A stretch of DNA of 64,000 nucleotides from Streptomyces sp. NRRL S-337 (GTDB taxonomy: Bacteria > Actinomycetota > Actinomycetes > Streptomycetales > Streptomycetaceae): assembly GCF_000720175.1 (NCBI RefSeq), contig NZ_JOIX01000039.1, positions 6,881-70,880 on the forward strand. Reading direction: 5' to 3'. The position numbers and the translations under genes were made by a program. The notes under the pieces are model-generated. The model had not been told where the DNA came from. It saw only the letters and a list, made by a program, of their open reading frames with translations, and ran no database searches. Below, in pieces: positions 1 through 64,000 of the stretch (its first letter is position 1; every line of letters begins with the position of its first letter).

Positions 1-58
1 GGGTGACATCGGTTGAAAGAACAACGAGGTGCCGGGGCGCTGCGGCAGGATCCTGGCC

Positions 59-742
59 ATGGATGCCGTACGGGTCGCCCTGCTGCGTGAGGTGCTCGCC
101 GGGACCGAGTGGATCCAGGCCACCCGGCGGTTCGCGGGGTCACTGCGCACCGCCGTCGCCCCGCACGGCGGCGGACTGCTGCTGGTCGGCGGTGCGGGGT
201 ACGAGCCCTGGCATCTGGCCGCCCATCTGGACGACGAGGCCGCCTGGTCGGGGCTGCCGGAGCTGTCGCCGACCCTGGTGCGGCACCGCGTTCCCGCCGG
301 CGCCCCGGCCCATCTGGCCGTCGGGCCGGGCCGGCTGGCCGCGGCCGGGCGGGGCGAGACCCTGCTGGTCGTCGCGCCCGAGCAGCCGGGCGCCGAGCTG
401 CTGGAACGGGTGCACGACGCCCGCCGCAACGGTGCCACGGTGCTCGCCCTGGACGGCGGCGACCGCGATCTGCACGCGCTCGCGCACGACGCCCTGACCG
501 CGTCGGCGCCCCCGCCCGACGTCGACCCCGACAGCGACCCCGACGGCACCCCCGGCACCGGCCCCGGCCCCGATCCCGAGGACGTCGCCTCCCAGGGCCT
601 CGACCTCGATACGGTCCAGCACCTGGTGAGCGCGGCCGCCGGCGAGAACAGCCTGCCCGCACCCCGCGGCCGCCGCCGCTTCCGGGACCGCCTGGCCCGG
701 CTCGCCGACGAACTGACCGCTCCCCCGCCACCGCGCTGGTAG
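59..742 (+). CDS. Hypothetical protein, acidic Pro/Asp-rich linker near C-terminus
   Basis: I do not recognise the family. The ATG at 59 was preferred over an in-frame ATG at 29 because an AGGA sits about 8 bases before it. The first 150 residues look like an alpha/beta fold, with a hydrophobic GLLLVGGAGYE stretch and a later ATVLALDGGDRD strand. A low-complexity Asp/Pro/Gly linker follows (about residues 155-185), then a basic tail with RGRRRFRDRLARLADEL. No signal peptide or membrane helix is visible, so it is probably cytoplasmic. It is the first gene in the window, so its upstream partners are unseen. Function is unknown; the call that it is coding rests on codon bias and length. Confidence 0.6.
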   Translation: MDAVRVALLREVLAGTEWIQATRRFAGSLRTAVAPHGGGLLLVGGAGYEPWHLAAHLDDEAAWSGLPELSPTLVRHRVPAGAPAHLAVGPGRLAAAGRGETLLVVAPEQPGAELLERVHDARRNGATVLALDGGDRDLHALAHDALTASAPPPDVDPDSDPDGTPGTGPGPDPEDVASQGLDLDTVQHLVSAAAGENSLPAPRGRRRFRDRLARLADELTAPPPPRW

Positions 743-1009
743 CCGGGCGGGTACGCAGGCGGCGGCCCTCCGCCCTCCGTGGGCCGGCCCCCTGCGCCCA
801 CCCGCTCCGCCGCCGAAAATCGGGCGGGCCCGTCCTGGGCGTACGGCGTCGACGCGGCCACCTACGCCGGCTCGCTCCTGCTCTCCGTGCGGCTGGCCCG
901 TCGCCCGCCGCGCACGACGCTGGTACGACGCCCGAACCGACGAGCACGCCCGCCGTACACGGGGGCGGCGGGGCCCTCACCGTCCAGCGGCTCACACCTG
1001 GAGGACCGG
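743..1009. other. Intergenic, no supported gene
   Basis: About 270 bases between the first gene and the small minus-strand gene. Open frames exist here but none has a ribosome binding site or recognisable domain. I see no hairpin terminator or repeat. Confidence 0.4.
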
Positions 1010-1243
1010 CTAGTCCTCTTCGCGGTCCCCGCCCTTGCCCATGTCGTGCCACTTGGGGTCGGTCTCCCACTCCAGGTTCCGCTCGCGGGCGGTCTCCATG
1101 GCGTGCGCGGCCTCCTCGCGGGTGTCGTAGGGGCCGAAGCGGTCGGCGGCGCGGCACTGGGGGCCTTCCTCGACCGTGCCGTGCTTGAGGCAGTAGAACC
1201 ACTCGCCCGGCTTTCCGACCGTCCGCCTCTTGAAGAGCGCCAT
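1010..1243 (-). CDS. Small conserved hypothetical protein (77 aa)
   Basis: A 77-residue basic-to-acidic protein beginning [19 protein letters not shown] perfect AGGAGG lies 7 bases before the ATG, and the gene is divergent from map with about 66 bases between the starts. The sequence has two cysteines, a [15 protein letters not shown] helix and an Asp/Glu-rich end. Small proteins of this type (single-fold, SPOR-like length) sit beside map in Streptomyces, but I cannot assign a role. The good ribosome binding site, the position facing a core gene and the absence of a competing frame make it likely to be real. Confidence 0.7.
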
Positions 1244-1309
1244 CGCCGCCTCCTGTGGGGTGCTCCGTGCCACCATCCTGCCCGACGGGCCGCGGATACA
1301 CTCGCTGGC

Positions 1310-2167
1310 ATGTCTGGCCAGTCGCTTCTTGTCCCGGGGAAGATCTCCCCCACCCGCCCCGTCCCCGCCTCGATCCCGCGCCCCGAGTACGTCGGGAAGG
1401 ACGCGCCCACGCCCTACACCGGGCCCGAGGTGCAGGACGCCGAAACGATCGAGCGGATGCGGATCGCCGGCCGGATCGCCGCCCAGGCGATGGCGGAGGC
1501 CGCCAAGCACATCCAGCCCGGCGTGACGACCGACGAACTCGACCGGGTGGCCCACGAGTTCATGTGCGACCACGGTGCCTACCCGTCCACGCTCGGCTAC
1601 CGCGGTTTCCCCAAGTCGCTGTGCTCCTCGCTCAACGAGGTCATCTGCCACGGCATCCCGGACTCCACCGTCCTCAAGGACGGCGACATCGTGAACCTGG
1701 ACGTGACCGCGTACATCCACGGTGTGCACGGCGACAACAACGCCACGTACCTGTGCGGTGAGGTGGACGAGGAGTCCCGGCTGCTGGTCGAGCGCACGCA
1801 GGAGGCGCTCAACCGGGCGATCAAGGCGGTCAAGCCGGGCCGTCAGATCAACATCATCGGCCGGGTCATCGAGTCCTACGCCAAGCGCTTCGGCTACGGC
1901 GTGGTCCGTGACTTCACCGGTCACGGCATCAACTCGTCGTTCCACTCCGGTCTGATCGTTCCGCACTACGACAGCCCGCACCACACCACCGACATCAAGC
2001 CCGGCATGACGTTCACCATCGAGCCGATGCTGACGCTGGGCACGCACGAGTACGACATGTGGTCGGACGGCTGGACCGTGGTCACCAAGGACCGCAAGCG
2101 GACCGCGCAGTTCGAGCACACCCTGGTGGTCACGGAGACCGGCGCGGAGATCCTGACCCTGCCCTGA
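1310..2167 (+). CDS. map: Methionine aminopeptidase, type I
   Basis: Removes the initiator methionine from new proteins in the cytoplasm. The 285-residue product carries the full pita-bread metallopeptidase ligand set: D131, D142, H205, E238 and E269, plus the substrate histidine H114 in the CHGIP motif. The N-terminal extension of about 40 residues ([17 protein letters not shown]) is the usual actinobacterial SH3-binding-like arm of the MetAP1c type. I chose the ATG at 1310 because translation from the upstream in-frame start would add 177 residues of unrelated, poorly biased sequence. Housekeeping gene; nothing unusual is seen. Confidence 0.96.
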
Positions 2168-2238
2168 GCGCGGGTGCGTGGGCGGGGCGGCCCCGGCCTG
2201 TGGCCGCCTCGCGCCCGGGGCACGGGCCTGGCAGAATT

Positions 2239-2261
2239 TTTACCGACAGCACGTCGGAAAC
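2239..2261. promoter_or_regulatory. Upstream imperfect operator copy before heme oxygenase
   Basis: TTTACCGAC, five bases, then GTCGGAAAC. This is the same inverted repeat as at 2275-2297 with two mismatches in the right arm. The two dyad centres are 36 bases apart. Confidence 0.5.
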
Positions 2262-2274
2262 GCCCCTACACTGA

Positions 2275-2297
2275 TTTACCGACACCGAGTCGGTAAA
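2275..2297. promoter_or_regulatory. Perfect palindromic operator before heme oxygenase
   Basis: TTTACCGAC-n5-GTCGGTAAA is a perfect 9-5-9 inverted repeat ending about 40 bases before the hmuO start. Together with the imperfect copy at 2239-2261 it looks like a paired dimer-binding site for a repressor. The regulator is not identified; it matches neither the iron-box consensus found at 3865 nor the KstR pattern. Confidence 0.6.
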
Positions 2298-2337
2298 GCT
2301 GCCGGCCGTTCGCGCCCCTCGGCCCCGGAGGTCCGTC

Positions 2338-3036
2338 ATGGAACCGTCCAGCCCGGCCCCGCACCCCTCGCCCGTCGCACCCGCTCCGTCCACCCCGTTC
2401 TCGACGGTGATCCGGACCGCGTCCCACGCGCAGCACACCGAGGCCGAGAACTCCTCGTTCATGAGCGACCTCCTCGGCGGCAGGCTCGGCGTCACGGCGT
2501 ACCGGCGCTACACCGAGCAGCTGTGGTTCGTCTACCGCGCCCTGGAGGACGCCACCGCGGTGCTCGCCGGCGACCCGGTGGCGGGCCCGTTCCTCCGTCC
2601 CGAGCTGGCCCGCACCCCCGAGCTGGAACGCGACCTCGCCCACCTCGGCGGCCCGTCCTGGCGCACGGGCCTGCGGCCGCTGCCGGCCACCGCCGCCTAC
2701 GCCGCCCGCGTCACGGAATGCGCCCGCACCTGGCCGGCCGGCTATGTGGCGCACCACTACACCCGCTACCTCGGCGACCTCTCCGGCGGCCAGATCATCC
2801 GCGGCACCGCCGAGAAGACCTGGGGCTTCGCGCGCAAGGGCGACGGCGTCCGCTTCTACGTCTTCGAGGGCATCGCCAACCCCGCCGCCTTCAAGCGCAG
2901 TTACCGCGCCCTGCTGGACGCCCTGCCGGTGGACGAGGTCGAAAAGCAGCGTGTGATCGAGGAATGCCGCCGGGCCTTCCGTCTGAACAGCGCGGTCTTC
3001 CACGCACTGGGCGAGGAGTTCCCGCTCAGCGCGTAG
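2338..3036 (+). CDS. hmuO: Heme oxygenase (biliverdin-producing), HmuO type
   Basis: Opens heme to biliverdin, CO and free iron in the cytoplasm. The 232-residue protein matches the alpha-helical HmuO family. The proximal heme ligand is H33 in the HAQHTEAENSSFM segment, and the distal helix carries YTRYLGDLSGGQ (141-152). The first 20 residues are a Pro/Ala-rich extension. The ATG at 2338 follows a GGAGGTCC stretch. It stands alone, with map upstream on the same strand but separated by a regulatory region bearing two palindromes. Position near the EfeUOB operon fits iron acquisition from heme, although the operator here is not an IdeR/DmdR box. Confidence 0.93.
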   Translation: MEPSSPAPHPSPVAPAPSTPFSTVIRTASHAQHTEAENSSFMSDLLGGRLGVTAYRRYTEQLWFVYRALEDATAVLAGDPVAGPFLRPELARTPELERDLAHLGGPSWRTGLRPLPATAAYAARVTECARTWPAGYVAHHYTRYLGDLSGGQIIRGTAEKTWGFARKGDGVRFYVFEGIANPAAFKRSYRALLDALPVDEVEKQRVIEECRRAFRLNSAVFHALGEEFPLSA

Positions 3037-3066
3037 GAAGAGCAACGCCCGGGCGGCGGCGCGCCG

Positions 3067-3732
3067 TTACGCCGCCGGGCGCCGCACCCGGCCGCCGACG
3101 GCGAGGGTGCCGTCGGGGTGGACCCGGGTGAAGATCTGCGACGCCGCTCCCTGATGGATCGTCAAGGGGCGGGCCAGTTGGTGGGTGAGGAGCATGGCGG
3201 CGGCGCCGGTGGCCTCGTCCTCGGCGATGTTGTCGCCGCGGCGCGGGAAGCCGCGGGCGCGGACCACACCGGCGGGTTCGTCCTGCCAGGCCCAGGCGTA
3301 GAGCCAGCCCTCCCCCGGCGGCGGGGCGGGCAGGGCGTCGACCTCGGCGACCGAGGCGAGGCGTTCGGTGCGGCGCGGCGGCACCCATTCCGGGCGGCCG
3401 CGGACCCAGGTGAGGTCGTCCTCGAAGCTCACCGTGACCTCGCCGGCCGGCGGGCGGAGGGTGCGCGGCGGCCGGCCCTGTTCGCGCAGGAGCCAGGCCA
3501 GGCCGACGAGCGGATGCCCGGCGAACGGGAGCCGGACGCTCGGGGTGTGGATGTCGACGGCGCCCCGGTCAGGGTCGTCGAGGAACACGGTTTCGCTGAA
3601 GCCGAGCCGGGCGGCGAGGGCGGCGCGTTCGACGGGACCGGGGAGCGCCGCCCCGTCCCGCACCACCGCCAGTTCATTGCCCCCGGCGCCGTCCGGTCCG
3701 CAGAACACCCGGAGTACCTCGTGTGCGGTCAT
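3067..3732 (-). CDS. PhzF-family isomerase-like protein
   Basis: Cytoplasmic protein of the PhzF/diaminopimelate epimerase fold. The acid catalyst position is E47 in FSETVF, PFAGHP occurs at 69-74, and the C-terminal family signature EDEATGAAA is present. At 221 residues it is shorter than the usual 260-290, with the middle of the first lobe compressed. There is no phenazine cluster nearby, so the substrate is unknown. The stop lies 30 bases from the hmuO stop, so the two genes converge. A strong iron box 133 bases upstream of the start could control it. Confidence 0.85.
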   Translation of the reverse strand: MTAHEVLRVFCGPDGAGGNELAVVRDGAALPGPVERAALAARLGFSETVFLDDPDRGAVDIHTPSVRLPFAGHPLVGLAWLLREQGRPPRTLRPPAGEVTVSFEDDLTWVRGRPEWVPPRRTERLASVAEVDALPAPPPGEGWLYAWAWQDEPAGVVRARGFPRRGDNIAEDEATGAAAMLLTHQLARPLTIHQGAASQIFTRVHPDGTLAVGGRVRRPAA

Positions 3733-3838
3733 CGGGACATTGAACCGCGGGGCCGGGCGAGACCGCGCGGACCAGGGTCCGGCGCAGTCCGGCGCAGAGC
3801 ACGCGGGCGCGGGTCACGGTCGGCGGGAACGGCGTCAT
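3674..3838 (-). CDS. Possible 54-aa ORF directly under the iron box
   Basis: An ATG at 3838 starts 27 bases downstream of the iron box at 3865-3883, read on the minus strand. It gives a 54-residue Arg/Pro-rich peptide that overlaps the first 59 bases of the PhzF-like gene in another frame. A GGGGG run precedes it. It may be a short leader ORF or may be noise; I recognise no family. Confidence 0.2.
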   Translation of the reverse strand: MTPFPPTVTRARVLCAGLRRTLVRAVSPGPAVQCPDDRTRGTPGVLRTGRRRGQ

Positions 3839-3864
3839 GGAGCACCCCCGGAGAAAACGACTTC

Positions 3865-3883
3865 TTAGGTAAGGCTAACCTAA
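3865..3883. promoter_or_regulatory. Iron box (IdeR/DmdR-type), near perfect
   Basis: TTAGGTAAGGCTAACCTAA differs from the Streptomyces DmdR1 consensus TTAGGTTAGGCTAACCTAA at one base. It lies between the divergent PhzF-like gene (start 3732) and efeO (start 4169), so it could repress either side under iron-replete conditions. Confidence 0.85.
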
Positions 3884-4064
3884 TTAGCGCGAGGCAGGAT
3901 CTTCGCCCCACGGGCGACGAGGGACGAAAAACCCCGGTCACAGGCCGTCTCGACAGTGGGCCCTTACCTTGACCGGCGCATGACCGTTCCGTGATGTGTG
4001 GCGGGCCAATCCGTGATGGGGCCGTTGCGTATGAGAGCGGGATCACTGGACAGGGCGGGCAGAA

Positions 4065-4083
4065 ATAGGTAAGCCTCAGATAA
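4065..4083 (+). promoter_or_regulatory. Degenerate iron box before efeO
   Basis: ATAGGTAAGCCTCAGATAA matches 13 of 19 positions of the DmdR1 consensus and lies 86 bases before the efeO start. It is probably the proximal operator of the iron uptake operon, weaker than the one at 3865. Confidence 0.5.
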
Positions 4084-4168
4084 GTTAGGGCCGCCTTAGT
4101 GGTGGCTCCGGCCATTGTTTACCGTTCCTGTGCACAGTTTCTTCGTCCTAGCCCGCTTGGAGCCCCGT

Positions 4169-5320
4169 ATGCGAGCCCTTCGCTCCTCCGCCGTCGCCGC
4201 CCTCGCCGCGGCCACGGCCGTCACCGCCGTCGCCGGCTGCGCCGCGAAGAACGACGGCAAGGGAGGCGGCAAGGGCGCAGTCAAGGTGACCGCGACCGAC
4301 TCCAGCTGCGAGCTGTCGACCAAGGAGTTCCCGGCCGGGCACGTGCAGTTCTCGGTGGAGAACAAGGGCTCCAAGGTCACCGAGGTGTACGTCTACGCCC
4401 CGGGCGACCGGATCGTGACCGAGCGGGAGAACATCGGCCCCGGCACCAACGCCGAGATCACCGCGGAGATCAAGGCCGGTTCGTACGAAATAGCCTGCAA
4501 GCCGGGCATGAAGGGCAAGGGCATCCGGCAGAAGGTGACGGTCAGCGGCAAGGGGACGGCCGCCAAGCGCGACCCCAAGCTGGACGCCGCGGTCGCCGCG
4601 TACCGCGAGTACGTGCAGGAGCAGGCCGACCAGACGCTGCCGAAGGCCCAGAAGTTCGCCGACGCCGTCAAGGCCGGCGACCTGGAGGCCGCGAAGAAGG
4701 CCTATGCGCTGTCCCGGATCGGCTGGGAGCGCACCGAGCCGGTCGCCGAGTCGTTCGGCGACATCGACCCCAAGGTCGACGTGCGGGCCGACGGCCTCAC
4801 CGGCGGCCAGAAGTGGACCGGCTGGCACAAGCTGGAGAAGTCCCTGTGGGAGGAGAAGAAGATCTCCGGGGACGACAAGAAGCTGGCCGACCAGCTGATC
4901 ACCGACCTCAAGGACTGGCAGAAGCGGGTCGGCAAGGCCGAGATCACCCCGACCAGCATGGCCAACGGCGCCAAGGAACTGCTCGACGAGGTCGCCACCG
5001 GCAAGGTCACCGGTGAGGAAGAGCGCTACAGCCACACCGACCTGGTCGACTTCCAGGGCAACGTCGAGGGCGCCGAGAAGGCGTACCAGCTGCTCAAGCC
5101 GGTCGTCGCCAAGCACGAGCCGGCGCTGGCCAAGGAGCTGGACAAGCAGTTCGCGGCGATCCGCGCGCTGCTCGACGACCACCGTGACGACAAGTCCACC
5201 GACGGGTTCGTCTCGTACGACACCGTCGGCAAGGGCGACCGCAAGAAGCTCTCGGACGGCGTCAACGCGCTGGCCGAGCCGCTGTCGAAGCTGGCCGCAG
5301 CCGTGGCCACCGCCAAGTAG
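4169..5320 (+). CDS. efeO: EfeO, iron uptake lipoprotein with cupredoxin and M75 domains
   Basis: Extracytoplasmic component of the EfeUOB ferrous/ferric iron importer. The 383-residue product has a lipoprotein signal ending AVAGC (lipid cysteine C24). A cupredoxin-like N-terminal domain follows (about 32-140), then a C-terminal imelysin/peptidase M75 domain with the HxxE metal motif in GWHKLEKSLW near residue 219. The start at 4169 (GGAG upstream) was chosen over the in-frame ATG at 4115 because it places a clean signal peptide at the N-terminus. First gene of efeO-efeB-efeU, about 25 bases before efeB. Iron boxes upstream suggest DmdR repression. Confidence 0.95.
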   Translation: MRALRSSAVAALAAATAVTAVAGCAAKNDGKGGGKGAVKVTATDSSCELSTKEFPAGHVQFSVENKGSKVTEVYVYAPGDRIVTERENIGPGTNAEITAEIKAGSYEIACKPGMKGKGIRQKVTVSGKGTAAKRDPKLDAAVAAYREYVQEQADQTLPKAQKFADAVKAGDLEAAKKAYALSRIGWERTEPVAESFGDIDPKVDVRADGLTGGQKWTGWHKLEKSLWEEKKISGDDKKLADQLITDLKDWQKRVGKAEITPTSMANGAKELLDEVATGKVTGEEERYSHTDLVDFQGNVEGAEKAYQLLKPVVAKHEPALAKELDKQFAAIRALLDDHRDDKSTDGFVSYDTVGKGDRKKLSDGVNALAEPLSKLAAAVATAK

Positions 5321-5345
5321 TCCGCCGCCGGGGCAGGGGATCAGG

Positions 5346-6692
5346 ATGACGCAGCACGAGGACGGTATGGCAGACAAGACGGACGAGGCGACCGACGCGG
5401 CCGCCGGGGCCCCCGCGGACGGGCAGGCCGCCGGCGGGCGGGCGCCGTCCCGGCGTTCGCTGCTCGGCTGGGGCGGTGCGGGGCTGGCGCTCGGCGCGGT
5501 GGCGGCCGGCGGTACGGCCGCGGCGCTGCGGGCCGGCAACGACGTCCAGCCGGCCGGCGCGGACGCCACCGCGGGAGCCGCGGTGGCCTTCCACGGCCCG
5601 CACCAGGCCGGTATCGCCACCGCCGTCCAGGACCGGCTGCACTTCGCCGCGTTCGACGTCACCACCGACGACCGGGACGAGCTGATCGCCCTGCTCAAGG
5701 AGTGGACGAAGGCCGCCGCGCGGATGACGGCCGGTGACGCGGTCGGTGACGGCGCGGTCGGCGGGCTGGCGGAGGCGCCGCCGGACGACACCGGTGAGGC
5801 GCTCGGTCTGCCGCCGTCCCGGCTCACCCTCACCTTCGGCATCGGCCCGACGCTGTTCGAGAAGGACGGCAAGGACCGGTTCGGCATCAAGGACCGGCGG
5901 CCCGCGGCGCTGATCGATCTGCCGCAGTTCCCCGGTGACAACCTCGACAAGTCCCGCAGCGGCGGCGACCTGTGCGTCCAGGCGTGCGCGGACGACCCGC
6001 AGGTGGCCGTGCACGCCATCCGCAACCTCGCCCGGATCGGCTTCGGCAAGATAGCCATCCGCTGGTCGCAGCTCGGCTTCGGCAAGACGTCCTCGACCAC
6101 GCCGGACGCCCAGACGCCGCGCAACATGATGGGCTTCAAGGACGGCACCCGGAACATCGCGGGCACCGACACCGCCGCGCTGGACAAGCACGTGTGGGTC
6201 GGCGACGGGGACGAGAAGGGCAAGGCCGGCTGGATGGCGGGCGGTTCGTACCTCGTCGCGCGCCGCATACGGATGCACATCGAGACCTGGGACCGCACCT
6301 CGCTCAAGGAGCAGGAGGACATCTTCGGCCGCGACAAGGGCGAGGGCGCCCCGGTCGGCCGGAAGAACGAGCGCGACGAGCCGCACCTGAAGTCGATGCT
6401 GCCGACCGCGCACGTCCGGCTCGCACACCCCGAGTCCAACGGCGGTATCCGCATCCTGCGCCGCGGCTACTCCTTCACCGACGGCACGGACGGACTGGGC
6501 CGGCTGGACGCCGGGCTGTTCTTCCTCGCCTACCAGCGCGACGTACGGCACGGTTTCGTGCCGCTGCAGCAGAAGCTGTCGCAGAACGACGCGCTCAACG
6601 AGTACATCCAGCACGTGGGTTCCGCGGTCTTCGCGGTCCCGCCGGGCGTCCGGAAGGCGGGCGACTGGTGGGGCCGGGGGCTGTTCGCCTGA
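5346..6692 (+). CDS. efeB: EfeB, Tat-exported Dyp-type heme peroxidase
   Basis: Deferrochelatase/peroxidase partner of EfeO and EfeU, exported folded. Of 448 residues, the first 60 form a Tat signal with SRRSLLGWG and a long hydrophobic Ala/Gly stretch. The Dyp family GxxDG motif appears as GFKDGTRN near residue 262, and the proximal histidine is probably in HVRLAHPESNGG near 358. The ATG at 5346 has GGGGATCAGG before it; an in-frame ATG at 5367 would still leave the twin-arginine intact. It is preceded closely by efeO and followed 67 bases later by efeU, the standard actinobacterial order. Confidence 0.95.
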   Translation: MTQHEDGMADKTDEATDAAAGAPADGQAAGGRAPSRRSLLGWGGAGLALGAVAAGGTAAALRAGNDVQPAGADATAGAAVAFHGPHQAGIATAVQDRLHFAAFDVTTDDRDELIALLKEWTKAAARMTAGDAVGDGAVGGLAEAPPDDTGEALGLPPSRLTLTFGIGPTLFEKDGKDRFGIKDRRPAALIDLPQFPGDNLDKSRSGGDLCVQACADDPQVAVHAIRNLARIGFGKIAIRWSQLGFGKTSSTTPDAQTPRNMMGFKDGTRNIAGTDTAALDKHVWVGDGDEKGKAGWMAGGSYLVARRIRMHIETWDRTSLKEQEDIFGRDKGEGAPVGRKNERDEPHLKSMLPTAHVRLAHPESNGGIRILRRGYSFTDGTDGLGRLDAGLFFLAYQRDVRHGFVPLQQKLSQNDALNEYIQHVGSAVFAVPPGVRKAGDWWGRGLFA

Positions 6693-6759
6693 CACCGCCG
6701 CCACCGAAGAGATCGCCGTCCAAAACGGGCGGCCGCATGAAGGAAGGGAAGGGACCGGC

Positions 6760-7752
6760 GTGTTCGGCAATTACCTGATCGGACTGCGCGAGGGGCTGGA
6801 GGCCAGCCTCGTCGTGTGCATCCTCATCGCCTACCTGGTCAAGACCGGCCGGCGGGAGGCGCTGCGCCCGGTCTGGCTCGGCATCTCGCTCGCAGTGGTG
6901 CTGTCGTTCGCGTTCGGGGCGGCGCTGCAGTTCGGCTCGGAGACGCTGACGTTCAAGGCGCAGGAGGCGCTCGGCGGTTCGCTGTCGATCATCGCGGTGG
7001 GCCTGGTGACGTGGATGGTCTTCTGGATGCGGCGCACCGCGCGGCACCTGAAGAAGGAACTGCACGGCAAGCTGGACGCGGCGCTGCAGATGGGGACCGT
7101 GGCCCTGGTGGTCACCGCGTTCCTGTCGGTGGGCCGCGAGGGCCTGGAGACCGCGCTGTTCATCTGGACCGCCGCGCAGTCCGCCAACGACGGCGTACGG
7201 CCGCTGGTCGGGGCGCTGCTGGGGCTGGCGACCGCGGTGGTGCTGGGCTGGCTGTTCTACCGCGGTGCGGTGCGGATCAACCTCGCGAAGTTCTTCACCT
7301 GGACCGGCGGGATGCTGGTCGTGGTCGCGGCGGGCGTGCTGGCGTACGGCTTCCACGACCTGCAGGAGGCGGCCGTGCTGCCCGGGCTGGGCTCGCAGGC
7401 GTTCGACATCAGCGCGCAGATCCCGGCCGACAGCTGGTACGGCACCCTGCTGAAGGGCGTCTTCAACTTCCAGCCGGACCCGACCGTCCTCCAGGTCACG
7501 GTGTGGGCTCTCTATCTGATCCCCACGCTCGGCCTCTTCCTGGCCCCCGGTAGGGTGGCGCCGAATCGTGCCACCCCGGCGGCCACCCGGCCCGCCCCGG
7601 TCGCCCCGAAGGAGCCCGAGCCCCATGACACGCAGGTCGCCGTTCCGGGTGCCCGCAACAGTGACGTCGGCAGCGACGGCGCTGGTGATACTGAGCGGCT
7701 GCATGACGGTGCACGGCGAGCGGGAGATGCTGCCGGCGGTGACGAAGGCTGA
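6760..7752 (+). CDS. efeU: EfeU, FTR1-family iron permease
   Basis: Seven-helix inner-membrane iron permease that takes iron from EfeO/EfeB. Both REGLE iron-binding motifs are present, REGLEA at about 9-14 and REGLET at about 127-132, each in a membrane helix. Translation starts at GTG 6760 after GAAGGGAAGGG. The predicted chain is 330 residues, longer than the usual 270-290. The last 60 or so residues are an Ala/Pro/Gly/Asp-rich tail that overlaps the first 128 bases of the next gene in another frame, so the tail may have arisen by loss of an earlier stop. Otherwise the protein looks intact. Confidence 0.93.
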   Translation: MFGNYLIGLREGLEASLVVCILIAYLVKTGRREALRPVWLGISLAVVLSFAFGAALQFGSETLTFKAQEALGGSLSIIAVGLVTWMVFWMRRTARHLKKELHGKLDAALQMGTVALVVTAFLSVGREGLETALFIWTAAQSANDGVRPLVGALLGLATAVVLGWLFYRGAVRINLAKFFTWTGGMLVVVAAGVLAYGFHDLQEAAVLPGLGSQAFDISAQIPADSWYGTLLKGVFNFQPDPTVLQVTVWALYLIPTLGLFLAPGRVAPNRATPAATRPAPVAPKEPEPHDTQVAVPGARNSDVGSDGAGDTERLHDGARRAGDAAGGDEG

Positions 7753-8614
7753 CGGCGCCAAGGCGCTGCAGCGCTTCGCGGCCGGCTTCAACAAGGCCAA
7801 GCGGCAGCTCGATCCGGAGCTCAACCCCTCGTTCGAGGGCGGCGCACTGCTCGCCCTCGACCAGGCGGGGATAAAGGCGGCGCACGCGCTGAAGCCGCAG
7901 GGCGACCCGGCCTACCCCGCCCTGGCGTTCAAGGACGCGCACTTCACGATCCCCAAGCAGGTGGGCTGGCCGAAGTACTTCATCGCCGACGCGGCCAGCA
8001 ACCGCAAGGCGGCCGACGGTTCGTACAGCCGCTGGTTCCTGGTCTTCAGCCGCAACGGCATCAAGGAGAAGTGGCGGGCGGTCTACCTGGCGGAGTTCGC
8101 CGGCAACAAGGCGCCGGAGCTGAAGACTGACCAGGACGGCTTCGCCGAGGCGGTGCCGGCCGGTGCGAAGTCCGGGCTGACGGTCGATCCGGGCAAGCTG
8201 AGCCGGACGTACGCCGACTACCTCAACACCGGCAAGGGCAGCACCTTCGCGTCCGGCCCGAACACCGACGGCTGGCGGGCCCGCCGTGCGCGGGACACCA
8301 ACCAGCCGGGCGCCCGCATCCTGTGGGAGGACACCGCCGCCGATTACCCGCCGGTGGCGCTGCGGACCACGGACGGCGGCGCGCTGGTGTTCTTCTCGAC
8401 CTTCTACCACCAGCAGAAGACGGTCTCCACGGGGTCGGTGATCACAGTGCCGGCCCAGTTGCAGGGCCTGATGGACGGGCCGACGAAGAAGACCAACCGG
8501 ATGGCCTTCACCACCGTCTCCGCGCAGGCGGTGACGGTGCCGGCGAAGGGCTCCGGGGGCAAGGTCACGGTGCTGAACCGGCGCGAGGCCAAGACGTCGG
8601 TCAAGCCGCTGTAG
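7625..8614 (+). CDS. Secreted lipoprotein of unknown function
   Basis: A 329-residue protein with a lipoprotein signal, lipobox LSGC at about residue 26, beginning MTRRSPFRVPATVTSAATAL. An AAGGAG lies 11 bases before the ATG. The mature part is globular and Lys-rich without membrane helices; I recognise the type from Streptomyces genomes as an uncharacterised (DUF8094-like) lipoprotein but cannot confirm it. The start lies inside the efeU reading frame, so it is probably cotranscribed and translationally coupled to the iron operon. A 20-bp hairpin terminator follows 38 bases after the stop. Confidence 0.8.
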   Translation: MTRRSPFRVPATVTSAATALVILSGCMTVHGEREMLPAVTKADGAKALQRFAAGFNKAKRQLDPELNPSFEGGALLALDQAGIKAAHALKPQGDPAYPALAFKDAHFTIPKQVGWPKYFIADAASNRKAADGSYSRWFLVFSRNGIKEKWRAVYLAEFAGNKAPELKTDQDGFAEAVPAGAKSGLTVDPGKLSRTYADYLNTGKGSTFASGPNTDGWRARRARDTNQPGARILWEDTAADYPPVALRTTDGGALVFFSTFYHQQKTVSTGSVITVPAQLQGLMDGPTKKTNRMAFTTVSAQAVTVPAKGSGGKVTVLNRREAKTSVKPL

Positions 8615-8651
8615 GCCGGCCGGGATCCGGACGACGGATCCGCCGCACGGA

Positions 8652-8698
8652 TACGGACAAGGGGCCGCCGGGGTGTTTCCGGCGGCCCCTTGTCCGTA
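8652..8698. terminator. Strong bidirectional hairpin terminator
   Basis: Perfect 20-bp arms (8652-8671 and 8679-8698) around a 7-base loop, with no T-tract, as usual for Streptomyces. It sits between the convergent efe operon lipoprotein (stop 8614) and the primase-domain gene (stop 8731), so it can serve both. Confidence 0.9.
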
Positions 8699-8730
8699 CG
8701 GCGGGGGTCGTGAAGGAGGAGGCGCGGCGG

Positions 8731-9483
8731 TCAGCGGCCGATCGGCCAGGCCGCGGTCTCGTGGTAGTGCTCGCGGTCGGCGCGCTCGTTGAACTCCGCG
8801 CAGGCGTCGGTGAGCGACTCCAGCAGCGTCAGCGGGTCGGGGAGCGGGAGTTCCGGGCCGCGCAGCCAGGTCACCGCGGGCTGGTCGCCGGGGAGGGTCG
8901 AGGGCGGCAGGAGGACGTAGCTGCCGCGGCAGTGCCAGCGCAGGCCGGGATGCTCGTCCATGGTCTCGGGGTGGCAGTCCAGCTCGCAGGGCCACCACTC
9001 GTCCTCGTCGTCCGGGGTGCCGCGGGTGGCGGTGAAGAACAGCATCCGGCCGTCGCCGAAGCCGGCGCCGCTGAGGGTGATCGGGCCGACCTCGATGCCG
9101 GCCGCCTCCAGGCGTCCGAGGGCGCTGCGGCCGGCCTCGACGGGCACGTCCAGGACGTCGTGGGCGATGCCGGTGGCGGTGATGAAGTTGGCCTGCGGGA
9201 GGGTCCGGATCCAGGCGGCGACCTTGTCGCGGTCGGTGGTGGCGACGGTCTGCCAGCCGAAGGAGATGGGGTGGCGTCCGGGGGTGGGACAGCCGATCCG
9301 CTCACAGGAACAGCCGTAGCCGGAGGGGTGCGCCGCCGGGGCGATCGGGAAGCCCGCATCGGCCGCGGCCAGCAGCAGGTCCTCGCGGCCGCGCGCGGCA
9401 ACCGATCCCGTGTCCGTATCGCCGCCGTCCGATCCGCTCTTCGGCCGGCGCAGCCACTGGGAGAACCTGCTCTTGCGTTCCAT
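8731..9483 (-). CDS. Bifunctional DNA primase/polymerase (Prim-Pol) domain protein
   Basis: A 250-residue protein of the stand-alone Prim-Pol family common in Streptomyces. It has the conserved start of the domain (AAADAGFPIAPAAHPS), a CSCERIGCPTPGRHP cysteine cluster and WQTVAT. The putative metal-binding strand HDVLDVPVEAG is followed by a GRMLFF strand and the WHCRGSYVLLPPS motif. Most members are not linked to a replicon, and their role is unproven; possibly nucleotide-binding or repair. The gene converges on the efe operon across a shared terminator and starts about 165 bases from the neighbouring TetR stop on the same strand. Confidence 0.8.
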   Translation of the reverse strand: MERKSRFSQWLRRPKSGSDGGDTDTGSVAARGREDLLLAAADAGFPIAPAAHPSGYGCSCERIGCPTPGRHPISFGWQTVATTDRDKVAAWIRTLPQANFITATGIAHDVLDVPVEAGRSALGRLEAAGIEVGPITLSGAGFGDGRMLFFTATRGTPDDEDEWWPCELDCHPETMDEHPGLRWHCRGSYVLLPPSTLPGDQPAVTWLRGPELPLPDPLTLLESLTDACAEFNERADREHYHETAAWPIGR

Positions 9484-9646
9484 CTATCCCCTCACTTCGA
9501 GCGGTGGTCTGGGATCAATGCTGCCACCATCCTGCGCCCGGGGTGACCGGTGTGCGGATCCGGGGTGAACAGAAGGAGTGCGAATACCGGCATTTCCAGC
9601 CATCCCCGACAGGTCGCCGCGCTCGACCGGCGCTCGGCCGGCCGGG

Positions 9647-10264
9647 TCAGTCCCGCGGCCGCAGACCACGCAATGCCTGGTCGACGAGGGTGTCGACGAA
9701 GGCGTGGGTCAATGCGCCGGTGCGCATCAGCCAGCGCTGTGAGAAGGGACTCAGCACCATCTCGGCGGCCACCCGCAGGTCGGTGTCCGCGGCCACCTCG
9801 CCGGCCTCCTGGGCCCGCCGCAGCCGGTCGACGTAGACCTGGATGCCGGGCTCCATCAGCCGGGCGACGAAGTTCCGGGAGAGTTCCTCGTCGTTCGCGC
9901 CGGCCGCGGCGAGGGCGCGGTAGGGGGCCTGCCAGGCGTGGTCGTTGAATTCGTCGGCGGTCGCACGGAGCACGGTCTTCAGGTCGGCGGCGAGATCACC
10001 GGTGTCCGGGAGGCCCTTGTCGTAGTCCTCGCCGGCGCCGGCGGTGAAGGCGTCCAGGAGGACCGCGGCCTTGGAGGGCCACCAGCGGTAGATGGTCTGT
10101 TTGCCGACCCCGGCCCGGGAGGCGATGCCCTCGATCGTGAGCTTGTCGTAGCCCACCTCGCCGACCAGCGTGAGCGCGGCGTCGAAGATCGCCTGCCGGG
10201 AGCGCTCGCTGCGGCGGGAGGAGTCGGGGGCTTTGGCGGTGGAGCGGGCTGAGGTGTCGGCCAT
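9647..10264 (-). CDS. TetR-family transcriptional repressor
   Basis: 205 residues. An N-terminal helix-turn-helix (about 35-60) reads LTIEGIASRAGVGKQTIYRWWPSK, split here by position only; the rest is a helical ligand-binding domain of the TetR_C_11-like type. It is divergent from the small gene at 10390, and the 125-base gap holds three copies of one palindrome, RCGAGACG-n3-CGTCTCGY, which strongly suggests self-regulation and control of the neighbour. The ATG at 10264 is the only reasonable start. The ligand is unknown. Because only a tiny protein of unknown role is divergent, the main target may be elsewhere. Confidence 0.92.
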   Translation of the reverse strand: MADTSARSTAKAPDSSRRSERSRQAIFDAALTLVGEVGYDKLTIEGIASRAGVGKQTIYRWWPSKAAVLLDAFTAGAGEDYDKGLPDTGDLAADLKTVLRATADEFNDHAWQAPYRALAAAGANDEELSRNFVARLMEPGIQVYVDRLRRAQEAGEVAADTDLRVAAEMVLSPFSQRWLMRTGALTHAFVDTLVDQALRGLRPRD

Positions 10265-10287
10265 GCGGCGAGTGTAGCGACAACTAG

Positions 10288-10324
10288 GCGAGACGTTTCG
10301 TCTTGACGAGACGACGCGTCTCGT
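10288..10324. promoter_or_regulatory. Two adjacent TetR operators
   Basis: GCGAGACG-TTT-CGTCTTG (10288-10305, one mismatch) and ACGAGACG-ACG-CGTCTCGT (10306-10324, perfect). Their centres are 18 bases apart, just upstream of the TetR start at 10264. Confidence 0.8.
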
Positions 10325-10343
10325 ACATGCTGGAACCCGTTAC

Positions 10344-10362
10344 GCGAGACGGATCGTCTCGC
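10344..10362. promoter_or_regulatory. Third TetR operator
   Basis: GCGAGACG-GAT-CGTCTCGC, a perfect 8-3-8 palindrome 27 bases before the ATG of the small divergent gene at 10390. It has the same half-site as the pair at 10288-10324. Confidence 0.8.
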
Positions 10363-10389
10363 TTCATCGGTGCGACGGAGGAGGAACCC

Positions 10390-10569
10390 ATGAGCAAGGG
10401 CAACGGAGACGGCATGCTCGGCGTCGGTGGCACCCGCAGCAAGCTGTCGCGCGGAGCGCTGCGCGGCGGCGCCGGCGGCGGCCGGGGCGGCACGGACCGC
10501 GCCCGGACGCAGGCCCAACGACAGGAGCTGTTGCGCAAATTCCAGGAACGAGCGGCCGGAAAGGAATGA
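10390..10569 (+). CDS. Small basic protein (59 aa), DUF6243-like
   Basis: Begins MSKGNGDGMLGVGGTRSKLS and continues with a Gly/Arg-rich stretch and a basic helix ending in FQERAAGKE. The layout resembles the Streptomyces small-protein family I recall as DUF6243 (N-terminal GMLGVGGTR motif); function unknown. A GGAGGAGG ribosome binding site lies just before the ATG. It is divergent from the TetR gene, and its promoter region overlaps the third palindromic operator, so it is the most obvious target of that repressor. Arginine content hints at nucleic-acid or ribosome contact, but this is a guess. Confidence 0.7.
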   Translation: MSKGNGDGMLGVGGTRSKLSRGALRGGAGGGRGGTDRARTQAQRQELLRKFQERAAGKE

Positions 10570-10590
10570 GACCGCCCGGGCCCGGCGTGA

Positions 10591-11547
10591 TCAGGCGCCG
10601 GGCCAGGTGTCTCCCCAGGCGGCGTCCCGGGCCTCGCGGTACTGCGCGCCGTGCCGCTTGGTGACGGTGGTGCGCCGCAACCCCTCGTCCGTGGTGCACA
10701 GGTCGAGGAGGACCTGGCCCTTGCGGAGCTGCGGTTTGCGGACGATCCGGGCGGGGGCGGGCTCGGCCGGCAGGGCGGTCGCCGCGATGTAGGAGAACTT
10801 CTCGTCCTCGTACGGGAGCGCGCCGCCCTTGACCTGGCGGTGGAGGGAGGAGCGGCTGACCCGGGCGGAGAAGTGGCACCAGTCCTCGCCGACGACGATG
10901 GGGCAGGTCCCGGCGTGCGGGCAGGGGGCGACGATCCGCAGGCCGGCCTCGATGAGCTGGTCGCGGGCCTCGCGGATGCGGAGGTAGCCGTCGGGGGTGC
11001 CCGGTTCGATCAGGACGACGGCGGTGGCGGTGGCGGCCGCGGCGACCACCGCGCGGCGGTCCTCGGGGCGGAGTTCGCCGAGCACGTAGGAGACCGTGAC
11101 CAGGTCCGTGCCCTCGGGGACGGTCAGGCCGGCGCCGATGGTGCCGCGGCGCCAGGTGGTGTCCGGGAGGGTGCCGGCGGCGAGTTCGGCGCCGAGGTCC
11201 AGGGCCGGCTGGGCCCAGTCCAGGACGGTGCTGTGGTGGCCCTGCCAGAGGGCGGCGGTGGCCCAGGTCGCGGCCCCGGTGCCGCCGCCGATGTCGAGGT
11301 GGGTGGCCGGGGACCAGTCCGGAACGCGGGCGGCGAACGCGGTCAGCGCGGCCCGGACCGCCTCGAAGGTGGCCGGCATCCGGTAGGCGGCATAGGCGGC
11401 CACGTCCGCGCGGTCGCGCAGGACCGGGGCGTCGGTGGGGGTACGCCCCCGGTAGTTGGCGATCAGCCGCTCCACGGCCTGCGCGGCCTGCTTGGGCGGC
11501 AGACCGTCGAGCAGACCGGCCAGTGCGGCGCGCAATTCGTCGTGCAT
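10591..11547 (-). CDS. Rsm22-like small ribosomal subunit methyltransferase
   Basis: 318 residues with a Rossmann methyltransferase core. The SAM-binding glycine loop is DIGGGTGAATWA near residue 90, and a VSYVLGEL motif follows. A cysteine-bearing CPHAGTCP segment and nearby WCHF occur around residues 215-235, the pattern of Rsm22 and mitochondrial ribosome assembly factors, which bind an iron-sulfur cluster. Bacterial members are associated with small-subunit rRNA handling, but activity is not established. The start is ATG 11547; longer open frame upstream runs into the nested palindrome element and is not coding. It converges on the small gene at 10390. Confidence 0.85.
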   Translation of the reverse strand: MHDELRAALAGLLDGLPPKQAAQAVERLIANYRGRTPTDAPVLRDRADVAAYAAYRMPATFEAVRAALTAFAARVPDWSPATHLDIGGGTGAATWATAALWQGHHSTVLDWAQPALDLGAELAAGTLPDTTWRRGTIGAGLTVPEGTDLVTVSYVLGELRPEDRRAVVAAAATATAVVLIEPGTPDGYLRIREARDQLIEAGLRIVAPCPHAGTCPIVVGEDWCHFSARVSRSSLHRQVKGGALPYEDEKFSYIAATALPAEPAPARIVRKPQLRKGQVLLDLCTTDEGLRRTTVTKRHGAQYREARDAAWGDTWPGA

Positions 11548-11560
11548 CGACGAAATTCTA

Positions 11561-11904
11561 CGTACGTTTTCGGCTGACCCGCCGTGGGGGCTGGGGTTCT
11601 TCCGCCTTCGGCGGGCGTGGGGGTTTTGGGCCGGGGGAAAAAGATTGGGGCGCTGCCGCGCCTTTGGCGCGGCAGCGCCCCAATCCCATGCCCTCCCCGG
11701 GCGGGGGCGCCCCGCCGGCGGGAGGGGGCGGACCGGAGGCGCCTGTGTTGTGGACGTAAAGCGAAGCAGTCCACAACACAGGCGCCGGAGGGCCGAACCC
11801 GCAACCACCCACCCACCAGGCGCCCCCGGCCCTAAACCCCACCCCACCCCGCCGAAGGCGGGAAAAGACAGCAACCCCCACGGCGGGAAAGCCGACAACG
11901 TACG
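11561..11904. repeat. 344-bp nested palindromic element
   Basis: Outer ends CGTACGTTTTCGGCT (11561) and AGCCGACAACGTACG (ends 11904) pair 14 of 15. Inside them lie further paired blocks (CCCGCCGTGGGGG against CCCCCACGGCGGG, and CCGCCTTCGGCGGG against CCCGCCGAAGGCGGG). Between the arms are two perfect hairpins: 19-bp arms at 11644-11662/11666-11684 with a 3-base loop, and 18-bp arms at 11738-11755/11769-11786 with a 13-base loop. It lies between the start of the Rsm22-like gene and the stop of the serine hydrolase. No transposase or credible ORF is inside. It looks like a non-autonomous repeat or a structured RNA. Confidence 0.85.
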
Positions 11905-11911
11905 GCGAACG

Positions 11912-13039
11912 TCAGCCGACGGCCCGCGCCAGGCACGTACCGGCAGTGGCCCGCGGGCCACTGCCGCCGGTGCGGCGCCGTGGGTGGACCGTATTGGCGA
12001 GCAGGATCAGGAACGTGTCGGTGGCGCGGTCCAGGACCAGGCTGGTGCCGGTGAAGCCGGTGTGGCCGGCCGCGCCGCGGCCCGCCAGCTCGCCCATGAA
12101 GTACGGCTGGTCCACGACGAAGCCGAGGCCCGGCGGGTCGAGCAGGGCATCGACCGCGGCGGGCCCGAGGATCCGGGTGGTGCCGTACGCGCCACCGTTG
12201 AGCAGGGTGCGGCACAGCACGGCCAGGTCCTGGGCGGTGGAGAACAGGCCCGCGTGGCCGGCCACCCCGCCCAGCGCCCAGGCGTTCTCGTCGTGCACCT
12301 CGCCGCGGAGCATGCCGCGGTCCGCCTTGGCCCAGGGCCGCCGCTGGTCCTCGGTCGCCGCCACGCCGTGCGGCGGCAGCGGCCCGTAGCGGGTGGAGGT
12401 CATGCCGAGCGGGCCGGTGATCTGCTCGCGGACCAGCGCGTCCAGGCGGCGCCCGGTGCGGCGCTCCAGGATCAGCGCCAGGGCGATGAGGTTGAGGTCG
12501 GAGTAGCGGTGGCCGGCACCGGTGCCGCCGCTGGGGGCGGCCGCCTCCCGCCACAGCAGCACCAGTTGGGCGGCCCGGTCGGGGTGGTCGTAGAAGGGGA
12601 GCTCGGGGGCGAGCCCGGAGGTGTGGGTGAGCAGCTGCCGGACGGTGCACCCGGGGGCGAAGGCCGGCAGATGGACCCGGACCTCGTCGTCGAGGGAGAG
12701 GCGGCCGCGTTCGGCCAGCTGGACGGCGGCGATCGCGGTGAAGAGCTTGGTGAGCGAGGCCAGGTCGAAGACGGTGCCGGTCCGCATCGGTTTCCACAGG
12801 TCGCGGGGCAGGTCCAGGCCGCGGTCCCGTTCGGGGTCGTACGCCCGGTAGCGGTGCGCCCAGCCGGCGGCCTCCTCGGCGGCCACGACCGGGCCGCGGC
12901 CGGCCAGCACCACGACCCCGGGGCTCCACGGCGGCCGGCCCTCGGGCAGCTCCCGCACCCCGCGCACCAGCCGCTCGACCCAGGCGGGGTCCAGTCCCGC
13001 CCGGGCCGGGGTGCCAGAGGTGAGTCGCGGTGCGTTCAG
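11912..13039 (-). CDS. Beta-lactamase-family serine hydrolase
   Basis: Class C/penicillin-binding-type serine hydrolase with nucleophile motif SLTK, second motif YSDLNL and third motif HTGFTG. The reading frame stays convincingly coding upstream of the GTG at 12967, giving GTPARAGLDPAWVERLV, a typical family N-terminus. No ATG, GTG or TTG occurs there. A CTG at 13039 overlaps the upstream MFS stop as CTGA and has GGGAGGA 7 bases before it, so I place the start there (375 residues). No signal peptide is seen, so it is likely cytoplasmic; an esterase or peptidase role is possible. Translationally coupled to the MFS exporter gene. Confidence 0.85.
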   Translation of the reverse strand: MNAPRLTSGTPARAGLDPAWVERLVRGVRELPEGRPPWSPGVVVLAGRGPVVAAEEAAGWAHRYRAYDPERDRGLDLPRDLWKPMRTGTVFDLASLTKLFTAIAAVQLAERGRLSLDDEVRVHLPAFAPGCTVRQLLTHTSGLAPELPFYDHPDRAAQLVLLWREAAAPSGGTGAGHRYSDLNLIALALILERRTGRRLDALVREQITGPLGMTSTRYGPLPPHGVAATEDQRRPWAKADRGMLRGEVHDENAWALGGVAGHAGLFSTAQDLAVLCRTLLNGGAYGTTRILGPAAVDALLDPPGLGFVVDQPYFMGELAGRGAAGHTGFTGTSLVLDRATDTFLILLANTVHPRRRTGGSGPRATAGTCLARAVG

Positions 13040-14355
13040 AGTGCGGTCCTCCCGCCGGAGCTGCTCTCCCCCTTACGCTGCCACGGACGGCACAGTCCCA
13101 GGAAGCTCCCGAGCGCCAAAACGGCGCAGGAGAGCTGGACGAGTGCCATCGGTACGGCCGTGCGCTCGCCCGCGATGCCCACCAGCGGCGAGGCCACCGA
13201 GCCGAGGAGGAAGGTCGAGGTGCCCAGCAGGGCGGAGGCGGAGCCGGCCGCGTGCGGGGTGCGCAGCAGCGCCAGGGTGTTGGTGCTCGGCATGACCAGG
13301 CCCATGGCGGCCATCAGCACGAACAGTCCGGCGGCCGTCGGGAACAGTCCGACGTGTCCGAAGACGCCGGAGGACATCAGCAGCAGCGCGGCCGCGGCGA
13401 GCGCGATCACGGTCAGGCCGGCGCCCAGCACCTTGTCCAGGGCGACCCGGCCGACCAGCACCTTGCCGTTGAGCTGACCGACCGCCACCAGGCCCACGGA
13501 GTTGATGCCGAACAGCAGGCTGAAGACCTGCGGGGAGGCGCCGTAGATCTCCTGGACGACGAACGGCGAGGCCGAGATGTACGCGAAGAGGGCGGCGAAG
13601 GCGAAGGCGCCGACGAGGAGGTAGCCGGAGAAGACCCGGTCGGCGAGGAGGTCTCGCATGGTGCGCAGGGCCTCGCCGATGCCGCCGGGGTGCCGCCGGG
13701 CGGGCGGCAGGGTCTCCGCCAGGCGGCGCCAGACCAGAAGGGTGAGGGCGAGGCCGACGGCGGTGAGGACGACGAAGACGCCGCGCCAGTCGGTGACCTG
13801 CAGGATCTGTCCGCCGATGAGCGGGGCGACGACCGGCGCCACCCCGGAGATCAGCATCAGGGTGGAGAAGAACCGCGCCATCGCCACCCCGTCGTAGAGG
13901 TCGCGCACCACGGCGCGGGCGATGACGATGCCGGCGGCGCCCGCCAGTCCCTGCAACAGCCGGAAGGCGATGAGGAGTTCGGCGTTGGTGGCGATCACGC
14001 ACAGGGCGGTGGCCAGGACGTAGACGACCATGCCGGCCAGCAGCGGGCGGCGGCGCCCCCACTTGTCGCTCATCGGGCCGACGATCATCTGGCCCAGCGC
14101 CATGCCGGCGAGGCAGGTGGTGAGGGTGAGCTGGACGGTGGCGGCCGGGCTGTGCAGCGCGGCGGTGACCTGCGGCAGGGCCGGCAGGTACATGTCCATG
14201 GAGAGCGGCGGGACCGCGGTGAGTCCGCCGAGGACGAGGGTGACGAGGAGGCCGGTGCGGCGGGACGCGGCGGGAGGTGGTGCTGTTGCCGCGTCCCGCC
14301 CGGCTATCGCGGGGTTGTCCGAGGTGTCGGCCGGGCTGGTGCCGGGCTCCGTCAT
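13036..14355 (-). CDS. Bcr/CflA-family MFS drug exporter
   Basis: 439-residue, 12-helix major facilitator. The family D-x-Y-L-P motif appears as SMDMYLPALPQV in helix 1, with the loop 2-3 signature GPMSDKWGRRRPLL and RLLQGLAGAAG. Proton-driven efflux of drugs (bicyclomycin/chloramphenicol-type) is the family role. I chose ATG 14355, which has GGAGA 7 bases upstream, over ATG 14367. The downstream serine hydrolase overlaps its stop by four bases. A 12-bp palindrome GGACCTAGGTCC lies about 88 bases upstream; a related palindrome precedes the other MFS gene at 48661. Confidence 0.92.
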   Translation of the reverse strand: MTEPGTSPADTSDNPAIAGRDAATAPPPAASRRTGLLVTLVLGGLTAVPPLSMDMYLPALPQVTAALHSPAATVQLTLTTCLAGMALGQMIVGPMSDKWGRRRPLLAGMVVYVLATALCVIATNAELLIAFRLLQGLAGAAGIVIARAVVRDLYDGVAMARFFSTLMLISGVAPVVAPLIGGQILQVTDWRGVFVVLTAVGLALTLLVWRRLAETLPPARRHPGGIGEALRTMRDLLADRVFSGYLLVGAFAFAALFAYISASPFVVQEIYGASPQVFSLLFGINSVGLVAVGQLNGKVLVGRVALDKVLGAGLTVIALAAAALLLMSSGVFGHVGLFPTAAGLFVLMAAMGLVMPSTNTLALLRTPHAAGSASALLGTSTFLLGSVASPLVGIAGERTAVPMALVQLSCAVLALGSFLGLCRPWQRKGESSSGGRTAL

Positions 14356-14437
14356 GTGCGTCTCCATGGGTACGTGGTGAGTGCAACCATGGTGTCATGC
14401 CCAGAGCGGCTCCGGGCCCCTTACCGGGTATGTCATT

Positions 14438-14449
14438 GGACCTAGGTCC
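14438..14449. promoter_or_regulatory. Palindrome GGACCTAGGTCC upstream of MFS gene
   Basis: Perfect 12-bp palindrome in the 100-base gap between phoD and the MFS start. The inner ten bases recur at 48721-48730, also upstream of an MFS gene, so it may be a shared operator. Confidence 0.4.
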
Positions 14450-14458
14450 GAGGTCCCC

Positions 14459-16090
14459 TCAGGCCGGCTTGAGGCCCGGGTCGCCGGCCTCGGTGACGAA
14501 GGACGCGGCCGTCCGCACCGGCGCGCCGGGGGTGGTGACGGCGGACACCGTCCGGTAGTCGCCGCGGGCGGTGTCCCGGTCCAGGGTGACCGTCACATAG
14601 CCGCGGCGGCCGTTGTAGAACTTCAGGTGCGGGTTGGCGGCCATGTACGTGCCCCAGTTGGCGGGCTTGTCCGCGCCGTCCTTGCCGCTGGCGATCGAGG
14701 TGGTGACGAACTCCACGCCCGCGGTGCGCGAGGCGGGGTCCGCGAAGTCCTTCTTGATGTCGAAGGCGTAGTGGACGTGCACGTCGCCGGTGAGCACGAC
14801 GAGGTTGTCCACGCCGGCCGACTCGGCGCCCGCCAGCACCCGCGCGCGGGAGGCCGGGTAGCCGTCCCAGGCGTCCATGCTGACCTGGTAGCCGGGGCCG
14901 GTGGCGTTGCGCCGCTCGGAGAACGCGACCTGCTGCGGCAGCACGTTCCAGCGGGCGGTGGACTGCCGCCAGCCGTCGATCAGCCAGCGCTCCTGGGTGG
15001 CGCCGGTCAGGGTCCGCCTCGGGTCGTCGGACTCCGGGCCCGGCGCGTGCCAGCCGTCGCCGTAGGCCTGGTCGGAGCGGTACTGGCGGGTGTCGAGGAT
15101 GTCGAACTGGGCGAGCTGCCCGTAGTGGAGGCGGCGGTAGAGCCGGGCGTCCGGGCCGTGCGGCCGCTGCGGGCGGCGCAGCGGCTGGTTCTCCCAGTAC
15201 GCGCGGTAGGCGGCGGCCCGGCGGATGAGGAACTCGGCGGGCGGGAGGTCGTCCTCGCTGATGTCGGAGGCGTAGTTGTTCTCCACCTCGTGGTCGTCCC
15301 AGGTGACGATGAAGGGGTGGGCGGCGTGCGCGGCCTGGAGGTCCGGGTCGGACTTGTACAGGGCGTAACGCAGCCGGTAGTCCTCCAGCGTGACCGTCTC
15401 GCGGTGGAAGCGGTCGGGCAGCGTGCGGTCGGTGTACCTGCGGGCGCCGCCGGCCGCGTCGACCGGGTACTCGTAGAGGTAGTCGCCGAGGTGGAAGACG
15501 ACGTCGAGGTCCTCCTCGGCCAGGTGCCGGTAGGCGGTGAAGTAGCCGTCGTGGTAGGCCTGGCAGGAGACCGCGGCGAGCTTCAGCCGGGAGAGGTGGG
15601 CGCCGCGGGCCGGCGCGGTGCGGGTGCGGCCGACCGGGCTGATCCAACTGCCGGCCCGGAAGCGGTAGTAGTAGACGCGGTCCGGCGCGAGGCCGGTGGG
15701 CTCGATGTGCACGGAGTGGTTGAACTCCGGGTGGGCGTCGGCCCGGCCGCGCCCCGCGAGCCGGGTGAACTTCTCGTCGTACGCGACCTCCCAGCGCACC
15801 GGAACTCTGGCGTCCGGCATGCCTCCCCCACCCTCGTAGGGGCGCGGGGCGAGGCGGGTCCACAGCACCACCGAGCCGGGCTGGGGGTCGCCGGAGGCGA
15901 CGCCGAGGGTGAAGGGGTTCTCGGTGAGCTTCCGGGCGTCGGCCTCGGCGGCCTGCGCGGCGCCCGCGGCCGGGAGGTTGGTGGTGAACGCGAGCGCGGC
16001 GGCGGCCCCGGTGACGGTGAGGAAGCGGCGCCGGCCCACGTGTGCTGCGGCGGCCCTGATCTCCTGCTCGTACGGTGCGGTGGGTGTCAT
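14459..16090 (-). CDS. phoD: PhoD-family alkaline phosphatase/phosphodiesterase, Tat-exported
   Basis: 543 residues. The Tat signal GRRRFLTVTGAAAALAF lies at about 19-35. A PhoD N-terminal domain follows (FTLGVASGDPQPGSVVLWTR), then the metallophosphatase core with HLGDYLYEY, TWDDHEVENNY (near 262) and a late TGDVHVHYAFD motif holding Fe/Ca ligands. It would release phosphate from phosphoesters outside the cell. The ATG at 16090 has GGGAGGGTCAG before it. I see no GTTCACC-type PHO box in the 175 bases upstream, so PhoP control is not evident. Divergent from the DUF4429 gene. Confidence 0.94.
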   Translation of the reverse strand: MTPTAPYEQEIRAAAAHVGRRRFLTVTGAAAALAFTTNLPAAGAAQAAEADARKLTENPFTLGVASGDPQPGSVVLWTRLAPRPYEGGGGMPDARVPVRWEVAYDEKFTRLAGRGRADAHPEFNHSVHIEPTGLAPDRVYYYRFRAGSWISPVGRTRTAPARGAHLSRLKLAAVSCQAYHDGYFTAYRHLAEEDLDVVFHLGDYLYEYPVDAAGGARRYTDRTLPDRFHRETVTLEDYRLRYALYKSDPDLQAAHAAHPFIVTWDDHEVENNYASDISEDDLPPAEFLIRRAAAYRAYWENQPLRRPQRPHGPDARLYRRLHYGQLAQFDILDTRQYRSDQAYGDGWHAPGPESDDPRRTLTGATQERWLIDGWRQSTARWNVLPQQVAFSERRNATGPGYQVSMDAWDGYPASRARVLAGAESAGVDNLVVLTGDVHVHYAFDIKKDFADPASRTAGVEFVTTSIASGKDGADKPANWGTYMAANPHLKFYNGRRGYVTVTLDRDTARGDYRTVSAVTTPGAPVRTAASFVTEAGDPGLKPA

Positions 16091-16193
16091 CTGACCCTCC
16101 CCTGGCGGCGGTTGCTGCCGACGATTGGAAGGCCGTGGGACGGCGGGCCGCTGACCCGGGTACGACGCAGGCATGACAGCTCGATGATGGTTG

Positions 16194-16207
16194 GTCCGGC
16201 ACCGGAC
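16194..16207. promoter_or_regulatory. Small inverted repeat GTCCGG-CA-CCGGAC
   Basis: Perfect 6-2-6 inverted repeat in the divergent phoD/DUF4429 promoter region, 59 bases before the DUF4429 start. A possible operator; no regulator assigned. Confidence 0.3.
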
Positions 16208-16265
16208 GTCGCCGGACAATCACGGCACGCGGCACGCACCACCGGCTCTCCGTAGGATCCGGGAC

Positions 16266-17192
16266 ATGGCTGAACTGATGGTGCGCGACGGCACCTGGAC
16301 CTTCGACGGAGAGGGCATACGCATCGTGCCGGGGCGCGAGCGCGGGGTGCACCGACTGCGCCAGGACCTGGGCGAGTTCACGGTCCCGCTGGCCGCGCTG
16401 GCCGGCATCGCCCACGAACCGGCCCGCAAGGGCGGCCGGCTCCGGCTGCGGCTGCGGGACGGCGTGGACCCGCTGCTCCAGGTCACCGGCGGCGGGCTGC
16501 CGGACGACGCGAATCCGTATCAGGTCGCCTTGGACGCCGCACGGGTGGACGTCGCCGAGTACTTCGTGGACGCGGTCCGGCAGGCCCTGCTGCTGGAGCA
16601 GGTGCCGGACGGGCCCTGCGACCGCTATCTGCTGCCGGGTCCCTCGGTGCCGCTGACGGCCGCAGGGGTGGATGGGGTCGCCACCTTCGACGGGGAACGG
16701 GTGCACCTGGAATGGCGCTGGAACACCAGTGAGACCAAGCGGCAATGGGGTCCGCAGGACTACGCCCTGACCGACCTCGAAGCGGTGGAGTGGCGTCCGG
16801 CGGTCGGCCTGGAGTCCGGCTTCCTGCGCTTCCGTCCGCGCGGCGCGAAGGAACGGCTCTCACCGGATCACGACCCGAACTCCATCGAACTGTGGGGCTT
16901 CAAGAAGGAGAGCGGCACCACCGCGCTGCTGGCGGCCGCGGTCACCGCCCGGCTGCCGCACCCCTCGGCGCCCGCGGCCCAGCGCCTTCCCGCGCCCGCT
17001 CCGGCCGCACCCGCGGTGGCGGCCGCACCGCCCGCGGCCGCCGCCCCGGCCGCCGCCCCCGCCGACGACCACGACGCGCTGCTGCGCCGGCTGCGCGAAC
17101 TGGGCGAGCTGCACCGCGACGGCATCCTGACCGACGAGGAGTTCACCGCCACGAAGGCGGCGGTGCTGCGGCGCTTCGACACCGGCGGCTGA
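16266..17192 (+). CDS. DUF4429 domain protein with C-terminal SHOCT domain
   Basis: 308 residues. The N-terminal half has two DUF4429 repeats, PH-like beta modules ([12 protein letters not shown] near 10 and [14 protein letters not shown] near 137). An Ala/Pro-rich linker follows (about 235-270), then a SHOCT helix pair, [22 protein letters not shown] and the KAAVLRRF end, given here as separate parts. SHOCT tails commonly mediate oligomerisation. No membrane helix. Cytoplasmic, function unknown, common in Streptomyces. The ATG at 16266 follows GGATCCGGG. The SDR gene begins 52 bases after its stop on the same strand and may be cotranscribed. Confidence 0.85.
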
Positions 17193-17244
17193 GTCGCCGC
17201 GGCGGGCGCCCGGTTCGCTCCCCGCCGCCGTTTACGCTGCCGCC

Positions 17245-18180
17245 ATGGCACAGAACACACAGCGGGCAGGGGCAGCACAGGGGACGCCGGTGGCGCGGGC
17301 CGGGCACGTGGGCGGCACGGCGACCGCGCCCCGGCCCACCCTGCCGGCGCCGGCCACCCGGGGCGGGCAGACCCCGCAGACCGCGGCGGCGGCCCAGGAG
17401 GCACGGGAGGGCGGCGCGGCGCCCCGTAAGGTCGCGGTGGTCACCGGCGCCGGATCCGGCATCGGGCGGGCGGTCGCCCAGGCGCTGATGCGCGCCAACT
17501 GGTCGGTGGCGCTGGCCGGCCGGCGCGCCGAGGCACTGGCGGAGACCGCCCGCCTGGCCGGCCTGACCGAGCCGACCAGCCCCGCGGTCGTGACCGTGCC
17601 GACCGACGTCACCCGCCCCGAACAGGTCGGCGCGCTGTTCGCGGCGGTCCGCGACCGGTTCGGCCGGGTCGACCTGCTCTTCAACAACGCCGGCACCTTC
17701 GGCAAGGCGGTGCCGCTCACCGAGCTCTCGTACGACGACTGGCGCGCGGTGGTCGAGGTCAACCTCACCGGTGCGTTCCTCTGCGCCCAGGCCGCGTTCC
17801 GCACCATGCAGGAGCAGGAACCGCAGGGCGGCCGGATCATCAACAACGGCTCGATCTCCGCGCACGTCCCGCGGCCGCACTCCGTCGCGTACACCGCCAC
17901 CAAGCATGCGATCACCGGGCTGACCAAGTCGCTGTCCCTGGACGGCCGTCCGTACCGCATCGCCTGCGGCCAGATCGACATCGGCAACGCGGCCACCGAG
18001 ATGACCGGCCGGATGCAGACCGGGATCCTGCAGGCGAACGGGCAGACGGCGGTGGAGCCGGTGATGGACGCCGCGGACGTGGCCCGGACGGTGGTGCACA
18101 TGGCGGAGCTGCCGCTGGAGGCCAATGTGCAGTTCGCGACGGTGATGGCCACCACCATGCCCTACATCGGCCGGGGCTGA
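17245..18180 (+). CDS. SDR-family NAD(P)-dependent oxidoreductase
   Basis: 311-residue short-chain dehydrogenase. A 60-residue Ala/Thr/Gln-rich N-terminal extension is followed by TGAGSGIGR cofactor loop, NNAG at the end of strand 4, catalytic Ser in [12 protein letters not shown] and the YTATK Tyr-Lys pair. The ARRAEAL-type region after strand 2 (AGRRAEAL) suggests NADP preference. Substrate unknown; the neighbouring DUF4429 gene gives no hint. The start is ATG 17245. A later start is possible because the first 60 residues are low complexity, but no better ribosome binding site is visible. Confidence 0.88.
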
Positions 18181-18401
18181 CCGGTCGTCGGCCCGGCGGC
18201 CGCCACTTCGCCTCCATCGGACCGTTTCCGTCCGACCCCTGCCCTCCGGTGGCTTCCGGTGGCACGCTTACCTCTCACCGCACCACTCGTCTGCCGGACC
18301 GCCGCCCGCGGCGGTCCTCCCCCGGGCTCCGAAGGAGCAAGGGGGATCCCCACCCGCGGCCGCGCGCCCGGCGTGCGCGGCCCCCGCAGAAGGAGTTACG
18401 C

Positions 18402-19430
18402 GTGAGACGAAACGACCGTGGCGGAACGGCAGTTGACGGCATAGCGGCGCGGCGTCCGGCGCACGGATCCCGGGCCGCCCTCGGCACCCTGACCGCCGCC
18501 GGTACGCTGCTGGCCCTGCTGCTCCCCACCGGCCCGGCCGCCGCCACCCCGCTGAACTCCCACCGCTCCGCCACCTCACAGCGCACCGCCGCCGCCTTCT
18601 GGACCGCGGCGCGGATGCGGTCCGCCACCCCGCTCGACCTCGCCGCACCGGCACGGCAGCACCGCACCGCGGTCCCGCGCAGCGCCCCGCTCACCGTACG
18701 GCCGACGCTGCCCGCGCTGCCGTCCCTCCCCGTGCCGCGGCCCACCGCCGCGGCCCAGCCGGGCGGGCCGTGGACCGGCGGCGGCGCGGTCACCAAGACC
18801 GCCGGCCGGGTGTTCTTCACCTACCAGGGCCGTACCGCCTCCTGTTCCGGCGACGCCGTGACCAGCGCGAACAAGAGCACCGTGGTCACCGCCGGGCACT
18901 GCGTGAAGCTGCAGGGCGCCTGGCACACCAACTGGGTCTTCGTGCCCGGCTACCACGACGGCCAGGCCCCGTACGGCAAGTGGCCGGCCGCCAAGACGCT
19001 CTCCACCCCGCAGTGGACGGCGAGCGAGGACATCAACTACGACGTCGGCGCGGCGGTCGTCGCCCCGCTCGACGGCAAGAAGCTCACCGACGTCGTCGGC
19101 GGGCAGGGCCTGTCCTTCAACTCCGGCTACAACAAGACGATGTACGCCTTCGGCTATCCGGCGGCGGCCCCGTACGACGGCACCAAGCTGATCTACTGCA
19201 GCGGCACCACCATGAAGGACCCGCTGTTCTCCCACGACCACGGCCTGTCCTGCAACATGACCGGCGGTTCCAGCGGCGGCCCGTGGTTCACCTCGTTCGA
19301 CGAGAAGACCGGCACCGGGCTGCAGTCCTCGGTGAACAGCTTCGGCTACCAGTTCCTGCCCAACACCATGTTCGGCCCGTACTTCGGCGACGACGCCAAG
19401 AACCTGTACAACACGGCACAGTCGTCCTGA
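18402..19430 (+). CDS. Secreted trypsin-like serine protease
   Basis: 342 residues starting at GTG 18402, with AAGGAG six bases upstream. The N-terminus is basic, then a Sec signal (ALGTLTAAGTLLALLLPTGPAAA, quoted in part as TLTAAGTLLALLLP) with cleavage near residue 45. A Pro/Ala-rich propeptide runs to about 125. The catalytic triad is H in VVTAGHC, D in DINYDVGA and S in TGGSSGGPW. Cysteines pair as in the S1/S46-like glutamyl endopeptidase group. It probably degrades extracellular protein. It has its own promoter region of about 220 bases and converges on the small membrane protein. Confidence 0.92.
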   Translation: MRRNDRGGTAVDGIAARRPAHGSRAALGTLTAAGTLLALLLPTGPAAATPLNSHRSATSQRTAAAFWTAARMRSATPLDLAAPARQHRTAVPRSAPLTVRPTLPALPSLPVPRPTAAAQPGGPWTGGGAVTKTAGRVFFTYQGRTASCSGDAVTSANKSTVVTAGHCVKLQGAWHTNWVFVPGYHDGQAPYGKWPAAKTLSTPQWTASEDINYDVGAAVVAPLDGKKLTDVVGGQGLSFNSGYNKTMYAFGYPAAAPYDGTKLIYCSGTTMKDPLFSHDHGLSCNMTGGSSGGPWFTSFDEKTGTGLQSSVNSFGYQFLPNTMFGPYFGDDAKNLYNTAQSS

Positions 19431-19449
19431 CCGGCGGGGCGGGCGGGGT

Positions 19450-19815
19450 CTACTCCCCGTCCGCCACCCCGGTCGTCACCGCCCGGCCGACGTCCTCGTA
19501 GCCGCCGGCGACCAGTGCCGAGGCCACCACGACGAGCGCGACCAGGGCGCCGAAAATCAGGAACGGGCGTGCTCCGTAAAGGAGTTGGCGGCTGCGCCCG
19601 GGTCCCCGCCCGGCGCGCGTCCGCCGCCGTTGCGGTCCCAGCGCCCCCGGGCCCATACCGCGCCGCCACCCCAGGGACCGGCTGATCCGCCGCTTCCAAT
19701 ACACCAGCCGGTAGTAGTGCTTGAGCACCGCAGCCCCCACCCGTACACCCATGCCGTACACCCATTCGAGGAAAATCCCCCCGAGGGTACCGGCCGCGGA
19801 ACCGCTCCACCGCAC
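19450..19815 (-). CDS. Small basic membrane protein, hypothetical
   Basis: 121 residues from a GTG at 19815. There is an amphipathic N-terminal part with GAAVLKHYYRLVYWKRR, an Arg/Gly-rich middle, and one clear membrane helix near the C-terminus (FLIFGALVALVVVASALVAG, about 86-105). No family is recognised. The gene converges on the protease with 20 bases between stops and lies just upstream, in the opposite direction to nothing else, of the sedolisin stop on the same strand. Coding status rests on the helix and codon bias; the true start may be the ATG at about residue 22. Confidence 0.5.
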   Translation of the reverse strand: MRWSGSAAGTLGGIFLEWVYGMGVRVGAAVLKHYYRLVYWKRRISRSLGWRRGMGPGALGPQRRRTRAGRGPGRSRQLLYGARPFLIFGALVALVVVASALVAGGYEDVGRAVTTGVADGE

Positions 19816-19863
19816 GATCGGGCAAGGCGGTGGAGCGGCCGGGCGGGTCAGTGGGTCAGGGGG

Positions 19864-21438
19864 TCAGTGGGTCACCATCTCCCGCAGGGAGGCGAGGAGT
19901 TCGACGCCGTTCGGGACACCCAGACCGGTACAGGGGTCCCAGCCGGGGGCGGCGTCGAAGTCACCGTTGGTGCCGTCGGTGACGTCACGGAAGCCGCGGG
20001 CGGTGTGCCCGGGGGTCGCACCGGCGTAGAGCAGCGGGTGCAGCATGCCGAGCGGGCGGCCGAGCGCCTCGACCAGACGGCAGGTCAGCGCCGCCCACAG
20101 CGGGGCGACGGCACTGGTGCCGCCGATCACCGAGCGGTGGCCGTCCACCAGCACCTCGTAGCCGGTGGCCGGGTCGGCGACACCGGAGACGTCCGGCAGG
20201 CCACGGCCCGGACCGCTGCCGTTGTGCGGCACACCGGCCGTGGCCTGCCAGGGCGGCAGCGGGAACGCCTCGCTGACGCCGCCGCCGGTGGCGCCCCCAC
20301 CGTCGCCGCCCCACACCACTTCGCTGCGCACCAGACCGGAGTCCGGGTCGGCGTCCAGCCGGGTGCCGCCGCAGGCCAGGGCGTGCGGGCTGGAGGCCGG
20401 GAAGTCGGTGTGCGGCCGGCCGTCACCGACGCCGTCACCGCTGCCGTCGTCGCCGGCCGCGGCACACACCGTCACGCCCAGCGCCGCCGCGTCCGCCAGC
20501 GCCTCGTCGAAGACGGCGCGGGCCTGGTCGGTCCAGAACGGCTCCGCGGCGCCCCAGCTGATGCTCAGCGCGGCCGGGGTCGGGGTGTCGTGGACGGCCT
20601 GGGTCACCGCGTTGACGAAGCCCTGGTCGGTGTTGTGCGCGAAGTACACCTTCTGCTCGGCGCCGGGCGCCAGCGCACCGGCGACCTCGATGTCCAGCAG
20701 CACCTCACCGTCGGCGCTCTGCGGGTCCCCGGCCGGCCGGTTCTGGGCGGTGCCGACGCTGATCGCCGTCACCTTGGGCATCTTCGGCAGCCCGAGGGAC
20801 CGGAAGTACTCCGCCAGCTCCTCCTGGTTGAACCCGCCGCCGAGTTCGACGATCGCCAGCGTCTGCCCGCTGCCGTCGGTGTCCGGCGGGAACTGGTACA
20901 CGCCGGCCAGCTGTGAGGGCTTGTACGAGGTGTGGCGGGCCCGGGCCCGGGCGTGCCGGATGTGGGGCCGCGCCTGCGGGCGGTCGTCCAGGCCGAGCAC
21001 CGCCACGACCACGCCGTCCAGCTCGGCGGGCAGCTGCAGCGGGCCCTCGCGGTGCCGGTGCTCGACGAGCTCGCCGTGGGTGGGGTCGGGGCTGGCCACC
21101 CGGGACAGCTGGGTCCCGAACGCGGCCGCCATCTGGTCCGCGGTGCCGGACACCTTCATGCGCCTGGACGCCAGGTCGACCTCGTTCACGTCGACGCCGT
21201 GGCGGCCCAGCACCTCGCGTACGCGGTCGGCGTCGGCCTGGTCGGCGCCGTACCGCTGCGCCAGCTCGGCCCGCGAGATGGTGTCCGGCCCGGTGATCAG
21301 GTCCCGGGGCACCTCGGCCCGCCGGCGCAGCATGATCGTCGCGTGTACGGGCGTGGATCCGTCGAGCGGACCGGCCGGGCGCGCCTTGGGCGCGGCAGCC
21401 CGCTCACTGCCAGGTATGGGTACAAATCGTTCATTCAT
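19864..21438 (-). CDS. Sedolisin-type (S53) serine-carboxyl protease with pro-domain
   Basis: 524 residues. A pro-kumamolisin activation domain occupies about 30-165. In the catalytic domain, the Glu/Asp pair is in DGEVLLDIEVAG near 250, the oxyanion Asp in AAGDDGSG near 328 and the nucleophile in GGTSAVAP near 441. The C-terminal calcium site reads FRDVTDGTNGDF and GWDPCTGLG. No Sec or Tat signal is visible, as in several bacterial kumamolisins. The family cleaves proteins at acid pH after autocatalytic pro-domain removal. ATG 21438 was preferred over the start eight codons upstream. It stands alone, divergent from the RibD-like gene. Confidence 0.93.
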   Translation of the reverse strand: MNERFVPIPGSERAAAPKARPAGPLDGSTPVHATIMLRRRAEVPRDLITGPDTISRAELAQRYGADQADADRVREVLGRHGVDVNEVDLASRRMKVSGTADQMAAAFGTQLSRVASPDPTHGELVEHRHREGPLQLPAELDGVVVAVLGLDDRPQARPHIRHARARARHTSYKPSQLAGVYQFPPDTDGSGQTLAIVELGGGFNQEELAEYFRSLGLPKMPKVTAISVGTAQNRPAGDPQSADGEVLLDIEVAGALAPGAEQKVYFAHNTDQGFVNAVTQAVHDTPTPAALSISWGAAEPFWTDQARAVFDEALADAAALGVTVCAAAGDDGSGDGVGDGRPHTDFPASSPHALACGGTRLDADPDSGLVRSEVVWGGDGGGATGGGVSEAFPLPPWQATAGVPHNGSGPGRGLPDVSGVADPATGYEVLVDGHRSVIGGTSAVAPLWAALTCRLVEALGRPLGMLHPLLYAGATPGHTARGFRDVTDGTNGDFDAAPGWDPCTGLGVPNGVELLASLREMVTH

Positions 21439-21492
21439 AGCACAAAGTATCGACCCGATCACGCCACGTTCGCATGTCGAGCGGGGTCAGGT

Positions 21493-21529
21493 CCGGTCGG
21501 GTGGCGCGGGCCCGGTCGGGTGGCGCGGG
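21493..21529. repeat. Two-copy 18-bp direct repeat
   Basis: CCGGTCGGGTGGCGCGGG at 21493-21510 and again at 21512-21529, period 19, in the divergent promoter region of the sedolisin and RibD-like genes. Could be replication slippage or a paired protein site. Confidence 0.7.
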
Positions 21530-21586
21530 GCGCGGGTCGGGGCCACCGCTGCCGGTCCGGCGTAGGGTGCCGCCGGGAGGACCGCC

Positions 21587-22165
21587 ATGCGAAAGATCGT
21601 CCTGATGATGTCGATGTCCCTCGACGGCTTCATCGAGGGGCCGGACCACGACATCGACTGGCACGTGGTCGACGACGAGCTGCACCAGCACTTCAACGAC
21701 CAGCTCAGAACGATGGGCGGCCTCCTGGCCGGCCGCGTCACCCATGAGCTGATGGCCGGTTACTGGCCGACCGCCGACGCCGATCCGGACGCGAGCGGGC
21801 CGGAGGCGGAGTTCGCCGGGATCTGGCGGGAGATGCCCAAGTTCGTGTTCTCCCGGACGCTGGAGCGGGCCGACTGGAACACCACGATCGTGCGGGAGGT
21901 CACGGCCCCGCGGATCAGGGAGCTGACGGCGCAGCCGGGCGGCGACCTGGTGCTCAGCGGCGCCCACCTCGCCGCGTCCTTCCTGCGGCTCGGCCTGGTC
22001 GACGAGTACCGCATCTACGTCCACCCGGTCCTCATCGGCCGCGGCACCCCGCTCTTCCTCGACGCGGACACCAGGACCCGCCTCGACCTCACCGGGACCC
22101 GGGCCTTCGGCAACGGCGTCGTACTGCTCCGGTACACCCGCAACGGCGGACCCGAGGAGGCCTGA
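21587..22165 (+). CDS. RibD C-terminal/DHFR-fold reductase
   Basis: 192-residue cytoplasmic protein of the dihydrofolate reductase-like RibD C-terminal family. It has the early strand MRKIVLMMSMSLDGFIEGP, a GGLLAGRVTHELM NADPH-binding region, PKFVFSRTL, GGDLVLSGAHLAASFL and VHPVLIGRGTPLF. Such stand-alone proteins reduce unknown small molecules and are not tied to riboflavin synthesis here. ATG 21587 follows GGGAGGACCGCC. It appears monocistronic and converges on the solute-binding protein gene with 22 bases between stops. Confidence 0.92.
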   Translation: MRKIVLMMSMSLDGFIEGPDHDIDWHVVDDELHQHFNDQLRTMGGLLAGRVTHELMAGYWPTADADPDASGPEAEFAGIWREMPKFVFSRTLERADWNTTIVREVTAPRIRELTAQPGGDLVLSGAHLAASFLRLGLVDEYRIYVHPVLIGRGTPLFLDADTRTRLDLTGTRAFGNGVVLLRYTRNGGPEEA

Positions 22166-22187
22166 GGGGCACCTGCCCCCTACGTGA

Positions 22188-23138
22188 TCAGGTCCGCGGG
22201 CTGTCCCGGCAGGACAGGGCGTCGATGGTCTCGGCGCGCGGCTTGTAGTCGGTCTCCCAGGTCGGATCCGCCTTCGTGACGGCCCACAGCGACGTCGAGA
22301 AGTCGTGGCTCCAGTTGTTGCTGTTGACGTAGTCCCGCAGCGCGTCGCGCAGCCGCAGACAGTCCTCGCGGTGCCCCTTGGCCATCGCGATGCCGTAGTG
22401 GTTGACGGCTCCGTAGGTGATGTCCGGGACGACCTTGAGGTCCGGGTTCTCCTGCGTGAAGCCGTACAGGATCATCTGGTCGGTCGAGACCGCGTCGGCC
22501 ACCTTCTTGACCTTGAGGTCGGTGAGGCAACTCGACGCGTCCGGCCGCTCGTAGACCGCGACCCGGGCGTACTCCGGCCCCTCCAGCGTGGTGGCGGACG
22601 TCGTCCCGGGCCAGGTGCAGACGCGCTTGCCGAAGAGGTCCTCGGGCTTGCGGATCCGCTTGTCGTTCTTGCGGACCATGATGCCCTGGTACGTGGACGC
22701 GTACGGGCCCGCGAAGTCCAGCGTCTTCATCCGGTCCACGGTGATCGAGAACGTCGCCACGACCAGGTCCTTCTTCTTCTCGGTGAGCACCGCACTGCGG
22801 TCCTCCGACGGCACGATCCCGAAGTCCGGCTCGGCGCCGACCGCCTTGAGGATCTGCTGGGCGACGGTGATGTCGAAGCCGGAGAACTTGTAGGTGTGGA
22901 CGACGCCCGTACCGGGCTGGTCGTTCTTGGCCCCGACCGACACCTTGCCACCCGCGAAGAGCGAGGGCGCCTCCGAGGTTCCACAGGCGGTCGCCGCGAG
23001 CGCGGCGAACGCGAGCACTACTGCGCTCGCGGCTCGCGTCGTGCCGGCGGCTCGCGTGCCGCTCGCGGCTCGTGTGGTGCTCGTGCTTCGTGTGGTGCTC
23101 GTGCACCGTGTGGTGCTCGTGCTTCGTGTGATTCCCAT
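22188..23138 (-). CDS. Amino-acid-type solute-binding lipoprotein with hexapeptide-repeat N-terminus
   Basis: 316 residues. After MGI come six copies of a six-residue repeat (TRSTST, TRCTST, TRSTST, TRAASG, TRAAGT, TRAASA). A hydrophobic segment and lipobox LAATAC follow (Cys near 52). The mature part is a family 3 periplasmic binding protein like GlnH (FSGFDITVAQQILKAVG, SEDRSAVL, DFAGPYASTYQGIMV). The start ATG 23138 has GGGGGAGA before it; no other start follows until inside the signal. No ABC permease or ATPase gene is adjacent. Instead two coupled genes of unknown role lie upstream on the same strand, so it may act in sensing rather than import. Confidence 0.88.
   Translation of the reverse strand: MGITRSTSTTRCTSTTRSTSTTRAASGTRAAGTTRAASAVVLAFAALAATACGTSEAPSLFAGGKVSVGAKNDQPGTGVVHTYKFSGFDITVAQQILKAVGAEPDFGIVPSEDRSAVLTEKKKDLVVATFSITVDRMKTLDFAGPYASTYQGIMVRKNDKRIRKPEDLFGKRVCTWPGTTSATTLEGPEYARVAVYERPDASSCLTDLKVKKVADAVSTDQMILYGFTQENPDLKVVPDITYGAVNHYGIAMAKGHREDCLRLRDALRDYVNSNNWSHDFSTSLWAVTKADPTWETDYKPRAETIDALSCRDSPRT
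23022..23129 (-). repeat. Six in-frame 18-bp tandem repeats
   Basis: An 18-base unit repeated six times inside the solute-binding protein gene. The three copies nearest the start are almost identical; the three toward the signal peptide are diverged. They encode hexapeptides starting Thr-Arg. Copy number changes would keep frame and only alter the cytoplasmic n-region of the signal peptide. Confidence 0.85.
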
Positions 23139-23217
23139 CGGTCTCCCCCGTTCCGACGTTCGCTGCTTCTTACGGGCCCTGCGTCACTCCCTGACGCAGG
23201 GCGGTACTGACGGCACG

Positions 23218-23946
23218 TCACCGGTCATGCAACACCGCACTCACCGTCCGTACGTCCATCCGGCAGCCGCGGCCGGTGTGCAGCCGGACGGCGATCGTCA
23301 CCGTGGTGGTCCGTGCCCCGAGGGCGAAGTCGGCGGTGCCGCCGGGCCGGAGGTCCGCGGTCCGGTCCGCGGCGCCCGCGGTGAGCAGCGAGAGCGTGGC
23401 GCGGGTGTCCGGCAGGCAGGTCGGGCCGGCCGGGTCGTGGTCGGTGATGGCCAGCGTCAGCCGCAGCGCGTTCCGCGGCTCCGCCAGCGCACGGGCGTCG
23501 AGCCGGAGGGTGAGCGTGCGGTGCGCGGCGTCGTCCAGCGGCTGGCTGCCCACCGCACGGACCTGCCCGGTCACATCGATCTCGCCGTGCGTCCGGACGC
23601 CCTGGAAGGCCAGCCAGCCACCGACCGTGGCCAGTACGGAGGCCAGGGACAGCACACCGGCCAGCCGGGCGTCGCGCGGGCTGCGGTCGAGGACGCGGGC
23701 CGCGGCGGTGAGCACCGACAGGCCGGTGAGCAGGCCCCAGAGGGTGTACTGGCGGGCCGGTCCGTCCGGCCAGTCGGTGCCGGCGATCACCACGGCGGCG
23801 CAGGCCAGCAGCAGTGGCAGCCAGCGGGCGCTGGGGTGCATCACCCACTTGATGAAGATGTTCCTGATGTCGTGGGCCGCGATGGAGTGATCGCCGTGCG
23901 AGGTCGCGCTGTGGTGGACGTCGCCACGGTCCGCCGGGCGGCTCAT
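23218..23946 (-). CDS. Membrane protein with N-terminal GDHSIAA motif, unknown function
   Basis: 242 residues. A cytoplasmic N-terminus carries HGDHSIAAHDIRNIFI. Three hydrophobic helices follow (about 43-60, 70-85 and 98-115), then a beta-rich domain of about 120 residues, presumably extracytoplasmic. The start overlaps the stop of the upstream gene as ATGA. The motif near residue 20 resembles the C-terminal motif of that upstream protein (GQGSIAAGEIHGDIHMG), suggesting the two interact through it. No known domain is recognised. It lies 79 bases before the solute-binding lipoprotein gene, and all three may form one operon. Confidence 0.75.
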   Translation of the reverse strand: MSRPADRGDVHHSATSHGDHSIAAHDIRNIFIKWVMHPSARWLPLLLACAAVVIAGTDWPDGPARQYTLWGLLTGLSVLTAAARVLDRSPRDARLAGVLSLASVLATVGGWLAFQGVRTHGEIDVTGQVRAVGSQPLDDAAHRTLTLRLDARALAEPRNALRLTLAITDHDPAGPTCLPDTRATLSLLTAGAADRTADLRPGGTADFALGARTTTVTIAVRLHTGRGCRMDVRTVSAVLHDR

Positions 23947-24437
23947 GAACCGTTCCGGGTGTCCGCGCTGCCTCCCATGTGGATGTCGCCGTGGATCTCG
24001 CCGGCCGCGATCGAGCCCTGGCCGGTCGCGGTGACGTGGTGGTGGACGGTGCGACCGCCCGCGGGCGCGGCGAGCCGGTCGATCTGCCGCAGGAGGTGCG
24101 GCCCGTCCCGCCGGTCGGCGGGCTCCGCCAGCCAGACGGCCACCGCCTCGGCCAGCAACCGCCGCTCGTCGTCATCGAGGGCCGCCAGCTGCCGGTCGAG
24201 CGCATCCGCCCGCTCCTGGTCCAGAACCACCCGCCCGTCCCCGCCGACCGGCCCCCCGTCGGCCCCGTCCACCCCGCCTCCGCGGCGCAGCAGCCGACGG
24301 AAGAACCCCTCGCCGGCCGTCACCGTGCGCTCGGCGATCCGCTGCTGCGCAGCGCTGATCACGGACGTACCGAGGCTGTTCGCCGCCATGGTCAGATAAG
24401 GCGCGATCTCGGCCGATACCGTGGCCAGGTCGGACAT
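23943..24437 (-). CDS. Small helical protein with C-terminal Gly/Ile/His repeat motif
   Basis: 164 residues from ATG 24437 (an in-frame ATG five codons earlier is also possible). The N-terminal half is helical (YLTMAANSLGTSVISAAQQ), followed by a Gly/Asp-rich linker (about 60-75) and a second helical block (DALDRQLAALDDDERRLLAE). The C-terminus has VTATGQGSIAAGEIHGDIHM. Gly-spaced motifs like this are seen in actinobacterial signalling proteins and resemble bacterial amyloid signalling sequences; that comparison is from memory. The stop overlaps the start of the membrane protein by four bases. Function unknown; probably the cytoplasmic half of a two-protein module. Confidence 0.7.
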   Translation of the reverse strand: MSDLATVSAEIAPYLTMAANSLGTSVISAAQQRIAERTVTAGEGFFRRLLRRGGGVDGADGGPVGGDGRVVLDQERADALDRQLAALDDDERRLLAEAVAVWLAEPADRRDGPHLLRQIDRLAAPAGGRTVHHHVTATGQGSIAAGEIHGDIHMGGSADTRNGS

Positions 24438-24476
24438 CCGGCTCTCCCCCACTCAGAAGTCACGACCCCCCGCCGC

Positions 24477-24502
24477 AACACCCCTTACGGGAAAGGGGTG
24501 TT
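24477..24502. terminator. Hairpin in gap before the two-gene module
   Basis: AACACCCCTT, 6-base loop, AAGGGGTGTT: a perfect 10-bp stem 40 bases upstream of the module start at 24437. It lies between that start and the DUF429 stop at 24637, both on the minus strand, so it could terminate DUF429 transcription or act in a leader. Confidence 0.5.
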
Positions 24503-24636
24503 ACCCATGTGAGAGCTGGTCCACACCCATACGGATGAGGGGTTTTCACCCTCTGGGGACACGACCTACGGGACGGATCGACGCGCCTGCACACGGGCAG
24601 ACACAGGAGCCGGACGGCTGCCCGGTCGGGACAGCA

Positions 24637-25326
24637 TCAGTACCAGATGGCAATCGGGCGCCCGTCGGCATCGTGCTCGGGCGGGTCCGGGAGGGAGTGC
24701 GCACGGCCGTGGGCGATCCGGTGGGCCGTCCATGCGGCCGCGGCCGCGTCCAGTACGTCGTCCGGCGGGGTGCGCCCCGCGGCCCCCAGGTCGTCCGGGA
24801 GGGCGATGCCGGCCGTGGCGAGGAGCGAGCGCCGCGCCATCTGCCCCGCCCAGCTCTTCTTACGGGCAAGCAGCGACGTTCCGCCCGCCAGGGCCCGGAA
24901 CGACACCTCCGGGTGCACCTCGAAGAGCCGCTCGCCCCCGGGTTCCGCCAAGCAGGCGTTCGCCTCACGGAGTTTGGCCGCGAGCCCCCAGCTCTGGCGG
25001 CTCAGCCCGGCCCCGGTCAGTTCACGGCACCGGCCCCGCGCATCGTCGTACGTCTCCTCCTGCCACACCGCGCGCGGCGGCACCCGGAAGACGCTCCCCC
25101 TGAGCGGCCCGAGCAGGGCCGCCGCCTCGCTGTCCGCCCGCCGCCACCCGGTGTCGAGCAGCCCCAGCGGCATGTCCACAGCCACGACCGCGACCCCGCC
25201 GGCCGCAGCGACGGGCAGGAGGGACCGCAACGTCGCACCAACCCGCGCCTCCGCGAAGCGGCCGTCACGGAGCTCGACCGCCAGCCAACCTCCCGGACAG
25301 GCGTCGACACCGAGGACTGTCACCAT
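24637..25326 (-). CDS. DUF429 protein, RNase H-like fold predicted nuclease
   Basis: 229 residues. It opens with VLGVDACPGGWLAVEL, giving the first acidic residue of an RNase H-like fold. Next come VAVDMPLGLLDTG, GSVFRVPPRAVW, FEVHPEVSFRALAGG, KKSWAGQMARR and the late DDVLDAAAAAWTA, all DUF429 hallmarks. Predicted to bind metal and perhaps cleave nucleic acid; no activity is established for the family. The ATG at 25326 overlaps a GTG-type region without a strong ribosome binding site. It stands alone. The downstream gap contains a hairpin. Confidence 0.85.
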   Translation of the reverse strand: MVTVLGVDACPGGWLAVELRDGRFAEARVGATLRSLLPVAAAGGVAVVAVDMPLGLLDTGWRRADSEAAALLGPLRGSVFRVPPRAVWQEETYDDARGRCRELTGAGLSRQSWGLAAKLREANACLAEPGGERLFEVHPEVSFRALAGGTSLLARKKSWAGQMARRSLLATAGIALPDDLGAAGRTPPDDVLDAAAAAWTAHRIAHGRAHSLPDPPEHDADGRPIAIWY

Positions 25327-25327
25327 G

Positions 25328-25534
25328 TCAGCCAGTGTCCTGGAACGGGACCGTTGGGGAATACCCGTACTCGCCGTAGAGGCGGACGAAATGAGCGAGG
25401 ACGACGGTCCGGTGGAACCCGGCCCCCCGCGCCCAGGGTTGCACCTCTATGAGCAGGAGGTACACGACCTTGTGCCACGTGCTCGTACGCAGCCGGTGAG
25501 GCTGGAAGCGCATGGCGCGGCAAAAGAACGCCAA
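25328..25534 (-). CDS. Possible short ORF upstream of DUF429, low support
   Basis: A 68-residue frame ending two bases before the DUF429 start, with aromatic-rich sequence (HKVVYLLLIEVQPW, VVLAHFVRLYGEYGYS) unlike the usual Arg/Ala shadows of GC-rich DNA. It may be a small coupled protein or the remnant of a lost gene. No family recognised and no clear ribosome binding site. Confidence 0.25.
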   Translation of the reverse strand: MAFFCRAMRFQPHRLRTSTWHKVVYLLLIEVQPWARGAGFHRTVVLAHFVRLYGEYGYSPTVPFQDTG

Positions 25535-25946
25535 TCGACGTATCCCTCATCTGAATGCACATGCCGCCCGGCAGTATCTGCGCTCGACGCATCACGTCGT
25601 TTCAGCGTCCCCTCGTTCCCACGTCTCCGCCGAAAGTACGAACCCGCGGCTACGCCTGCTCAGTTCTGCGTCGCGGTTTCCGTCGCGCACAGCAGACGGG
25701 CTCGCCCTCGTCGGGCGGCATCGCGCCGAGCGCGTTGTTCCACCCCGGTCTCGCCCACGTAGTTGCCCCGGAAATCACCTGTGAGTGCCTGAGCACTCTG
25801 ACGGCGCCGGCACGCGGCCACACCCCAGTGCACAACCCATGCACACCCTGACGGGAACTCCCGGGAAACCGCAGGTCAGGATGGGAAGCCAGCCGGGGAC
25901 GCAAAACGGCCCCGACCAGGGCATTCCCCCAGGTCAGAGCCGTGAT
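25535..25946. other. Intergenic, no supported gene
   Basis: About 410 bases downstream of the RNase P RNA 3' end. Several short frames exist but lack codon bias and ribosome binding sites. I see an imperfect GGGGCC/GTCCCC hairpin near 25900-25918 that might end rnpB transcription, and nothing else. Confidence 0.4.
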
Positions 25947-26357
25947 GGCGGACGAGTCGGCCTGTACGCCGGGTTCTGTCGCCCCCGGTCCTTGCGGGCC
26001 GGGGGGAGACGGCCATCCATCTAGGGCTGCCGTTGCCGACAGCCTCGTGCGGTCTACCCGCGGACTCGGGCGGGCAGCCCTCGGTCGTCCGCGCAGGGGC
26101 ATCGTCGATGCCCCCTCTTGACCTTGCTCCGGGTGGGGTTTACCTAGCCCTCCGAGTCACCTCGGAGGCTGGTGGTCTCTTACACCACCGTTTCACCCTT
26201 ACCGGAGGCCGAAGCCTCCGGCGGTTTGCTTTCTGTGGCACTGTCCCGCGGGTCACCCCGGGTGGGTGTTACCCACCACCCTGCCCTGTGGAGCCCGGAC
26301 GTTCCTCGGGAGGATCGTTGCCGATCCCCACGCGGCCGTCCGGCCGGCTCGTCCGCC
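25947..26357 (-). ncRNA. rnpB: RNase P RNA (class A)
   Basis: Catalytic RNA of RNase P, maturing tRNA 5' ends. Read on the minus strand, the 5' and 3' ends pair (GGCGGACGAGCCGG with CCGACTCGTCCGCC, P1). The universal segments are present: GAGGAACGTCCGGGCTCC near the 5' end, AGGGTGAAACGGTGG and GTAAGAGACCACC in the middle, then AGATGGATGGCC and ACAGAACCCGGCGTACAG near the 3' end (CR I, P4 strands and the J-regions). Length about 411 nt is normal for Streptomyces. End positions are estimated from P1 pairing. Confidence 0.97.
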
Positions 26358-26366
26358 GTGGCGACC

Positions 26367-26372
26367 ATGCTA
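26367..26372 (-). promoter_or_regulatory. rnpB -10 element
   Basis: On the minus strand TAGCAT lies about 10 bases before the inferred rnpB 5' end at 26357, a good housekeeping-sigma -10 box. The -35 is not obvious. Confidence 0.5.
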
Positions 26373-26474
26373 CCCGGCGCGGAACCGGCCCCGCGTCCCG
26401 GCACCGTTCCCGTGAGAAGGCGCACTTTCCTCTGAGGAGGCGCCCGGCCCGCCGAGGATGCGCCCGGTCCTCGC

Positions 26475-26505
26475 TTGACCTTGTCGCAGCGGCAACGTTT
26501 CTACT
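26475..26505 (+). promoter_or_regulatory. MerR-type promoter with 19-bp spacer
   Basis: TTGACC (-35, 26475-26480), 19-bp spacer, TCTACT (-10, 26500-26505). The spacer region 26479-26497 is a dyad (CCTTGTCGC-A-GCGGCAACG, 7 of 9 paired). An over-long spacer with a central dyad is the hallmark of a MerR-activated promoter. The -10 is only 6 bases before the ATG, so the mRNA is probably leaderless. Confidence 0.8.
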
Positions 26506-26511
26506 GGCGGC

Positions 26512-27321
26512 ATGAGAATCGGTGAGCTCGCAGGTCTCGTCGGCGTCAGTACGCGTGCCGTCCGGCATTACCACCACCTCGGACTGCTGCCCGAGCCGGA
26601 ACGCCGGGCCAACGGCTACCGGGAGTACGGGCTGCGCGACGCCGTCGCGCTCGCCCGGCTGCGCCGGCTGACGGAGCTGGGCCTCGGACTGGAGGAGGTC
26701 CGGGACGTCCTCGCCGACGACTCCGGGCGCGAGCTGCACGAGGTACTGGCCGAACTGGACGCCGACCTGGCGCGCCAGGAGGAGGAGATCCGGACGCGGC
26801 GGGCCCGGCTGGCCGCGCTGCGGCAGCAGGCGGAGGAGCACGGCGGGCTGCCGGCGGAGGGTCCGGTGTCGGACGAACTGGCCGCGATGTTCCGGGAGAT
26901 GGCCCGTACCTCGGCGACGCTGCCCGGTCCCGAGCCCGCGGTGGCGGCGAAGGAACGGGAGGTGCTGGCGCTGCTGGAGTCGGCGGGCGACGGGGCGGGC
27001 GAGCGGGTCGCCGGCCTGCTCGGGGACTTCACCGCGGCGCCGGGGGCGATGGAGCGGGCGTACGAGGTGTATGGGCTGCTGGACGCGCTGGCGACGGTCG
27101 CGCCGGACGATCCGCAGGTGGAACGGGTCGCACAGGCGGTCGCCGACTGCATTCCGGACACCATGGTCGCCGAGGTCGACGCGGAGCAATGGGCGCGTGC
27201 GGCCGATGCGGGCCGGGAGACGGACGGCGGCTTCATGGCGGCGTACTACGCGCACTTCCCGCCCGCGCAGGCCGAGGCCATGCGCCGGGCGATCCGGCTG
27301 GTCGCGGAGCGTGCCCGGTGA
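26512..27321 (+). CDS. MerR-family transcriptional regulator
   Basis: 269 residues. The N-terminal winged helix reads MRIGELAGLVGVSTRAVRHY with the LPEPERRANGYREYG wing, then a long coiled-coil dimer helix (about 75-110, rich in EEEIRTRRARLAALRQQ-type residues) and a helical C-terminal domain of unknown ligand, ending AYYAHFPPAQAEAM. No metal-binding cysteines are evident, so it is more like the TipA/drug-sensing group. Transcription from the 19-bp-spacer promoter just upstream implies self-activation. Its stop overlaps the start of the next gene as GTGA, so that membrane protein is its likely partner. Confidence 0.92.
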   Translation: MRIGELAGLVGVSTRAVRHYHHLGLLPEPERRANGYREYGLRDAVALARLRRLTELGLGLEEVRDVLADDSGRELHEVLAELDADLARQEEEIRTRRARLAALRQQAEEHGGLPAEGPVSDELAAMFREMARTSATLPGPEPAVAAKEREVLALLESAGDGAGERVAGLLGDFTAAPGAMERAYEVYGLLDALATVAPDDPQVERVAQAVADCIPDTMVAEVDAEQWARAADAGRETDGGFMAAYYAHFPPAQAEAMRRAIRLVAERAR

Positions 27322-28007
27322 TCTGGGGCGAGGCAGGCCGGAAGAACGGGACGGTGCGGCGGTTGCTGGCGCATGAGGGGCGGTGGCTGGCGAGTCTGGT
27401 GTGGTGGGTGGCGCGGCGGCGGTTCGGGGTGGCAGCGGGCGAGCGGGCCCTGCCGTACGCGGCGGCACAGTCGGCGCTGGTCTACGGGCTGACGTTCGTG
27501 TGCGTGGTGGAGACGGCCGGGGTGCATGCGATGCTCGCCGACGTTCCGGTGGCGCGGGCGGTGATGCTGGTCGTGGACGTCTATACCGTGCTGATGCTGG
27601 TGGGCTTCCAGGCGGCCGCGGTCACCCGTCCGCATGTGCTCGGCGCGGACCATCTGCTGCTCCGGGACGGCGCCCGGCGGGAAATCCGCATTCCGCTGGA
27701 GCGGATCGCCTCCGTCCGGTACGACCTCCGCTTCCCCAGGGACGGGAAGGACGGGGAGGACAGAAAGGCGACGGGCAGCGGTGGGGTGTGGGCGCTGGGC
27801 GTGGGTGGGCAGACGTCGGTGACCGTCGAGTTGACCGTTCCGGTCGTCGGGGTACGGCTGTCGGGGCGTCGGGACGAGGTGCGGACGGTGCGGTTCCACG
27901 CCGACGAGGCACGGGGCGCGGTGGCGGCCGTACGGGCGGCGAGGGCGGCGGCGGATGGGCGGACCCCTGCGGTGGATGGGCGGCCGCCGGTCGCGGGGGC
28001 CGCGTAG
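27318..28007 (+). CDS. Membrane protein with PH-like domain, coupled to MerR gene
   Basis: 229 residues from GTG 27318, overlapping the merR stop by four bases. Two hydrophobic helices (about 50-75 and 85-107, LPYAAAQSALVYGLTF and AVMLVVDVYTVLMLVGF) are followed by a soluble beta-rich part with LLRDGARREIRIPLERIASVRY and RTVRFHADEARG, resembling a bacterial PH-like module. The C-terminus is Ala/Arg-rich. Unknown function. Coupling to a self-activating MerR regulator suggests an envelope stress or resistance role, but nothing in the sequence proves it. Confidence 0.8.
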   Translation: MIWGEAGRKNGTVRRLLAHEGRWLASLVWWVARRRFGVAAGERALPYAAAQSALVYGLTFVCVVETAGVHAMLADVPVARAVMLVVDVYTVLMLVGFQAAAVTRPHVLGADHLLLRDGARREIRIPLERIASVRYDLRFPRDGKDGEDRKATGSGGVWALGVGGQTSVTVELTVPVVGVRLSGRRDEVRTVRFHADEARGAVAAVRAARAAADGRTPAVDGRPPVAGAA

Positions 28008-28057
28008 AAGCCGCGTGGAGGGTCGTACAGGGTGCGGGTCCTGGGCCGGGAAAGGCG

Positions 28058-29542
28058 TCAGACCGGCGTGAAGCGGACCGGTTCGAGGCCCGGGTCGGCC
28101 TCCGCGAGGCGGACCTGGATGCGCTGGCCGAGGGGCAGCGCGGGGCCCTCCGGGGCGGCCTCGACGGGGCCGATGACGGCCGGTTCGTAGAGGTGGACGG
28201 TGCCCCGGGTGGGGTCCTGCTCCTGGATGTCGACGACCAGGGCCTCGAAGGTCTCGCCGACCCGGTCGCGCAGCAGCGCGGCCTCGACGAGGTCGATGCA
28301 GGCCCGCTCGACCTGGTTGGCGCGCTGGGAGCCGGTCTCCATCTCGTGCGGCAGCGCGGGCAGCGCACTGCGCACCCAGTCCGCCGGCTCGTGGCCGGCG
28401 AACGCGGCCAGGCACAGCTCGGAGGTGTAGCGGTCGACGAGCCGGCGCAGCGGTGCGGTGGCGTGCGCGTACGGGGCGGCGACCGCGGCGTGCAGCGCTT
28501 CGGAGGCACTGGGCGGGGTTCCGTCGAAGGCGGTGTAACCGGCGCCGCGCAGCAGTGCCGTGCACTCCTGGAGGAACGCGGCGTGCCGGGCGCAGTGCGG
28601 ATCGAGACCGCGGATCAGCGCGGAGTACGAGGTGTGGTGCGGCCAGTCGACGCCGAGCGCCCGGGCGGTCAGCCGGAGCCGGGCGACCGAGCCGTCCGGG
28701 GCGGTAGGCAGGGTCCGCAGGATGCCGGTGCCGGCCGCCAGCATCAGTTCGGCCGCGGCCATTCCGGTGAGCAGGGAGATCTGCGCGTTCCAGCCGTACG
28801 CCGGCAGGGGCGCGCGGTACTCCAGGCGGTAGCGGCCGTTCCGCTCGACGATCTCCTGCTCGGGAACGTGCAGCGAGATCGCGCCACGGGCGACCTCCAG
28901 CTCCTCGCGCAGCAGGCCGATCTCCCGGAGCAGGTCGAGCGGCTCCTCGGCCGTCCCCTCGTCGATGGCCCGCTGGACGCCCGCGTAATCGAGGCGGGCG
29001 CGGGAGCGGACCAGGGCCCGGCGGACGGAGGTGGCGACCAGGACGCCCTCGGGGTCGAGGTCGAGCTGCCAGAGGACGGCCGGGCGGTCCTGGTCGGGCA
29101 GCAGGCTGGCGGCGCCCTCGCTCAGCGCGTACGGGTAGAGCGGGATGCGCTCGTCGGGGAAGTACAGCGTGGTCACGCGGTGGTGGGCTTCGGCGTCCAG
29201 CGCACCGCCCGGCGTCACGAAGGAGGCGACGTCGGCGATGGCGTAGTGGATGCGGAAGCTGCCGTCGGGGCGGCGGGAGAGGAACATCGCCTGGTCGAGG
29301 TCGCGGGCACCGGGCGGGTCGATGGTGAAGAGGGGCAGGTCGGTGGCGTCGTCCAGGGCGTGCTCGGTCGCCACCGCGCCGTCGGCGGCCGGGATCCGCG
29401 GGGCCCGGGCCGCGCTGTCCGCCTCGGCCTGGGCCGTCGGCGGGAAGTGGTCCGGGACCTCCAGGTCGATCCGCAGCTCCCGCAGCGCGGCGCGCAGCGG
29501 GGCCTCGGCTGCGTCGGTCACATGCATATGGCGACGGGGCAT
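28058..29542 (-). CDS. RNB-domain 3'-5' ribonuclease (RNase II/R type)
   Basis: 494 residues, the actinobacterial short RNB form lacking the N-terminal cold-shock domains of RNase R. The catalytic acidic cluster is in TIDPPGARDLDQAMF with HYAIADVASFV, followed by LYFPDERIPLYP, YGWNAQISLLTGMAAAEL and YAHATAPLRRLVDRY. A small C-terminal beta domain ends the protein. It would degrade RNA processively in the cytoplasm. ATG 29542 gives MPRRHMHVTDA; upstream frame is non-coding repeat. No strong ribosome binding site is seen, so a leaderless or later start (Met6) is possible. Confidence 0.93.
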   Translation of the reverse strand: MPRRHMHVTDAAEAPLRAALRELRIDLEVPDHFPPTAQAEADSAARAPRIPAADGAVATEHALDDATDLPLFTIDPPGARDLDQAMFLSRRPDGSFRIHYAIADVASFVTPGGALDAEAHHRVTTLYFPDERIPLYPYALSEGAASLLPDQDRPAVLWQLDLDPEGVLVATSVRRALVRSRARLDYAGVQRAIDEGTAEEPLDLLREIGLLREELEVARGAISLHVPEQEIVERNGRYRLEYRAPLPAYGWNAQISLLTGMAAAELMLAAGTGILRTLPTAPDGSVARLRLTARALGVDWPHHTSYSALIRGLDPHCARHAAFLQECTALLRGAGYTAFDGTPPSASEALHAAVAAPYAHATAPLRRLVDRYTSELCLAAFAGHEPADWVRSALPALPHEMETGSQRANQVERACIDLVEAALLRDRVGETFEALVVDIQEQDPTRGTVHLYEPAVIGPVEAAPEGPALPLGQRIQVRLAEADPGLEPVRFTPV

Positions 29543-29662
29543 GAAACCGAGCGTATGACCGGATGGCGGAGGTGGCGCGCGGGGCGATCGGGGCGGGGAG
29601 CGCACCTGGCGCCGGTGGCGTGCGGGCGATAGGGGTGGGAGGTCCGCCCGGCGGGCGCAGCT

Positions 29663-29741
29663 CGGGGCCGGCCACGGTTAGCGGGCCTTGGCCACGGCTC
29701 TCGGGCCTTGGCCGCGGTTCGCGGGCCTGGCCGCGGTTCTC
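29663..29741. repeat. Four imperfect ~20-bp tandem repeats
   Basis: Units of the form CGGGCCTTGGCC(A/G)CGG(C/T)TC occur four times between the RNB ribonuclease and yaaA genes, which are divergent. No ORF or strong hairpin. Possibly slippage, possibly a promoter element array. Confidence 0.6.
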
Positions 29742-29813
29742 GGGGCGGGTGCCGCAGGCCATACGCTTTCCGGGGGCCGCACCCCCGCCCGTACCGCCGT
29801 GAAGGAGAACACC

Positions 29814-30611
29814 GTGCTCGTGCTGTTGCCGCCGTCCGAAGGCAAGGCCCCGGGAGCGGCCGGGGCGCCGCTGGACACCGGCGCGCTGTCGCTGCCCGGG
29901 CTGACCACCGCACGTGAGACGGTGCTCGGCGAGCTCACCGAACTGTGCGCGGCGGACGAGACCAAGGCCCAGGAGGTGCTCGGGCTCAGCGACGGCCTCA
30001 AGGGCGAGATCGCCAAGAACGCGGAGCTGCGGACGGCCGGGGCGCGGCCGGCCGGCGAGATCTACACCGGTGTGCTCTACGACGCGCTGGGCCTCGCGTC
30101 CCTGGACGCCCCGGCCCGGGAGCTCGCCGAGCGGTCGCTGCTGGTGTTCTCCGGGCTGTGGGGCGCCGTCCGCATCACCGACCGGATTCCGTCGTACCGC
30201 TGCTCGATGGGCGTGAAGCTGCCGGGGCTCGGCGCGCTGGGCGCGTACTGGCGGGCGCCGATGGCGGAGGTGCTGCCGGCGGCGGCCGGTACGGGCCTGG
30301 TGCTCGACCTGCGGTCGGCGGCGTACGCGACGGCGTGGAAGCCCAAGGGCGAGGTGGCCGGGCGGACCGCGTCGGTGCGGGTGCTCCAGTCGAAGACCGT
30401 GAACGGCGTGGAGAAGCGCACGGTGGTCAGCCACTTCAACAAGGCGACCAAGGGCCGGCTGGTCCGCGACCTGCTGTCGGCGGGCCTGACGCCGCAGGGC
30501 CCGGCGGAGCTGGTGGAGGCCCTGCGCGAGCTGGGGTACGCGGTGGAGGCCGAGGCCCCGGCGAAGGGCGGCAAGCCGTGGGCGCTCGATGTGATCGTGA
30601 CGGAGCTCTGA
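29814..30611 (+). CDS. yaaA: YaaA-family peroxide stress protein
   Basis: 265 residues. Family features: MLVLLPPSEGKA at the start, LSDGLKGEIAKNAEL, YTGVLYDALG, LVFSGLWGAVRITDRIP, YRCSMGVKLPG, LDLRSAAYA and VVSHFNKATKGRLVRDLL. E. coli YaaA limits free iron and DNA damage during peroxide stress and binds DNA. The start is GTG 29814 with GAAGGAG just upstream. It appears monocistronic; a 32-bp inverted repeat lies 31 bases after the stop. Confidence 0.94.
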   Translation: MLVLLPPSEGKAPGAAGAPLDTGALSLPGLTTARETVLGELTELCAADETKAQEVLGLSDGLKGEIAKNAELRTAGARPAGEIYTGVLYDALGLASLDAPARELAERSLLVFSGLWGAVRITDRIPSYRCSMGVKLPGLGALGAYWRAPMAEVLPAAAGTGLVLDLRSAAYATAWKPKGEVAGRTASVRVLQSKTVNGVEKRTVVSHFNKATKGRLVRDLLSAGLTPQGPAELVEALRELGYAVEAEAPAKGGKPWALDVIVTEL

Positions 30612-30642
30612 AACCGGTACCGCGACAGTTGAGGGGTTGATT

Positions 30643-30674
30643 GCACCCTGCGCAACGGTCGTTGCGCAGGGTGC
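30643..30674. promoter_or_regulatory. 32-bp perfect inverted repeat before eda
   Basis: GCACCCTGCGCAACG-GT-CGTTGCGCAGGGTGC, 15-bp arms with a 2-base gap. The minimal gap and lack of a T-tract fit an operator (it ends 24 bases before the eda start and could overlap its promoter). As RNA it would be a strong hairpin, so termination of yaaA is the alternative. Confidence 0.7.
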
Positions 30675-30697
30675 CCAGTGGGCGCAGTATGGGCGGC

Positions 30698-31396
30698 GTG
30701 ACCAGCGCCGCCTCCTCCCCCGCGTCCGGCTCGTCCCCCATGCCCGTCGCCTCCCCCGCGTCCGACTCCGGCCCCTCGCACCCGTCGGTCCTCGGGCTCG
30801 CCCCCGTCATCCCGGTCGTCGTGCTGGAGGACGCCGCTGACGCGGTCCCGCTCGCCCGGGCGCTGGTTGCCGGCGGGCTGTCGGCGATCGAGGTGACCCT
30901 GCGGACGCCCGCCGCGCTGGACGCCATTCGGGCGATCGCCGACGAGGTCCCGGACGCGGTGGTCGGCGCGGGCACCCTGCTCAACCCCGAGCAGGTCGCC
31001 GCGGCCCGTGCGGCCGGCGCCCGTTTCCTGGTCAGCCCCGGCTGGTCGCCGCGGCTGCTGGGCGCGCTGCGGGACTCCGGCCTGCCCTTCCTGCCGGGCG
31101 TCTCGACGGCCTCGGAGGTGGTGACCCTGCTGGACGAGGGCGTCACCGAGCTGAAGTTCTTCCCGGCGGCGGCGGCCGGCGGGACGGCCTATCTGAAGGC
31201 GCTGGCGGCCCCGCTGCCACAGGCCCGTTTCTGCCCGACCGGCGGGATCACCCTGGCGTCCGCGCCCGGGTACCTCGCACTGCCCAACGTCGGCTGTGTG
31301 GGCGGGACGTGGATGCTGCCGGCCGACGCACTGACCGCCAAGGACTGGGCGCGGATCGAGCGGCTGGCCCATGAGGCGGCGGCCCTCCGCGACTGA
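30698..31396 (+). CDS. eda: KDPG/KHG aldolase
   Basis: Splits 2-keto-3-deoxy-6-phosphogluconate to pyruvate and glyceraldehyde-3-phosphate (Entner-Doudoroff), and also hydroxy-oxoglutarate. The TIM-barrel family motifs are PVIPVVVLED, AIEVTLRTPAAL (catalytic Glu), VVGAGTLL, FLVSPGW, LPFLPGVSTASE, the Schiff-base Lys in ELKFFPA and CPTGGIT. The Ser/Pro-rich first 30 residues are not part of the fold. Start GTG 30698 or ATG 30689; no clear ribosome binding site separates them. It stands alone behind a long inverted repeat, suggesting dedicated regulation. Confidence 0.92.
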   Translation: MTSAASSPASGSSPMPVASPASDSGPSHPSVLGLAPVIPVVVLEDAADAVPLARALVAGGLSAIEVTLRTPAALDAIRAIADEVPDAVVGAGTLLNPEQVAAARAAGARFLVSPGWSPRLLGALRDSGLPFLPGVSTASEVVTLLDEGVTELKFFPAAAAGGTAYLKALAAPLPQARFCPTGGITLASAPGYLALPNVGCVGGTWMLPADALTAKDWARIERLAHEAAALRD

Positions 31397-31514
31397 CCCT
31401 CAGGGCCACGCCGCCCCGAGGCCCGTCAGCCAGGTTCCACAGCGAACTCCGATCACCGCACACCGCAGCGTCAGCCGCGCAGCGCACCGCACGCCGCAGC
31501 GCCCGGCGCACCGC

Positions 31515-32759
31515 TCAGCGCAGGTGCGACGTGTCGTTGAGCAGCCGCAGTGAGGCGTTGCCGTCGGAGTAGTACGCGACCGCGGACAGCGAGGCGGCGG
31601 AGAGTTCCATCCGGAACAGCGACTCCGGCGGGGCGCCCAGCGCCAGCCGGACCAGGGTCTTGATCGGCGTGACGTGGGTGACCAGCAGGACCGTCCGGCC
31701 GGCGTACCGGGCCAGCAGCTTGTCGCGGGTGACCGCGATCCGGCGGGCGACCGACGCGAAGGATTCGCCGCCCCCGGTGGGCGCCGCCTTCGAGGAGTGC
31801 AGCCAGGCGTCGAGGTCCTCGGGGTAGCGCTCGCGCACCTCGGCGAAGGTCAGCCCCTCCCAGGCGCCGAAGTCGGTCTCGCGCAGGCCGTCTTCGACCC
31901 GTACGTCCAGGCCGAGCCGGTCGGCGACCGCCTGGGCGGTCTCCCGGCAGCGCCGCAGCGGTGAGCTGACCACGGCCTGGATCGTGCCGCGGGCGGCCAG
32001 CGCGGCCGCAGTGGCCTGGGCCTGGTGGTGGCCGGCGGCGGAGAGTTCGGGGTCGGTGCCGCCGCTGCCGGAGAACCGCTTCTCGGGGGTCAGTGCCGTC
32101 TCGCCGTGCCGCAGCAGCACGAACGTGGCGGGGACGCCGAGGTCCGGGGCGCCCCAGCCGACCGGCGGGGCGGCCACCGCCTCGGGGGCCGCGGCTGACT
32201 CTGCTCGCTCCGCTCCGGCCGCTGCGCGCTCCGCTTCGGTCTCCGCGCGTTCCGCGGCCTCGTCGGCGGCCCGGGCGGCGGCGCTGCGGGCGGGTGCGGC
32301 GGCGGTGGCCAGCGCGGCCCGGGAGTCCCGCGGCTCCCACTGCTTGCCGATCTTCCCGGCGTCCATCGCCTCGTTGGCGAGCCGGTCGGCGTGCTTGTTC
32401 TTGGCGCGCGGGATCCACTCGTAGGTGACCCGGTCGGCCGGGAAGACCGACCTGGCCTCGGCGGCCAGCGGCTTCATGCCCGGGTGCTTGATCTGCCAGC
32501 GCCCGGACATCTGCTCGACGACCAGCTTGGAGTCCATCCGGACCTGGATGCGGGCCTCCGGGTCCAGCGCGTGCGCGGCCCGCAGCCCGGCCACCAGGCC
32601 CTTGTACTCGGCGACGTTGTTGGTCGCGGTGCCGATGAACTCGGCGGCCTCGGCGAGCGCCTCGCCCGTTTCCGGGTCGAGGACGACCGCGCCGTAGCCG
32701 GCCGGCCCCGGGTTGCCCCGGGACCCGCCGTCCGCCTCGACGATCAGCGTGCGCGGCAC
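31515..32759 (-). CDS. Bifunctional RNase HI / histidine phosphatase
   Basis: 414 residues. An N-terminal type I RNase H has catalytic D10 (VEADGGSRGNPGPAG), E51 (NNVAEYKG), D76 (RMDSKLV) and a final Asp in NKHADRLANEAM. An Ala/Glu-rich linker follows (about 150-200), then a phosphoglycerate-mutase-like phosphatase with LLRHGET near 218 and the late LVTHVTPIK histidine. The order and fusion match mycobacterial Rv2228c, where the C-terminal domain is a CobC-like acid phosphatase. It removes RNA from RNA-DNA hybrids. Last gene of a three-gene operon with the zinc-ribbon and Nif3 genes, 3 bases after the former. Confidence 0.95.
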   Translation of the reverse strand: MPRTLIVEADGGSRGNPGPAGYGAVVLDPETGEALAEAAEFIGTATNNVAEYKGLVAGLRAAHALDPEARIQVRMDSKLVVEQMSGRWQIKHPGMKPLAAEARSVFPADRVTYEWIPRAKNKHADRLANEAMDAGKIGKQWEPRDSRAALATAAAPARSAAARAADEAAERAETEAERAAAGAERAESAAAPEAVAAPPVGWGAPDLGVPATFVLLRHGETALTPEKRFSGSGGTDPELSAAGHHQAQATAAALAARGTIQAVVSSPLRRCRETAQAVADRLGLDVRVEDGLRETDFGAWEGLTFAEVRERYPEDLDAWLHSSKAAPTGGGESFASVARRIAVTRDKLLARYAGRTVLLVTHVTPIKTLVRLALGAPPESLFRMELSAASLSAVAYYSDGNASLRLLNDTSHLR

Positions 32760-32762
32760 GGC

Positions 32763-33506
32763 CTACAGGCCCGAGTCCGGCGTGCGGACCAGGATCCGGC
32801 CGCAGTTCTCGCAGCGCAGGACGGCGTCGGCGGCGGCCGCCCGGACGTCGTTCAGCTCGGTGATGTTCAGCTCCAGGCGGCAGCCCTCGCAGCGGCGCTG
32901 GTAGAGGCGGGCCGCGCCGACGCCGCCCTCCTTGGTGCGGATGCGGTCGTAGAGCTTGAGCAGGTCGTCCGGGATGTCGGCGACGGTCAGCTCGCGCTCC
33001 TTGGTGATCGAGGCGACCTCGGCGTCGATCTCGCTGCTGGCGGCGTTGCGGCGGGCGACGGCGTCGTCGACCTTGGCCTGGATGGCCTCGACCCGGGAGG
33101 TCAGCTCGGCGACCCGCTCCTGGGCGGCCTCGCGGCGCTCCATGACCTCCAGGACGACGTCCTCCAGGTCGCCCTGGCGCTTGGCGAGCGAGGCGATCTC
33201 GTGCTGGAGGTTCTCCAGGTCCTTGGGGGAGGTGACGGCGCCGGAGTCCAGCCGCTTCTGGTCGCGGGCGGCGCGCTGGCGCACCTGGTCCACGTCCTGC
33301 TCGGCCTTGGTCTGCTCGCGGCTGGTGTCGCTCTCCTCGGTCTGCGCGGCGACGAGCAGGTCGCGCTGCTGGGTGAGGTCGGCCTCCAGGGTCTGCAGCT
33401 CGGCCAGCTCGGGGAGGTTCTTGCGCCGGTGCGCGAGCTGGGAGAGCCGGACGTCGAGGTCCTGGACGTCGAGAAGGCGGATCTGATCGGCGGGCGCGGC
33501 GTTCAG
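32763..33506 (-). CDS. Coiled-coil C4 zinc-ribbon protein (Rv2229c-like)
   Basis: 247 residues. A long coiled coil (about 15-180, heptads rich in E, Q, R, L) precedes a C-terminal zinc ribbon with CEGC and CENC pairs. Homologues occur across actinobacteria between nif3 and rnhA-like genes; DNA- or RNA-binding is assumed, not shown. No ATG, GTG or TTG lies at the conserved N-terminus NAAPADQIRLLDVQ. The codon there is CTG at 33506, overlapping the nif3 stop as CTGA, with AGGAG 7 bases before it. I take CTG as the start. Translation is therefore coupled to nif3. Confidence 0.88.
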   Translation of the reverse strand: MNAAPADQIRLLDVQDLDVRLSQLAHRRKNLPELAELQTLEADLTQQRDLLVAAQTEESDTSREQTKAEQDVDQVRQRAARDQKRLDSGAVTSPKDLENLQHEIASLAKRQGDLEDVVLEVMERREAAQERVAELTSRVEAIQAKVDDAVARRNAASSEIDAEVASITKERELTVADIPDDLLKLYDRIRTKEGGVGAARLYQRRCEGCRLELNITELNDVRAAAADAVLRCENCGRILVRTPDSGL

Positions 33507-34381
33507 CGGGGGGCTCCTGTGGTGTGCGTCGGGGTGAAGATCGGGGTGGACGCCGCGTGGGCGGTCCAGGGGTCGGTGACCGTACGGGAGACGTGCGTGC
33601 GCAGTCCCCAGTCGTGCCGGTCGGAGACCGCGTCGAGCTGGGCCGCGGCCTGCTCGCACCACGGCCATTCGGTGGCCCAGTGGGCCGCGTCGAGCAGCGC
33701 CGGCGGGCTGGTCCGTCCGGTGGTCTGGGTGGCCTCGGACGCCGGGTGGTGGCGCAGGTCGGCGGTGAGGAAGGCATCCACACCGGCCGCCCGGACGTCG
33801 TCGAAGAGGCTGTCGCCGGAGCCGCCGGAGACCGCGACGGTGCGGATCTCGCGGTCCGGGTCGCCGGCCGCCCGGATGCCCTGCGCGGTGGCCGGCAGGT
33901 GCGCGGCCGCGTACGCGGCGAATTCGACCAGGGGCATCGGGTGCGTCAGCTCGCAGATCCGGCCCAGGCCGCGTCGGCCCGCCGGGTCGCTCGGGTCCGG
34001 CACCAGGGGGCCGAGGACGCGGAGGTCCAGGGCGCCGGCCAGGGCGTCGGAGACGCCGGGGTCGGCGGTGTCGGCGTTGGTGTGCGCGACGTGCAGGGCG
34101 ATGTCGTGCTTGATGAGCGTGTGCACGACCTTGCCCTTGAACGTCGAGGCCGCGACCGTCGTCGTCCCGCGCAGGTAGAGCGGGTGATGGGTGACGAGCA
34201 GGTCGGCGCCGAGCCGTACCGCCTCGTCGGCGATCTCCTGGACGGGATCGACGGCGAACAGCACGCGGCGGACCTCGGCGTCCGGATCTCCGCAGACCGT
34301 GCCGACGGCGTCCCACCCTTCGGCCCGCTCGGGGGGCCAGAGGGCGTCGAGCGCGGTGAGGACTTCAGACAGTACGGGCAC
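33503..34381 (-). CDS. Nif3-like dinuclear metal center protein
   Basis: 292 residues of the YbgI/Nif3 (DUF34) family, which forms a hexameric toroid with a two-metal site. Metal ligands are in LLVTHHPLYLRG, HVAHTNAD and the late DAAHWATEW (His and Glu). A GSGDSLFDDVRAAGVDAFLTADLRHH region, quoted in part as GVDAFLTADLRHH, carries more. Role unknown; GTP cyclohydrolase-like or chaperone functions are proposed for the family. The start is GTG 34381 (VPVLSEVLTALDAL); no close ribosome binding site, though GGAGGTAACC lies about 12 bases upstream. First gene of the nif3/zinc-ribbon/RNase H operon. Confidence 0.92.
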   Translation of the reverse strand: MPVLSEVLTALDALWPPERAEGWDAVGTVCGDPDAEVRRVLFAVDPVQEIADEAVRLGADLLVTHHPLYLRGTTTVAASTFKGKVVHTLIKHDIALHVAHTNADTADPGVSDALAGALDLRVLGPLVPDPSDPAGRRGLGRICELTHPMPLVEFAAYAAAHLPATAQGIRAAGDPDREIRTVAVSGGSGDSLFDDVRAAGVDAFLTADLRHHPASEATQTTGRTSPPALLDAAHWATEWPWCEQAAAQLDAVSDRHDWGLRTHVSRTVTDPWTAHAASTPIFTPTHTTGAPR

Positions 34382-34612
34382 GGGTGGAAGGTTACCTCCC
34401 GGGCGGGAACCCGCACCGCCGCCGCCCGCGCGCGGGCGCACCGGTGAACCCCGCCCGGGGCGGCCCGCCGTGGAAGCAGGAAGCACAACCACCCCATCCG
34501 GTACCGGCGAACCGGACATCCGCCACCCTTATGCGTGAAGTGCCGCAACTCGCGGTGATCGGCCGGAAGTGCGAAAACTAGCGTCGGTCTGCCGACTGGA
34601 GGTGACCACTTC

Positions 34613-35959
34613 ATGACGATCTGCGCCACTGAGGACGCCACGGCACTCGACGGCCCGCACCGCGCGGCCCTGACGATCGCCGCCGACGGCTCGTACGCCG
34701 CCCGGCTCGCCCGGCACGACGACGCCGACCGGAGCTGGTTCCCGGAGCGCTGGACGCTGAGCGGCCCGGAGCCGTACGCGGTGCCGCTGCCCGGCAGCCA
34801 GCCCGAGGAGCCGGACAGCGAACTGCTGCCGCTCGCGGACGGCCGGGTGCTGATCCTGCGCCGGGTCGCCGACCGCTTCGCCCTCTCTCTCCTCTACCCG
34901 ACCGGCCCCGGGACCGGTGAACTCCTGCTGGGCACCGTGGAAGCGGCGGAACTGACCCTGCTCCCGCCGACACCGGGCGGCACCGACGCGTACGCCCTGG
35001 CACCGGCGGGCGGGCACACCGCGCTGTGGCGGGTGCCCGGCGACGCCGGCGGGCCCGAGCGGATCGTGGAGATTCCCGGGCGCTGTACGGGCGGCGCGTG
35101 GCTGGACCGTGGCGGGCGGCTGCTGGCCCTGGACCGGGAGCTGAACGGCCGGACGAAGACCGTGCTGGTCGATCTGGCGCGGGGCGGCGAGACCGGGCTG
35201 CTGCTGCAGATCACCGAGGAGAGCAACGACCGGCTGCTGCTGGCCGATCCGGACAGCGGGCTGCTGCTGGTCCGCTCGGACGCGCCGGGCCACGACCGGC
35301 TGGGCTGGGGCGTGCTGGGCAGCAGTCTGCCGGTGCGGTTCCCGGAGTGCCTGCGGCCGGCCGATGCCGCGGTGACGCCGTTCGCCGTGCAGCCGGGGCA
35401 GATGCTGGCGCCGGAGAGCTGTGCAGTGGCGTTCCGGGTGGACGCGGCGCACGGCACCCGGCTGGGGATCTGGCGTCCCTGGGACCGGCGGCTGCGGCAA
35501 CTGCCCGTACCGGACGGGTGGCTGGCGGGGGCCGGACTGTGGACGGCCGACGGCGAACTGCTGCTGCCGTGCGCGACGGACGCGGAGCCGTGCGGGCTGG
35601 CGAGGATGGCCATACCGCTGGAGCCGGTGGGACCGAGGGGACCGGTGGGGCCGGTGGAGGCCAGGATGCCGGTGGGCTCGGTGGGACTGGCAGGATCGGT
35701 GGAGCGAGCGGGGCTGGTGGGGCCGACGGGTTCGGGGAGGCTGGTGGGGTCGGCGGGACCGGTGGGGGCCGTACGGACGGTGGCAGCCGGGGAGGCCGTA
35801 CGCGGCGGGGGGATTGTCCCGGATGCAGGGGATGCCACCAACCACTCCACAGCATCTGCACAACCGAAGGCCGCCGTCACGGAACCGCGGCACTCCCCCG
35901 CACATCCCCATATGCGCAGGCCAGTTCCCCTGCAACAGGCGCCTCTGGGGTCCCGCTAG
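34613..35959 (+). CDS. Hypothetical beta-propeller-like protein with Gly/Val/Pro repeat tail
   Basis: 448 residues. The first 330 are strand-rich with repeating LLPLADGRVLILRR, GGAWLDRGGRLLALDRE and GLWTADGELLLP blocks that suggest a beta-propeller. The C-terminal 120 residues are low complexity, with collagen-like GP/GS/GL triplets (EPVGPRGPVGPVEARMPVG and on), encoded by a degenerate 9-base repeat near 35600-35780. No signal peptide. A GGAGGTGACC precedes the ATG. Function unknown. The tail may be an expansion specific to this strain; the true end of the conserved protein is near residue 335. Confidence 0.75.
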   Translation: MTICATEDATALDGPHRAALTIAADGSYAARLARHDDADRSWFPERWTLSGPEPYAVPLPGSQPEEPDSELLPLADGRVLILRRVADRFALSLLYPTGPGTGELLLGTVEAAELTLLPPTPGGTDAYALAPAGGHTALWRVPGDAGGPERIVEIPGRCTGGAWLDRGGRLLALDRELNGRTKTVLVDLARGGETGLLLQITEESNDRLLLADPDSGLLLVRSDAPGHDRLGWGVLGSSLPVRFPECLRPADAAVTPFAVQPGQMLAPESCAVAFRVDAAHGTRLGIWRPWDRRLRQLPVPDGWLAGAGLWTADGELLLPCATDAEPCGLARMAIPLEPVGPRGPVGPVEARMPVGSVGLAGSVERAGLVGPTGSGRLVGSAGPVGAVRTVAAGEAVRGGGIVPDAGDATNHSTASAQPKAAVTEPRHSPAHPHMRRPVPLQQAPLGSR

Positions 35960-36120
35960 GCCCGGTGGAGCGTGATTTCCCGCCCCGTTAAACTTTCGGG
36001 TGGGGGCTACGCAGCCGGTTGACCGGCCACCGATCACGCCGCTCGGGGTACGGCCCCGCGGCGGTCGGGCGGGGTCCCGACGCGTACAGCAGCAAGCGAT
36101 CCGACGGAGTGACTCTTCCC

Positions 36121-36288
36121 ATGTCCGAAGCCCGAACCGACACGACCCAGGCGCGCCCCCAGGAGGCATCCGCCCAGGCCGCCGCGGCTGCAAGCTCCGG
36201 CAAGCACCGTGGCCCGGCCGCCACGGAGGAGTCCGGCTCCACCCCGCACGGCCGGCACCGCCGGGACAAGCAGCCGCAGGACGCATAG
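36121..36288 (+). CDS. Small conserved hydrophilic protein (55 aa)
   Basis: A 55-residue disordered, charged peptide starting MSEARTDTTQARPQEA and containing GKHRGPAAT and PHGRHRRDKQ. I recall similar short His/Arg-rich proteins conserved across Streptomyces, of unknown function. An ACGGAG lies upstream of the ATG at some distance. It stands alone, converging on the SDR gene. Codon bias supports it; size and disorder leave doubt. Confidence 0.6.
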   Translation: MSEARTDTTQARPQEASAQAAAAASSGKHRGPAATEESGSTPHGRHRRDKQPQDA

Positions 36289-36364
36289 GCCCGCCGGCCC
36301 CACAGGATCCGGGGCCCGCGTCTCAGAAATCGCGTCTCAGGAACCGCGCCCCGGAAGCCGTGCT

Positions 36365-37309
36365 TCAGGAGCCGTGTTTGAGAGCCAGCACCTCGCCCGC
36401 CGCGAACGTCTCGTGCGGCGGGCGCTGTGCGTAGTAGGGCGTCAGCAGCTCGTCCAGCTCCTCGAAGGTGAAGAGTTCCTTCGCGGTGTCGAACTTGGCG
36501 GCGATCCGGGGACGTTCGGCGATCGCGACCATGCCGCCGTGGACGACGAGCAGCTGACCGTTGACCCGGGCCGCGGCCGGGGCGGCCAGATAGCCGACGA
36601 GCGGGGCGACGTGCTCGGGGGCCAGCGGGTCGAGCCGGCCGTCGGCCGGTTCTCCGAAGCCGGCGAAGACGTCCTCGGTCATCCGGGTGCGGGCGCGCGG
36701 GCAGATCGCGTTGGCCGTCACGCCGTATTTGGCCAGGGCCAGCGCCGTGGAGGTGGTCAGGCCGACGATGCCCCCCTTGGCGGCGGCGTAGTTGGGCTGG
36801 CCGGCCGAGCCGGCGAGGAACGCCTCCGAGGAGGTGTTGATGATCCGGCCGTGCACCAAGCCGCCGGCTGCCTTGGACCGCTCGCGCCAGTGGGCCGCGG
36901 CGAAGCGGGTGGTGTTGAAGTGACCCTTGAGGTGCACCCGAATGACCGTGTCCCATTCGTCCTCGGTCATCGAGAACACCATCCGGTCCCGGAGGATGCC
37001 CGCGTTGTTGACCAGGATGTCGAGCCGGCCGTAGGTATCGATCGCCAACTGGACGAGTCCGCCCGCCTGTTGGTGGTCGGCGACGTCACCGACATGGGCC
37101 ACCGCCTGGCCGCCCGCCGCACGGATCTCCGCGGCGACGTCCTCGGCGGGGCCCGCGGAGGCGGCGCCCGAACCATCGCGCCCGGACTGCCCGTAGTCGT
37201 TGACCACGACCCGCGCGCCGAGCCGGGCGAGTTCGAGGGCCTCGGCGCGGCCCAGTCCGCGGCCGGCCCCGGTGACGATCGCGGTCAGGCCCTCAAGTGG
37301 CTGTGCCAT
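36365..37309 (-). CDS. SDR oxidoreductase, 3-hydroxyacyl-CoA dehydrogenase (17-beta-HSD4) type
   Basis: 314 residues. Cofactor loop TGAGRGLGR, NDYG after strand 2 (NAD preference, as in the HSD17B4/MFE-2 group), LVNNAGILRDR, Ser in INTSSEAFL and the YAAAKGG Tyr-Lys pair. The C-terminal extension with ELFTFEELDELLTPYY is typical of the steroid/fatty-acid degradation branch. It would oxidise a 3-hydroxyacyl-CoA. It lies downstream of the Zn alcohol dehydrogenase and the MaoC hydratase on the same strand; together they give hydration and two oxidation steps. A KstR-type box precedes the cluster. Confidence 0.9.
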   Translation of the reverse strand: MAQPLEGLTAIVTGAGRGLGRAEALELARLGARVVVNDYGQSGRDGSGAASAGPAEDVAAEIRAAGGQAVAHVGDVADHQQAGGLVQLAIDTYGRLDILVNNAGILRDRMVFSMTEDEWDTVIRVHLKGHFNTTRFAAAHWRERSKAAGGLVHGRIINTSSEAFLAGSAGQPNYAAAKGGIVGLTTSTALALAKYGVTANAICPRARTRMTEDVFAGFGEPADGRLDPLAPEHVAPLVGYLAAPAAARVNGQLLVVHGGMVAIAERPRIAAKFDTAKELFTFEELDELLTPYYAQRPPHETFAAGEVLALKHGS

Positions 37310-37363
37310 CTGGCGTTCCCGTCCTCTCGGTCTGCCGGCCGGATCGGGCTCCCGTCACCGGCC

Positions 37364-37427
37364 GGTCGGATCTCTTGGCGGTCAGGTCTCTTGGCGGTCG
37401 GACCTCTTGGTGGTCAGATCTCTATGC
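37364..37427. repeat. Four 16-bp tandem repeats
   Basis: Units starting GGTC(G/A)G(A/G)(T/C)CTCTTGG at 37364, 37380, 37396 and 37412. The last unit runs into the 3' end of the alcohol dehydrogenase gene and encodes its final residues. No hairpin. Likely slippage-derived. Confidence 0.8.
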
Positions 37428-38490
37428 AGGTGCGCAGTGCCGTACCGGAGCGCATCTGGTCGAGGGCGTCGTTGATCTCCGGGAGCCGGACGCGGTGCGT
37501 GATCAGCCCTTCGAGGTCGATCCGGCCGGCCCGCCACAGGGCGATGGCCCGCTCGTAGGAGCGCAGCACGTCCCCGCCGCCGTAGAGGGAGGGCAGGATC
37601 CGCTTCTCGTCGAAGAACAGCTCGAACATGTTGACCCGGAAGGGGTCGTCCATGGCGCCGGCGCCGACCACGCACAGGGTGCCGCCGCGCCGGGTCGTCT
37701 CGTACGCGGTGCGGGCGGTGGCGGACCTGCCGACCACCTCGAAGACGTAGTCGAAGCCCTCGCCCCCGGTGAACTCGGCCTTGGCGCCGTCGAGTTCCTC
37801 CGGGGCGACGGCCTCGGTGGCGCCGAAGCGCAGTGCCGCCTCGCGCCGTGCGGGCACCGGGTCGACGGCGACGATCCGGGCCGCGCCGCAGACCCGCGCG
37901 CCCTGGATGACGGAGATGCCGACCCCGCCGCAACCGATGACCGCGACCGAGGAGCCGGCCGCCACCTGCGCCGTGTTGAGCGCCGCGCCGAGCCCGGTGG
38001 TGACGCCGCAGCCGATCAACGCGGCGATCTCGTACGGGACGTCGTCCGGGATGGGGACCGCGCAGTTGGCGGCGACCACGACCTCCTCGGCGAAGGTGCC
38101 GGTGCCGGCGAAGCCGAAGACGTCCCCGCCGGGCCGCCGGAAGTTGGGCGTACCGGCGTTCATGAACCCGGCCAGACAGAGGTGGGTCTGGCCGCGTTTG
38201 CAGGACGGACAGCTGCCGCAGGCGGGCAGCCAGCACATCAGCACCCGGTCGCCCGCCGCCAGGCCGGTGACGCCGTCGCCGACGTCGACGACCTCCCCGG
38301 CGCCCTCGTGGCCGGGGACGAAGGGCACGGGCTGCGGCAGCACCCCGTTCATCGCCGAGAGGTCGGAGTGGCACAGTCCGGTCGCCCGGATGCGGATCCT
38401 GACCTTGCCGGGCCCGAACCCCACCGCCTCGACGTCGTCGAGGACCTCCAGCTTGTCCTGCCCGGTCTCGTGCTGTACGGCTGCGCGCAT
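37414..38490 (-). CDS. Zn-dependent alcohol dehydrogenase (class III-like medium-chain)
   Basis: 358 residues. Catalytic zinc ligands are C in TGLCHSDLS, HE in PGHEGAGEV and a later Cys in IGCGVTTG; the structural zinc site is CGSCPSCKRGQTHLC. The NAD-binding loop is VIGCGGVGISVIQ. Members of this branch in mycobacteria (AdhD-type) oxidise long-chain or steroid side-chain alcohols, some with a bound nicotinoprotein cofactor. ATG 38490 has GGGGAGCC upstream. Middle gene of the MaoC/ADH/SDR cluster, separated from MaoC by about 180 bases. Confidence 0.92.
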   Translation of the reverse strand: MRAAVQHETGQDKLEVLDDVEAVGFGPGKVRIRIRATGLCHSDLSAMNGVLPQPVPFVPGHEGAGEVVDVGDGVTGLAAGDRVLMCWLPACGSCPSCKRGQTHLCLAGFMNAGTPNFRRPGGDVFGFAGTGTFAEEVVVAANCAVPIPDDVPYEIAALIGCGVTTGLGAALNTAQVAAGSSVAVIGCGGVGISVIQGARVCGAARIVAVDPVPARREAALRFGATEAVAPEELDGAKAEFTGGEGFDYVFEVVGRSATARTAYETTRRGGTLCVVGAGAMDDPFRVNMFELFFDEKRILPSLYGGGDVLRSYERAIALWRAGRIDLEGLITHRVRLPEINDALDQMRSGTALRTCIEI

Positions 38491-38666
38491 CTCACGGCTC
38501 CCCTCGGAGACGACAACTGGAGGCAACAACTCGGCGGTGGCGACTCGGCAGTTACCACCGGAACTCGGCGGCCACCAACCGGAATTCAGCGGCTACCGCC
38601 CCGACAAAGCGACATCGGAGCGACGGCGAGCGACGGCTGGCGACGGCCGGCGACAGTGAGCGGCGA

Positions 38667-39542
38667 CTAGCCGTGCTCGACGACGGTGTCCGCCAGCACC
38701 GCCGCCTCGTCCCGCTCCGGTGCCGTCACCGACACCTGGATCCGGCCGGGTTCGCGCCAGAGCCGGATGCGGAGCGTCTCGCCCGGGAAGACCACCCCGG
38801 CGAAGCGCGTGCGGTACGACCGGACCCGGGAGACATCGCCGTCCAGCAGGGTGTCCACGACCGCCTTGAGCGTGACCCCGTAGGTGCACAGCCCGTGCAG
38901 GATCGGCCGGTCGAAGCCGGCGAGCTTGGCGAACTCGGGGTCGGCGTGCAGCGGGTTCCAGTCTCCGGAAAGGCGGTAGAGCAGCGCCTGGTCGGCGCGG
39001 ATCTGCCGTTCGGTGGTCAGGTCGGGGGCACGGTCGGGGAGTTCGAGGCGGGCGGAGGGGCCTCGGTCGCCACCGAAGCCGCCCTCACCGCGGACGAAGA
39101 TCTCGGTGTCGCAGGTCCACAACGGGCCGTCGGCGTCGGTGATTTCGGAGCGCAGCACGATGACGGCGGCCTTGCCCTTGTCGTACACGGCGGGGACGGT
39201 CGAGGTCTGGGTGGCGCGGCCGCGCACCGGCAGGGGGCGGTGCACGGTGACGGCCTGCCCGCCGTGCAGGACGGCGGCGAGGTCGACGTCGATGCCGGGG
39301 GCGGAGAGTCCGCCGGCCAGCGCCATGCCCCCGCCGGCGACGGTGGCGAAGCTGGGCAGGACGTGCAGCGCGCTCTCCAGGGTGTAGCGCAGTTCGTCCG
39401 GGTCGGTGGCGGCCTGCGGTTTCTCCGGGGTGACCGCGCCGGCGCCGATGCCGAGGTGGTAGAGCTGGACGTCCTTGTGGTCCCAGGCGAGCTCGGTGTT
39501 CCGCGGTTCGGCGGAGGTGGCCTTGGCGACGTCGATGGGCAT
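38667..39542 (-). CDS. MaoC-family enoyl-CoA hydratase 2
   Basis: 291 residues with two hotdog folds. The C-terminal one carries the hydratase 2 signature as LSGDWNPLHADPEFA with catalytic Asp and His, followed by FDRPILHGLCTYG. The N-terminal fold is the inactive partner. It hydrates trans-2-enoyl-CoA to the 3R-hydroxyacyl-CoA, matching the 17-beta-HSD4-type SDR two genes downstream. An AAGGAG precedes ATG 39542. The KstR-like box at 39732-39745 lies about 190 bases upstream and a 46-47-bp tandem duplication sits between. Confidence 0.93.
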   Translation of the reverse strand: MPIDVAKATSAEPRNTELAWDHKDVQLYHLGIGAGAVTPEKPQAATDPDELRYTLESALHVLPSFATVAGGGMALAGGLSAPGIDVDLAAVLHGGQAVTVHRPLPVRGRATQTSTVPAVYDKGKAAVIVLRSEITDADGPLWTCDTEIFVRGEGGFGGDRGPSARLELPDRAPDLTTERQIRADQALLYRLSGDWNPLHADPEFAKLAGFDRPILHGLCTYGVTLKAVVDTLLDGDVSRVRSYRTRFAGVVFPGETLRIRLWREPGRIQVSVTAPERDEAAVLADTVVEHG

Positions 39543-39633
39543 GGGGCGGTTGCTCCTTCACCACGGTGGAGTGCGTCGGAAGACCCCGGCCCGGCCGTCC
39601 GCACCGTCGACCCGGCCGGGGTCGTCTCTGGTC

Positions 39634-39726
39634 GGCGCGGACCGCGCAGGGGGCGGCGGTGCCGCACGGGACACCGCCCCGGCGCGGACCGCGGCCGGGC
39701 GACGGCGCCGCACGGGACGCCGCCCC
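39634..39726. repeat. 47/46-bp tandem duplication in MaoC leader region
   Basis: Two copies (39634-39680, 39681-39726) beginning GGCGCGGACCGCG and ending GCCGCACGGGAC(A/G)CCGCCCC, roughly 80% identical. It lies between the KstR-like box and the MaoC start, so it lengthens the untranslated leader. Confidence 0.75.
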
Positions 39727-39731
39727 ACTTC

Positions 39732-39745
39732 TAGAACGCGTTCTA
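39732..39745. promoter_or_regulatory. KstR-type operator upstream of MaoC cluster
   Basis: TAGAACGCGTTCTA, a perfect palindrome (extends to 16 bp, 39731-39746) that fits TnnAACnnGTTnnA, the mycobacterial KstR consensus. A KstR-like regulator is encoded at 63118. Confidence 0.75.
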
Positions 39746-39792
39746 GCCGATGGCCTTCATGTATAGCCGATCCGCCCGGCACCGGGAAGCCC

Positions 39793-39809
39793 TCTGACGG
39801 TTTGTCAGA
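39793..39809 (+). promoter_or_regulatory. Inverted repeat, possible response-regulator site 1
   Basis: TCTGAC-GGTTT-GTCAGA. It resembles the site at 39886 (both contain TGAC...TTTGTCA). Upstream of the ABC transporter/two-component operon. Confidence 0.5.
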
Positions 39810-39885
39810 AACGCGTCGCGGCCGGGGTGGGCCCTGAGTCGTTGCCGCGGTCCGCGCCCACGAGTCCTTGCCCGGTCCGCGCCCA

Positions 39886-39897
39886 TGACATTTGTCA
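39886..39897 (+). promoter_or_regulatory. Inverted repeat, possible response-regulator site 2
   Basis: TGACA-TT-TGTCA, 85 bases before the ABC ATPase start. DesR-like regulators bind similar TGACA/TGTCA dyads (TCATGACA type). Likely site for the operon's own regulator, now encoded at 46547. Confidence 0.55.
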
Positions 39898-39981
39898 GGG
39901 GTCATCACCCACATTCGCCCCTGCCCCGGCCCGCCCACGCTCCGTAACGTCATGGACAGGAAACGACCGAAGGGGGCGGAC

Positions 39982-41046
39982 ATGGCACCGGGTACGACAT
40001 CGGGCAGGGCACCGGATACGACACCGGAGACGACACCAGGCAGGGCACGGACGACGGCGCACGGGGGCCCGGTGGGGCGGGGCGGCGGCGGGACGGCCGT
40101 GGCGTTCTCCGGTGTCACCCGGAGTTACGGCACGGTGCGGGCCGTGGACGGCATCGACCTGCGGATCGCCGCCGGCGAAACGGTGGCGCTGCTCGGCCGC
40201 AACGGCGCCGGCAAGTCCACCACCCTGAACATGCTGCTGGGCCTGCTGCCGCCCTCCTCGGGCACGGTGCGGCTGTTCGGCGGCGAGCCGGAGAGCGCCG
40301 TACGAGCCGGCCGGGTCGGGGCGATGCTGCAGGACGGCAAGGCCATCCCCCGGGTTACCGTCCGCGAGCTGGTCGGCTTCGTGGCCGCCACCTACCCGCG
40401 GCCGATGGACGTCACCGAGGCGCTGGAGCTGGCGGGCCTGGCCGAGTTCGCCGGGCGGCGGGTGGACCGGCTCTCCGGCGGCCAGGCCCAGCGCGTCCGG
40501 TTCGCGGTGGCGCTGGCCGGCAACCCCGACCTGCTGGTCCTCGACGAGCCGACCGCGGCCCTGGACGTGGAGGCCCGCCGGACGTTCTGGCGCGCGATGC
40601 GGGCGTACGCCCGGCGGGGCAACACCATCGTCTTCTCCACCCACTACCTGGAGGAGGCGGACGACCACGCCGACCGGATCGTGGTGATCGACCGGGGCCG
40701 GGTGGTCGCCGACGGCAGCGGCGAGGCGATCAAGCGGCGGGCCGGCGGGTCGCTGGTCTCCTTCGACCTCGCGGGCGCGCCGACCGCGCCGCTGTCCGCA
40801 CTGCCCGGCGTACACACCGTGGAGATCCGCGGCGACCGCGCCCTGCTGCGGACGGCGGACTCCGACGCCACGGTCCTGGCACTGGCGGAACGGGGCCTGA
40901 TCCGCGGCCTGGAGGTCACCGCCGCGAGCCTGGAGGACGCCTTCCTCGCCCTCACCTCCCCCGACCGCGCGGACTCCGACGCCCCGCACCACGACGTCGC
41001 GAACCCCGACGCCCCGACCCACGACGCCCTGAAGGAGACCGCGTGA
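39982..41046 (+). CDS. ABC transporter ATP-binding protein (DrrA-like)
   Basis: 354 residues. After a Thr/Gly/Pro-rich leader of 38 residues come Walker A GRNGAGKST (72-80), LSGGQ (164-168) and Walker B LLVLDEP (184-190), with H-loop STHYLEEAD. The C-terminal 100 residues resemble the drug-exporter accessory domain, ending in an Asp/His/Ala repeat. Energises the membrane partner that follows with a one-base stop/start overlap. The ATG at 39982 follows AGGGGGCGGAC. First gene of an operon with permease, histidine kinase and, before disruption, its response regulator. Typical of DesKR-linked exporters responding to membrane stress. Confidence 0.93.
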   Translation: MAPGTTSGRAPDTTPETTPGRARTTAHGGPVGRGGGGTAVAFSGVTRSYGTVRAVDGIDLRIAAGETVALLGRNGAGKSTTLNMLLGLLPPSSGTVRLFGGEPESAVRAGRVGAMLQDGKAIPRVTVRELVGFVAATYPRPMDVTEALELAGLAEFAGRRVDRLSGGQAQRVRFAVALAGNPDLLVLDEPTAALDVEARRTFWRAMRAYARRGNTIVFSTHYLEEADDHADRIVVIDRGRVVADGSGEAIKRRAGGSLVSFDLAGAPTAPLSALPGVHTVEIRGDRALLRTADSDATVLALAERGLIRGLEVTAASLEDAFLALTSPDRADSDAPHHDVANPDAPTHDALKETA

Positions 41047-41774
41047 TGCTCGCCTACCTCCGTCTCGAAGTCCGCCGTACGCTGCGCGACCGGGGCTTCG
41101 TGATCTTCGGCATCGGCATGCCGGTGCTGATGTACGTCCTGATGACCAACATCGGCACCGGCACCGGCGGTGCCGACATGGGCTGGCGGACCGCCTCGAT
41201 GGTCGGGATGGCCGCGTACGGCGCGCTGGGCGCGGCGATCGGCACCGGCACCGGCGTCGCCGAGGACAAGCAACTGGGCTGGCTGCGGCAGCTGCGGATC
41301 ACCCCGATGGGGCCGCTGCGGGCCGTGGTGGGCCGCGGACTGACCGGGTCGGTGACGGTGCTGCCGGCCATCGCCGCGGTGCTGCTGGTGGGCGCGCTGG
41401 TCAACGGCGTCCGGATGCCGGCCTGGCAGTGGGCCGCGCTGGCGGGCCTGCTGTGGCTCGGCACCGCCCCGTTCACCCTGCTCGGGCTGGGCAACGGCTA
41501 CCGCCTCTCGGCACAGTCCACCGGGGTGGTGAACACGGGCTGCATGCTGCTGCTCTCGATCATCGGCGGACTGTGGTTCCCGGCCGAGCTGTTCCCCGGC
41601 TGGCTGCGCGCCCTGTCGGCCTGGACGCCCGGCAACCGCTTCGCCGAACTGGGCCGCAGCGTCACCGAGGGCGGCGCACCGAGCCTCACGGCAGTGGCGG
41701 TGCTGGCCGCCTGGCTGGCAGTCTTCGGCGGTTACGCGGTGTACGCGTACCGGCGGGCCGCACGGACGGTGTGA
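41046..41774 (+). CDS. ABC transporter permease (ABC2 type)
   Basis: 242 residues with six hydrophobic helices, starting MLAYLRLEVRRTLRDRGFVIF. The family motif before the last helices reads ELFPGWLRALSAWTPGNRF. Exports an unknown lipid or drug with the preceding ATPase. Start ATG 41046 overlaps the ATPase stop (TGATG); GTG 41043 is an alternative with a GTGA overlap. The kinase gene starts seven bases after its stop, so all are one transcript. Confidence 0.92.
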   Translation: MLAYLRLEVRRTLRDRGFVIFGIGMPVLMYVLMTNIGTGTGGADMGWRTASMVGMAAYGALGAAIGTGTGVAEDKQLGWLRQLRITPMGPLRAVVGRGLTGSVTVLPAIAAVLLVGALVNGVRMPAWQWAALAGLLWLGTAPFTLLGLGNGYRLSAQSTGVVNTGCMLLLSIIGGLWFPAELFPGWLRALSAWTPGNRFAELGRSVTEGGAPSLTAVAVLAAWLAVFGGYAVYAYRRAARTV

Positions 41775-41780
41775 CCCGCG

Positions 41781-43181
41781 ATGGCGCACATGGCACAGAT
41801 GGCACGGACCGGGGAAGCGACAGTGCAGCGGACGACAGAGCAGGACCCCGCAGGCGGGACGCCCGGCGGGGCGGCGGGGACGGACGGGGTGGCCGGCGGC
41901 GGCGCGTCGTGCTCGTCGAAATGGACACCCGGCCGGAAGCCCGACAAGGGCCCGGGCAAATACTCCTTCCTGCCCTGGCTGCTGATGGGGCTCGGCGCCT
42001 TCTCCAACATCGTGCAGGGCAAGACCGGCAACCCCTGGCTGGCCGGCCTCGGACTGCTGGCCTTCAACTCCTTCTACCTCACCGTCATCTGGTCGGCCTT
42101 CAGCCCCCGGCTCCGGGACACCCGCTACCCGGTCGTGGCCCTGGGCGTGCTCACCGCCATCACGTTCGCCATCGCGCTCGGCTTCGGCGGCAGCTGGTTC
42201 CTGTTCTTCCCGCTGCTGTCGCTGGCCTCCGGTACGGTCCGCGCGCTGCGCGGCAGGAAGCTGGCGCTGTGGCTGATCACGCTCAGCGGTACGGCCGGGT
42301 TCCTGTCCGGCTGGCAGGCCGGCGACCCCAGCGACGCGTTCGGCGTCGGCTACGGCACGTTCCTCTCCGGCATGGTGACGTCCACGGTGCTGAGCCTGTT
42401 CGACACCATCCAGGAACTCCGGGCCACCCGGCAGGAACTGGCCCGCAGCGCCGTGGAGAAGGAGCGGCTGCGCTTCTCCCGGGACCTGCACGATCTGCTG
42501 GGACACACGATGTCCCTGGTCGTGGTCAAGGCCGAGGCGGTGCGCCGGCTGGCGCCGCGCGATCTGGACGCGGCGCTCGCCCAGGCCTCGGACATCGAGG
42601 CGGTCGGCCGGCAGGCGCTGACCGAGATCCGCGAGGCGGTCACCGGCTACCGCGAGGGCAGCCTCAGCACCGAACTGGACCGGGCCCGATCGGCGTTGGA
42701 AGCGGCCGGCATCGAAGCCGTCGTCCGGCAGGCCGGGCCGCCGCTGCCCCCGCAGGCCGGTGCGCTGCTGGGCTGGGTGGTCCGCGAGGGCGTCACCAAC
42801 GCGGTCCGGCACAGCGGCGCCACCCGCTGCGAGATCGCGGTGCACGCCGACGAGGAACGGGTCCGGCTGACGATCACGGACGACGGCCGGGGTCCCGTAA
42901 GCTCCGGTGCGGCCCCGGCGGCCGGCCGGACCTGGTTCCGCGCCCGCGTCCCCGGACCCGACGGCGACGCCGCCGGTACGGACTCCGCGGACGGCGCCGC
43001 CACGCCGCCCGGAACGCCGGGCCCGGTCGGCGGCACCGGCCTGAAGGGCCTGACCGAACGGCTGGCAGCGGCCGGCGGCACCCTGAGCAGCGGCCCCGAC
43101 GGCCGGCGCGGCTTCCGGGTGACGGCCGAACTGCCGGTGGGGACAGGGGAGATGACGGAGACGGAAGGGTTGACCAGGTGA
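41781..43181 (+). CDS. DesK-like sensor histidine kinase
   Basis: 466 residues, with four or five membrane helices (about 65-185) acting as the sensor. Next is a HisKA_3 dimerisation domain with the phospho-acceptor H237 in RDLHDLLGH, then a HATPase domain with N-box EGVTNAVRHS and G1 TDDGRG. Between G1 and the GTGLKGLTERL G2 box is an unusually long insertion of about 46 residues, Pro/Ala/Gly/Asp-rich, in the ATP lid. It senses membrane state in DesK homologues. Its stop overlaps the GTG start of the broken response regulator as GTGA, the normal coupling in such operons. Confidence 0.93.
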   Translation: MAHMAQMARTGEATVQRTTEQDPAGGTPGGAAGTDGVAGGGASCSSKWTPGRKPDKGPGKYSFLPWLLMGLGAFSNIVQGKTGNPWLAGLGLLAFNSFYLTVIWSAFSPRLRDTRYPVVALGVLTAITFAIALGFGGSWFLFFPLLSLASGTVRALRGRKLALWLITLSGTAGFLSGWQAGDPSDAFGVGYGTFLSGMVTSTVLSLFDTIQELRATRQELARSAVEKERLRFSRDLHDLLGHTMSLVVVKAEAVRRLAPRDLDAALAQASDIEAVGRQALTEIREAVTGYREGSLSTELDRARSALEAAGIEAVVRQAGPPLPPQAGALLGWVVREGVTNAVRHSGATRCEIAVHADEERVRLTITDDGRGPVSSGAAPAAGRTWFRARVPGPDGDAAGTDSADGAATPPGTPGPVGGTGLKGLTERLAAAGGTLSSGPDGRRGFRVTAELPVGTGEMTETEGLTR

Positions 43182-43210
43182 TCAAGGTCCTGCTCGCGGA
43201 GGAGGAGTAG
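43178..43210 (+). pseudogene. 5' fragment of response regulator gene
   Basis: GTG 43178 begins MIKVLLAEEE and then hits TAG. In intact homologues this continues LLAEDQGMM. The downstream continuation is present at 46589 onward in the frame of the regulator at 46547. This is the left junction of the insertion. Confidence 0.85.
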
Positions 43211-43387
43211 CCCCTTAGACACCTCACTCTGACCAGCGGATTCCCGGATCGGGAAGCCGCTGCGCTCCAGGTGCTCCGAGCGGATGCCTACTTCAACAGT
43301 GACCAGGTGGCCGTACGCGGCACCATGCGCGTCGGGTTCGGCTACCCGCACCCGGCGGCAATCACCAAAGTCACGCTCACCGCGTAG
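43211..43387 (+). pseudogene. C-terminal fragment of a foreign (phage?) protein
   Basis: Continuing in frame after the TAG of the broken regulator, about 58 codons read LTLTSGFPDREAAALQVLRA and on to GYPHPAAITKVTLTA before TAG at 43385. The sequence has real protein character but no start. It is likely the 3' end of a gene cut by integration or deletion. A TGACTTGGGGG/CCCCCTCGGTCA hairpin follows directly. I cannot name the family. Confidence 0.5.
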
Positions 43388-43391
43388 CGCT

Positions 43392-43420
43392 CTGACTTGG
43401 GGGGATACCCCCTCGGTCAG
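43392..43420. terminator. Hairpin after the foreign gene fragment
   Basis: TGACTTGGGGG and CCCCCTCGGTCA arms around a short loop, with two mismatched positions. It lies just past the TAG at 43385 and may be the original terminator of the truncated gene. Confidence 0.55.
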
Positions 43421-43598
43421 TCACGCCGGACCGCAAGCGTATAGCAGCTCGGATCGTGTACGGGTTCCAAGGTCGTTAGGGGCGAGGGGCAGCATCATCT
43501 GACTCCGTCCAGGACCCTGAAAGGTCGGGTAAAGGTCGTATAGAAGACGGGTGGAAAGACGTGTTCATGGCGTGGTCGTCCTCGTTAGCGTCCCAGCC

Positions 43599-43736
43599 AT
43601 GGAAATGATGCAAGCTCTTCCCATCTTCAGCTCTGCCCTGTCTGCCGTTGTCTTGGTAGCGGTTGCCCACCCGGATCCGGCTATCCGTGAGCGAGCGGTC
43701 CGTGTTCTGTCGCTGGTGTTCGGCAGGCGTCGCTAG
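43599..43736 (+). CDS. Small hydrophobic peptide (45 aa), phage-region
   Basis: Starts MEMMQALPIFSSALSAVVLV, one membrane-spanning stretch, then a basic tail ending SLVFGRRR. It sits directly before a hairpin terminator and the first terminase-small-subunit remnant. Phage holin-like or unknown small membrane protein are possibilities. No strong ribosome binding site, but the hydrophobic pattern and AT-richer codons set it apart from background. Confidence 0.45.
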   Translation: MEMMQALPIFSSALSAVVLVAVAHPDPAIRERAVRVLSLVFGRRR

Positions 43737-43750
43737 GGTCCACACATATG

Positions 43751-43774
43751 GCGCCCCGGTAGCAACTGACCGGG
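43751..43774 (+). terminator. Rho-independent terminator in phage remnant
   Basis: GCCCCGGT, 8-base loop, ACCGGGGC, then TCCTTTAT. It separates the small peptide from the first terminase remnant. Confidence 0.75.
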
Positions 43775-43810
43775 GCTCCTTTATGCCTGTCCTGTTAAGG
43801 AGGTGACACC

Positions 43811-43988
43811 ATGCCGGGCCGTCCCGAAGCGCAGTGACCAGCGCCGGAGGCGCAACAAGAGCGACGGCCCGGACCTGGTGAAGGCCCCCGGCAGGGCGGG
43901 GCTGCTCAAGGCAGTGGCAGGAAGGTTCGTCCACCACATGTTCAATGGATTGTCCACCACGCGGCTCCTGCACCGCTGGCAGTGGTGA
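43811..43988 (+). pseudogene. Phage terminase small subunit N-terminus, copy 1 (frameshifted)
   Basis: An excellent AAGGAGGTGACACC precedes ATG 43811, but the frame reads only MPGRPEAQ before TGA. Reading the other frame restores VPKRSDQRRRRNKSDGP, the start of P27-type terminase small subunits, so bases have been lost near 43822. After about 90 bases the similarity to copy 2 ends and the frame closes at 43988. Non-functional. Confidence 0.7.
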
Positions 43989-44182
43989 GGAGCCCCACGA
44001 CCCATGCGGGGATGCGCTGGATGGTCAAGTGGAGTCCACCACAGCGAAGTTCAAACACGGGTCGAGGTGTGGATTCAGGCATGGCCACTCCAGTTCAAGA
44101 TTGGGCGCGACCTATCGCGAGGCTGCGATGGCTCGGCGTTGGGTGTATTGGAGCGCCGAACTCTGCCTGATACAAACTCACT
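43989..44182. other. Phage-remnant intergenic, no supported gene
   Basis: AT-richer sequence between the two terminase remnants. Three overlapping short frames exist, none with a recognisable domain. Ends at the operator repeats. Confidence 0.4.
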
Positions 44183-44246
44183 AGTCACAGATCTGTGACT
44201 AGCTGCCGCCAGCGAGTCACAGATCTGTGAGTAGCTGCCGCCAGCG
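44181..44246. repeat. Two 32-bp tandem repeats each carrying a perfect palindrome
   Basis: Units 44183-44214 and 44215-44246 are identical except one base. Each contains TCACAGATCTGTGA; in the first copy the dyad extends to CTAGTCACAGATCTGTGACTAG (44181-44202, 22 bp). A further half-site TCACAGAT lies at 44269. Spacing of 32 bp (three helical turns) suggests cooperative repressor binding upstream of the second terminase copy. Confidence 0.85.
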
Positions 44247-44338
44247 TCACTGATTTCATCTGGCGGTTTCACAGATATTTGCCTGCCACTTGAAAACGAT
44301 GTATCGGGTGCTCGTTGGGCTGCATGGGAGGTGGCACT

Positions 44339-44521
44339 ATGCCGGGCCCCGTCCCAAAGCGAAGCGATCAGCGCCGACGGCGTAACAAGAGCGACGGCCC
44401 GGAACTGGCGAAGGCTCCCGGTGGCGCGGCCCCTGAGGTTCCGCCGGCCGACGATCCAACGGCTTCGTTTGGCCTGCCGACTGGCGTTGGATCGCTCAGG
44501 AGTTCGACACGTAGTCAGTGA
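44339..44521 (+). pseudogene. Phage terminase small subunit N-terminus, copy 2 (truncated)
   Basis: MPGPVPKRSDQRRRRNKSDG followed by PELAKAPGGAAPEVPPAD matches the N-terminus of P27-family terminase small subunits of actinophages, which initiate DNA packaging. It is open for 60 residues only, against about 150 in the family, and the rest is unrelated. GGGAGGTGGCACT precedes the ATG. A fragment, kept perhaps by chance. Confidence 0.7.
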
Positions 44522-44618
44522 GCGCCGCAGATCGCTGGCGGCCTGGCTGCGCCAGCCCGGACTACACACCCCTGTGGCTTCCTCCCTTGCCGGAGTGGTT
44601 GCGGGGGCTTTCATCGTT

Positions 44619-45725
44619 CTATGACGCCTCGACCTCTGCCATCAGTAGCCGGAGCGTCAACGAATGTTTTTCCGGGGGCAGCTCGTCCATCGCGGCCCGC
44701 GCGTAGGCGGTGCCTCCAGTCCTGTCTCCGGACCGGGCCAGCATCAGCCCACGGTGCATTTCCAGGTGGGTCGCGAAGCGAGGCAGCGTGGCGGGCAGTT
44801 CGCGTCGAGCAGCTTCCTGGGCCTCGACGGCCCCCCGCTCATCCCCAAGCCTGGCGAGCAGCAGCGAGCGGAAGACGTTCACCCGCCACCAGGGAACGGC
44901 ATAGTCGCTGGTTTGCTCATAGGACCCGGCCTTGTCGAACACCCTCTGCCCCTGCTCGGAGAGCCTGAGCGCCGCCTTATGGTCTCCTCGCAGCGCGGCA
45001 GCGTGCGCCTTGCCGTAGATGGCGTTGAGGAGCCCTAGCGACGGTTTATGACTGATGGCCATGGCCTGATCGGCCAACGTGTCAGCTACGCCGAGTGACG
45101 CTCCCTCATATCCGAGCGCGATTGCTGCCCGACCGCGTACCCAGACGCGGGCCTGATCGTCTCCGGACTCGTCCGCAGCTTCAGCAGCGAGCCGGTACCA
45201 GTTGACCGCCTTGGATCCATCCGAGCCGGGGAACGTCTTGGCGTAAAGGGTCATGAGCCGTGAGGCCACGGACCACAGCCGAGGGTTGTCAAGCTGCTGC
45301 TGCACCACCACCAGCTCACCGGATACGCGACGCTGAATGTCGGCGGCACCAAGGCTCATGTACTCAGTGCCGTAGGTGTCTAGTTTGCTCTCCCAGTCGT
45401 CTACGGACGGCCCGCCCCGGAGCCGGGCGGCGAAGCCCATGGACAAGAGGTCAGAGGCCACCACGGGCGCTATGGCGGCTCCCGCTGCATCGGTCAGGAA
45501 GGTACGTCGCTTCACATCGTCCTCAAGCACAGCTAGGGGAACATCGAGCACTGCGGACAGGCACCGGAGGTAGTACGCCCCCGGCGTTACCTTGCAACGC
45601 TCCCAGCGACTGACGTACTCCCGATCAAGGTTCGTTCCAAAGGCGTCGTTGATCGCTGATGCCAGTCGCCCCTGGCTCCATCCGCGTGCCCGGCGTAGAT
45701 CCCTGATCAGCTCCCCAATGGACAT
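44619..45725 (-). CDS. XRE-family regulator with TPR-like sensor domain
   Basis: 368 residues. The N-terminal helix-turn-helix is SIGELIRDLRRARGWSQGRL and REYVSRWERCKVTPG (about 3-55). A helical-repeat region of TPR type fills most of the rest (ALGYEGASLGVADTLADQA, HKAALRLSEQGQRVFDKAG). Such proteins are common next to pairs of small genes in Streptomyces accessory islets. It is divergent from two overlapping small genes, and three TGCCACT repeats lie in the 116-base gap. Codon choice is less GC-biased than in neighbours, consistent with recent arrival. The ligand and target are unknown. Confidence 0.9.
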   Translation of the reverse strand: MSIGELIRDLRRARGWSQGRLASAINDAFGTNLDREYVSRWERCKVTPGAYYLRCLSAVLDVPLAVLEDDVKRRTFLTDAAGAAIAPVVASDLLSMGFAARLRGGPSVDDWESKLDTYGTEYMSLGAADIQRRVSGELVVVQQQLDNPRLWSVASRLMTLYAKTFPGSDGSKAVNWYRLAAEAADESGDDQARVWVRGRAAIALGYEGASLGVADTLADQAMAISHKPSLGLLNAIYGKAHAAALRGDHKAALRLSEQGQRVFDKAGSYEQTSDYAVPWWRVNVFRSLLLARLGDERGAVEAQEAARRELPATLPRFATHLEMHRGLMLARSGDRTGGTAYARAAMDELPPEKHSLTLRLLMAEVEAS

Positions 45726-45747
45726 GACCCCATCTTGCCCCTAGCAC

Positions 45748-45808
45748 TGCCACTGGACAGGTCAAGAATGGGGTTTCGTAGGCCACTTGCCACTACAGAT
45801 GCCACTAC
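45748..45808. promoter_or_regulatory. Direct repeats TGCCACT, possible XRE operator
   Basis: TGCCACTGG (45748), TGCCACTAC (45788) and TGCCACTAC (45800), the last two with a 12-base period, between the divergent XRE gene and the small gene pair. They are placed to control both directions. Confidence 0.5.
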
Positions 45809-45841
45809 GCTGCCCTGCTCACTCTCGGGATTATCGCGGGC

Positions 45842-46051
45842 ATGACCGAGCCGACGAGATACATGACTGCATCAGTAGAACTGCCTTTATGGCTGGAGCT
45901 GGAACCCGTGCCGGTAGACGGGTGCGATGTGTGCGGCGCGCTGGCCCGGGAGCGGGAAGCCGCACGGATCGCCGGAGACGGCTCGAAGGTGAGCGACTGC
46001 AATGTTGAGATCCGGCGCCACCCGCACGGCAAGAACGAGGCCTGGTCATGA
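45842..46051 (+). CDS. Small cysteine-containing protein, partner of XRE regulator
   Basis: 69 residues, MTEPTRYMTASVELPLWLEL with a CDVCGALARERE pair of cysteines (possible zinc knuckle) and a C-terminal RRHPHGKNEAW. It overlaps the next gene by ATGA. I know this type only as a widespread Streptomyces hypothetical found beside XRE/TPR regulators. Divergent from the regulator and likely repressed by it. Confidence 0.7.
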   Translation: MTEPTRYMTASVELPLWLELEPVPVDGCDVCGALAREREAARIAGDGSKVSDCNVEIRRHPHGKNEAWS

Positions 46052-46281
46052 GCGCGAGTGGCGGCATGCCGCGCGGTGAGCATGTCTCGTATCAGGATCC
46101 GCTCTCTGTGCCTCGCTCCGGTCTCGCCGACCCTCACGACTGCCCTGGATGCGCCCTGCTGAAAGAGCAATTGAGCGAAATCCTCCAGGAGCAGAACAGC
46201 CTCGCCTTGTGGGAGGTTCTCGACAATGTGAAGAAGCACAAGAAATACGGGCACCCAGAAGACGCACGCCCGTCCCAGTAG
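46048..46281 (+). CDS. Small hypothetical protein, second of the XRE-linked pair
   Basis: 77 residues beginning MSASGGMPRGEHVSYQDP, with CPGCALLKEQLSEILQEQ (one CxxC pair then a helix) and a charged tail. Its start overlaps the preceding stop (ATGA), so the two are coupled. The CxxC of each protein could together bind a metal. Unknown function. It is the last gene before the right boundary of the insertion. Confidence 0.65.
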   Translation: MSASGGMPRGEHVSYQDPLSVPRSGLADPHDCPGCALLKEQLSEILQEQNSLALWEVLDNVKKHKKYGHPEDARPSQ

Positions 46282-46546
46282 ACCGGGGCGGGGCCAGCGT
46301 GCCGCATGCGCCGCCCCCGCCCCTTCGACTCCCCCGACCGGACAAGCCTTGAGTAGGGACAGGTCGTGTCCCGTCTGAGCTGACGTGCTCAGACTCTCGC
46401 CCCGGTCCGCCCCGTCACGGGGGTGCTGCCCTAGGCAGTGAGGGCAACCGCTTCGGACCTGGGGAAGCCGAAGCCCCCTGTGGCCCTGTCCGGCAACGGC
46501 GAGCAACGCCAGCCGGGCAGGGCTTTCTGCTGCGTAGTCTGGCCAT
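46282..46546. other. Right flank of insertion, new promoter region of response regulator
   Basis: About 265 bases with GC-rich hairpin potential (GGGG/CCCC near 46470-46485 and CCCTGTCCGGC with GCCGGGCAGGG near 46486-46526) and no gene. Any promoter now driving the regulator at 46547 must lie here or upstream. Confidence 0.4.
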
Positions 46547-47185
46547 ATGACTGAGTCCCACGGCGAGCCGCCCGTAAGATGTACAAGAGTCCTCCTCGCC
46601 GAGGACCAGGGGATGATGCGGGGCGCGTTGGCGCTGCTGCTCGACCTGGAAGAGGACATGCAGGTCGTGGCGCAGGTCGGGGCGGGCGACCGGATCGTCG
46701 CGGCAGCTTTGGAGGCCCGTCCCGACATCGCCCTCCTGGACATCGAACTCCCCGGCCGCAGCGGGCTGGACGCCGCGGCCGATCTGCGCAGCGCGCTGCC
46801 GTCGTGCAAGGTCCTGATCGTCACGACCTTCGGGCGGCCCGGCTATCTGCGCCGCGCCATGGAGGCCGGGGCGTCCGGCTTCCTGGTCAAGGACGGCCCG
46901 GTGGAGGACCTGGCGGCGGCGATCCGCCGGGTCCTCGCCGGGGAGCGGGTGATCGACCCCGGGCTGGCCGCGGCGGCACTCAGCGCCGGGCCCAATCCAC
47001 TGACCCAGCGGGAACGGGACGTGCTGACCGCCGCGGTGGACGGCGCCACCGTCTCCGACATCGCCGGCAAGCTCCACCTCTCCCAGGCCACCGTCCGCAA
47101 CTACCTCTCCGCGGCGATCGGCAAGACCGGGACCCGCAACCGTATGGAGGCGGTCCGGGCGGCGCGGCAGAACGGGTGGCTGTAG
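46547..47185 (+). CDS. DesR-like response regulator with replaced N-terminus
   Basis: 212 residues of the NarL/LuxR class. Receiver domain: acidic pair ending D20, phospho-acceptor D65 (ALLDIELPG), T93 and K115. A LuxR helix-turn-helix follows (about 145-205, LTQRERDVLTAAVDG and LHLSQATVRNYLSAA). Native homologues begin (M)IKVLLAEDQ; here the first residues are MTESHGEPPVRCTR joined to VLLAED at 46589, exactly where the left fragment at 43187 stops. It was therefore separated from its kinase gene by the 3.4-kb insertion but keeps all key residues and is probably still functional. Confidence 0.92.
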   Translation: MTESHGEPPVRCTRVLLAEDQGMMRGALALLLDLEEDMQVVAQVGAGDRIVAAALEARPDIALLDIELPGRSGLDAAADLRSALPSCKVLIVTTFGRPGYLRRAMEAGASGFLVKDGPVEDLAAAIRRVLAGERVIDPGLAAAALSAGPNPLTQRERDVLTAAVDGATVSDIAGKLHLSQATVRNYLSAAIGKTGTRNRMEAVRAARQNGWL

Positions 47186-47212
47186 GCGGGGCACAGGGGT
47201 GACTGCGCGTCC

Positions 47213-48661
47213 CTAGCCGTTGGTGACGTCCGCGCGGCGTCGCGGCAGGGCGAGCAGCATCAGCACGATGCCGGCCAGCAGCACTCCCGAGCCGACCTGG
47301 AAGGCCAGCCCGTAGCCGTCCGCCAGGGCCGCCTTCGCGCCGTGGCCCGCCTCGATGCGGGAGGCGGCGACGGTGGACAGGATCGACAGGCCCAGGGCGC
47401 CGCCCATCTGCCGGGAGGTGTTGATCAGGCCGGAGACCAGGCCCTGGTCGGCCGGGTCGGCGCCGGAGGTGGCGATGGCGGCGACCGGGGTGGCGGTCAG
47501 ACCCGCGCCCAGGGCCATCAGGATGCCGGGACCGAGGATGGTACCGAGGTACGTTCCGTTGACGTCCATCGTGCCCTGCCAGACCATGCCGGACGCGGAG
47601 ATCACCGCACCGGTGACGGCCAGGGTCTTGGCGCCCAGCCGGTTCATCAGCCGCGGCCCGATCTTGGACCCCAGGACGATGGACAGCGAGTGCGGGATGA
47701 AGGAGAGCCCCGCCTGCAGCGGCTTGTAGTCGAGCACGTTCTGGACGTAGAGCGACAGGAAGTACCACATCGAGAACATCGCGGCGCCGGCCAGCACCAT
47801 CGCCGCGTTCGCCGAGGACACCGAGCGCAGCCGGAACAGCCCCAGCGGCATCAGCGGCGCCTTGGCCCGCGCCTCGACGGCGAGGAAGGCCGCGATCACG
47901 AGCAGCCCGGCGGCCAGCGGCAGCAGCGCGGACGCCGACGCCCAGCCGTCCGTCTCGGTCTGCACGATCCCGTACGCGACGAGCCCCAGCCCGCCGGTCA
48001 CCAGCAGCGCACCGGGCACGTCGAGCCGTCGGGCCGCGCCCTGCCGGCTCTCGGTGAGCCACAGCACCGCGCCGGTCAGCACCAGCGCGCCGACCGGCAC
48101 GTTGATCAGCAGCACCCAGCGCCAGGACAGGTACTCGGTGAGCACCCCGCCGACCAGGCCGCCCACCGCGCCCCCGCCGGCGCCGACCGCGGTCCAGGTG
48201 GCGATCGCGCGGGTCCGGGCCGGGCCGGCCGGGAACGACGTGGTGAGGATGGTGAGGGTGGCCGGCGAGAGCACCGCGGCGCCGACGCCCTGGACCGTAC
48301 GCGCCGCGATCAACTGCCAGGGCTGCTGCGCCAGGCCGCCCCCCAGGCTCGCGACGGTGAACAACGCCAGCCCGAGGACGAAGATCCGCTTACGGCCGAA
48401 GAGGTCGGCGGCCCGGCCGCCGAGCAGCATGAAGCCGGCGAAGGTGATCACGTACGCGTTGACGATCCACTGCAGGCCCAGCTCGCTCAGCCCCAGACCT
48501 GTCCGCATGGCAGGCAGCGCCACGTTCACCACGGAGACGTCCAGGACGACCAGGAACTGTCCGGCGCACACCAGCAGCATCACCAGCCAGGCCGGTGCGG
48601 CGCTCCGGCGGGAGGCCGTGGACAGGGTGGCGGACTCGGCTATCGGGGGCATGCGGACCAT
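47213..48661 (-). CDS. DHA2-family (14-TM) MFS drug exporter
   Basis: About 482 residues. Motif C of drug antiporters is in GGGAVGGLVGGVLTEYLSWR, motif A in GGRAADLFGRKRIFVLG and helix 1 has FLVVLDVSVVNVALP, all of the EmrB/QacA group. It expels drugs or metabolites in exchange for protons. Start ATG 48661 (MVRMPP) or 48652; no decisive ribosome binding site. Upstream on the same strand there is a palindrome GACCTAGGTC (48721) and a G-rich tract. Its stop is 28 bases from the response regulator stop, so the genes converge. Confidence 0.92.
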   Translation of the reverse strand: MVRMPPIAESATLSTASRRSAAPAWLVMLLVCAGQFLVVLDVSVVNVALPAMRTGLGLSELGLQWIVNAYVITFAGFMLLGGRAADLFGRKRIFVLGLALFTVASLGGGLAQQPWQLIAARTVQGVGAAVLSPATLTILTTSFPAGPARTRAIATWTAVGAGGGAVGGLVGGVLTEYLSWRWVLLINVPVGALVLTGAVLWLTESRQGAARRLDVPGALLVTGGLGLVAYGIVQTETDGWASASALLPLAAGLLVIAAFLAVEARAKAPLMPLGLFRLRSVSSANAAMVLAGAAMFSMWYFLSLYVQNVLDYKPLQAGLSFIPHSLSIVLGSKIGPRLMNRLGAKTLAVTGAVISASGMVWQGTMDVNGTYLGTILGPGILMALGAGLTATPVAAIATSGADPADQGLVSGLINTSRQMGGALGLSILSTVAASRIEAGHGAKAALADGYGLAFQVGSGVLLAGIVLMLLALPRRRADVTNG

Positions 48662-48720
48662 GCTCGCATCCGCCCCACACCCGCGCATCGGAATATGGGT
48701 GCATACACCACCTGACCGGG

Positions 48721-48730
48721 GACCTAGGTC
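48721..48730. promoter_or_regulatory. Palindrome GACCTAGGTC upstream of MFS gene
   Basis: Perfect 10-bp palindrome about 64 bases before the DHA2 transporter start. The same ten bases form the core of the palindrome at 14438-14449 before the other MFS gene. Confidence 0.4.
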
Positions 48731-48731
48731 G

Positions 48732-48777
48732 GTGGGCGGAGGGGCTGGGGGAGGAAGGGGCGGGGGGAGGGGTGGGT
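48732..48777 (+). repeat. G-run tract, potential G-quadruplex
   Basis: Runs of three to six G separated by one to five bases over about 45 bases on the plus strand (GGGCGGAGGGGCTGGGGG and on). It lies in the MFS upstream region next to the IS. Folding is possible but untested. Confidence 0.5.
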
Positions 48778-48809
48778 CCCGTAGGGGTTGGGGGCGGCGG
48801 TCCCCTAAC

Positions 48810-49984
48810 GACTTGGGCGGCTATTGGTGTTCGGATGTGTTGCCCTGGGGTCTGGCTGGTCGGTGTCAGCAGACCGTTGGGTGGACGAGCACCAGTTCGG
48901 TGCTCGGCTTGTGGCGGGTGGCCCGCTGGGCGGCGCGGTCGGAGACCAGGCTGGCGACGGCCCGGTGGGTGGCCGCGTAGTGCTGGCGTCTTCCCGTGAA
49001 CCGCTGGAGCGGGCGCCACTGCTTGTGCTCGGCGTTGGCGTGCTCAACGCAGATCCGTCGTGAGGACTGACGTCTGCGCTGCTCGCGCCAGGCGTACCGC
49101 TCGCCAAGCGGGGCATCGTCCTTCGGCTTCTTCGGAGGGGCGGTGACCTGACCGGGAAACTCGTTCGCCAGGCCCCGGTAGCCCTCGTCGACCTCGGCCT
49201 TCACATCTGGGTGCAAACGGAATTGTTCGGCAATGCCCTCGCTGCGCATCGCGGTCTGGTCGTGCATCCGCCCAGGACGGTCGGCTCCGGACCACAGGGT
49301 GCGGCCCTGGCCATCACTGATCGTCGTGGTCTTGATCGTGTTCTGCTTCTTCTTCCCGGAGACGAACGCGCGGCGGCCGGGCCGGTGAGCCCTGGGACGG
49401 CGGACTTGGGTCTCGGTGCCGTCAATCCGCAGCGTCTTCCCCTCCGCGGCCGCGTAGGCGAACACGTCGGCCAGGGTCCGCAGCCGCAGACCGGGCCGAT
49501 CGGGCACGGCGAAGCCGCGATCGGCGAGCAGCGGCCGGATCTCGCCGATGGCCTCGGTCACGGTGGAGCGGCCCACCCCATAGAGCTCGGCGAGCGCGGC
49601 GTGCGGGAGCTGGGTGCGCAGGTGGGCCAGGGTGACCAGCACTCGGTCGGTGAACACCAGCTCGTGCTTGCGTCCTGCCCCGGCGGCACGTTGCCGGTCC
49701 CCGCCCCGACGGTCACGCAAGACCGACTCCCGCCGCGCCTGCCACGGACCAGTCAACTCCTCAATCAGAATGCTGAGATGTGTGAGGGAGACGCCAGTGA
49801 AGGCAGGACGCGACAAGGCCGTGCGGGCCCACTTCGTTCTCACACGGGGAGAACCTGTGTAGCCCGCTCTCACCTCACGACCGATCTTCAACGGGCGTAG
49901 CTCTTCCTCATAGGCTGGACGGGAAGTTTGCAAGGGCGTGCCGCCTGATAGCGGGCCTCGTGAACGCGCTGATGCTCCCAAGTC
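48810..49984 (-). mobile_element. IS5-like insertion sequence, ends tentative
   Basis: The transposase gene fills most of it. GACTTGGG at 48810-48817 and its complement CCCAAGTC at 49977-49984 are candidate terminal repeats, giving 1175 bp, a reasonable IS5-group size. Eight matching bases is weak and I see no clear target duplication. Confidence 0.4.
48866..49843 (-). CDS. IS5-family transposase, DDE_4 type with HTH_4
   Basis: About 325 residues. An N-terminal helix-turn-helix (AHLRTQLPHAALAELYGVGR then STVTEAI) is followed by the DDE core: D in RIDGTETQ, D in DEGYRG and E in VEHANAEHKQW. The KKKQNTIKTTTI strand lies between. All catalytic residues are present, so it may be active. Start is uncertain; GTG 49843 gives VRTKWARTALSRP, and a TTG 46 codons upstream extends the frame to 49981. 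It lies between the MFS gene and an unknown gene, with no passenger genes. Confidence 0.88.
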   Translation of the reverse strand: MRTKWARTALSRPAFTGVSLTHLSILIEELTGPWQARRESVLRDRRGGDRQRAAGAGRKHELVFTDRVLVTLAHLRTQLPHAALAELYGVGRSTVTEAIGEIRPLLADRGFAVPDRPGLRLRTLADVFAYAAAEGKTLRIDGTETQVRRPRAHRPGRRAFVSGKKKQNTIKTTTISDGQGRTLWSGADRPGRMHDQTAMRSEGIAEQFRLHPDVKAEVDEGYRGLANEFPGQVTAPPKKPKDDAPLGERYAWREQRRRQSSRRICVEHANAEHKQWRPLQRFTGRRQHYAATHRAVASLVSDRAAQRATRHKPSTELVLVHPTVC

Positions 49985-50001
49985 AGGCCGGGGTGACCGC
50001 T

Positions 50002-50523
50002 TCAGCCCTCTCTGACGATCTCACCATCCTTGATCACGAGCAGTTTGGTGATGACGGCATCCTCATAGAAGCGCTCATACCCAACGTATTGACCGAAGCC
50101 TCCGCTTCTGGGTGAGCCGTCGAATTCGACGTAGTCGTAGTCGGCATGGGTAGCGAGCCAGCTGAGCAGCGGGTCGACGTTATCGAAGTCGTCGGGATGC
50201 AGCGCCTGGCGAGTCGTCAGCGCCCACCCGGGACGCGGGCCCTCTCGCCGTGCCAGCTCCGAGACCGTCGCTCCGCCGATTCTCCAGGCCGGACCCCGTT
50301 GGGCCAGCACCGGATACGGAGCGTTCTCCACTCGCCACTCGCCCTGGTCATCCAGCACCGGCTTGGAGTTGTCGTCAAGCACCACCTCGGGAAACTCACT
50401 AATGATGCAGAGCCGTTCAGGCTGCGGACCGAGGCCAAGGTGCCATCGGAGCTCGGCGACCTCGTCCGCTGACAGATCATCTTTGAGGTCGAGGGTGAGA
50501 AGGAAGTCGTAAGCGTCAGCCAT
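50002..50523 (-). CDS. Hypothetical protein (173 aa)
   Basis: Acidic soluble protein, MADAYDFLLTLDLKDDLSAD, with WHLGLGPQPE, RVENAPYPVLAQRGPAWRIG and a C-terminal YVGYERFYEDAVITKLLVIK. No known family; a single alpha/beta domain is likely. Less GC-biased than neighbours, hinting at horizontal origin, and it abuts the IS with about 18 bases between the IS edge and its stop. It could be an immunity-like or accessory protein, but nothing proves this. Homologues with the same domain would settle it. Confidence 0.7.
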   Translation of the reverse strand: MADAYDFLLTLDLKDDLSADEVAELRWHLGLGPQPERLCIISEFPEVVLDDNSKPVLDDQGEWRVENAPYPVLAQRGPAWRIGGATVSELARREGPRPGWALTTRQALHPDDFDNVDPLLSWLATHADYDYVEFDGSPRSGGFGQYVGYERFYEDAVITKLLVIKDGEIVREG

Positions 50524-50805
50524 CCCTGGAGGGTAGCCTCAACCACTGACATCCCGTTGGGGGAAGCTCTCCGGCCCTTTGGCACCTGGGGATGTCCATC
50601 AGCCACCGCAGCCAGGCATAGAACATCCAAGCGCGGCCAGATCCTATAACAAGAGCCAAACTCGTCTTCAATAGCCGACCGAGTCGTAAGGGTCGGGAGA
50701 CCCCCCGGAAGGCCAACTACCCGCATCGGAGCGGACGTTAACGCGACACCGACGGCCGGAAGGCCAGACGGCCACACGGCCTCGCCCCCCCACGCCCCCA
50801 CAACC
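50524..50805. other. Intergenic, no supported gene
   Basis: About 280 bases between the hypothetical gene start and the thiolase stop, lower in GC than the surroundings. Short frames only; no terminator or repeat recognised. Confidence 0.4.
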
Positions 50806-51999
50806 TCACCTCCGCAGCAGCGTCACCACCGCCGCGCCGCCCAGGCCGATGTTGTGGGCCAGGCCCACGTGGGCGTCGGGGACCTGGCGGGCACCGGCCG
50901 TGCCGCGGAGTTGCCAGACGAGTTCGGCGGCCTGGGCGAGGCCGGTCGCGCCCAGGGGGTGGCCCTTCGAGATCAGGCCGCCGGACGGGTTGACCACCCA
51001 GCGGCCGCCGTACGTGGTGGCCCCGTCGGCGACCAGCTTCCCCGCCTCGCCGTCCGCGCACATGCCCAGCGCCTCGTAGGTCAGCAACTCGTTGATCGAG
51101 AAGCAGTCGTGCAGCTCGATGACGTCCACGTCCTCGATGCCGAGCCCGGACGCCTCGTAGACCTGCCGGGCGGCGGCCCGCGACATCGGCTTGCCGACGA
51201 CGTCGATGCAGGAGCCGGAGGCGAAGCTCTCCTCGGTGTCGGTGGTCATCGCCTGGGCGACGATCTCCACCGCCCGGTCGGCCAGTCCGTGCGTCCGGAC
51301 GAAGCGCTCGGAGGCGACCACCACCGCGGCCGCGCCGTCGGACGTCGGCGAGCACTGGAGCTTGGTCAGCGGGCGGTGGATGACCTTGGCTGCCAGCACC
51401 TCCTCGACCGTGTGGACGTCCTGGAACTGGGCGCGGGGGTTGTGCGCGGAATGCCGGTGGTTCTTGGCGCCGACCGCGGCCAGTTGCTCGGCCGTGGTGC
51501 CGTACCTCGCCATGTGCTCGCGGGCCGCGTTGCCGAAGATCTGAGCGGTGGGCGGGGTCCGCTCGAAACCGTGCGCGGCCGCCATGACGCCGTAGTGGCG
51601 GGCGACCGGGGAAGCGGCGAAATCGCCTCCCCCCGCACCGCCGCCCAGCGCGCCGCGCTTCATCTTCTCGAAGCCGAGCGCCAGCACACAGTCGTTGAGG
51701 CCCGAGGCGACGAACTGACGGGCCATCATCAGCGCGGTCGAGCCGGTGGCGCAGTTGTTGTTGACGTTGTAGACGGGGACGCCGGTCAGGCCCAGCTCGT
51801 ACGCGGCGCGCTGACCGGCCGTGGACGGCTGGTGGCAGAAGCCGACCGGCACCTGCTCGACGGCGTCGTAGCCGATCCCGGCGTCCGCGAGCGCCGCCTC
51901 GCCCGCCTCCTTGGCCATGTCCCAGTACTGCCACTCGCGGGTCTCGGGCTTCTCGAAGTGCGTCATCCCTACGCCGACGAGGTACGCCGTGCCTGCCAT
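50806..51999 (-). CDS. Thiolase / SCP-x-type lipid-transfer acetyltransferase
   Basis: 397 residues. Nucleophile Cys in [12 protein letters not shown], His in [11 protein letters not shown] and GHPLGATG with a C-terminal glycine-rich [10 protein letters not shown]. This is the non-decarboxylating SCP-x/Ltp branch used in fatty-acid and steroid side-chain degradation, where some members are aldolases or thiolases working with a DUF35 partner; none is visible here. It lies 104 bases downstream of the fused acyl-CoA dehydrogenase on the same strand, so the two probably form an operon behind the KstR-type box at 54311. ATG 51999 follows AGGAGG. Confidence 0.92.
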
Positions 52000-52103
52000 A
52001 CAGGTCCTCCTGGTGAGTCATCGGCATCGTGCAGATCGTGCAGATGGTCCAGATCGTGCGGGGGCCCGGGCCCGATGAAGGGGTGAAATCCCCTGTGGTC
52101 GGG

Positions 52104-54299
52104 TCAGATCAGCGGGCGGGGCTCCGGGTCGCGGGGCAGCCCGAGCAGCCGCTCGGCGACGACGTTCCGCTGCACCTGGGTGGTGCCGCCGGCGATGGTC
52201 AGGCAGCGCGACATCAAGAAGCCGTGCAGGGCGCGTTCGCCGGCGCCCTCGCGCACCGCGCCGTCCGGGCCGAGCAGTTCCAGCGCCAGTTCGGCGACCT
52301 TCTGCTGGTGCGGGGTCTGCACCAGCTTGCGGATGCTGGCGCCGGCGCCCGGTTCGAGGCCGGAGACCTGCTGGAGCGTGGTGCGCAGCGTGAGGCAGGC
52401 CAGGGCGTGCGCCTCGGCGGCCAGGGCGCCCACCCGGGCCCGTACCGAGCCGTCGAGGCCGGCGGTGCGGTCCAGGAGCGCGGTCAGTCCGGTGTCGAAG
52501 GTCAACTGGTCGGCCATGTGGACGCGTTCGTTGTCCAGGGTGGTACGGGCCACCTTCCAGCCGTTACCGGTCTCGCCGACCACCGCGTCGGCCGGCAGCA
52601 GTACGTCGTCGAAGTAGACCTCGCTGAAAAGTGCCTCGCCGGTGATCTCCTTCAGCGGGCGGACGTCGATCCCGGGGGTCTTCATGTCGACGGCGAAGAA
52701 GGTCAGCCCCTTGTGTTTGGGAGCGTCCGGGTCGGTGCGGGCGAGCAGGATGCCGTGGTCGGCCCACTGGGCGGCCGAGGTCCACACCTTCTGTCCGTTG
52801 ATCCGCCAGCCGGGGCCGTCGGGGCCGTCCACCCGCTCGGCGCGGGTGCGCAGGCCGGCCAGGTCCGACCCGGCCTCCGGTTCGGAGAACAGCTGGCACC
52901 ACCGCATCTCCCCGCGCAGCGACGGCATCAGATAGCGCTGCTGCTGCTCGGCGGTGCCGTGGGCGAGCAGGGAGGGCACCACCCAGGTGGCGATGCCCAG
53001 ATCGCTGACGGTGACCCCGGCGGCGGCCAGTTCCTGCTGGACGGCCAGCTGCTGGACGGGGCCGGCGCCGAGCCCGTAGGGCGCAGGGAGGTGCGGTGCG
53101 GCGTATCCGGTGGGGGCCAGCTCGCGGCGGACGGCCGCGGGGTCCAAGCCGCGCACCCGGTCGATGACCTCGCGGGCCTCGGCGCGGAACTGCTCGGCGG
53201 CGGCCGGGAGTTCGAGGCGCAGCGGGCGGCGGGCGCCGTCGACGGCATAGGCGGCGGCGCGCAGCCGGTGGGTGTCGCCGGCGCCGAGCAGCTGGCGGGC
53301 CACGGTCGCCCGGCGCAGGTGCAGATGGGCGTCGTGTTCCCAGGTGAAGCCGATGCCACCGAGGATCTGGATGCAGTCCTTGGCGCAGCTGAAGGCGGCG
53401 TCGAGGGCGGTGGCGGTGGCGAGGGCGGCGACCAGCCCGCGGACCTCGGGCGGCTCGCGGTGGGCGCGGGCCGCGTCCCAGACCAGGGCGCGGGCCTGTT
53501 CGCAGCGGACGAGCATGTCGGCGCAGAGGTGCTTGACGGCCTGGAACTGGCCGATGGGGCGGCCGAACTGCTCGCGGACCCGGGCGTGTTGGGTGGCGGT
53601 GGCGAGGGCCCAGGCAGCCGTCCCGCAGCTCTCGGCCGCGTACAGCACCCCGGCCAGGTCGCGGACGAGCGCGGCGTCGATCGCCACCAGCCGGTCCGCG
53701 GGCACCGGGACGCCGTCCGCCCGGACCTCGGCGGTGGGCCGGGTCGGGTCGGCGCCGTCCTGGACGCGTACGGTCAGCGCCGCGGCGTCGACGGCGAGGT
53801 GGACGGTCCCGGTGGGGGCCCGCGCGGCGAGCACGAGGAGGTCGGCGTCGGCCCCGGCGAGGACCGGCGGCGCGGTGCCGTCGAGGCGGTAACCGTCGGG
53901 CACCCGGGTGGCGGTGAGCGTGCCGGGGCCGAGCGCCACGGCGCCGATCAGCTCGCCGGTGGCGAGGGCCCGTACGAGGTGCCGGTGCGCGCCGCCGTGG
54001 TGGAGCAGCGCGGCGGCGAGAACGGTGGGCAGGTACGGGCCGGGGAGTGCGGCGCGGCCCAGTTCCTCAAGGACCACGGCGAGGTCCAGGAGATCGCCGC
54101 CGCCCCCGCCGTCGGCCTCGGGGAGGTGGAGGCCGAGCAGGCCCTGGGCGGCGAGGCCGTCCCAGTGGGCGGGGCGCCCGGGGCGGGCGGGTGCGCTGTC
54201 GAGGAGTGTGCGGACCTCTTCGGGCGGTACGGCCCGGCGGGCCCAGCCGCCCGCCGCCTCGGCCAGGTCGCGGTGGTCCGGTGTGATTCCGATGCCCAT
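52104..54299 (-). CDS. Fused two-domain acyl-CoA dehydrogenase (FadE34-like)
   Basis: 731 residues made of two acyl-CoA dehydrogenase units. The N-terminal unit (about 1-380) keeps the FAD/CoA fold with RVREQFGRPIGQFQAVKHLCAD and the QILGGIGFTWEHDAH motif. The C-terminal unit (about 385-731) has FSEPEAGSDLA, GQKVWTSAAQWAD and the final AGGTTQVQRNVVAERLLG. Mycobacterial FadE34 (ChsE3), a steroid side-chain dehydrogenase of about 711 residues adjacent to kstR, has this same fusion. It would introduce the trans-2 double bond. ATG 54299 lies 12 bases after a KstR-type box, so repression by steric block is expected. Confidence 0.92.
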   Translation of the reverse strand: MGIGITPDHRDLAEAAGGWARRAVPPEEVRTLLDSAPARPGRPAHWDGLAAQGLLGLHLPEADGGGGGDLLDLAVVLEELGRAALPGPYLPTVLAAALLHHGGAHRHLVRALATGELIGAVALGPGTLTATRVPDGYRLDGTAPPVLAGADADLLVLAARAPTGTVHLAVDAAALTVRVQDGADPTRPTAEVRADGVPVPADRLVAIDAALVRDLAGVLYAAESCGTAAWALATATQHARVREQFGRPIGQFQAVKHLCADMLVRCEQARALVWDAARAHREPPEVRGLVAALATATALDAAFSCAKDCIQILGGIGFTWEHDAHLHLRRATVARQLLGAGDTHRLRAAAYAVDGARRPLRLELPAAAEQFRAEAREVIDRVRGLDPAAVRRELAPTGYAAPHLPAPYGLGAGPVQQLAVQQELAAAGVTVSDLGIATWVVPSLLAHGTAEQQQRYLMPSLRGEMRWCQLFSEPEAGSDLAGLRTRAERVDGPDGPGWRINGQKVWTSAAQWADHGILLARTDPDAPKHKGLTFFAVDMKTPGIDVRPLKEITGEALFSEVYFDDVLLPADAVVGETGNGWKVARTTLDNERVHMADQLTFDTGLTALLDRTAGLDGSVRARVGALAAEAHALACLTLRTTLQQVSGLEPGAGASIRKLVQTPHQQKVAELALELLGPDGAVREGAGERALHGFLMSRCLTIAGGTTQVQRNVVAERLLGLPRDPEPRPLI

Positions 54300-54310
54300 G
54301 CGGGGCAGAC

Positions 54311-54324
54311 TAGAACACGTTCCA
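54311..54324. promoter_or_regulatory. KstR-type operator at the acyl-CoA dehydrogenase start
   Basis: TAGAACACGTTCCA fits TnnAACnnGTTnnA. It ends 12 bases upstream of the dehydrogenase ATG at 54299, so it probably overlaps the transcription start. Confidence 0.75.
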
Positions 54325-54703
54325 ATCTGACGGAAGGTCAGGTGGGTCGGAATGTTCCGCCCGGCGGAACCCGGCGAGGGCGCCGCGGGGAACGGCCCGG
54401 CGGCGGACAGGAAACGGTCCGGTGAATTCCGGTACGGAATGCCATTCGCCCGCCCGACGGTTTCCCGCGCCGGCGGTTTCCCTCCCGGCGGTTTCCACCC
54501 CCGCGGGTCCCGCACCTTTCCCGTTTCCGGACATCCGGGAAACGTCCGGCGATAAACCGGCGGGAGCGGCCGGAAATCCGCCCGCGCGACTCCCCCGCAC
54601 CGCCCGGCCGGCCGGAAAGCCGCACGAAATGCGAACCCCCGCACGGCCACCTCCGGCCCGTACGGCACGATGAGCCCTCCCACCGCACCACCAGGAGGAA
54701 GCC
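54325..54703. other. Intergenic with short 15-bp repeats, no supported gene
   Basis: About 380 bases between divergent genes. Three units of the form CGGCGGTTTCCC occur with 15-base period at about 54454-54498. Short frames here lack codon bias. No strong hairpin. Confidence 0.45.
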
Positions 54704-55369
54704 ATGTCCGCTCCCACGGCGCCGACCGCCCCGCAGCCGGAGATCCTCGCCGCGTTCGAGGCGGCGAAGGGCTTCATGCCCGTGGACGAGGGGCTCGCGC
54801 TGTACGCGGCGGCGGCCGGGGCGGCGCGGCTGGGGCTGCCGCTGGTGGAGGTCGGCACGTACTGCGGCCGGTCGACCCTGCTGCTCGCCGACGCGGCGCG
54901 GGCCGCCGGGGTGACGGCCGTCACGGTGGACCACCACCGGGGCAGCGAGGAGCAGCAGCCCGGCTGGGACTACCACGACCCGTCCGTCGTGGACCCCGAG
55001 GTCGGCCGGATGGACACCCTGCCCACGTTCCGCCGGACCCTGCACGCGGCCGGACTGGAGGACCACGTGATCGCGGTCGTGGGCCGTTCCCCGCAGGTCG
55101 CGGCCGTGTGGGGGCGGCCGGTCGGGCTGGTCTTCATCGACGGCGGGCACACCGACGAGCACGCCACCGCCGACTACGAGGGCTGGGCGCCGCACGTGGC
55201 GCAGGACGGGCTGCTGGTCATCCACGACGTGCACCCGCACCCCGAGGACGAGTTCACCGGCCAGGCGCCGTACCGGATCTATCTGCGCGCACTGGCCTCC
55301 GGGGCGTTCACCGAGGTCTCGGCGCAGGGGACGCTGCGGGTGCTGCGGCGCACCGGCCCCGGCAGCTGA
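54704..55369 (+). CDS. Class I SAM-dependent methyltransferase
   Basis: 221 residues of the Methyltransf_24-like group: PLVEVGTYCGRSTLLLADAA (SAM loop, G-x-Y/F-x-G-x-S/T), AVTVDHHRGSEEQQPGWDY, GLVFIDGGHTDEHATADYEGW and LLVIHDVH. These are usually O-methyltransferase-like with a metal-binding Asp/His near FIDGGHT. An AGGAGGAA precedes ATG 54704. The amidase gene follows 27 bases after its stop on the same strand, so cotranscription is possible. Substrate unknown. Confidence 0.88.
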   Translation: MSAPTAPTAPQPEILAAFEAAKGFMPVDEGLALYAAAAGAARLGLPLVEVGTYCGRSTLLLADAARAAGVTAVTVDHHRGSEEQQPGWDYHDPSVVDPEVGRMDTLPTFRRTLHAAGLEDHVIAVVGRSPQVAAVWGRPVGLVFIDGGHTDEHATADYEGWAPHVAQDGLLVIHDVHPHPEDEFTGQAPYRIYLRALASGAFTEVSAQGTLRVLRRTGPGS

Positions 55370-55396
55370 TCCGGGCCGCGGGCTACCATCGCGGAG

Positions 55397-56341
55397 ATGT
55401 CGAACGGCAGCACCTTCCCCCCGCCCCGCCGCCGGCGCGGCACCGTACTCCTGGTGCTGGCCGCCGTGGCCCTGGTCACCGTCGGCGGCTGGCTGTTCTG
55501 GCGGCAGGCGGGCGGCCACGGCGGCCCGACGGCCCGGGACGGCTCGCCGGCGCCCGGCCGGACGGCGGGCAGCGACCACGGCGGCGGCAGCGGCACCGGC
55601 GGCGCCCCGGACGGGCGTACGGGCCACGGCGCCACCCCTCGTCCGGACGGCAAGGGCGATCCGCACGGCAGCCTCAAGGGCAAGACCGTGCTGATCGACC
55701 CCGGGCACAATCCGCACAACAGCCGGCACACCGGGCAGATCGCCCGGCTGGTGAACATCGGCACCGCACGCAAGGAGTGCGACACGACCGGCACCGCCAC
55801 CAACGGCGGCTACCCGGAGGCGTCGTTCACCCTGGACGTGGCCCGCCGGGTCCGCACCCTCCTGGAACACCAGGGCGCCAAGGTCGTCCTCACCCAGGAC
55901 GGCGACCGGTCGTACGGGCCGTGCGTGGACGAGCGGGCGGCGATCGGCAACAAGGCGCACGCGGACGCCGCGGTCTCCGTCCACGCCGACGGCTCGGCCG
56001 CCGGCAACCGCGGCTTCCACGTCATCCTGCCCGCCCGGGTCACCGCCGGCCCGGCGGACACCACCGCGATCACCGGCCCGTCGCGGCAGCTGGGCGAGCG
56101 GCTGGCCGACCGCTTCCGGGCGGTAACCGGAAGTTCGCCGTCCAATTACATCGGCGGCGGCACCGGACTGGACGTCCGCGGCGACCTCGGCGGGCTCAAC
56201 CTCTCCACGGTGCCGAAGGTGTTCATCGAGTGCGGCAATATGCGCGACCCCAAGGACGCCGCGCAATTGACCGACGGAGGGTGGCGGCAAAAAGCGGCTC
56301 GTGGGATCACCGAGGGCATTACGGACTTCCTGACGCGCTGA
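55397..56341 (+). CDS. N-acetylmuramoyl-L-alanine amidase (Amidase_3), membrane-anchored
   Basis: 314 residues. A short basic cytoplasmic start is followed by one membrane helix (GTVLLVLAAVALVTVGGWLF, about 15-34), a Gly/Pro/Asp-rich linker and the zinc amidase domain from about 95. Zinc ligands: H in LIDPGHN, E in GGYPEASF and H in VSVHADG; the catalytic Glu is in FIECGNMRD. It cleaves the amide bond between muramic acid and the peptide, acting at the outer face of the membrane in wall turnover. An N-terminal signal anchor rather than a cleaved signal is likely. Confidence 0.93.
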   Translation: MSNGSTFPPPRRRRGTVLLVLAAVALVTVGGWLFWRQAGGHGGPTARDGSPAPGRTAGSDHGGGSGTGGAPDGRTGHGATPRPDGKGDPHGSLKGKTVLIDPGHNPHNSRHTGQIARLVNIGTARKECDTTGTATNGGYPEASFTLDVARRVRTLLEHQGAKVVLTQDGDRSYGPCVDERAAIGNKAHADAAVSVHADGSAAGNRGFHVILPARVTAGPADTTAITGPSRQLGERLADRFRAVTGSSPSNYIGGGTGLDVRGDLGGLNLSTVPKVFIECGNMRDPKDAAQLTDGGWRQKAARGITEGITDFLTR

Positions 56342-56509
56342 CCACCTACGACGTCCGCGGCCCCGGCCGATAACGCATCGAAACCAACAGGCCGACCCGC
56401 CGGATTCGGCGATAGGTTCCCCTTTACGATGGGTGGTCACCGCCGTGCCTCGCACCGCGCGCACCGCGACAGCGACGAATAGACCACGAAAGAGACAAAG
56501 GACCCTTAC

Positions 56510-57358
56510 GTGAACATCCGCTCCCTCACTAGAGGCGACGGCGTGGTGATCGGAGCAGCGGTGTTGCTGTTCATCGCCTCGTTCCTCGGCCTCACCGGCG
56601 CCCCGGACTGCACCGGCCCGCTCGCCAAGTACTGCGAGGCGCAGGACTACAGCAGCTCCAACGCCTGGAGCTCGGTCTCCGTGCTCATGAGCCTGTTCCT
56701 GGCCGGTGTGATCGGCGCGGCGATCATCGTCATCAGCCGTGCGCTGCCGCAGCCGCGCAAGATCGCCGGTCTGGACCTCGGCCAGTTCGGCGTGGCGCTG
56801 ACCATCTTCGCGGCGTGGACGGCGTTCTGGGACATCATCGACACCCCCAGCGCCGGCGCCGGCCTGATCGTGGGTCTGATCGCCGCGCTGGTGCTGGCCG
56901 GCGGCGCGGTCGCCGGTCCGCTCGTGCCGGCGCTGAAGGCCGAGCTGATCGGCGCGCCCACGCCGCCGGCCGCCCCGTACGGCGCGGGCCCCAACCCGGG
57001 CTACGGCTACCCCGGCGCCCAGCAGCAGGCGGCGGGCCAGGGGTACGGCTACCCGGGCCCGGGCGGCCAGCAGCAGACCGGCCAGATGCCCGGTCAGCCG
57101 GCGGCCGACGCCACGGCCGGCGGCGCGGCGGGCGCGACCCCCGCGGCCGGCGCCTCGGCGGACTTCGCCCCGTTCTGGTTCGCGGTCCCGGTCGCCCGCC
57201 CGCTGTACGGCGAGGACGGTTCGCCCTCGCCGATCGCCGAACTGGCGCCCGGCACCTGGTACCTGGCGGTGGAGCAGCGCGGCCAGGCGCTGATCGCGCA
57301 GACCCAGGACGGCCGGCGCGGCGTCCTGCAGGACACCACCGGCATCCAGCGGGGCTGA
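56510..57358 (+). CDS. DUF5336-like membrane protein
   Basis: 282 residues. Four hydrophobic helices (about 12-28, 55-78, 90-108 and 112-135) are followed by a Tyr/Gly/Gln/Pro-rich low-complexity linker (NPGYGYPGAQQQ repeats, about 160-200) and a short folded C-terminus (LAPGTWYLAVEQRGQALIAQ). Starts at GTG 56510 with AAAGGACC upstream. This arrangement is that of a Streptomyces family (DUF5336), function unknown, perhaps linked to cell-envelope growth. It appears monocistronic with its own promoter region of about 165 bases. Confidence 0.8.
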   Translation: MNIRSLTRGDGVVIGAAVLLFIASFLGLTGAPDCTGPLAKYCEAQDYSSSNAWSSVSVLMSLFLAGVIGAAIIVISRALPQPRKIAGLDLGQFGVALTIFAAWTAFWDIIDTPSAGAGLIVGLIAALVLAGGAVAGPLVPALKAELIGAPTPPAAPYGAGPNPGYGYPGAQQQAAGQGYGYPGPGGQQQTGQMPGQPAADATAGGAAGATPAAGASADFAPFWFAVPVARPLYGEDGSPSPIAELAPGTWYLAVEQRGQALIAQTQDGRRGVLQDTTGIQRG

Positions 57359-57469
57359 CCCGCCGCCCACCGTCCCCCAGCGGTCCTTCCACGGCCCCTC
57401 GCCTTCCGGCGGGGGGCCGTTGCGCTGCCCGCACACCGGCCGTACAGTGCGCCGCACCACAGCTGACTG

Positions 57470-57482
57470 ACTGAGCGTCAGT
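57470..57482. promoter_or_regulatory. Palindrome ACTGA-GCG-TCAGT upstream of F420 gene
   Basis: Perfect 5-3-5 dyad 51 bases before the oxidoreductase start. Possible TetR-type operator; no regulator assigned. Confidence 0.35.
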
Positions 57483-57532
57483 TACCTGGCTCATGCGGCG
57501 CGGACAGTCCCGTACGGAGAGAGGCGGTCACC

Positions 57533-58543
57533 ATGCGACTCGGTCTGGCACTGGGCTACTGGGGCCGCGGCCCCGACCCCCGGCACCTCGAACTCGCCCG
57601 CGAGGCCGAGCGCCTGGGCTACGACTCGGTGTGGACCGCGGAGGCGTGGGGCTCGGACGCGTTCACCGCCCTGACCTGGATCGCCGCGCACACCTCGCGG
57701 ATCAAACTCGGCACCGGCATCGTGCAGATGGCCGCCCGTACGCCCACCGCCACCGCCATGCAGGCGCTGACGCTGGACCATCTGTCCGGGGGCCGGATGC
57801 TGCTGGGCCTGGGGCTGTCCGGGCCGCAGGTCGTCGAGGGGTGGTACGGGCGGCCGTTCCCCAAGAGCCCGCTGGCCGCCACCCGCGAATACGTGGACGT
57901 GGTCCGCCAAGTGCTGCGCCGCGAGGGACCGGTGCGGTCCGACGGGCTGTTCCATCCGCTCCCCTACCGCGGCCCGGACGGCACCGGCCTGGGCAAACCG
58001 CTCAAGCCCATCACCCACCCGCTGCGCGCCGATCTGCCCCTCCTGTTGGGCGCGGAGGGGCCCAAGAACATCGCGCAGACCACCCGGATCGCGGACGGCT
58101 GGCTGCCGCTGTACTGGTCGCCGCGGCGCGCCGACGTCTACGCGGCGTCGCTGGCCGACGCTCCCGAGGGCTTTCTGATCGCCCCCATGGCGCGCGCCGT
58201 GGTCTGCGACGACGTCGCCGAGGGGCTGCTGCCCGTCAAGGCGATGCTCGGCTTCTACATCGGTGGGATGGGCCATGCGGCCAGGAACTTCCATGCCGAT
58301 CTGATGGCGCGGATGGGATACGAGGCCGAGGCGCGGCGGATCCAGGAACTGTTCCTCCAGGGCCGCAAGGAGGAGGCGGTGCTGGCCGTACCGGACGCCT
58401 TCGCGGACGAGATCTCGCTGGTCGGCCCGCGCGAACGGATCGCACAGCGGCTGGAGTTGTGGCGTACGGGCCCGGTCACCGACCTCCTGGTGACGGCGCC
58501 GGACCCGCATACGCTACGGGTGCTGGCCGAGCTGAACTCCTAA
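57533..58543 (+). CDS. LLM-class F420-dependent oxidoreductase
   Basis: 336 residues, luciferase-like monooxygenase fold. N-terminal MRLGLALGYWGRGPD with ELAREAERLGYDSVWTAE, then TSRIKLGTGIVQMAARTP, LDHLSGGRMLLGLGLSGPQV and the late IAQTTRIADGWLPLYW. These features fit the F420 (TIGR03559-like) subgroup rather than FMN. It would transfer a hydride to or from a lipid or secondary metabolite. ATG 57533 follows GAGAGAGGCGG. A short palindrome lies 51 bases upstream. It converges on the mycothiol-type gene with 16 bases between stops. Confidence 0.92.
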   Translation: MRLGLALGYWGRGPDPRHLELAREAERLGYDSVWTAEAWGSDAFTALTWIAAHTSRIKLGTGIVQMAARTPTATAMQALTLDHLSGGRMLLGLGLSGPQVVEGWYGRPFPKSPLAATREYVDVVRQVLRREGPVRSDGLFHPLPYRGPDGTGLGKPLKPITHPLRADLPLLLGAEGPKNIAQTTRIADGWLPLYWSPRRADVYAASLADAPEGFLIAPMARAVVCDDVAEGLLPVKAMLGFYIGGMGHAARNFHADLMARMGYEAEARRIQELFLQGRKEEAVLAVPDAFADEISLVGPRERIAQRLELWRTGPVTDLLVTAPDPHTLRVLAELNS

Positions 58544-58559
58544 CGGCCCGGCCGGCCGC

Positions 58560-59363
58560 TCACCCGAAGCTCGCCCACTGGAGCCACTGGTCGAGCACCG
58601 CACGCTCGCCCAGCACCTCCACCCGGTCGCTGTCGGCGGGCAGCCTGCGGTAGAGGACCAGGAGGGCGTCGGTGAGGCTGCCGCGCAGCGCGACCGCCGC
58701 CTTCTCGTGGGTGCGGCGGTGGGTGGGCGCCTCCCCCGTGAGGTCGAGCAGCCACTCGGCGTCCAGCTCGGGCGGGGCGTCGGTGGCATGGACGTGGATC
58801 GTCCGGCCGGGGCCGAATGCCTCGCGGCCGCGCTCGGCGAAGCGGGCCACCACCATCGGCAGTTCGCTGATCTGCAGCCACTCCTCCAGACAGTCCGCGG
58901 CGACCGGCGCCGGGAGGTCGAAGGGGACGCCGGCGGTCAGCGCGGCGTCGGCGCGGTGGATGACCGTCTCATGGACCATCCGGCGGGCCCAGAACCCCGC
59001 GTGGTGGGCCGTCGTCCAGCTCCACACCTTGGTATCGGGCCCGGCTTCCCGCAGCGCGGCCACGGTCTGCTCGACGCCCGCCGCCAGCCAGGCGTCCAGC
59101 GCCGCCGCGTCCTCGCCCTCGGGCCCGTCGCCCTCGGGGACGTCCGCATCGTCGACGTTCTCCGAGGCGCGGGTGGCGACGAGCGTGCCGACCCAGCGAT
59201 GCGCACCCCCGACGTGCCGGGCGAGATCGGCGAGCGTCCAGTCGGGGCAGGTCGGCACGGTCGCCGAGAGATCGGCGCTGCGCACGATCTTCCGGAACCC
59301 GGCGGTCTCGGCCAGGAGTTGGGCGCAGTATTCCTCGTGGGTGAGGGAGCCTTGAAGAGTCAT
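58560..59363 (-). CDS. Maleylpyruvate isomerase-family, mycothiol-dependent (DinB-like) protein
   Basis: 267 residues. The N-terminal DinB-fold has PTCPDWTLADLARHVGGAHRW with the metal His, and MVHETVIHRADAALTAG with the H-x-x-x-H ligand set. A C-terminal SCP-like domain reads TIHVHATDAPPELDAEW and RGSLTDALLVLYRRLPAD. In actinobacteria these enzymes use mycothiol as thiol cofactor for isomerisation or detoxification, or act as Zn-dependent thiol transferases. Start ATG 59363 lacks a ribosome binding site; ATG 59384 is an in-frame alternative. Probably monocistronic. Confidence 0.9.
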   Translation of the reverse strand: MTLQGSLTHEEYCAQLLAETAGFRKIVRSADLSATVPTCPDWTLADLARHVGGAHRWVGTLVATRASENVDDADVPEGDGPEGEDAAALDAWLAAGVEQTVAALREAGPDTKVWSWTTAHHAGFWARRMVHETVIHRADAALTAGVPFDLPAPVAADCLEEWLQISELPMVVARFAERGREAFGPGRTIHVHATDAPPELDAEWLLDLTGEAPTHRRTHEKAAVALRGSLTDALLVLYRRLPADSDRVEVLGERAVLDQWLQWASFG

Positions 59364-59457
59364 GGGCCGCACAGTAGTGCGCATCGCGGACCCGGGGCGT
59401 CCTCTTTGCCGGCGCGCCGGGTCCGCTGATGCCGTGCGGCCCACGGCCGCGCCGCGC

Positions 59458-60528
59458 CTATCGGCAGCAGTCCGGGTCGAGCCCCGTCGGCAGCCCCTCG
59501 CCGCCGAACACGAGGGTGGTCGCCTCGTCGCCGCCCACGGCCGCCACCGCGAGCAGCAGCGAACCGGCCGTCCAGGAGGTGCGTTCGCGCGGCCAGATCG
59601 CCTCGTCGTCGAAGACGTAGCCGGTCCAGTACATGCCGTCCTCGGCACGCAGGTGCTGGATCCACTTGAGGATCGCGACGGCCCGTTCGGACTCCCCCAT
59701 CGCCCACAGCGCGAGCGCCAGTTCCGCGCTCTCGCCGCCGGTGACCCAGGGGTTGGGCAGTACGCAGCGCACGCCCAGGCCGGGCACCACGAAGCGGTCC
59801 CATTCGGCGTCGATCCGGTCCCGGGCCGCCTGGCCGCGGACCGCGCCGCCGAGGATCGGGTAGTACCAGTCCATGGAGTAGCGGGCCTTGTCCAGGAACC
59901 GCTCGGGATGGCTGCGTATCGCGTGGCCGAGCCGGCCGGCCGCCAGCTCCCAGTCCGGCTGCGGCTCCTCGCGCTGTTCGGCGAGCGCCAGCGCGCAGCG
60001 CAGCGCCTGGTAGATGGAGGACGAGCCGGTCAGCAGCGCGTCGCGGACCGGGGTGCCGTCGTCCTCCCGCTTCCAGCCGATCTCCCCGCCGGGCTGCTGC
60101 AGTTCGAGGACGTACTCGATCGCGGAGTGGACCGCGGGCCACATCCGGTCGAGGAAGGCCTCGTCGCCGGTGGACAGGTAGTGGTGCCAGACGCCGACCG
60201 CGATGTAGGCGCAGAAGTTGGTCTCCCGGCCGCGGTCGGTGGGCGCCTCGGCGTCCCCGTCGGCGTAGGCCGCGTACCAGGACCCGTCCGGGTTCTGGTG
60301 CCGCACCAGCCAGTCGTACGCGGCCTCGGCGCGCTCGTGTTCGCCGGCCGCGTCCAGGGCCATGGCGGCCTCGGTGTGGTCCCACGGGTCGAGGTGGTGG
60401 CCCCGGAACCACGGGATGGCGCCGTCCGTGCGCTGGGTCGCGAGGATGCCCTCGACCGTACGGGCGGCCTCTTCGGCGGTGAGCACCCCCGGCAGGACGA
60501 GCCGTTCGGTACGCCCGGGACTCGTCAC
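59458..60528 (-). CDS. Alpha/alpha-toroid (prenyltransferase/squalene-cyclase-like) protein
   Basis: 356 residues, GTG start at 60528 overlapping the methyltransferase stop as GTGA. QW-like repeats recur (LATQRTDGAIPW, VRHQNPDGSWYA, LELQQPGGEIGW), the signature of the toroidal fold shared by terpene cyclases, prenyltransferases and some glycoside hydrolases. No DxDD cyclase acid is seen; DPWDHTEAAMAL aligns better with glycoside-hydrolase-like members. Third gene of the glycosyltransferase, methyltransferase, toroid operon. It may process a polyprenyl or glycan part of the same product. Annotated in relatives as prenyltransferase, without proof. Confidence 0.85.
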   Translation of the reverse strand: MTSPGRTERLVLPGVLTAEEAARTVEGILATQRTDGAIPWFRGHHLDPWDHTEAAMALDAAGEHERAEAAYDWLVRHQNPDGSWYAAYADGDAEAPTDRGRETNFCAYIAVGVWHHYLSTGDEAFLDRMWPAVHSAIEYVLELQQPGGEIGWKREDDGTPVRDALLTGSSSIYQALRCALALAEQREEPQPDWELAAGRLGHAIRSHPERFLDKARYSMDWYYPILGGAVRGQAARDRIDAEWDRFVVPGLGVRCVLPNPWVTGGESAELALALWAMGESERAVAILKWIQHLRAEDGMYWTGYVFDDEAIWPRERTSWTAGSLLLAVAAVGGDEATTLVFGGEGLPTGLDPDCCR

Positions 60529-61379
60529 TTGGCGGCCCCGGCGGAGGACTTGGCGGATGCCTTGGCGGTGGACGTGGCGGCCTTCCGGGCGCGGGCGGCG
60601 GGCCGGGCGGCCGGTTCCGGCGTCTCGGCGGGCGCGCCCGCCTCATCGGCGGCGGGCGCCTCGGGCAGGTGCGGCTTGGTGGCGTAGACGACGAAGCTCT
60701 TGCCGATGACGGGGTTGAGGGCCCGCTCGGCGAGCCGGGTGGCGAGCGGCTTCTTCATGATGTCCCAGACCAGCAGCTTGTGGTACGCCTGCACCGGCAG
60801 CGCCTTGTCGTTGTCCACCCCGAAGGCGCACTTGAGCCACCAGTAGGGGCTGTGCAGCCCGTGGGCGTGGTGCGTGCCGTACGGCTCCAGGCCGGCCTCC
60901 CGCATCTTGCCGAGGAGTTCGTCGCCCCGGTAGATACGGATGTGGCCACCCTCGACCTCGTGGTAGGCGTCGCTGAGCGCCCAGCAGATCTTCTCCGGGC
61001 CGTAGCGCGGCACGGTGACGGCGATCCGGCCGCCGGGGCGCAGCACCCGCACCATCTCGGCGAGCACGCCCTTGTCGTCGGGGATGTGCTCCATCACCTC
61101 GGAGATGATGACGACGTCGAAGCTGTCGTCGGGGAACGGCAGGGCCAGCGCGTCGCCCTCCATGGCGGTGGCGGACGCGCCGGCCGGGGCCTCGCCCGCC
61201 TCCTTCATCGCGGCGAACCACTTGGCGACCTCGCGGATCTCGTCGCCGTTCTGGTCGAGGGCGACGACCTGCGCACCGCGCCGGTAACACTCGAAGGCGT
61301 GCCGGCCGGCGCCGCAGCCCAGGTCGAGCACGCGGTCGCCGGGAGCGAGCGGGAATCGGGAGAAGTCGACGGTCAGCAC
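60525..61379 (-). CDS. Class I SAM-dependent methyltransferase with basic tail
   Basis: 284 residues from GTG 61379. Methyltransf_11 core: VLDLGCGAGRHAFECYRRGA (SAM loop), FDVVIISEVMEHIPDD and MVRVLRPGGRIAVTVPR. Then a substrate lid with HGLHSPYWWLKCAFG, and a Pro/Ala/Lys-rich disordered tail (about 240-284, AKASAKSSAGAAK). UbiE/UbiG-like enzymes methylate quinones or sugars. Middle gene of the operon, 90 bases after the glycosyltransferase stop and overlapping the toroid gene. Confidence 0.88.
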   Translation of the reverse strand: MLTVDFSRFPLAPGDRVLDLGCGAGRHAFECYRRGAQVVALDQNGDEIREVAKWFAAMKEAGEAPAGASATAMEGDALALPFPDDSFDVVIISEVMEHIPDDKGVLAEMVRVLRPGGRIAVTVPRYGPEKICWALSDAYHEVEGGHIRIYRGDELLGKMREAGLEPYGTHHAHGLHSPYWWLKCAFGVDNDKALPVQAYHKLLVWDIMKKPLATRLAERALNPVIGKSFVVYATKPHLPEAPAADEAGAPAETPEPAARPAARARKAATSTAKASAKSSAGAAK

Positions 61380-61468
61380 GGCGTTCTGCTTTCGTCCGGC
61401 GGTGGGTGGCGGTGGTGCGGCAAACGGCGGCGGACCGCCCGGGAGGCGGCGCCGGTGAGGTGACGGAG

Positions 61469-62857
61469 CTATCTGCGGGCGGCGGACCGGCTGCCCTGGA
61501 GGGCGATGGCCTCGCGGTAGCGCTCGGCGGTGCCGAGGGCGGCCTGGCGCCAGGTGAAACGGGCCAGCACCCGCTCCCGGCCGGCCGTGCCCAGCCGGCG
61601 GCGCAGCTCCGGGTCGCCGAGGAGGCGCAGCAGCCCGGCCGCCAGCGCACCGGCGTCGCCCGGCGGCACCGCCAGACACGTCTCGCCGTCCGGCCCGGCG
61701 ACCTCCGGGATGGCGCCGCCGGTGGTGGCGAGCAGCGGGGTGCCGGTGGCCATCGCCTCGGCGGCGGGCAGCGAGAACCCTTCGTAGAGGGAGGGCACAC
61801 AGGCGATCTGGGCACTGCGTACGAGGTCGACGAGTTCGGGGTCGCTGATGCCCTTGACGAACTCGATGGCACCGGCCAGCCCGAGTCGTTCGATGGCGGC
61901 GGCGACCGGTCCGTCGTCGGCGCGCTTGCCGACGACCACCAGATGGGCGTCGGGGTTCTCGGTGCGCACCTTGGCGAGCGCCTCGACGAGGTGGATCAGG
62001 CCCTTGAGGGGGACGTCGGCGCTGGAGGTGGTGACGATCCGGCCCGGCACCTCGGCGACGGACGCGTCCGGCGAGAAGAGGTCGGTGTCGGCGCCGATGG
62101 GGACCACGTGGATCCGCTCGGGGTGGACCCCGAGGTCGTCGACGATCTCCTGGCGGGACGAGCCGGAGACGGTCAGCACGGACGGCAGCCGGCGGGCGAC
62201 CCGCTTCTGCATCCGGGTGAAGCCGTACCAGCGGCGGACCGAGGCGCGGCGCTTCCAGTCCGTGGCGGCGGCCAGGTCGAGCCGGCGGTCGACGGTGATG
62301 GGGTGGTGGATCGTGGTGACCAGCGGGGCGCCGAGCGCGCCGGGGCCGCCGAGCAGGCCGTAGCCGAGGGTCTGGTTGTCGTGGACCACGTCGAACTGGC
62401 CGCGGTGGGCCGCGAGATGCCGCCGGGCGCGCAGCGAGAAGGTCAGCGGCTCGGGGAAGCCGCCGGTCCACATCGTGCCCACCTCAAGGGCGTCGATCCA
62501 GTCGCGGTACTCGCCGCGCTTCGGCGTGCGGAACGGGTCCGGCTGGCGGTAGAGGTCCAGGCTCGGCAGCTCGGTCAGCCGCACGCCCTCGTCGAGGACC
62601 GGGTAGGGCTGGGCGCCGATCACCTCGACGGTGTGGCCGAGCCGGGCCAGCTCGCGCGAGAGGTGGCGGACGTAGACGCCCTGACCGCCGCAGAACGGGT
62701 TCCCCTTGTACGTGAGCATCGCGATGCGCAGGGGGCGCCCGTGGTTCTCGGCGGTGGTGGGCGCGGTGCGCTCCGGGCGCCCGTGGTCCTCGGGGGTGGT
62801 GGCCGAGGAGTCCCCGGCAGGGCGAGGCGCGGCTGCCTGAACGGCCTCTGCGGTCAC
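61469..62857 (-). CDS. Glycosyltransferase family 4 (GT-B)
   Basis: 462 residues from GTG 62857, with AGAAGGGGG upstream. A disordered 40-residue start (GDSSATTPEDHGRP twice repeated in character) leads to RIAMLTYKGNPFCGGQGVYV, the GT4 donor/acceptor glycine loop. HDNQTLGYGLLGG and IGADTDLFSP follow, and the C-terminal SLYEGFSLPAAEAMATG motif holds the E-x7-E donor-binding site. It transfers a sugar from a nucleotide or GDP donor to a lipid or small acceptor. First gene of the operon; the KstR-type box at 62912 lies 55 bases upstream and the kstR-like gene is divergent. Confidence 0.93.
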   Translation of the reverse strand: MTAEAVQAAAPRPAGDSSATTPEDHGRPERTAPTTAENHGRPLRIAMLTYKGNPFCGGQGVYVRHLSRELARLGHTVEVIGAQPYPVLDEGVRLTELPSLDLYRQPDPFRTPKRGEYRDWIDALEVGTMWTGGFPEPLTFSLRARRHLAAHRGQFDVVHDNQTLGYGLLGGPGALGAPLVTTIHHPITVDRRLDLAAATDWKRRASVRRWYGFTRMQKRVARRLPSVLTVSGSSRQEIVDDLGVHPERIHVVPIGADTDLFSPDASVAEVPGRIVTTSSADVPLKGLIHLVEALAKVRTENPDAHLVVVGKRADDGPVAAAIERLGLAGAIEFVKGISDPELVDLVRSAQIACVPSLYEGFSLPAAEAMATGTPLLATTGGAIPEVAGPDGETCLAVPPGDAGALAAGLLRLLGDPELRRRLGTAGRERVLARFTWRQAALGTAERYREAIALQGSRSAARR

Positions 62858-62911
62858 GCTCGGCCCCCTTCTCACTGGACTTTCGCCGGAGCGTAACCGC
62901 TGGCGGTAATC

Positions 62912-62925
62912 TAGAACAAGTTTCA
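62912..62925. promoter_or_regulatory. KstR-type operator between GT operon and kstR-like gene
   Basis: TAGAACAAGTTTCA fits TnnAACnnGTTnnA, less symmetric than the other two. It is 55 bases upstream of the glycosyltransferase start and 193 bases upstream of the regulator start, so it may control both. Confidence 0.7.
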
Positions 62926-63117
62926 GAACTGCTGGGCTACTGATCAGTTCACCGAGCTTCGAATCTACCGGCCGAGAACGATGCGAAAAGAGCCGCACCA
63001 GGTGATTCGCGCCACCACCCGACCCCCTGCCATGCTGTGCCGGTCGCGGCAGCGGCACTCACCACATCGCGGACAGAACGCCACGGACGGCCACGGAACA
63101 GCCATGGAATGGGAACA

Positions 63118-63768
63118 ATGACTACGGAATCCAAGGCAGCCAGGCCGGCGCTTCCCGCGAGTCCTCCCCTGACCGAGCGTCAGGAGGCCCGGCGCCGCCG
63201 CATCCTGCACACCAGCGCCAAACTGGCCTCCCGTGGCGGCTTCGACGCCGTACAGATGCGCGAGGTCGCCGAGTCCTCGGGCGTCGCGCTCGGCACCCTC
63301 TACCGCTACTTCCCGTCCAAGGTGCACCTGCTGGTCGCCACCATGCAGGACCAGCTCCAGCACATGCACGAGACGCTGCGCAAGCGCCCGCCGTCCGAGC
63401 AGGACCCGGGCGCCCGGGTCGCCCAGACCCTGATGCGGGCGTTCCGCGCCCTGCAGCGCGAACCGCACCTCGCGGACGCCATGGTCCGCGCCCTGACCTT
63501 CGCCGACCGCTCGGTGAGCCCCGAGGTCGACACGGTCTCCCGGCTGACCACGGCGATCATCCTCGACGCGATGCGCCTGGACGGCCCGCCCACCCCCGAA
63601 CAGCTCTCCGCGGTCCGCGTCATCGAGCACACCTGGCACTCGGCCCTGATCACCTGGCTCTCCGGCCGCGCCTCGATCGCCCAGGTCAAGATCGACATCG
63701 AAACGGTCTGCCGATTGATCGACGTGACGTCACCGGGGGCGGGGTCGGAGGCAGGGGTAGGGGCCTGA
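63118..63768 (+). CDS. kstR: KstR-like TetR-family repressor
   Basis: 216 residues. The DNA-binding part reads GGFDAVQMREVAESSGVALG then TLYRYFPSKVHLLVA, closely matching KstR (Rv3574), where GGYEAVQMRAVADRADVAVG and TLYRYFPSKVHLLV are found (from memory). The C-terminal domain also lines up (EPHLADAMVRALTFAD, WLSGRASIAQVKIDIE). KstR represses steroid and lipid catabolism and is relieved by steroid-CoA thioesters. Three matching boxes occur in this window. The ATG at 63118 follows GGGAACA. Whether its ligand is a steroid or a fatty acyl-CoA in this organism is unknown. Confidence 0.88.
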   Translation: MTTESKAARPALPASPPLTERQEARRRRILHTSAKLASRGGFDAVQMREVAESSGVALGTLYRYFPSKVHLLVATMQDQLQHMHETLRKRPPSEQDPGARVAQTLMRAFRALQREPHLADAMVRALTFADRSVSPEVDTVSRLTTAIILDAMRLDGPPTPEQLSAVRVIEHTWHSALITWLSGRASIAQVKIDIETVCRLIDVTSPGAGSEAGVGA

Positions 63769-63779
63769 GGCAGAGGGGG

Positions 63780-63860
63780 CTGAGGGGGCCGGGTCGGGCC
63801 GCGGGAGGGGGCCAGGCCGGGCCGCGGGAGGGGGCCAGGCAGCGGGGCCAGGCCGGGCCG
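63780..63860. repeat. G/C-rich imperfect direct repeats after kstR
   Basis: GGGCCGCGGGAGGGGGCCAG occurs twice about 23 bases apart, followed by further CCGGGCCGGGCC runs. No terminator hairpin is clear. Low complexity, probably slippage. Confidence 0.6.
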
Positions 63861-63961
63861 GGCCGCGACAGGTGCCCGGACCGACGCCGACGCCGGACGC
63901 GTTAACTCCGCCTCCCCCTCGGGTAGTTGGCTCCGCAAGGGGCCCGTACGACCCTTAAGGG

Positions 63962-64000
63962 CTGTCTCTTATACACATCTGACGCTGCCGACGAAGAGGA
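63962..64000. other. Illumina Nextera adapter (non-genomic)
   Basis: CTGTCTCTTATACACATCT (63962-63980) is the Tn5 mosaic end, and GACGCTGCCGACGA (63981-63994) is the Nextera read-1 adapter complement. The last six bases, AGAGGA, match the start of a known i5 index complement. Genomic sequence ends near 63961. Confidence 0.97.

Follow-up and report, generated by a model that had tools for sequence, protein, structure and literature searches.

KstR is the main switch of mycobacterial cholesterol use, with a steroid-CoA as its ligand. To our knowledge, it has been studied mostly in mycobacteria, and also in some other steroid-degrading actinobacteria. The mycobacterial divergent pairs Rv3545c/Rv3546 and Rv3515c/Rv3516 are presumably cyp125/fadA5 and fadD19/echA19, respectively. 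Both pairs carry KstR motifs in the table of Kendall 2007. The passage of that paper on SCO2319 of Streptomyces coelicolor describes a possible KstR orthologue (32% identity to KstR, no conserved synteny) and gives neither boxes nor targets; the literature searched holds no mention of the name SCO2319 beyond Kendall 2007. Here we describe a presumed orthologue of SCO2319 together with boxes and candidate targets, and propose that it is probably a KstR-type repressor of scattered operons for sterol-type side-chain removal, the rings being left intact in this strain.

The regulator, the boxes and the genes beside them are arranged as follows in the window, that is, the whole 64-kb stretch of DNA that was analysed.

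36365..37309, minus strand: SDR of the (3R)-hydroxyacyl-CoA dehydrogenase type (Pfam; PDB 2et6 293 bits, 7lg9 287 bits)
37414..38529, minus strand: Zn-dependent alcohol dehydrogenase (Pfam)
38667..39542, minus strand: MaoC / hydratase-2, MFE-2 hydratase type (Pfam)
39732-39745, no strand: KstR-type box TAGAACGCGTTCTA, perfect palindrome, 25.9 bits, 189 nt before the MaoC gene
50806..51999, minus strand: SCP2-thiolase (type-1)-like thiolase, downstream of fadE34 (PDB 6hsj 502 bits, next kind 200)
52104..54299, minus strand: FadE34-like two-domain acyl-CoA dehydrogenase, 731 aa (two sets of Acyl-CoA_dh domains)
54311-54324, no strand: KstR-type box TAGAACACGTTCCA, 32.6 bits, 11 nt ahead of the start codon of the fadE34-like gene
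59458..60528, minus strand: MGH1-like protein, probably of the same operon as the next two genes (weak Pfam MGH1-like_GH match, under cut-off)
60525..61436, minus strand: SAM-dependent methyltransferase, start uncertain (Pfam Methyltransf_11)
61469..62857, minus strand: GT4 glycosyltransferase (Pfam), running divergently to the regulator at 54 nt from the box
62912-62925, no strand: KstR-type box TAGAACAAGTTTCA, 18.4 bits, in the gap that separates the glycosyltransferase operon from the regulator
63118..63768, plus strand: KstR-type TetR repressor gene, 216 aa (Pfam TetR_N plus TetR_C_20)

The initial annotation had likened the TetR gene at 63118 to KstR, and the product is indeed a full-length KstR homologue. 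Its best matches are five KstR-like PDB chains at 130–134 bits, M. tuberculosis KstR (3mnl) first, followed by Mce3R at 45 bits. Identity to M. tuberculosis KstR extends to 77 of 187 aligned residues, and to 24 of 31 in the surroundings of the recognition helix (hand count on the alignment). The best NCBIfam model is that of KstR, NF033703, at 192 bits; its equivalog cut-off of 280 bits is missed, which counts against our proposal, and we therefore label the protein KstR-type and not KstR.

Three boxes had also been claimed. All are where they were reported, and the pattern TnnAACnnGTTnnA has exactly three matches in the window, a number reached in 0/100 shuffled windows (mean 0.02). We scored sites with a matrix built from the 47 mycobacterial KstR sites in Table 3 of Kendall 2007, which themselves span 19.2–34.7 bits; the regulator box, at 18.4 bits, is just under that range. 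This box places TnnAACnnGTTnnA in the regulator's own promoter region, as expected of a KstR repressor. The genes assigned beside the boxes (MaoC/ADH/SDR; FadE34-like dehydrogenase plus SCP2-type thiolase; glycosyltransferase operon) hold as well, so that the earlier observation is confirmed as a whole. As for its interpretation, a KstR-type regulator with putatively cognate boxes is well supported by sequence; a local regulon and ring degradation are not.

The 9.06-Mb genome holds 26 matches to TnnAACnnGTTnnA, about 0.18 per 64 kb, against 14 to the reversed control pattern, so the bare pattern is only about twice as frequent as its control. Outside the window there are 23 exact-pattern sites; 20 of them stay under 15 bits, and 18 fall within called ORFs (C5:170889 is counted as intra-ORF only because the ORF is drawn to its longest start). 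With the matrix, at least eight reach 18 bits or more among the pattern-search sites of this genome, compared with 1.0 expected in simulation (three runs, order-3 Markov model of the window). Seven of these eight are intergenic, beside the regulator or lipid/aldehyde oxidation genes. Window shuffles, genome pattern counts and simulation together lead us to reject a chance origin of the boxes. The site C55:33368 (21.8 bits), where a hexapeptide-acyltransferase-like gene starts, has no evident place in the regulon and counts against the proposal. C45:9351 (16.5 bits) is inside an ORF. Sites were taken from three pattern searches, and more deviant boxes may be missed: flanks were included in the scores of all 26 exact-pattern sites; of 67 two-mismatch sites 50 were listed, 9 belonging to the discussed or exact set and the other 41 scored by core, some with flanks; and of the 35 sites listed from the third search, 28 were scored with flanks and 7 by core only. 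Core-only scores separate sites poorly, the best other core (C1:355996) dropping from 21.4 to 11.7 bits with flanks.

Off the window, there are boxes in the gaps that separate CYP125 from FadA5, an acyl-CoA ligase from an EchA19-like hydratase, and an ALDH from an MBL hydrolase, as well as ahead of a ChsE4-type and a ChsE5-type dehydrogenase. These matrix-found boxes, of which those at CYP125/FadA5, ligase/EchA19, ChsE4 and ChsE5 are on other contigs, rule out a purely local regulon; the regulon is thus genome-wide, covering sterol-type side-chain activation and beta-oxidation. The ChsE4 box has 15.5 bits, less than any of the mycobacterial sites, and by itself would be unremarkable (simulation gives 5.3 sites of at least 15 bits by chance), which counts against the proposal. 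The FadA5 homologue (C122) scores 502 bits with PDB FadA5 (next kind 249) and 695 bits with the NCBIfam steroid 3-ketoacyl-CoA thiolase model NF005889 (cut-off 515), and the CYP125 homologue scores 532 bits with PDB CYP125 and 291 with CYP124. The ChsE4-type dehydrogenase matches chain A of PDB 4x28, which we take to be ChsE4-ChsE5, at 450 bits (Tcur3483 420, next 153), and the ChsE5-type dehydrogenase matches chain D at 180 bits (Tcur3481 176, next 83).

Boxes accompany cyp125, fadA5, fadE26/27-type, ligase/echA19 and fadE34-type genes, as in a KstR regulon, and the divergent pairs boxed here (CYP125/FadA5; ligase/EchA19-like) are those of Kendall's table. With the mycobacterial regulon of KstR (Rv3574 / MSMEG_6042), this one shares a homologous repressor, the 14-bp palindrome, a box in the repressor's own promoter region, and boxes at cyp125/fadA5, ligase/echA19 and fadE34. 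Unlike the mycobacterial regulon, its operons are on several contigs, its most conserved neighbour is a glycosyltransferase–methyltransferase operon, and the ring markers searched are not found here and, in the regions read, are unboxed where present in relatives. The FadE34-like protein was assigned by its two fused acyl-CoA dehydrogenase domains and the KstR-type box of its gene. Of the mycobacterial fadE34–kstR pairing taken earlier as a model, the box before the fadE34-like gene holds and the adjacency does not: the gene starts 8.8 kb from the regulator, instead of being adjacent to and divergent from it. A FadE34 match lies within 10 kb upstream of the regulator in 13 of 63 loci, which also counts against the proposal.

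Our proposal draws on regulator homology, the boxes and their conservation, gene identities and the lack of matches for the ring genes searched, to which it would add binding, repression, ligand, substrate, co-transcription and order of steps. A single KstR-type TetR repressor dimer would sit on 14-bp palindromes at or near operon starts and keep the operons off. Build-up of a CoA thioester from a sterol, or from a very sterol-like methyl-branched isoprenoid acid, would release the repressor from DNA and turn the operons on. CYP125 would then oxidise the terminal carbon and the CoA ligase activate the oxidised side chain, which the ChsE4/ChsE5-type and FadE34-type dehydrogenases, EchA19 and MaoC hydratases, SDR, and FadA5 and SCP2 thiolases would remove stepwise. 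The ring system would stay intact in this strain.

The suggested Streptomyces version of steroid degradation is accordingly upheld for the side chain and not for the rings. KshA and HsaC had no match in this genome (G000) in searches that succeed in other genus genomes. The FAD_binding_2 model has 46 matches in this genome, 40 of them shorter or weaker; KstD was not found among the six long ones, which resemble SdhA, NadB, SdhA (by inspection), SdhA-type, NF009472 and TcuA-like proteins. With the same model, a KstD-like protein of L270 reaches 260 bits. Of the ring genes of a KstR regulon (kshA, kstD, hsaA–D), the search covered KshA, HsaC and KstD; none of the three was found, and we reject full steroid degradation in this strain. 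By the rating in PMC4810484, 55 of 57 Streptomyces genomes have no steroid pathway, yet most genomes of the genus carry the regulator and FadA5 (counts below).

We consider it unlikely that the regulon is real but serves a non-steroid substrate, such as methyl-branched or isoprenoid acids (phytanic/pristanic type, terpenoid/hopanoid tails), through MFE-2/SCP2-type peroxisome-like beta-oxidation, the CYP125 and FadA5 homologues having shifted in specificity. The negative searches for KshA, HsaC and KstD would fit such a substrate, as would the 122 of 139 FadA5-positive genus genomes without strong KshA and the likeness of MaoC, SDR and SCP2-thiolase to general peroxisomal branched-chain enzymes. 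The best PDB matches of MaoC are peroxisomal multifunctional enzyme type 2 (1s9c, 186 bits) and enoyl-CoA hydratase 2 (7mku, 185 bits), the SDR is over the cut-off of NCBIfam NF005862, and the thiolase is over that of the lipid-transfer protein model NF006102 (NCBIfam). These three resemble the peroxisomal beta-oxidation of bile acids and branched chains (MFE-2, SCPx), whereas here the genes are separate and bacterial, carry KstR-type boxes and include a dehydrogenase in place of an oxidase. However, among solved structures the steroid enzymes are by far the nearest to CYP125 and FadA5, PMC9728343 describes cholesterol hydroxylation by a Streptomyces CYP125, and 16 of the 18 genomes with strong KshA are FadE34-positive, an enrichment (p = 2.6e-6, not corrected for kinship).

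The boxes are conserved in relatives. The regulator/glycosyltransferase box is present in 80/80 related loci (in the 500 bp upstream of the regulator, the top-scoring site has at least 11.4 bits), with the glycosyltransferase divergent from the regulator in all 80, a methyltransferase in 75 and an MGH1-like gene in 75, some loci being incomplete. Of the control windows of this test, 56 of 2278 also reach 15 bits, which weighs against the proposal; many of these are other boxes near these loci, sorted in part. Boxes precede the FadE34-like gene in 30/30 loci (10–66 nt from the matched start) and the MaoC gene in 30/30 (96–202 nt), and the FadA5 and ChsE4 boxes are conserved too; in each case the loci are the best 30 genus matches, this genome included, not a random draw, and related genomes are not independent. 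Box positions relative to the genes vary while the boxes stay conserved. The genus footprinting covered the regulator, FadE34-like, MaoC, FadA5 and ChsE4 boxes; the box of the ALDH/MBL pair was inspected by eye only. Among 199 genus genomes, the regulator occurs in 187, with one match per genome (E <= 1e-50), FadA5 in 139 and FadE34 in 73 (E <= 1e-100); the regulator is thus often present without parts of the module, against our proposal. ChsE4 matches occur in 134 genomes, all among the 139 with FadA5 (Fisher 2e-45). The E-value limits admit divergent copies (FadA5-like 58–64%, ChsE4-like 55–60%, FadE34-like 42–54%).

A role of the TetR protein largely confined to its own gene and the glycosyltransferase operon, with the other boxes serving another regulator of the same DNA preference, is quite improbable. 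The invariable glycosyltransferase neighbour and the 49 genomes that keep the regulator without a FadA5 match speak for this, but there is a single regulator match per genome, 138 of 139 FadA5-positive genomes have it, and the boxes follow the consensus of mycobacterial KstR. We know of no role for the glycosyltransferase operon in side-chain breakdown, and its being the most conserved boxed neighbour counts against our proposal. Organism names among the homologues listed (best 120 of 7998) are Streptomyces or Actinacidiphila and offer no functional clue. The mycobacterial Rv0223c–Rv0225 region is an ALDH/methyltransferase/glycosyltransferase group. Kendall's table gives a motif at Rv0223c, with a negative gel shift there, and our literature search on the region found no paper.

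Full sterol degradation here, with ring genes missed through divergence or gaps in an assembly of 227 contigs, is very improbable: 17/199 genus genomes do have strong KshA and HsaC-like genes, but completeness is 100%, the searches that find those genes give nothing here, and the six long FAD_binding_2 proteins, the place where KstD was sought (in this genome only), are of other types.

Returning to side-chain removal, it is possible, and we advance it tentatively, that in Streptomyces the KstR regulon serves the side chain only, is widespread and stands apart from ring breakdown. A minority of genomes would have gained ring clusters independently, and in the regions read these clusters are not under KstR boxes. 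Sterol or bile-acid tails would then be clipped and the rings left, or sterols would be modified for another end, perhaps with the KstR-boxed glycosyltransferase/methyltransferase operon, which, at the most conserved box, is directly testable. On this view the mycobacterial "cholesterol regulon" would have arisen when two older units fused, and a side-chain-limited regulon would suggest the role that it had before ring catabolism was attached. The boxes and genes are offered for making short-tailed, ring-intact steroid intermediates. Some genus genomes have ring regions with KshA and KstD-, HsaC- and HsaD-like genes; KshA and HsaC were not found in this genome. No KstR box of at least 15 bits was found in 16–20 kb around KshA (0/17 genomes), nor any KstR2-type consensus; the regions came, one each, from 17 of the 18 strong-KshA genomes, leaving out G181 (without an HsaC match at the limit), and the second KshA copy of G103 and the distant HsaC-like gene of G012 lie outside them. 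In G070, G155, G179 and G194, FadE34-like (53–54%) and FadA5-like (63–64%) genes adjoin KshA.

The TetR-family regulator of the window resembles KstR, as the initial annotation had proposed. The closest solved structures to this 216-residue protein (domains TetR_N and TetR_C_20) are five KstR-like chains at 130–134 bits, followed by Mce3R at 45 bits. It is identical to M. tuberculosis KstR at 77 of 187 aligned residues, and the likeness peaks around the recognition helix (24 of 31 residues identical, counted by eye). Of the NCBIfam models, that for KstR scores best, at 192 bits, below its curated cut-off of 280, and we therefore use the name KstR-type. Kendall et al. (2007, PMC1995591) name S. 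coelicolor SCO2319 as a candidate KstR orthologue (32% identity, without synteny); beyond that paper, no mention of SCO2319 by name was found in the searched literature. Among the papers listed, no title or opening of an abstract points to a KstR regulon in Streptomyces, subscription journals lying mostly outside the search.

The pattern TnnAACnnGTTnnA occurs exactly three times in the window (0.02 expected; none of 100 shuffles contained three), which confirms all three boxes noticed initially. Sites were scored with a symmetric 18-bp matrix built from the 47 mycobacterial KstR sites in Table 3 of Kendall et al. (PMC1995591), which themselves score 19.2–34.7 bits; the bit thresholds are our own. 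The 9.06-Mb draft genome (227 contigs, with the window at positions 6881–70880 of contig C39) was scanned through pattern searches, so that site counts are lower bounds. At thresholds of 15, 18 and 22 bits we found at least 10, 8 and 3 sites, against 5.3, 1.0 and 0.3 expected from three runs of simulated genomes of window composition; genome-wide too, the boxes exceed chance frequency.

Predicted KstR-type boxes of Streptomyces sp. NRRL S-337 and neighbouring genes (contig:position outside the window)
39732, 25.9 bits: before MaoC, Zn-ADH and SDR genes
54311, 32.6 bits: before FadE34-like and SCP2-thiolase genes
62912, 18.4 bits: between the regulator and a glycosyltransferase operon
63118–63768, + strand: TetR regulator gene
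59458–62857, − strand: operon for GT4 glycosyltransferase, methyltransferase and MGH1-like protein
C122:11533, 23.0 bits: between FadA5-type thiolase and CYP125-type P450 genes
C55:33368 (L326:3369), 21.8 bits: among the first codons of a gene that looks, by eye, like a hexapeptide acyltransferase; the ORF opposite looks, likewise by eye, like a gamma-carbonic anhydrase
C122:2028 (region L042:357–3188), 20.8 bits: between aldehyde dehydrogenase (ALDH) and MBL-fold hydrolase genes
C5:188200, 19.7 bits: between acyl-CoA ligase and enoyl-CoA hydratase genes
C19:109151, 18.9 bits: before an acyl-CoA dehydrogenase gene
C45:9351, 16.5 bits: within an ORF
C5:170889, 15.5 bits: before an acyl-CoA dehydrogenase gene

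The C55 site may be the single chance site expected. The C122 thiolase scores 502 bits against M. tuberculosis FadA5 (PDB; next kind 249) and 695 bits with the NCBIfam steroid thiolase model (cut-off 515), and the P450 beside it scores 532 bits as CYP125 versus 291 as CYP124. The C5 hydratase reaches 371 bits with the EchA19 model, under its cut-off of 400, and exceeds that of NF005864; after it come genes for a ChsH2-type OB-fold protein and for a thiolase-like product (sub-threshold Pfam match only). Both dehydrogenases resemble chains of PDB 4x28, which we take to be the ChsE4–ChsE5 complex of cholesterol side-chain oxidation: the C19 protein matches one chain (180 bits; Thermomonospora-type Tcur3481 176; unrelated next 83) and the C5 protein the other (450 bits; Tcur3483, of the same type, 420; unrelated next 153). 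An MpaB/Lcp-type oxygenase gene (L044:9191–10093, on C5) lies immediately downstream of the boxed ChsE4-type gene. In the window, the SCP2-thiolase matches PDB 6hsj (502 bits; next 200) and, with the hydratase and SDR, resembles the peroxisomal bile-acid/branched-chain system.

The mycobacterial genes Rv3545c and Rv3546 are cyp125 and fadA5. In Kendall's table (PMC1995591) this pair bears a box, as does the CYP125/FadA5-type pair here, and Rv3515c/Rv3516 in that table form the same kind of pair as the C5 ligase and hydratase. Contig C122 very probably follows the window, because S. nigrescens (L050) carries the identical 18-mer and the same ALDH and MBL genes just downstream of its regulator. 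Among the 61 relatives' loci with 9 kb downstream, ALDH follows the regulator in 57 and MBL in 50; this group may, we presume, correspond to mycobacterial Rv0223c–Rv0225.

The boxes recur across relatives, whose genomes are not independent of each other. The regulator search kept 80 relatives, 78 of them named Streptomyces, and in all 80 loci the strongest site in the 500 bp before the regulator scores at least 11.4 bits and lies 44–443 bp away. As controls, 530-nt windows from other parts of these loci were scored: their median is −9.0 bits, and 56 of 2278 reach 15 bits, many being further KstR-type boxes on a partial sorting of the 56. Two KstR-type sites of at least 14 bits, not one, precede the regulator in 12 of the 80 loci (L059, L061, L070, L073, L074, L078, L091, L095, L096, L102, L108 and L111). 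Among the best 30 genus matches per gene, our genome included, a box is present in 30/30 for FadE34 (22.7–32.6 bits, 10–66 nt from the matched start), FadA5 (20.3–24.5 bits, 42–167 nt), MaoC (19.1–27.9 bits, 96–202 nt) and ChsE4 (15.5–28.5 bits, 45–93 nt); at four FadE34 loci there is a further site of at least 15 bits.

Distribution in 199 genus genomes (the E-value limits let in some divergent copies)
Regulator, E ≤ 1e-50: 187
MaoC, E ≤ 1e-60: 162
FadA5, E ≤ 1e-130: 139
ChsE4, E ≤ 1e-130: 134
FadE34, E ≤ 1e-100: 73

Every one of the 134 ChsE4 genomes also has FadA5 (139 genomes in all), as do 72 of the 73 FadE34 genomes.

Judged from sequence, these enzymes would make up a side-chain set, each step having a gene behind a predicted box, directly or via a probable operon; the SDR and SCP2-thiolase are probably later genes of boxed operons. 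The tail would be activated by CYP125 and the acyl-CoA ligase, dehydrogenated by ChsE4/ChsE5-type and FadE34-type enzymes, hydrated and oxidized by EchA19 or by MaoC/SDR, and cleaved by FadA5 or the SCP2-thiolase. According to PMC9728343, a Streptomyces CYP125 hydroxylates cholesterol; a text search of that paper found neither KstR nor thiolase.

The steroid or branched-lipid degradation suggested initially would hold for the side chain but probably not for the rings. KshA_C has no match anywhere in the genome, an HsaC-like gene (query from KshA region L270, E ≤ 1e-60) was not found, and none of the six long proteins among 46 FAD_binding_2 matches is KstD-like (three judged by inspection, three by NCBIfam), the remaining matches being short or weak. 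Because the ring pathway was not found, either a sterol is shortened with its rings left intact or the enzymes act on a branched acid that resembles a sterol. In the sections of Bergstrand et al. (2016, PMC4810484) consulted, the steroid pathway is missing from 55 of 57 Streptomyces genomes, and side-chain-only sets in Streptomyces are not discussed.

Across the genus, KshA_C matches occur in 59/199 genomes, 18 of them strong (best match 288–321 bits) and the remainder at most 101 bits. HsaC-like genes occur in 21/199 at E ≤ 1e-60 (four at 85–100% identity, the others 43–50%), including 17 of the 18 strong-KshA genomes. FadE34 is present in 16 of these 18 versus 73/199 overall (P = 2.6e-6, kinship ignored); KshA and FadE34 thus often go together, though not under the same box. 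In the 17 genomes with both strong KshA and an HsaC-like gene, the 16–20 kb examined around one KshA gene per genome hold no KstR box that reaches 15 bits (best 14.0) and no match to a KstR2-type consensus. In L269 (genome G179), L270 (G155), L273 (G070) and L323 (G194), the neighbours of KshA include a divergent FadE34-like and a divergent FadA5-like gene, all four regions being free of KstR boxes of at least 15 bits; L270 also encodes KstD-, HsaC- and HsaD-like proteins, under the cut-offs of the steroid models.

The operon most conserved beside the KstR-type gene, that of the glycosyltransferase, has no obvious link to side-chain breakdown. The glycosyltransferase is present in 80/80 regulator loci, and the methyltransferase and MGH1-like protein in 75/80, some loci being cut short. 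Shortly downstream of the SCP2-thiolase gene lies an IS-type transposase (48866–49981; HTH_Tnp_4/DDE_Tnp_4), with a 173-residue ORF (50002–50523) between them. The right edge of the window coincides with the end of contig C39, where positions 63961–64000 carry CTGTCTCTTATACACATCTGACGCTGCCGACGA, which we take to be the Nextera/Tn5 adapter; the last bases of the contig are probably untrimmed sequencing adapter rather than genomic sequence.
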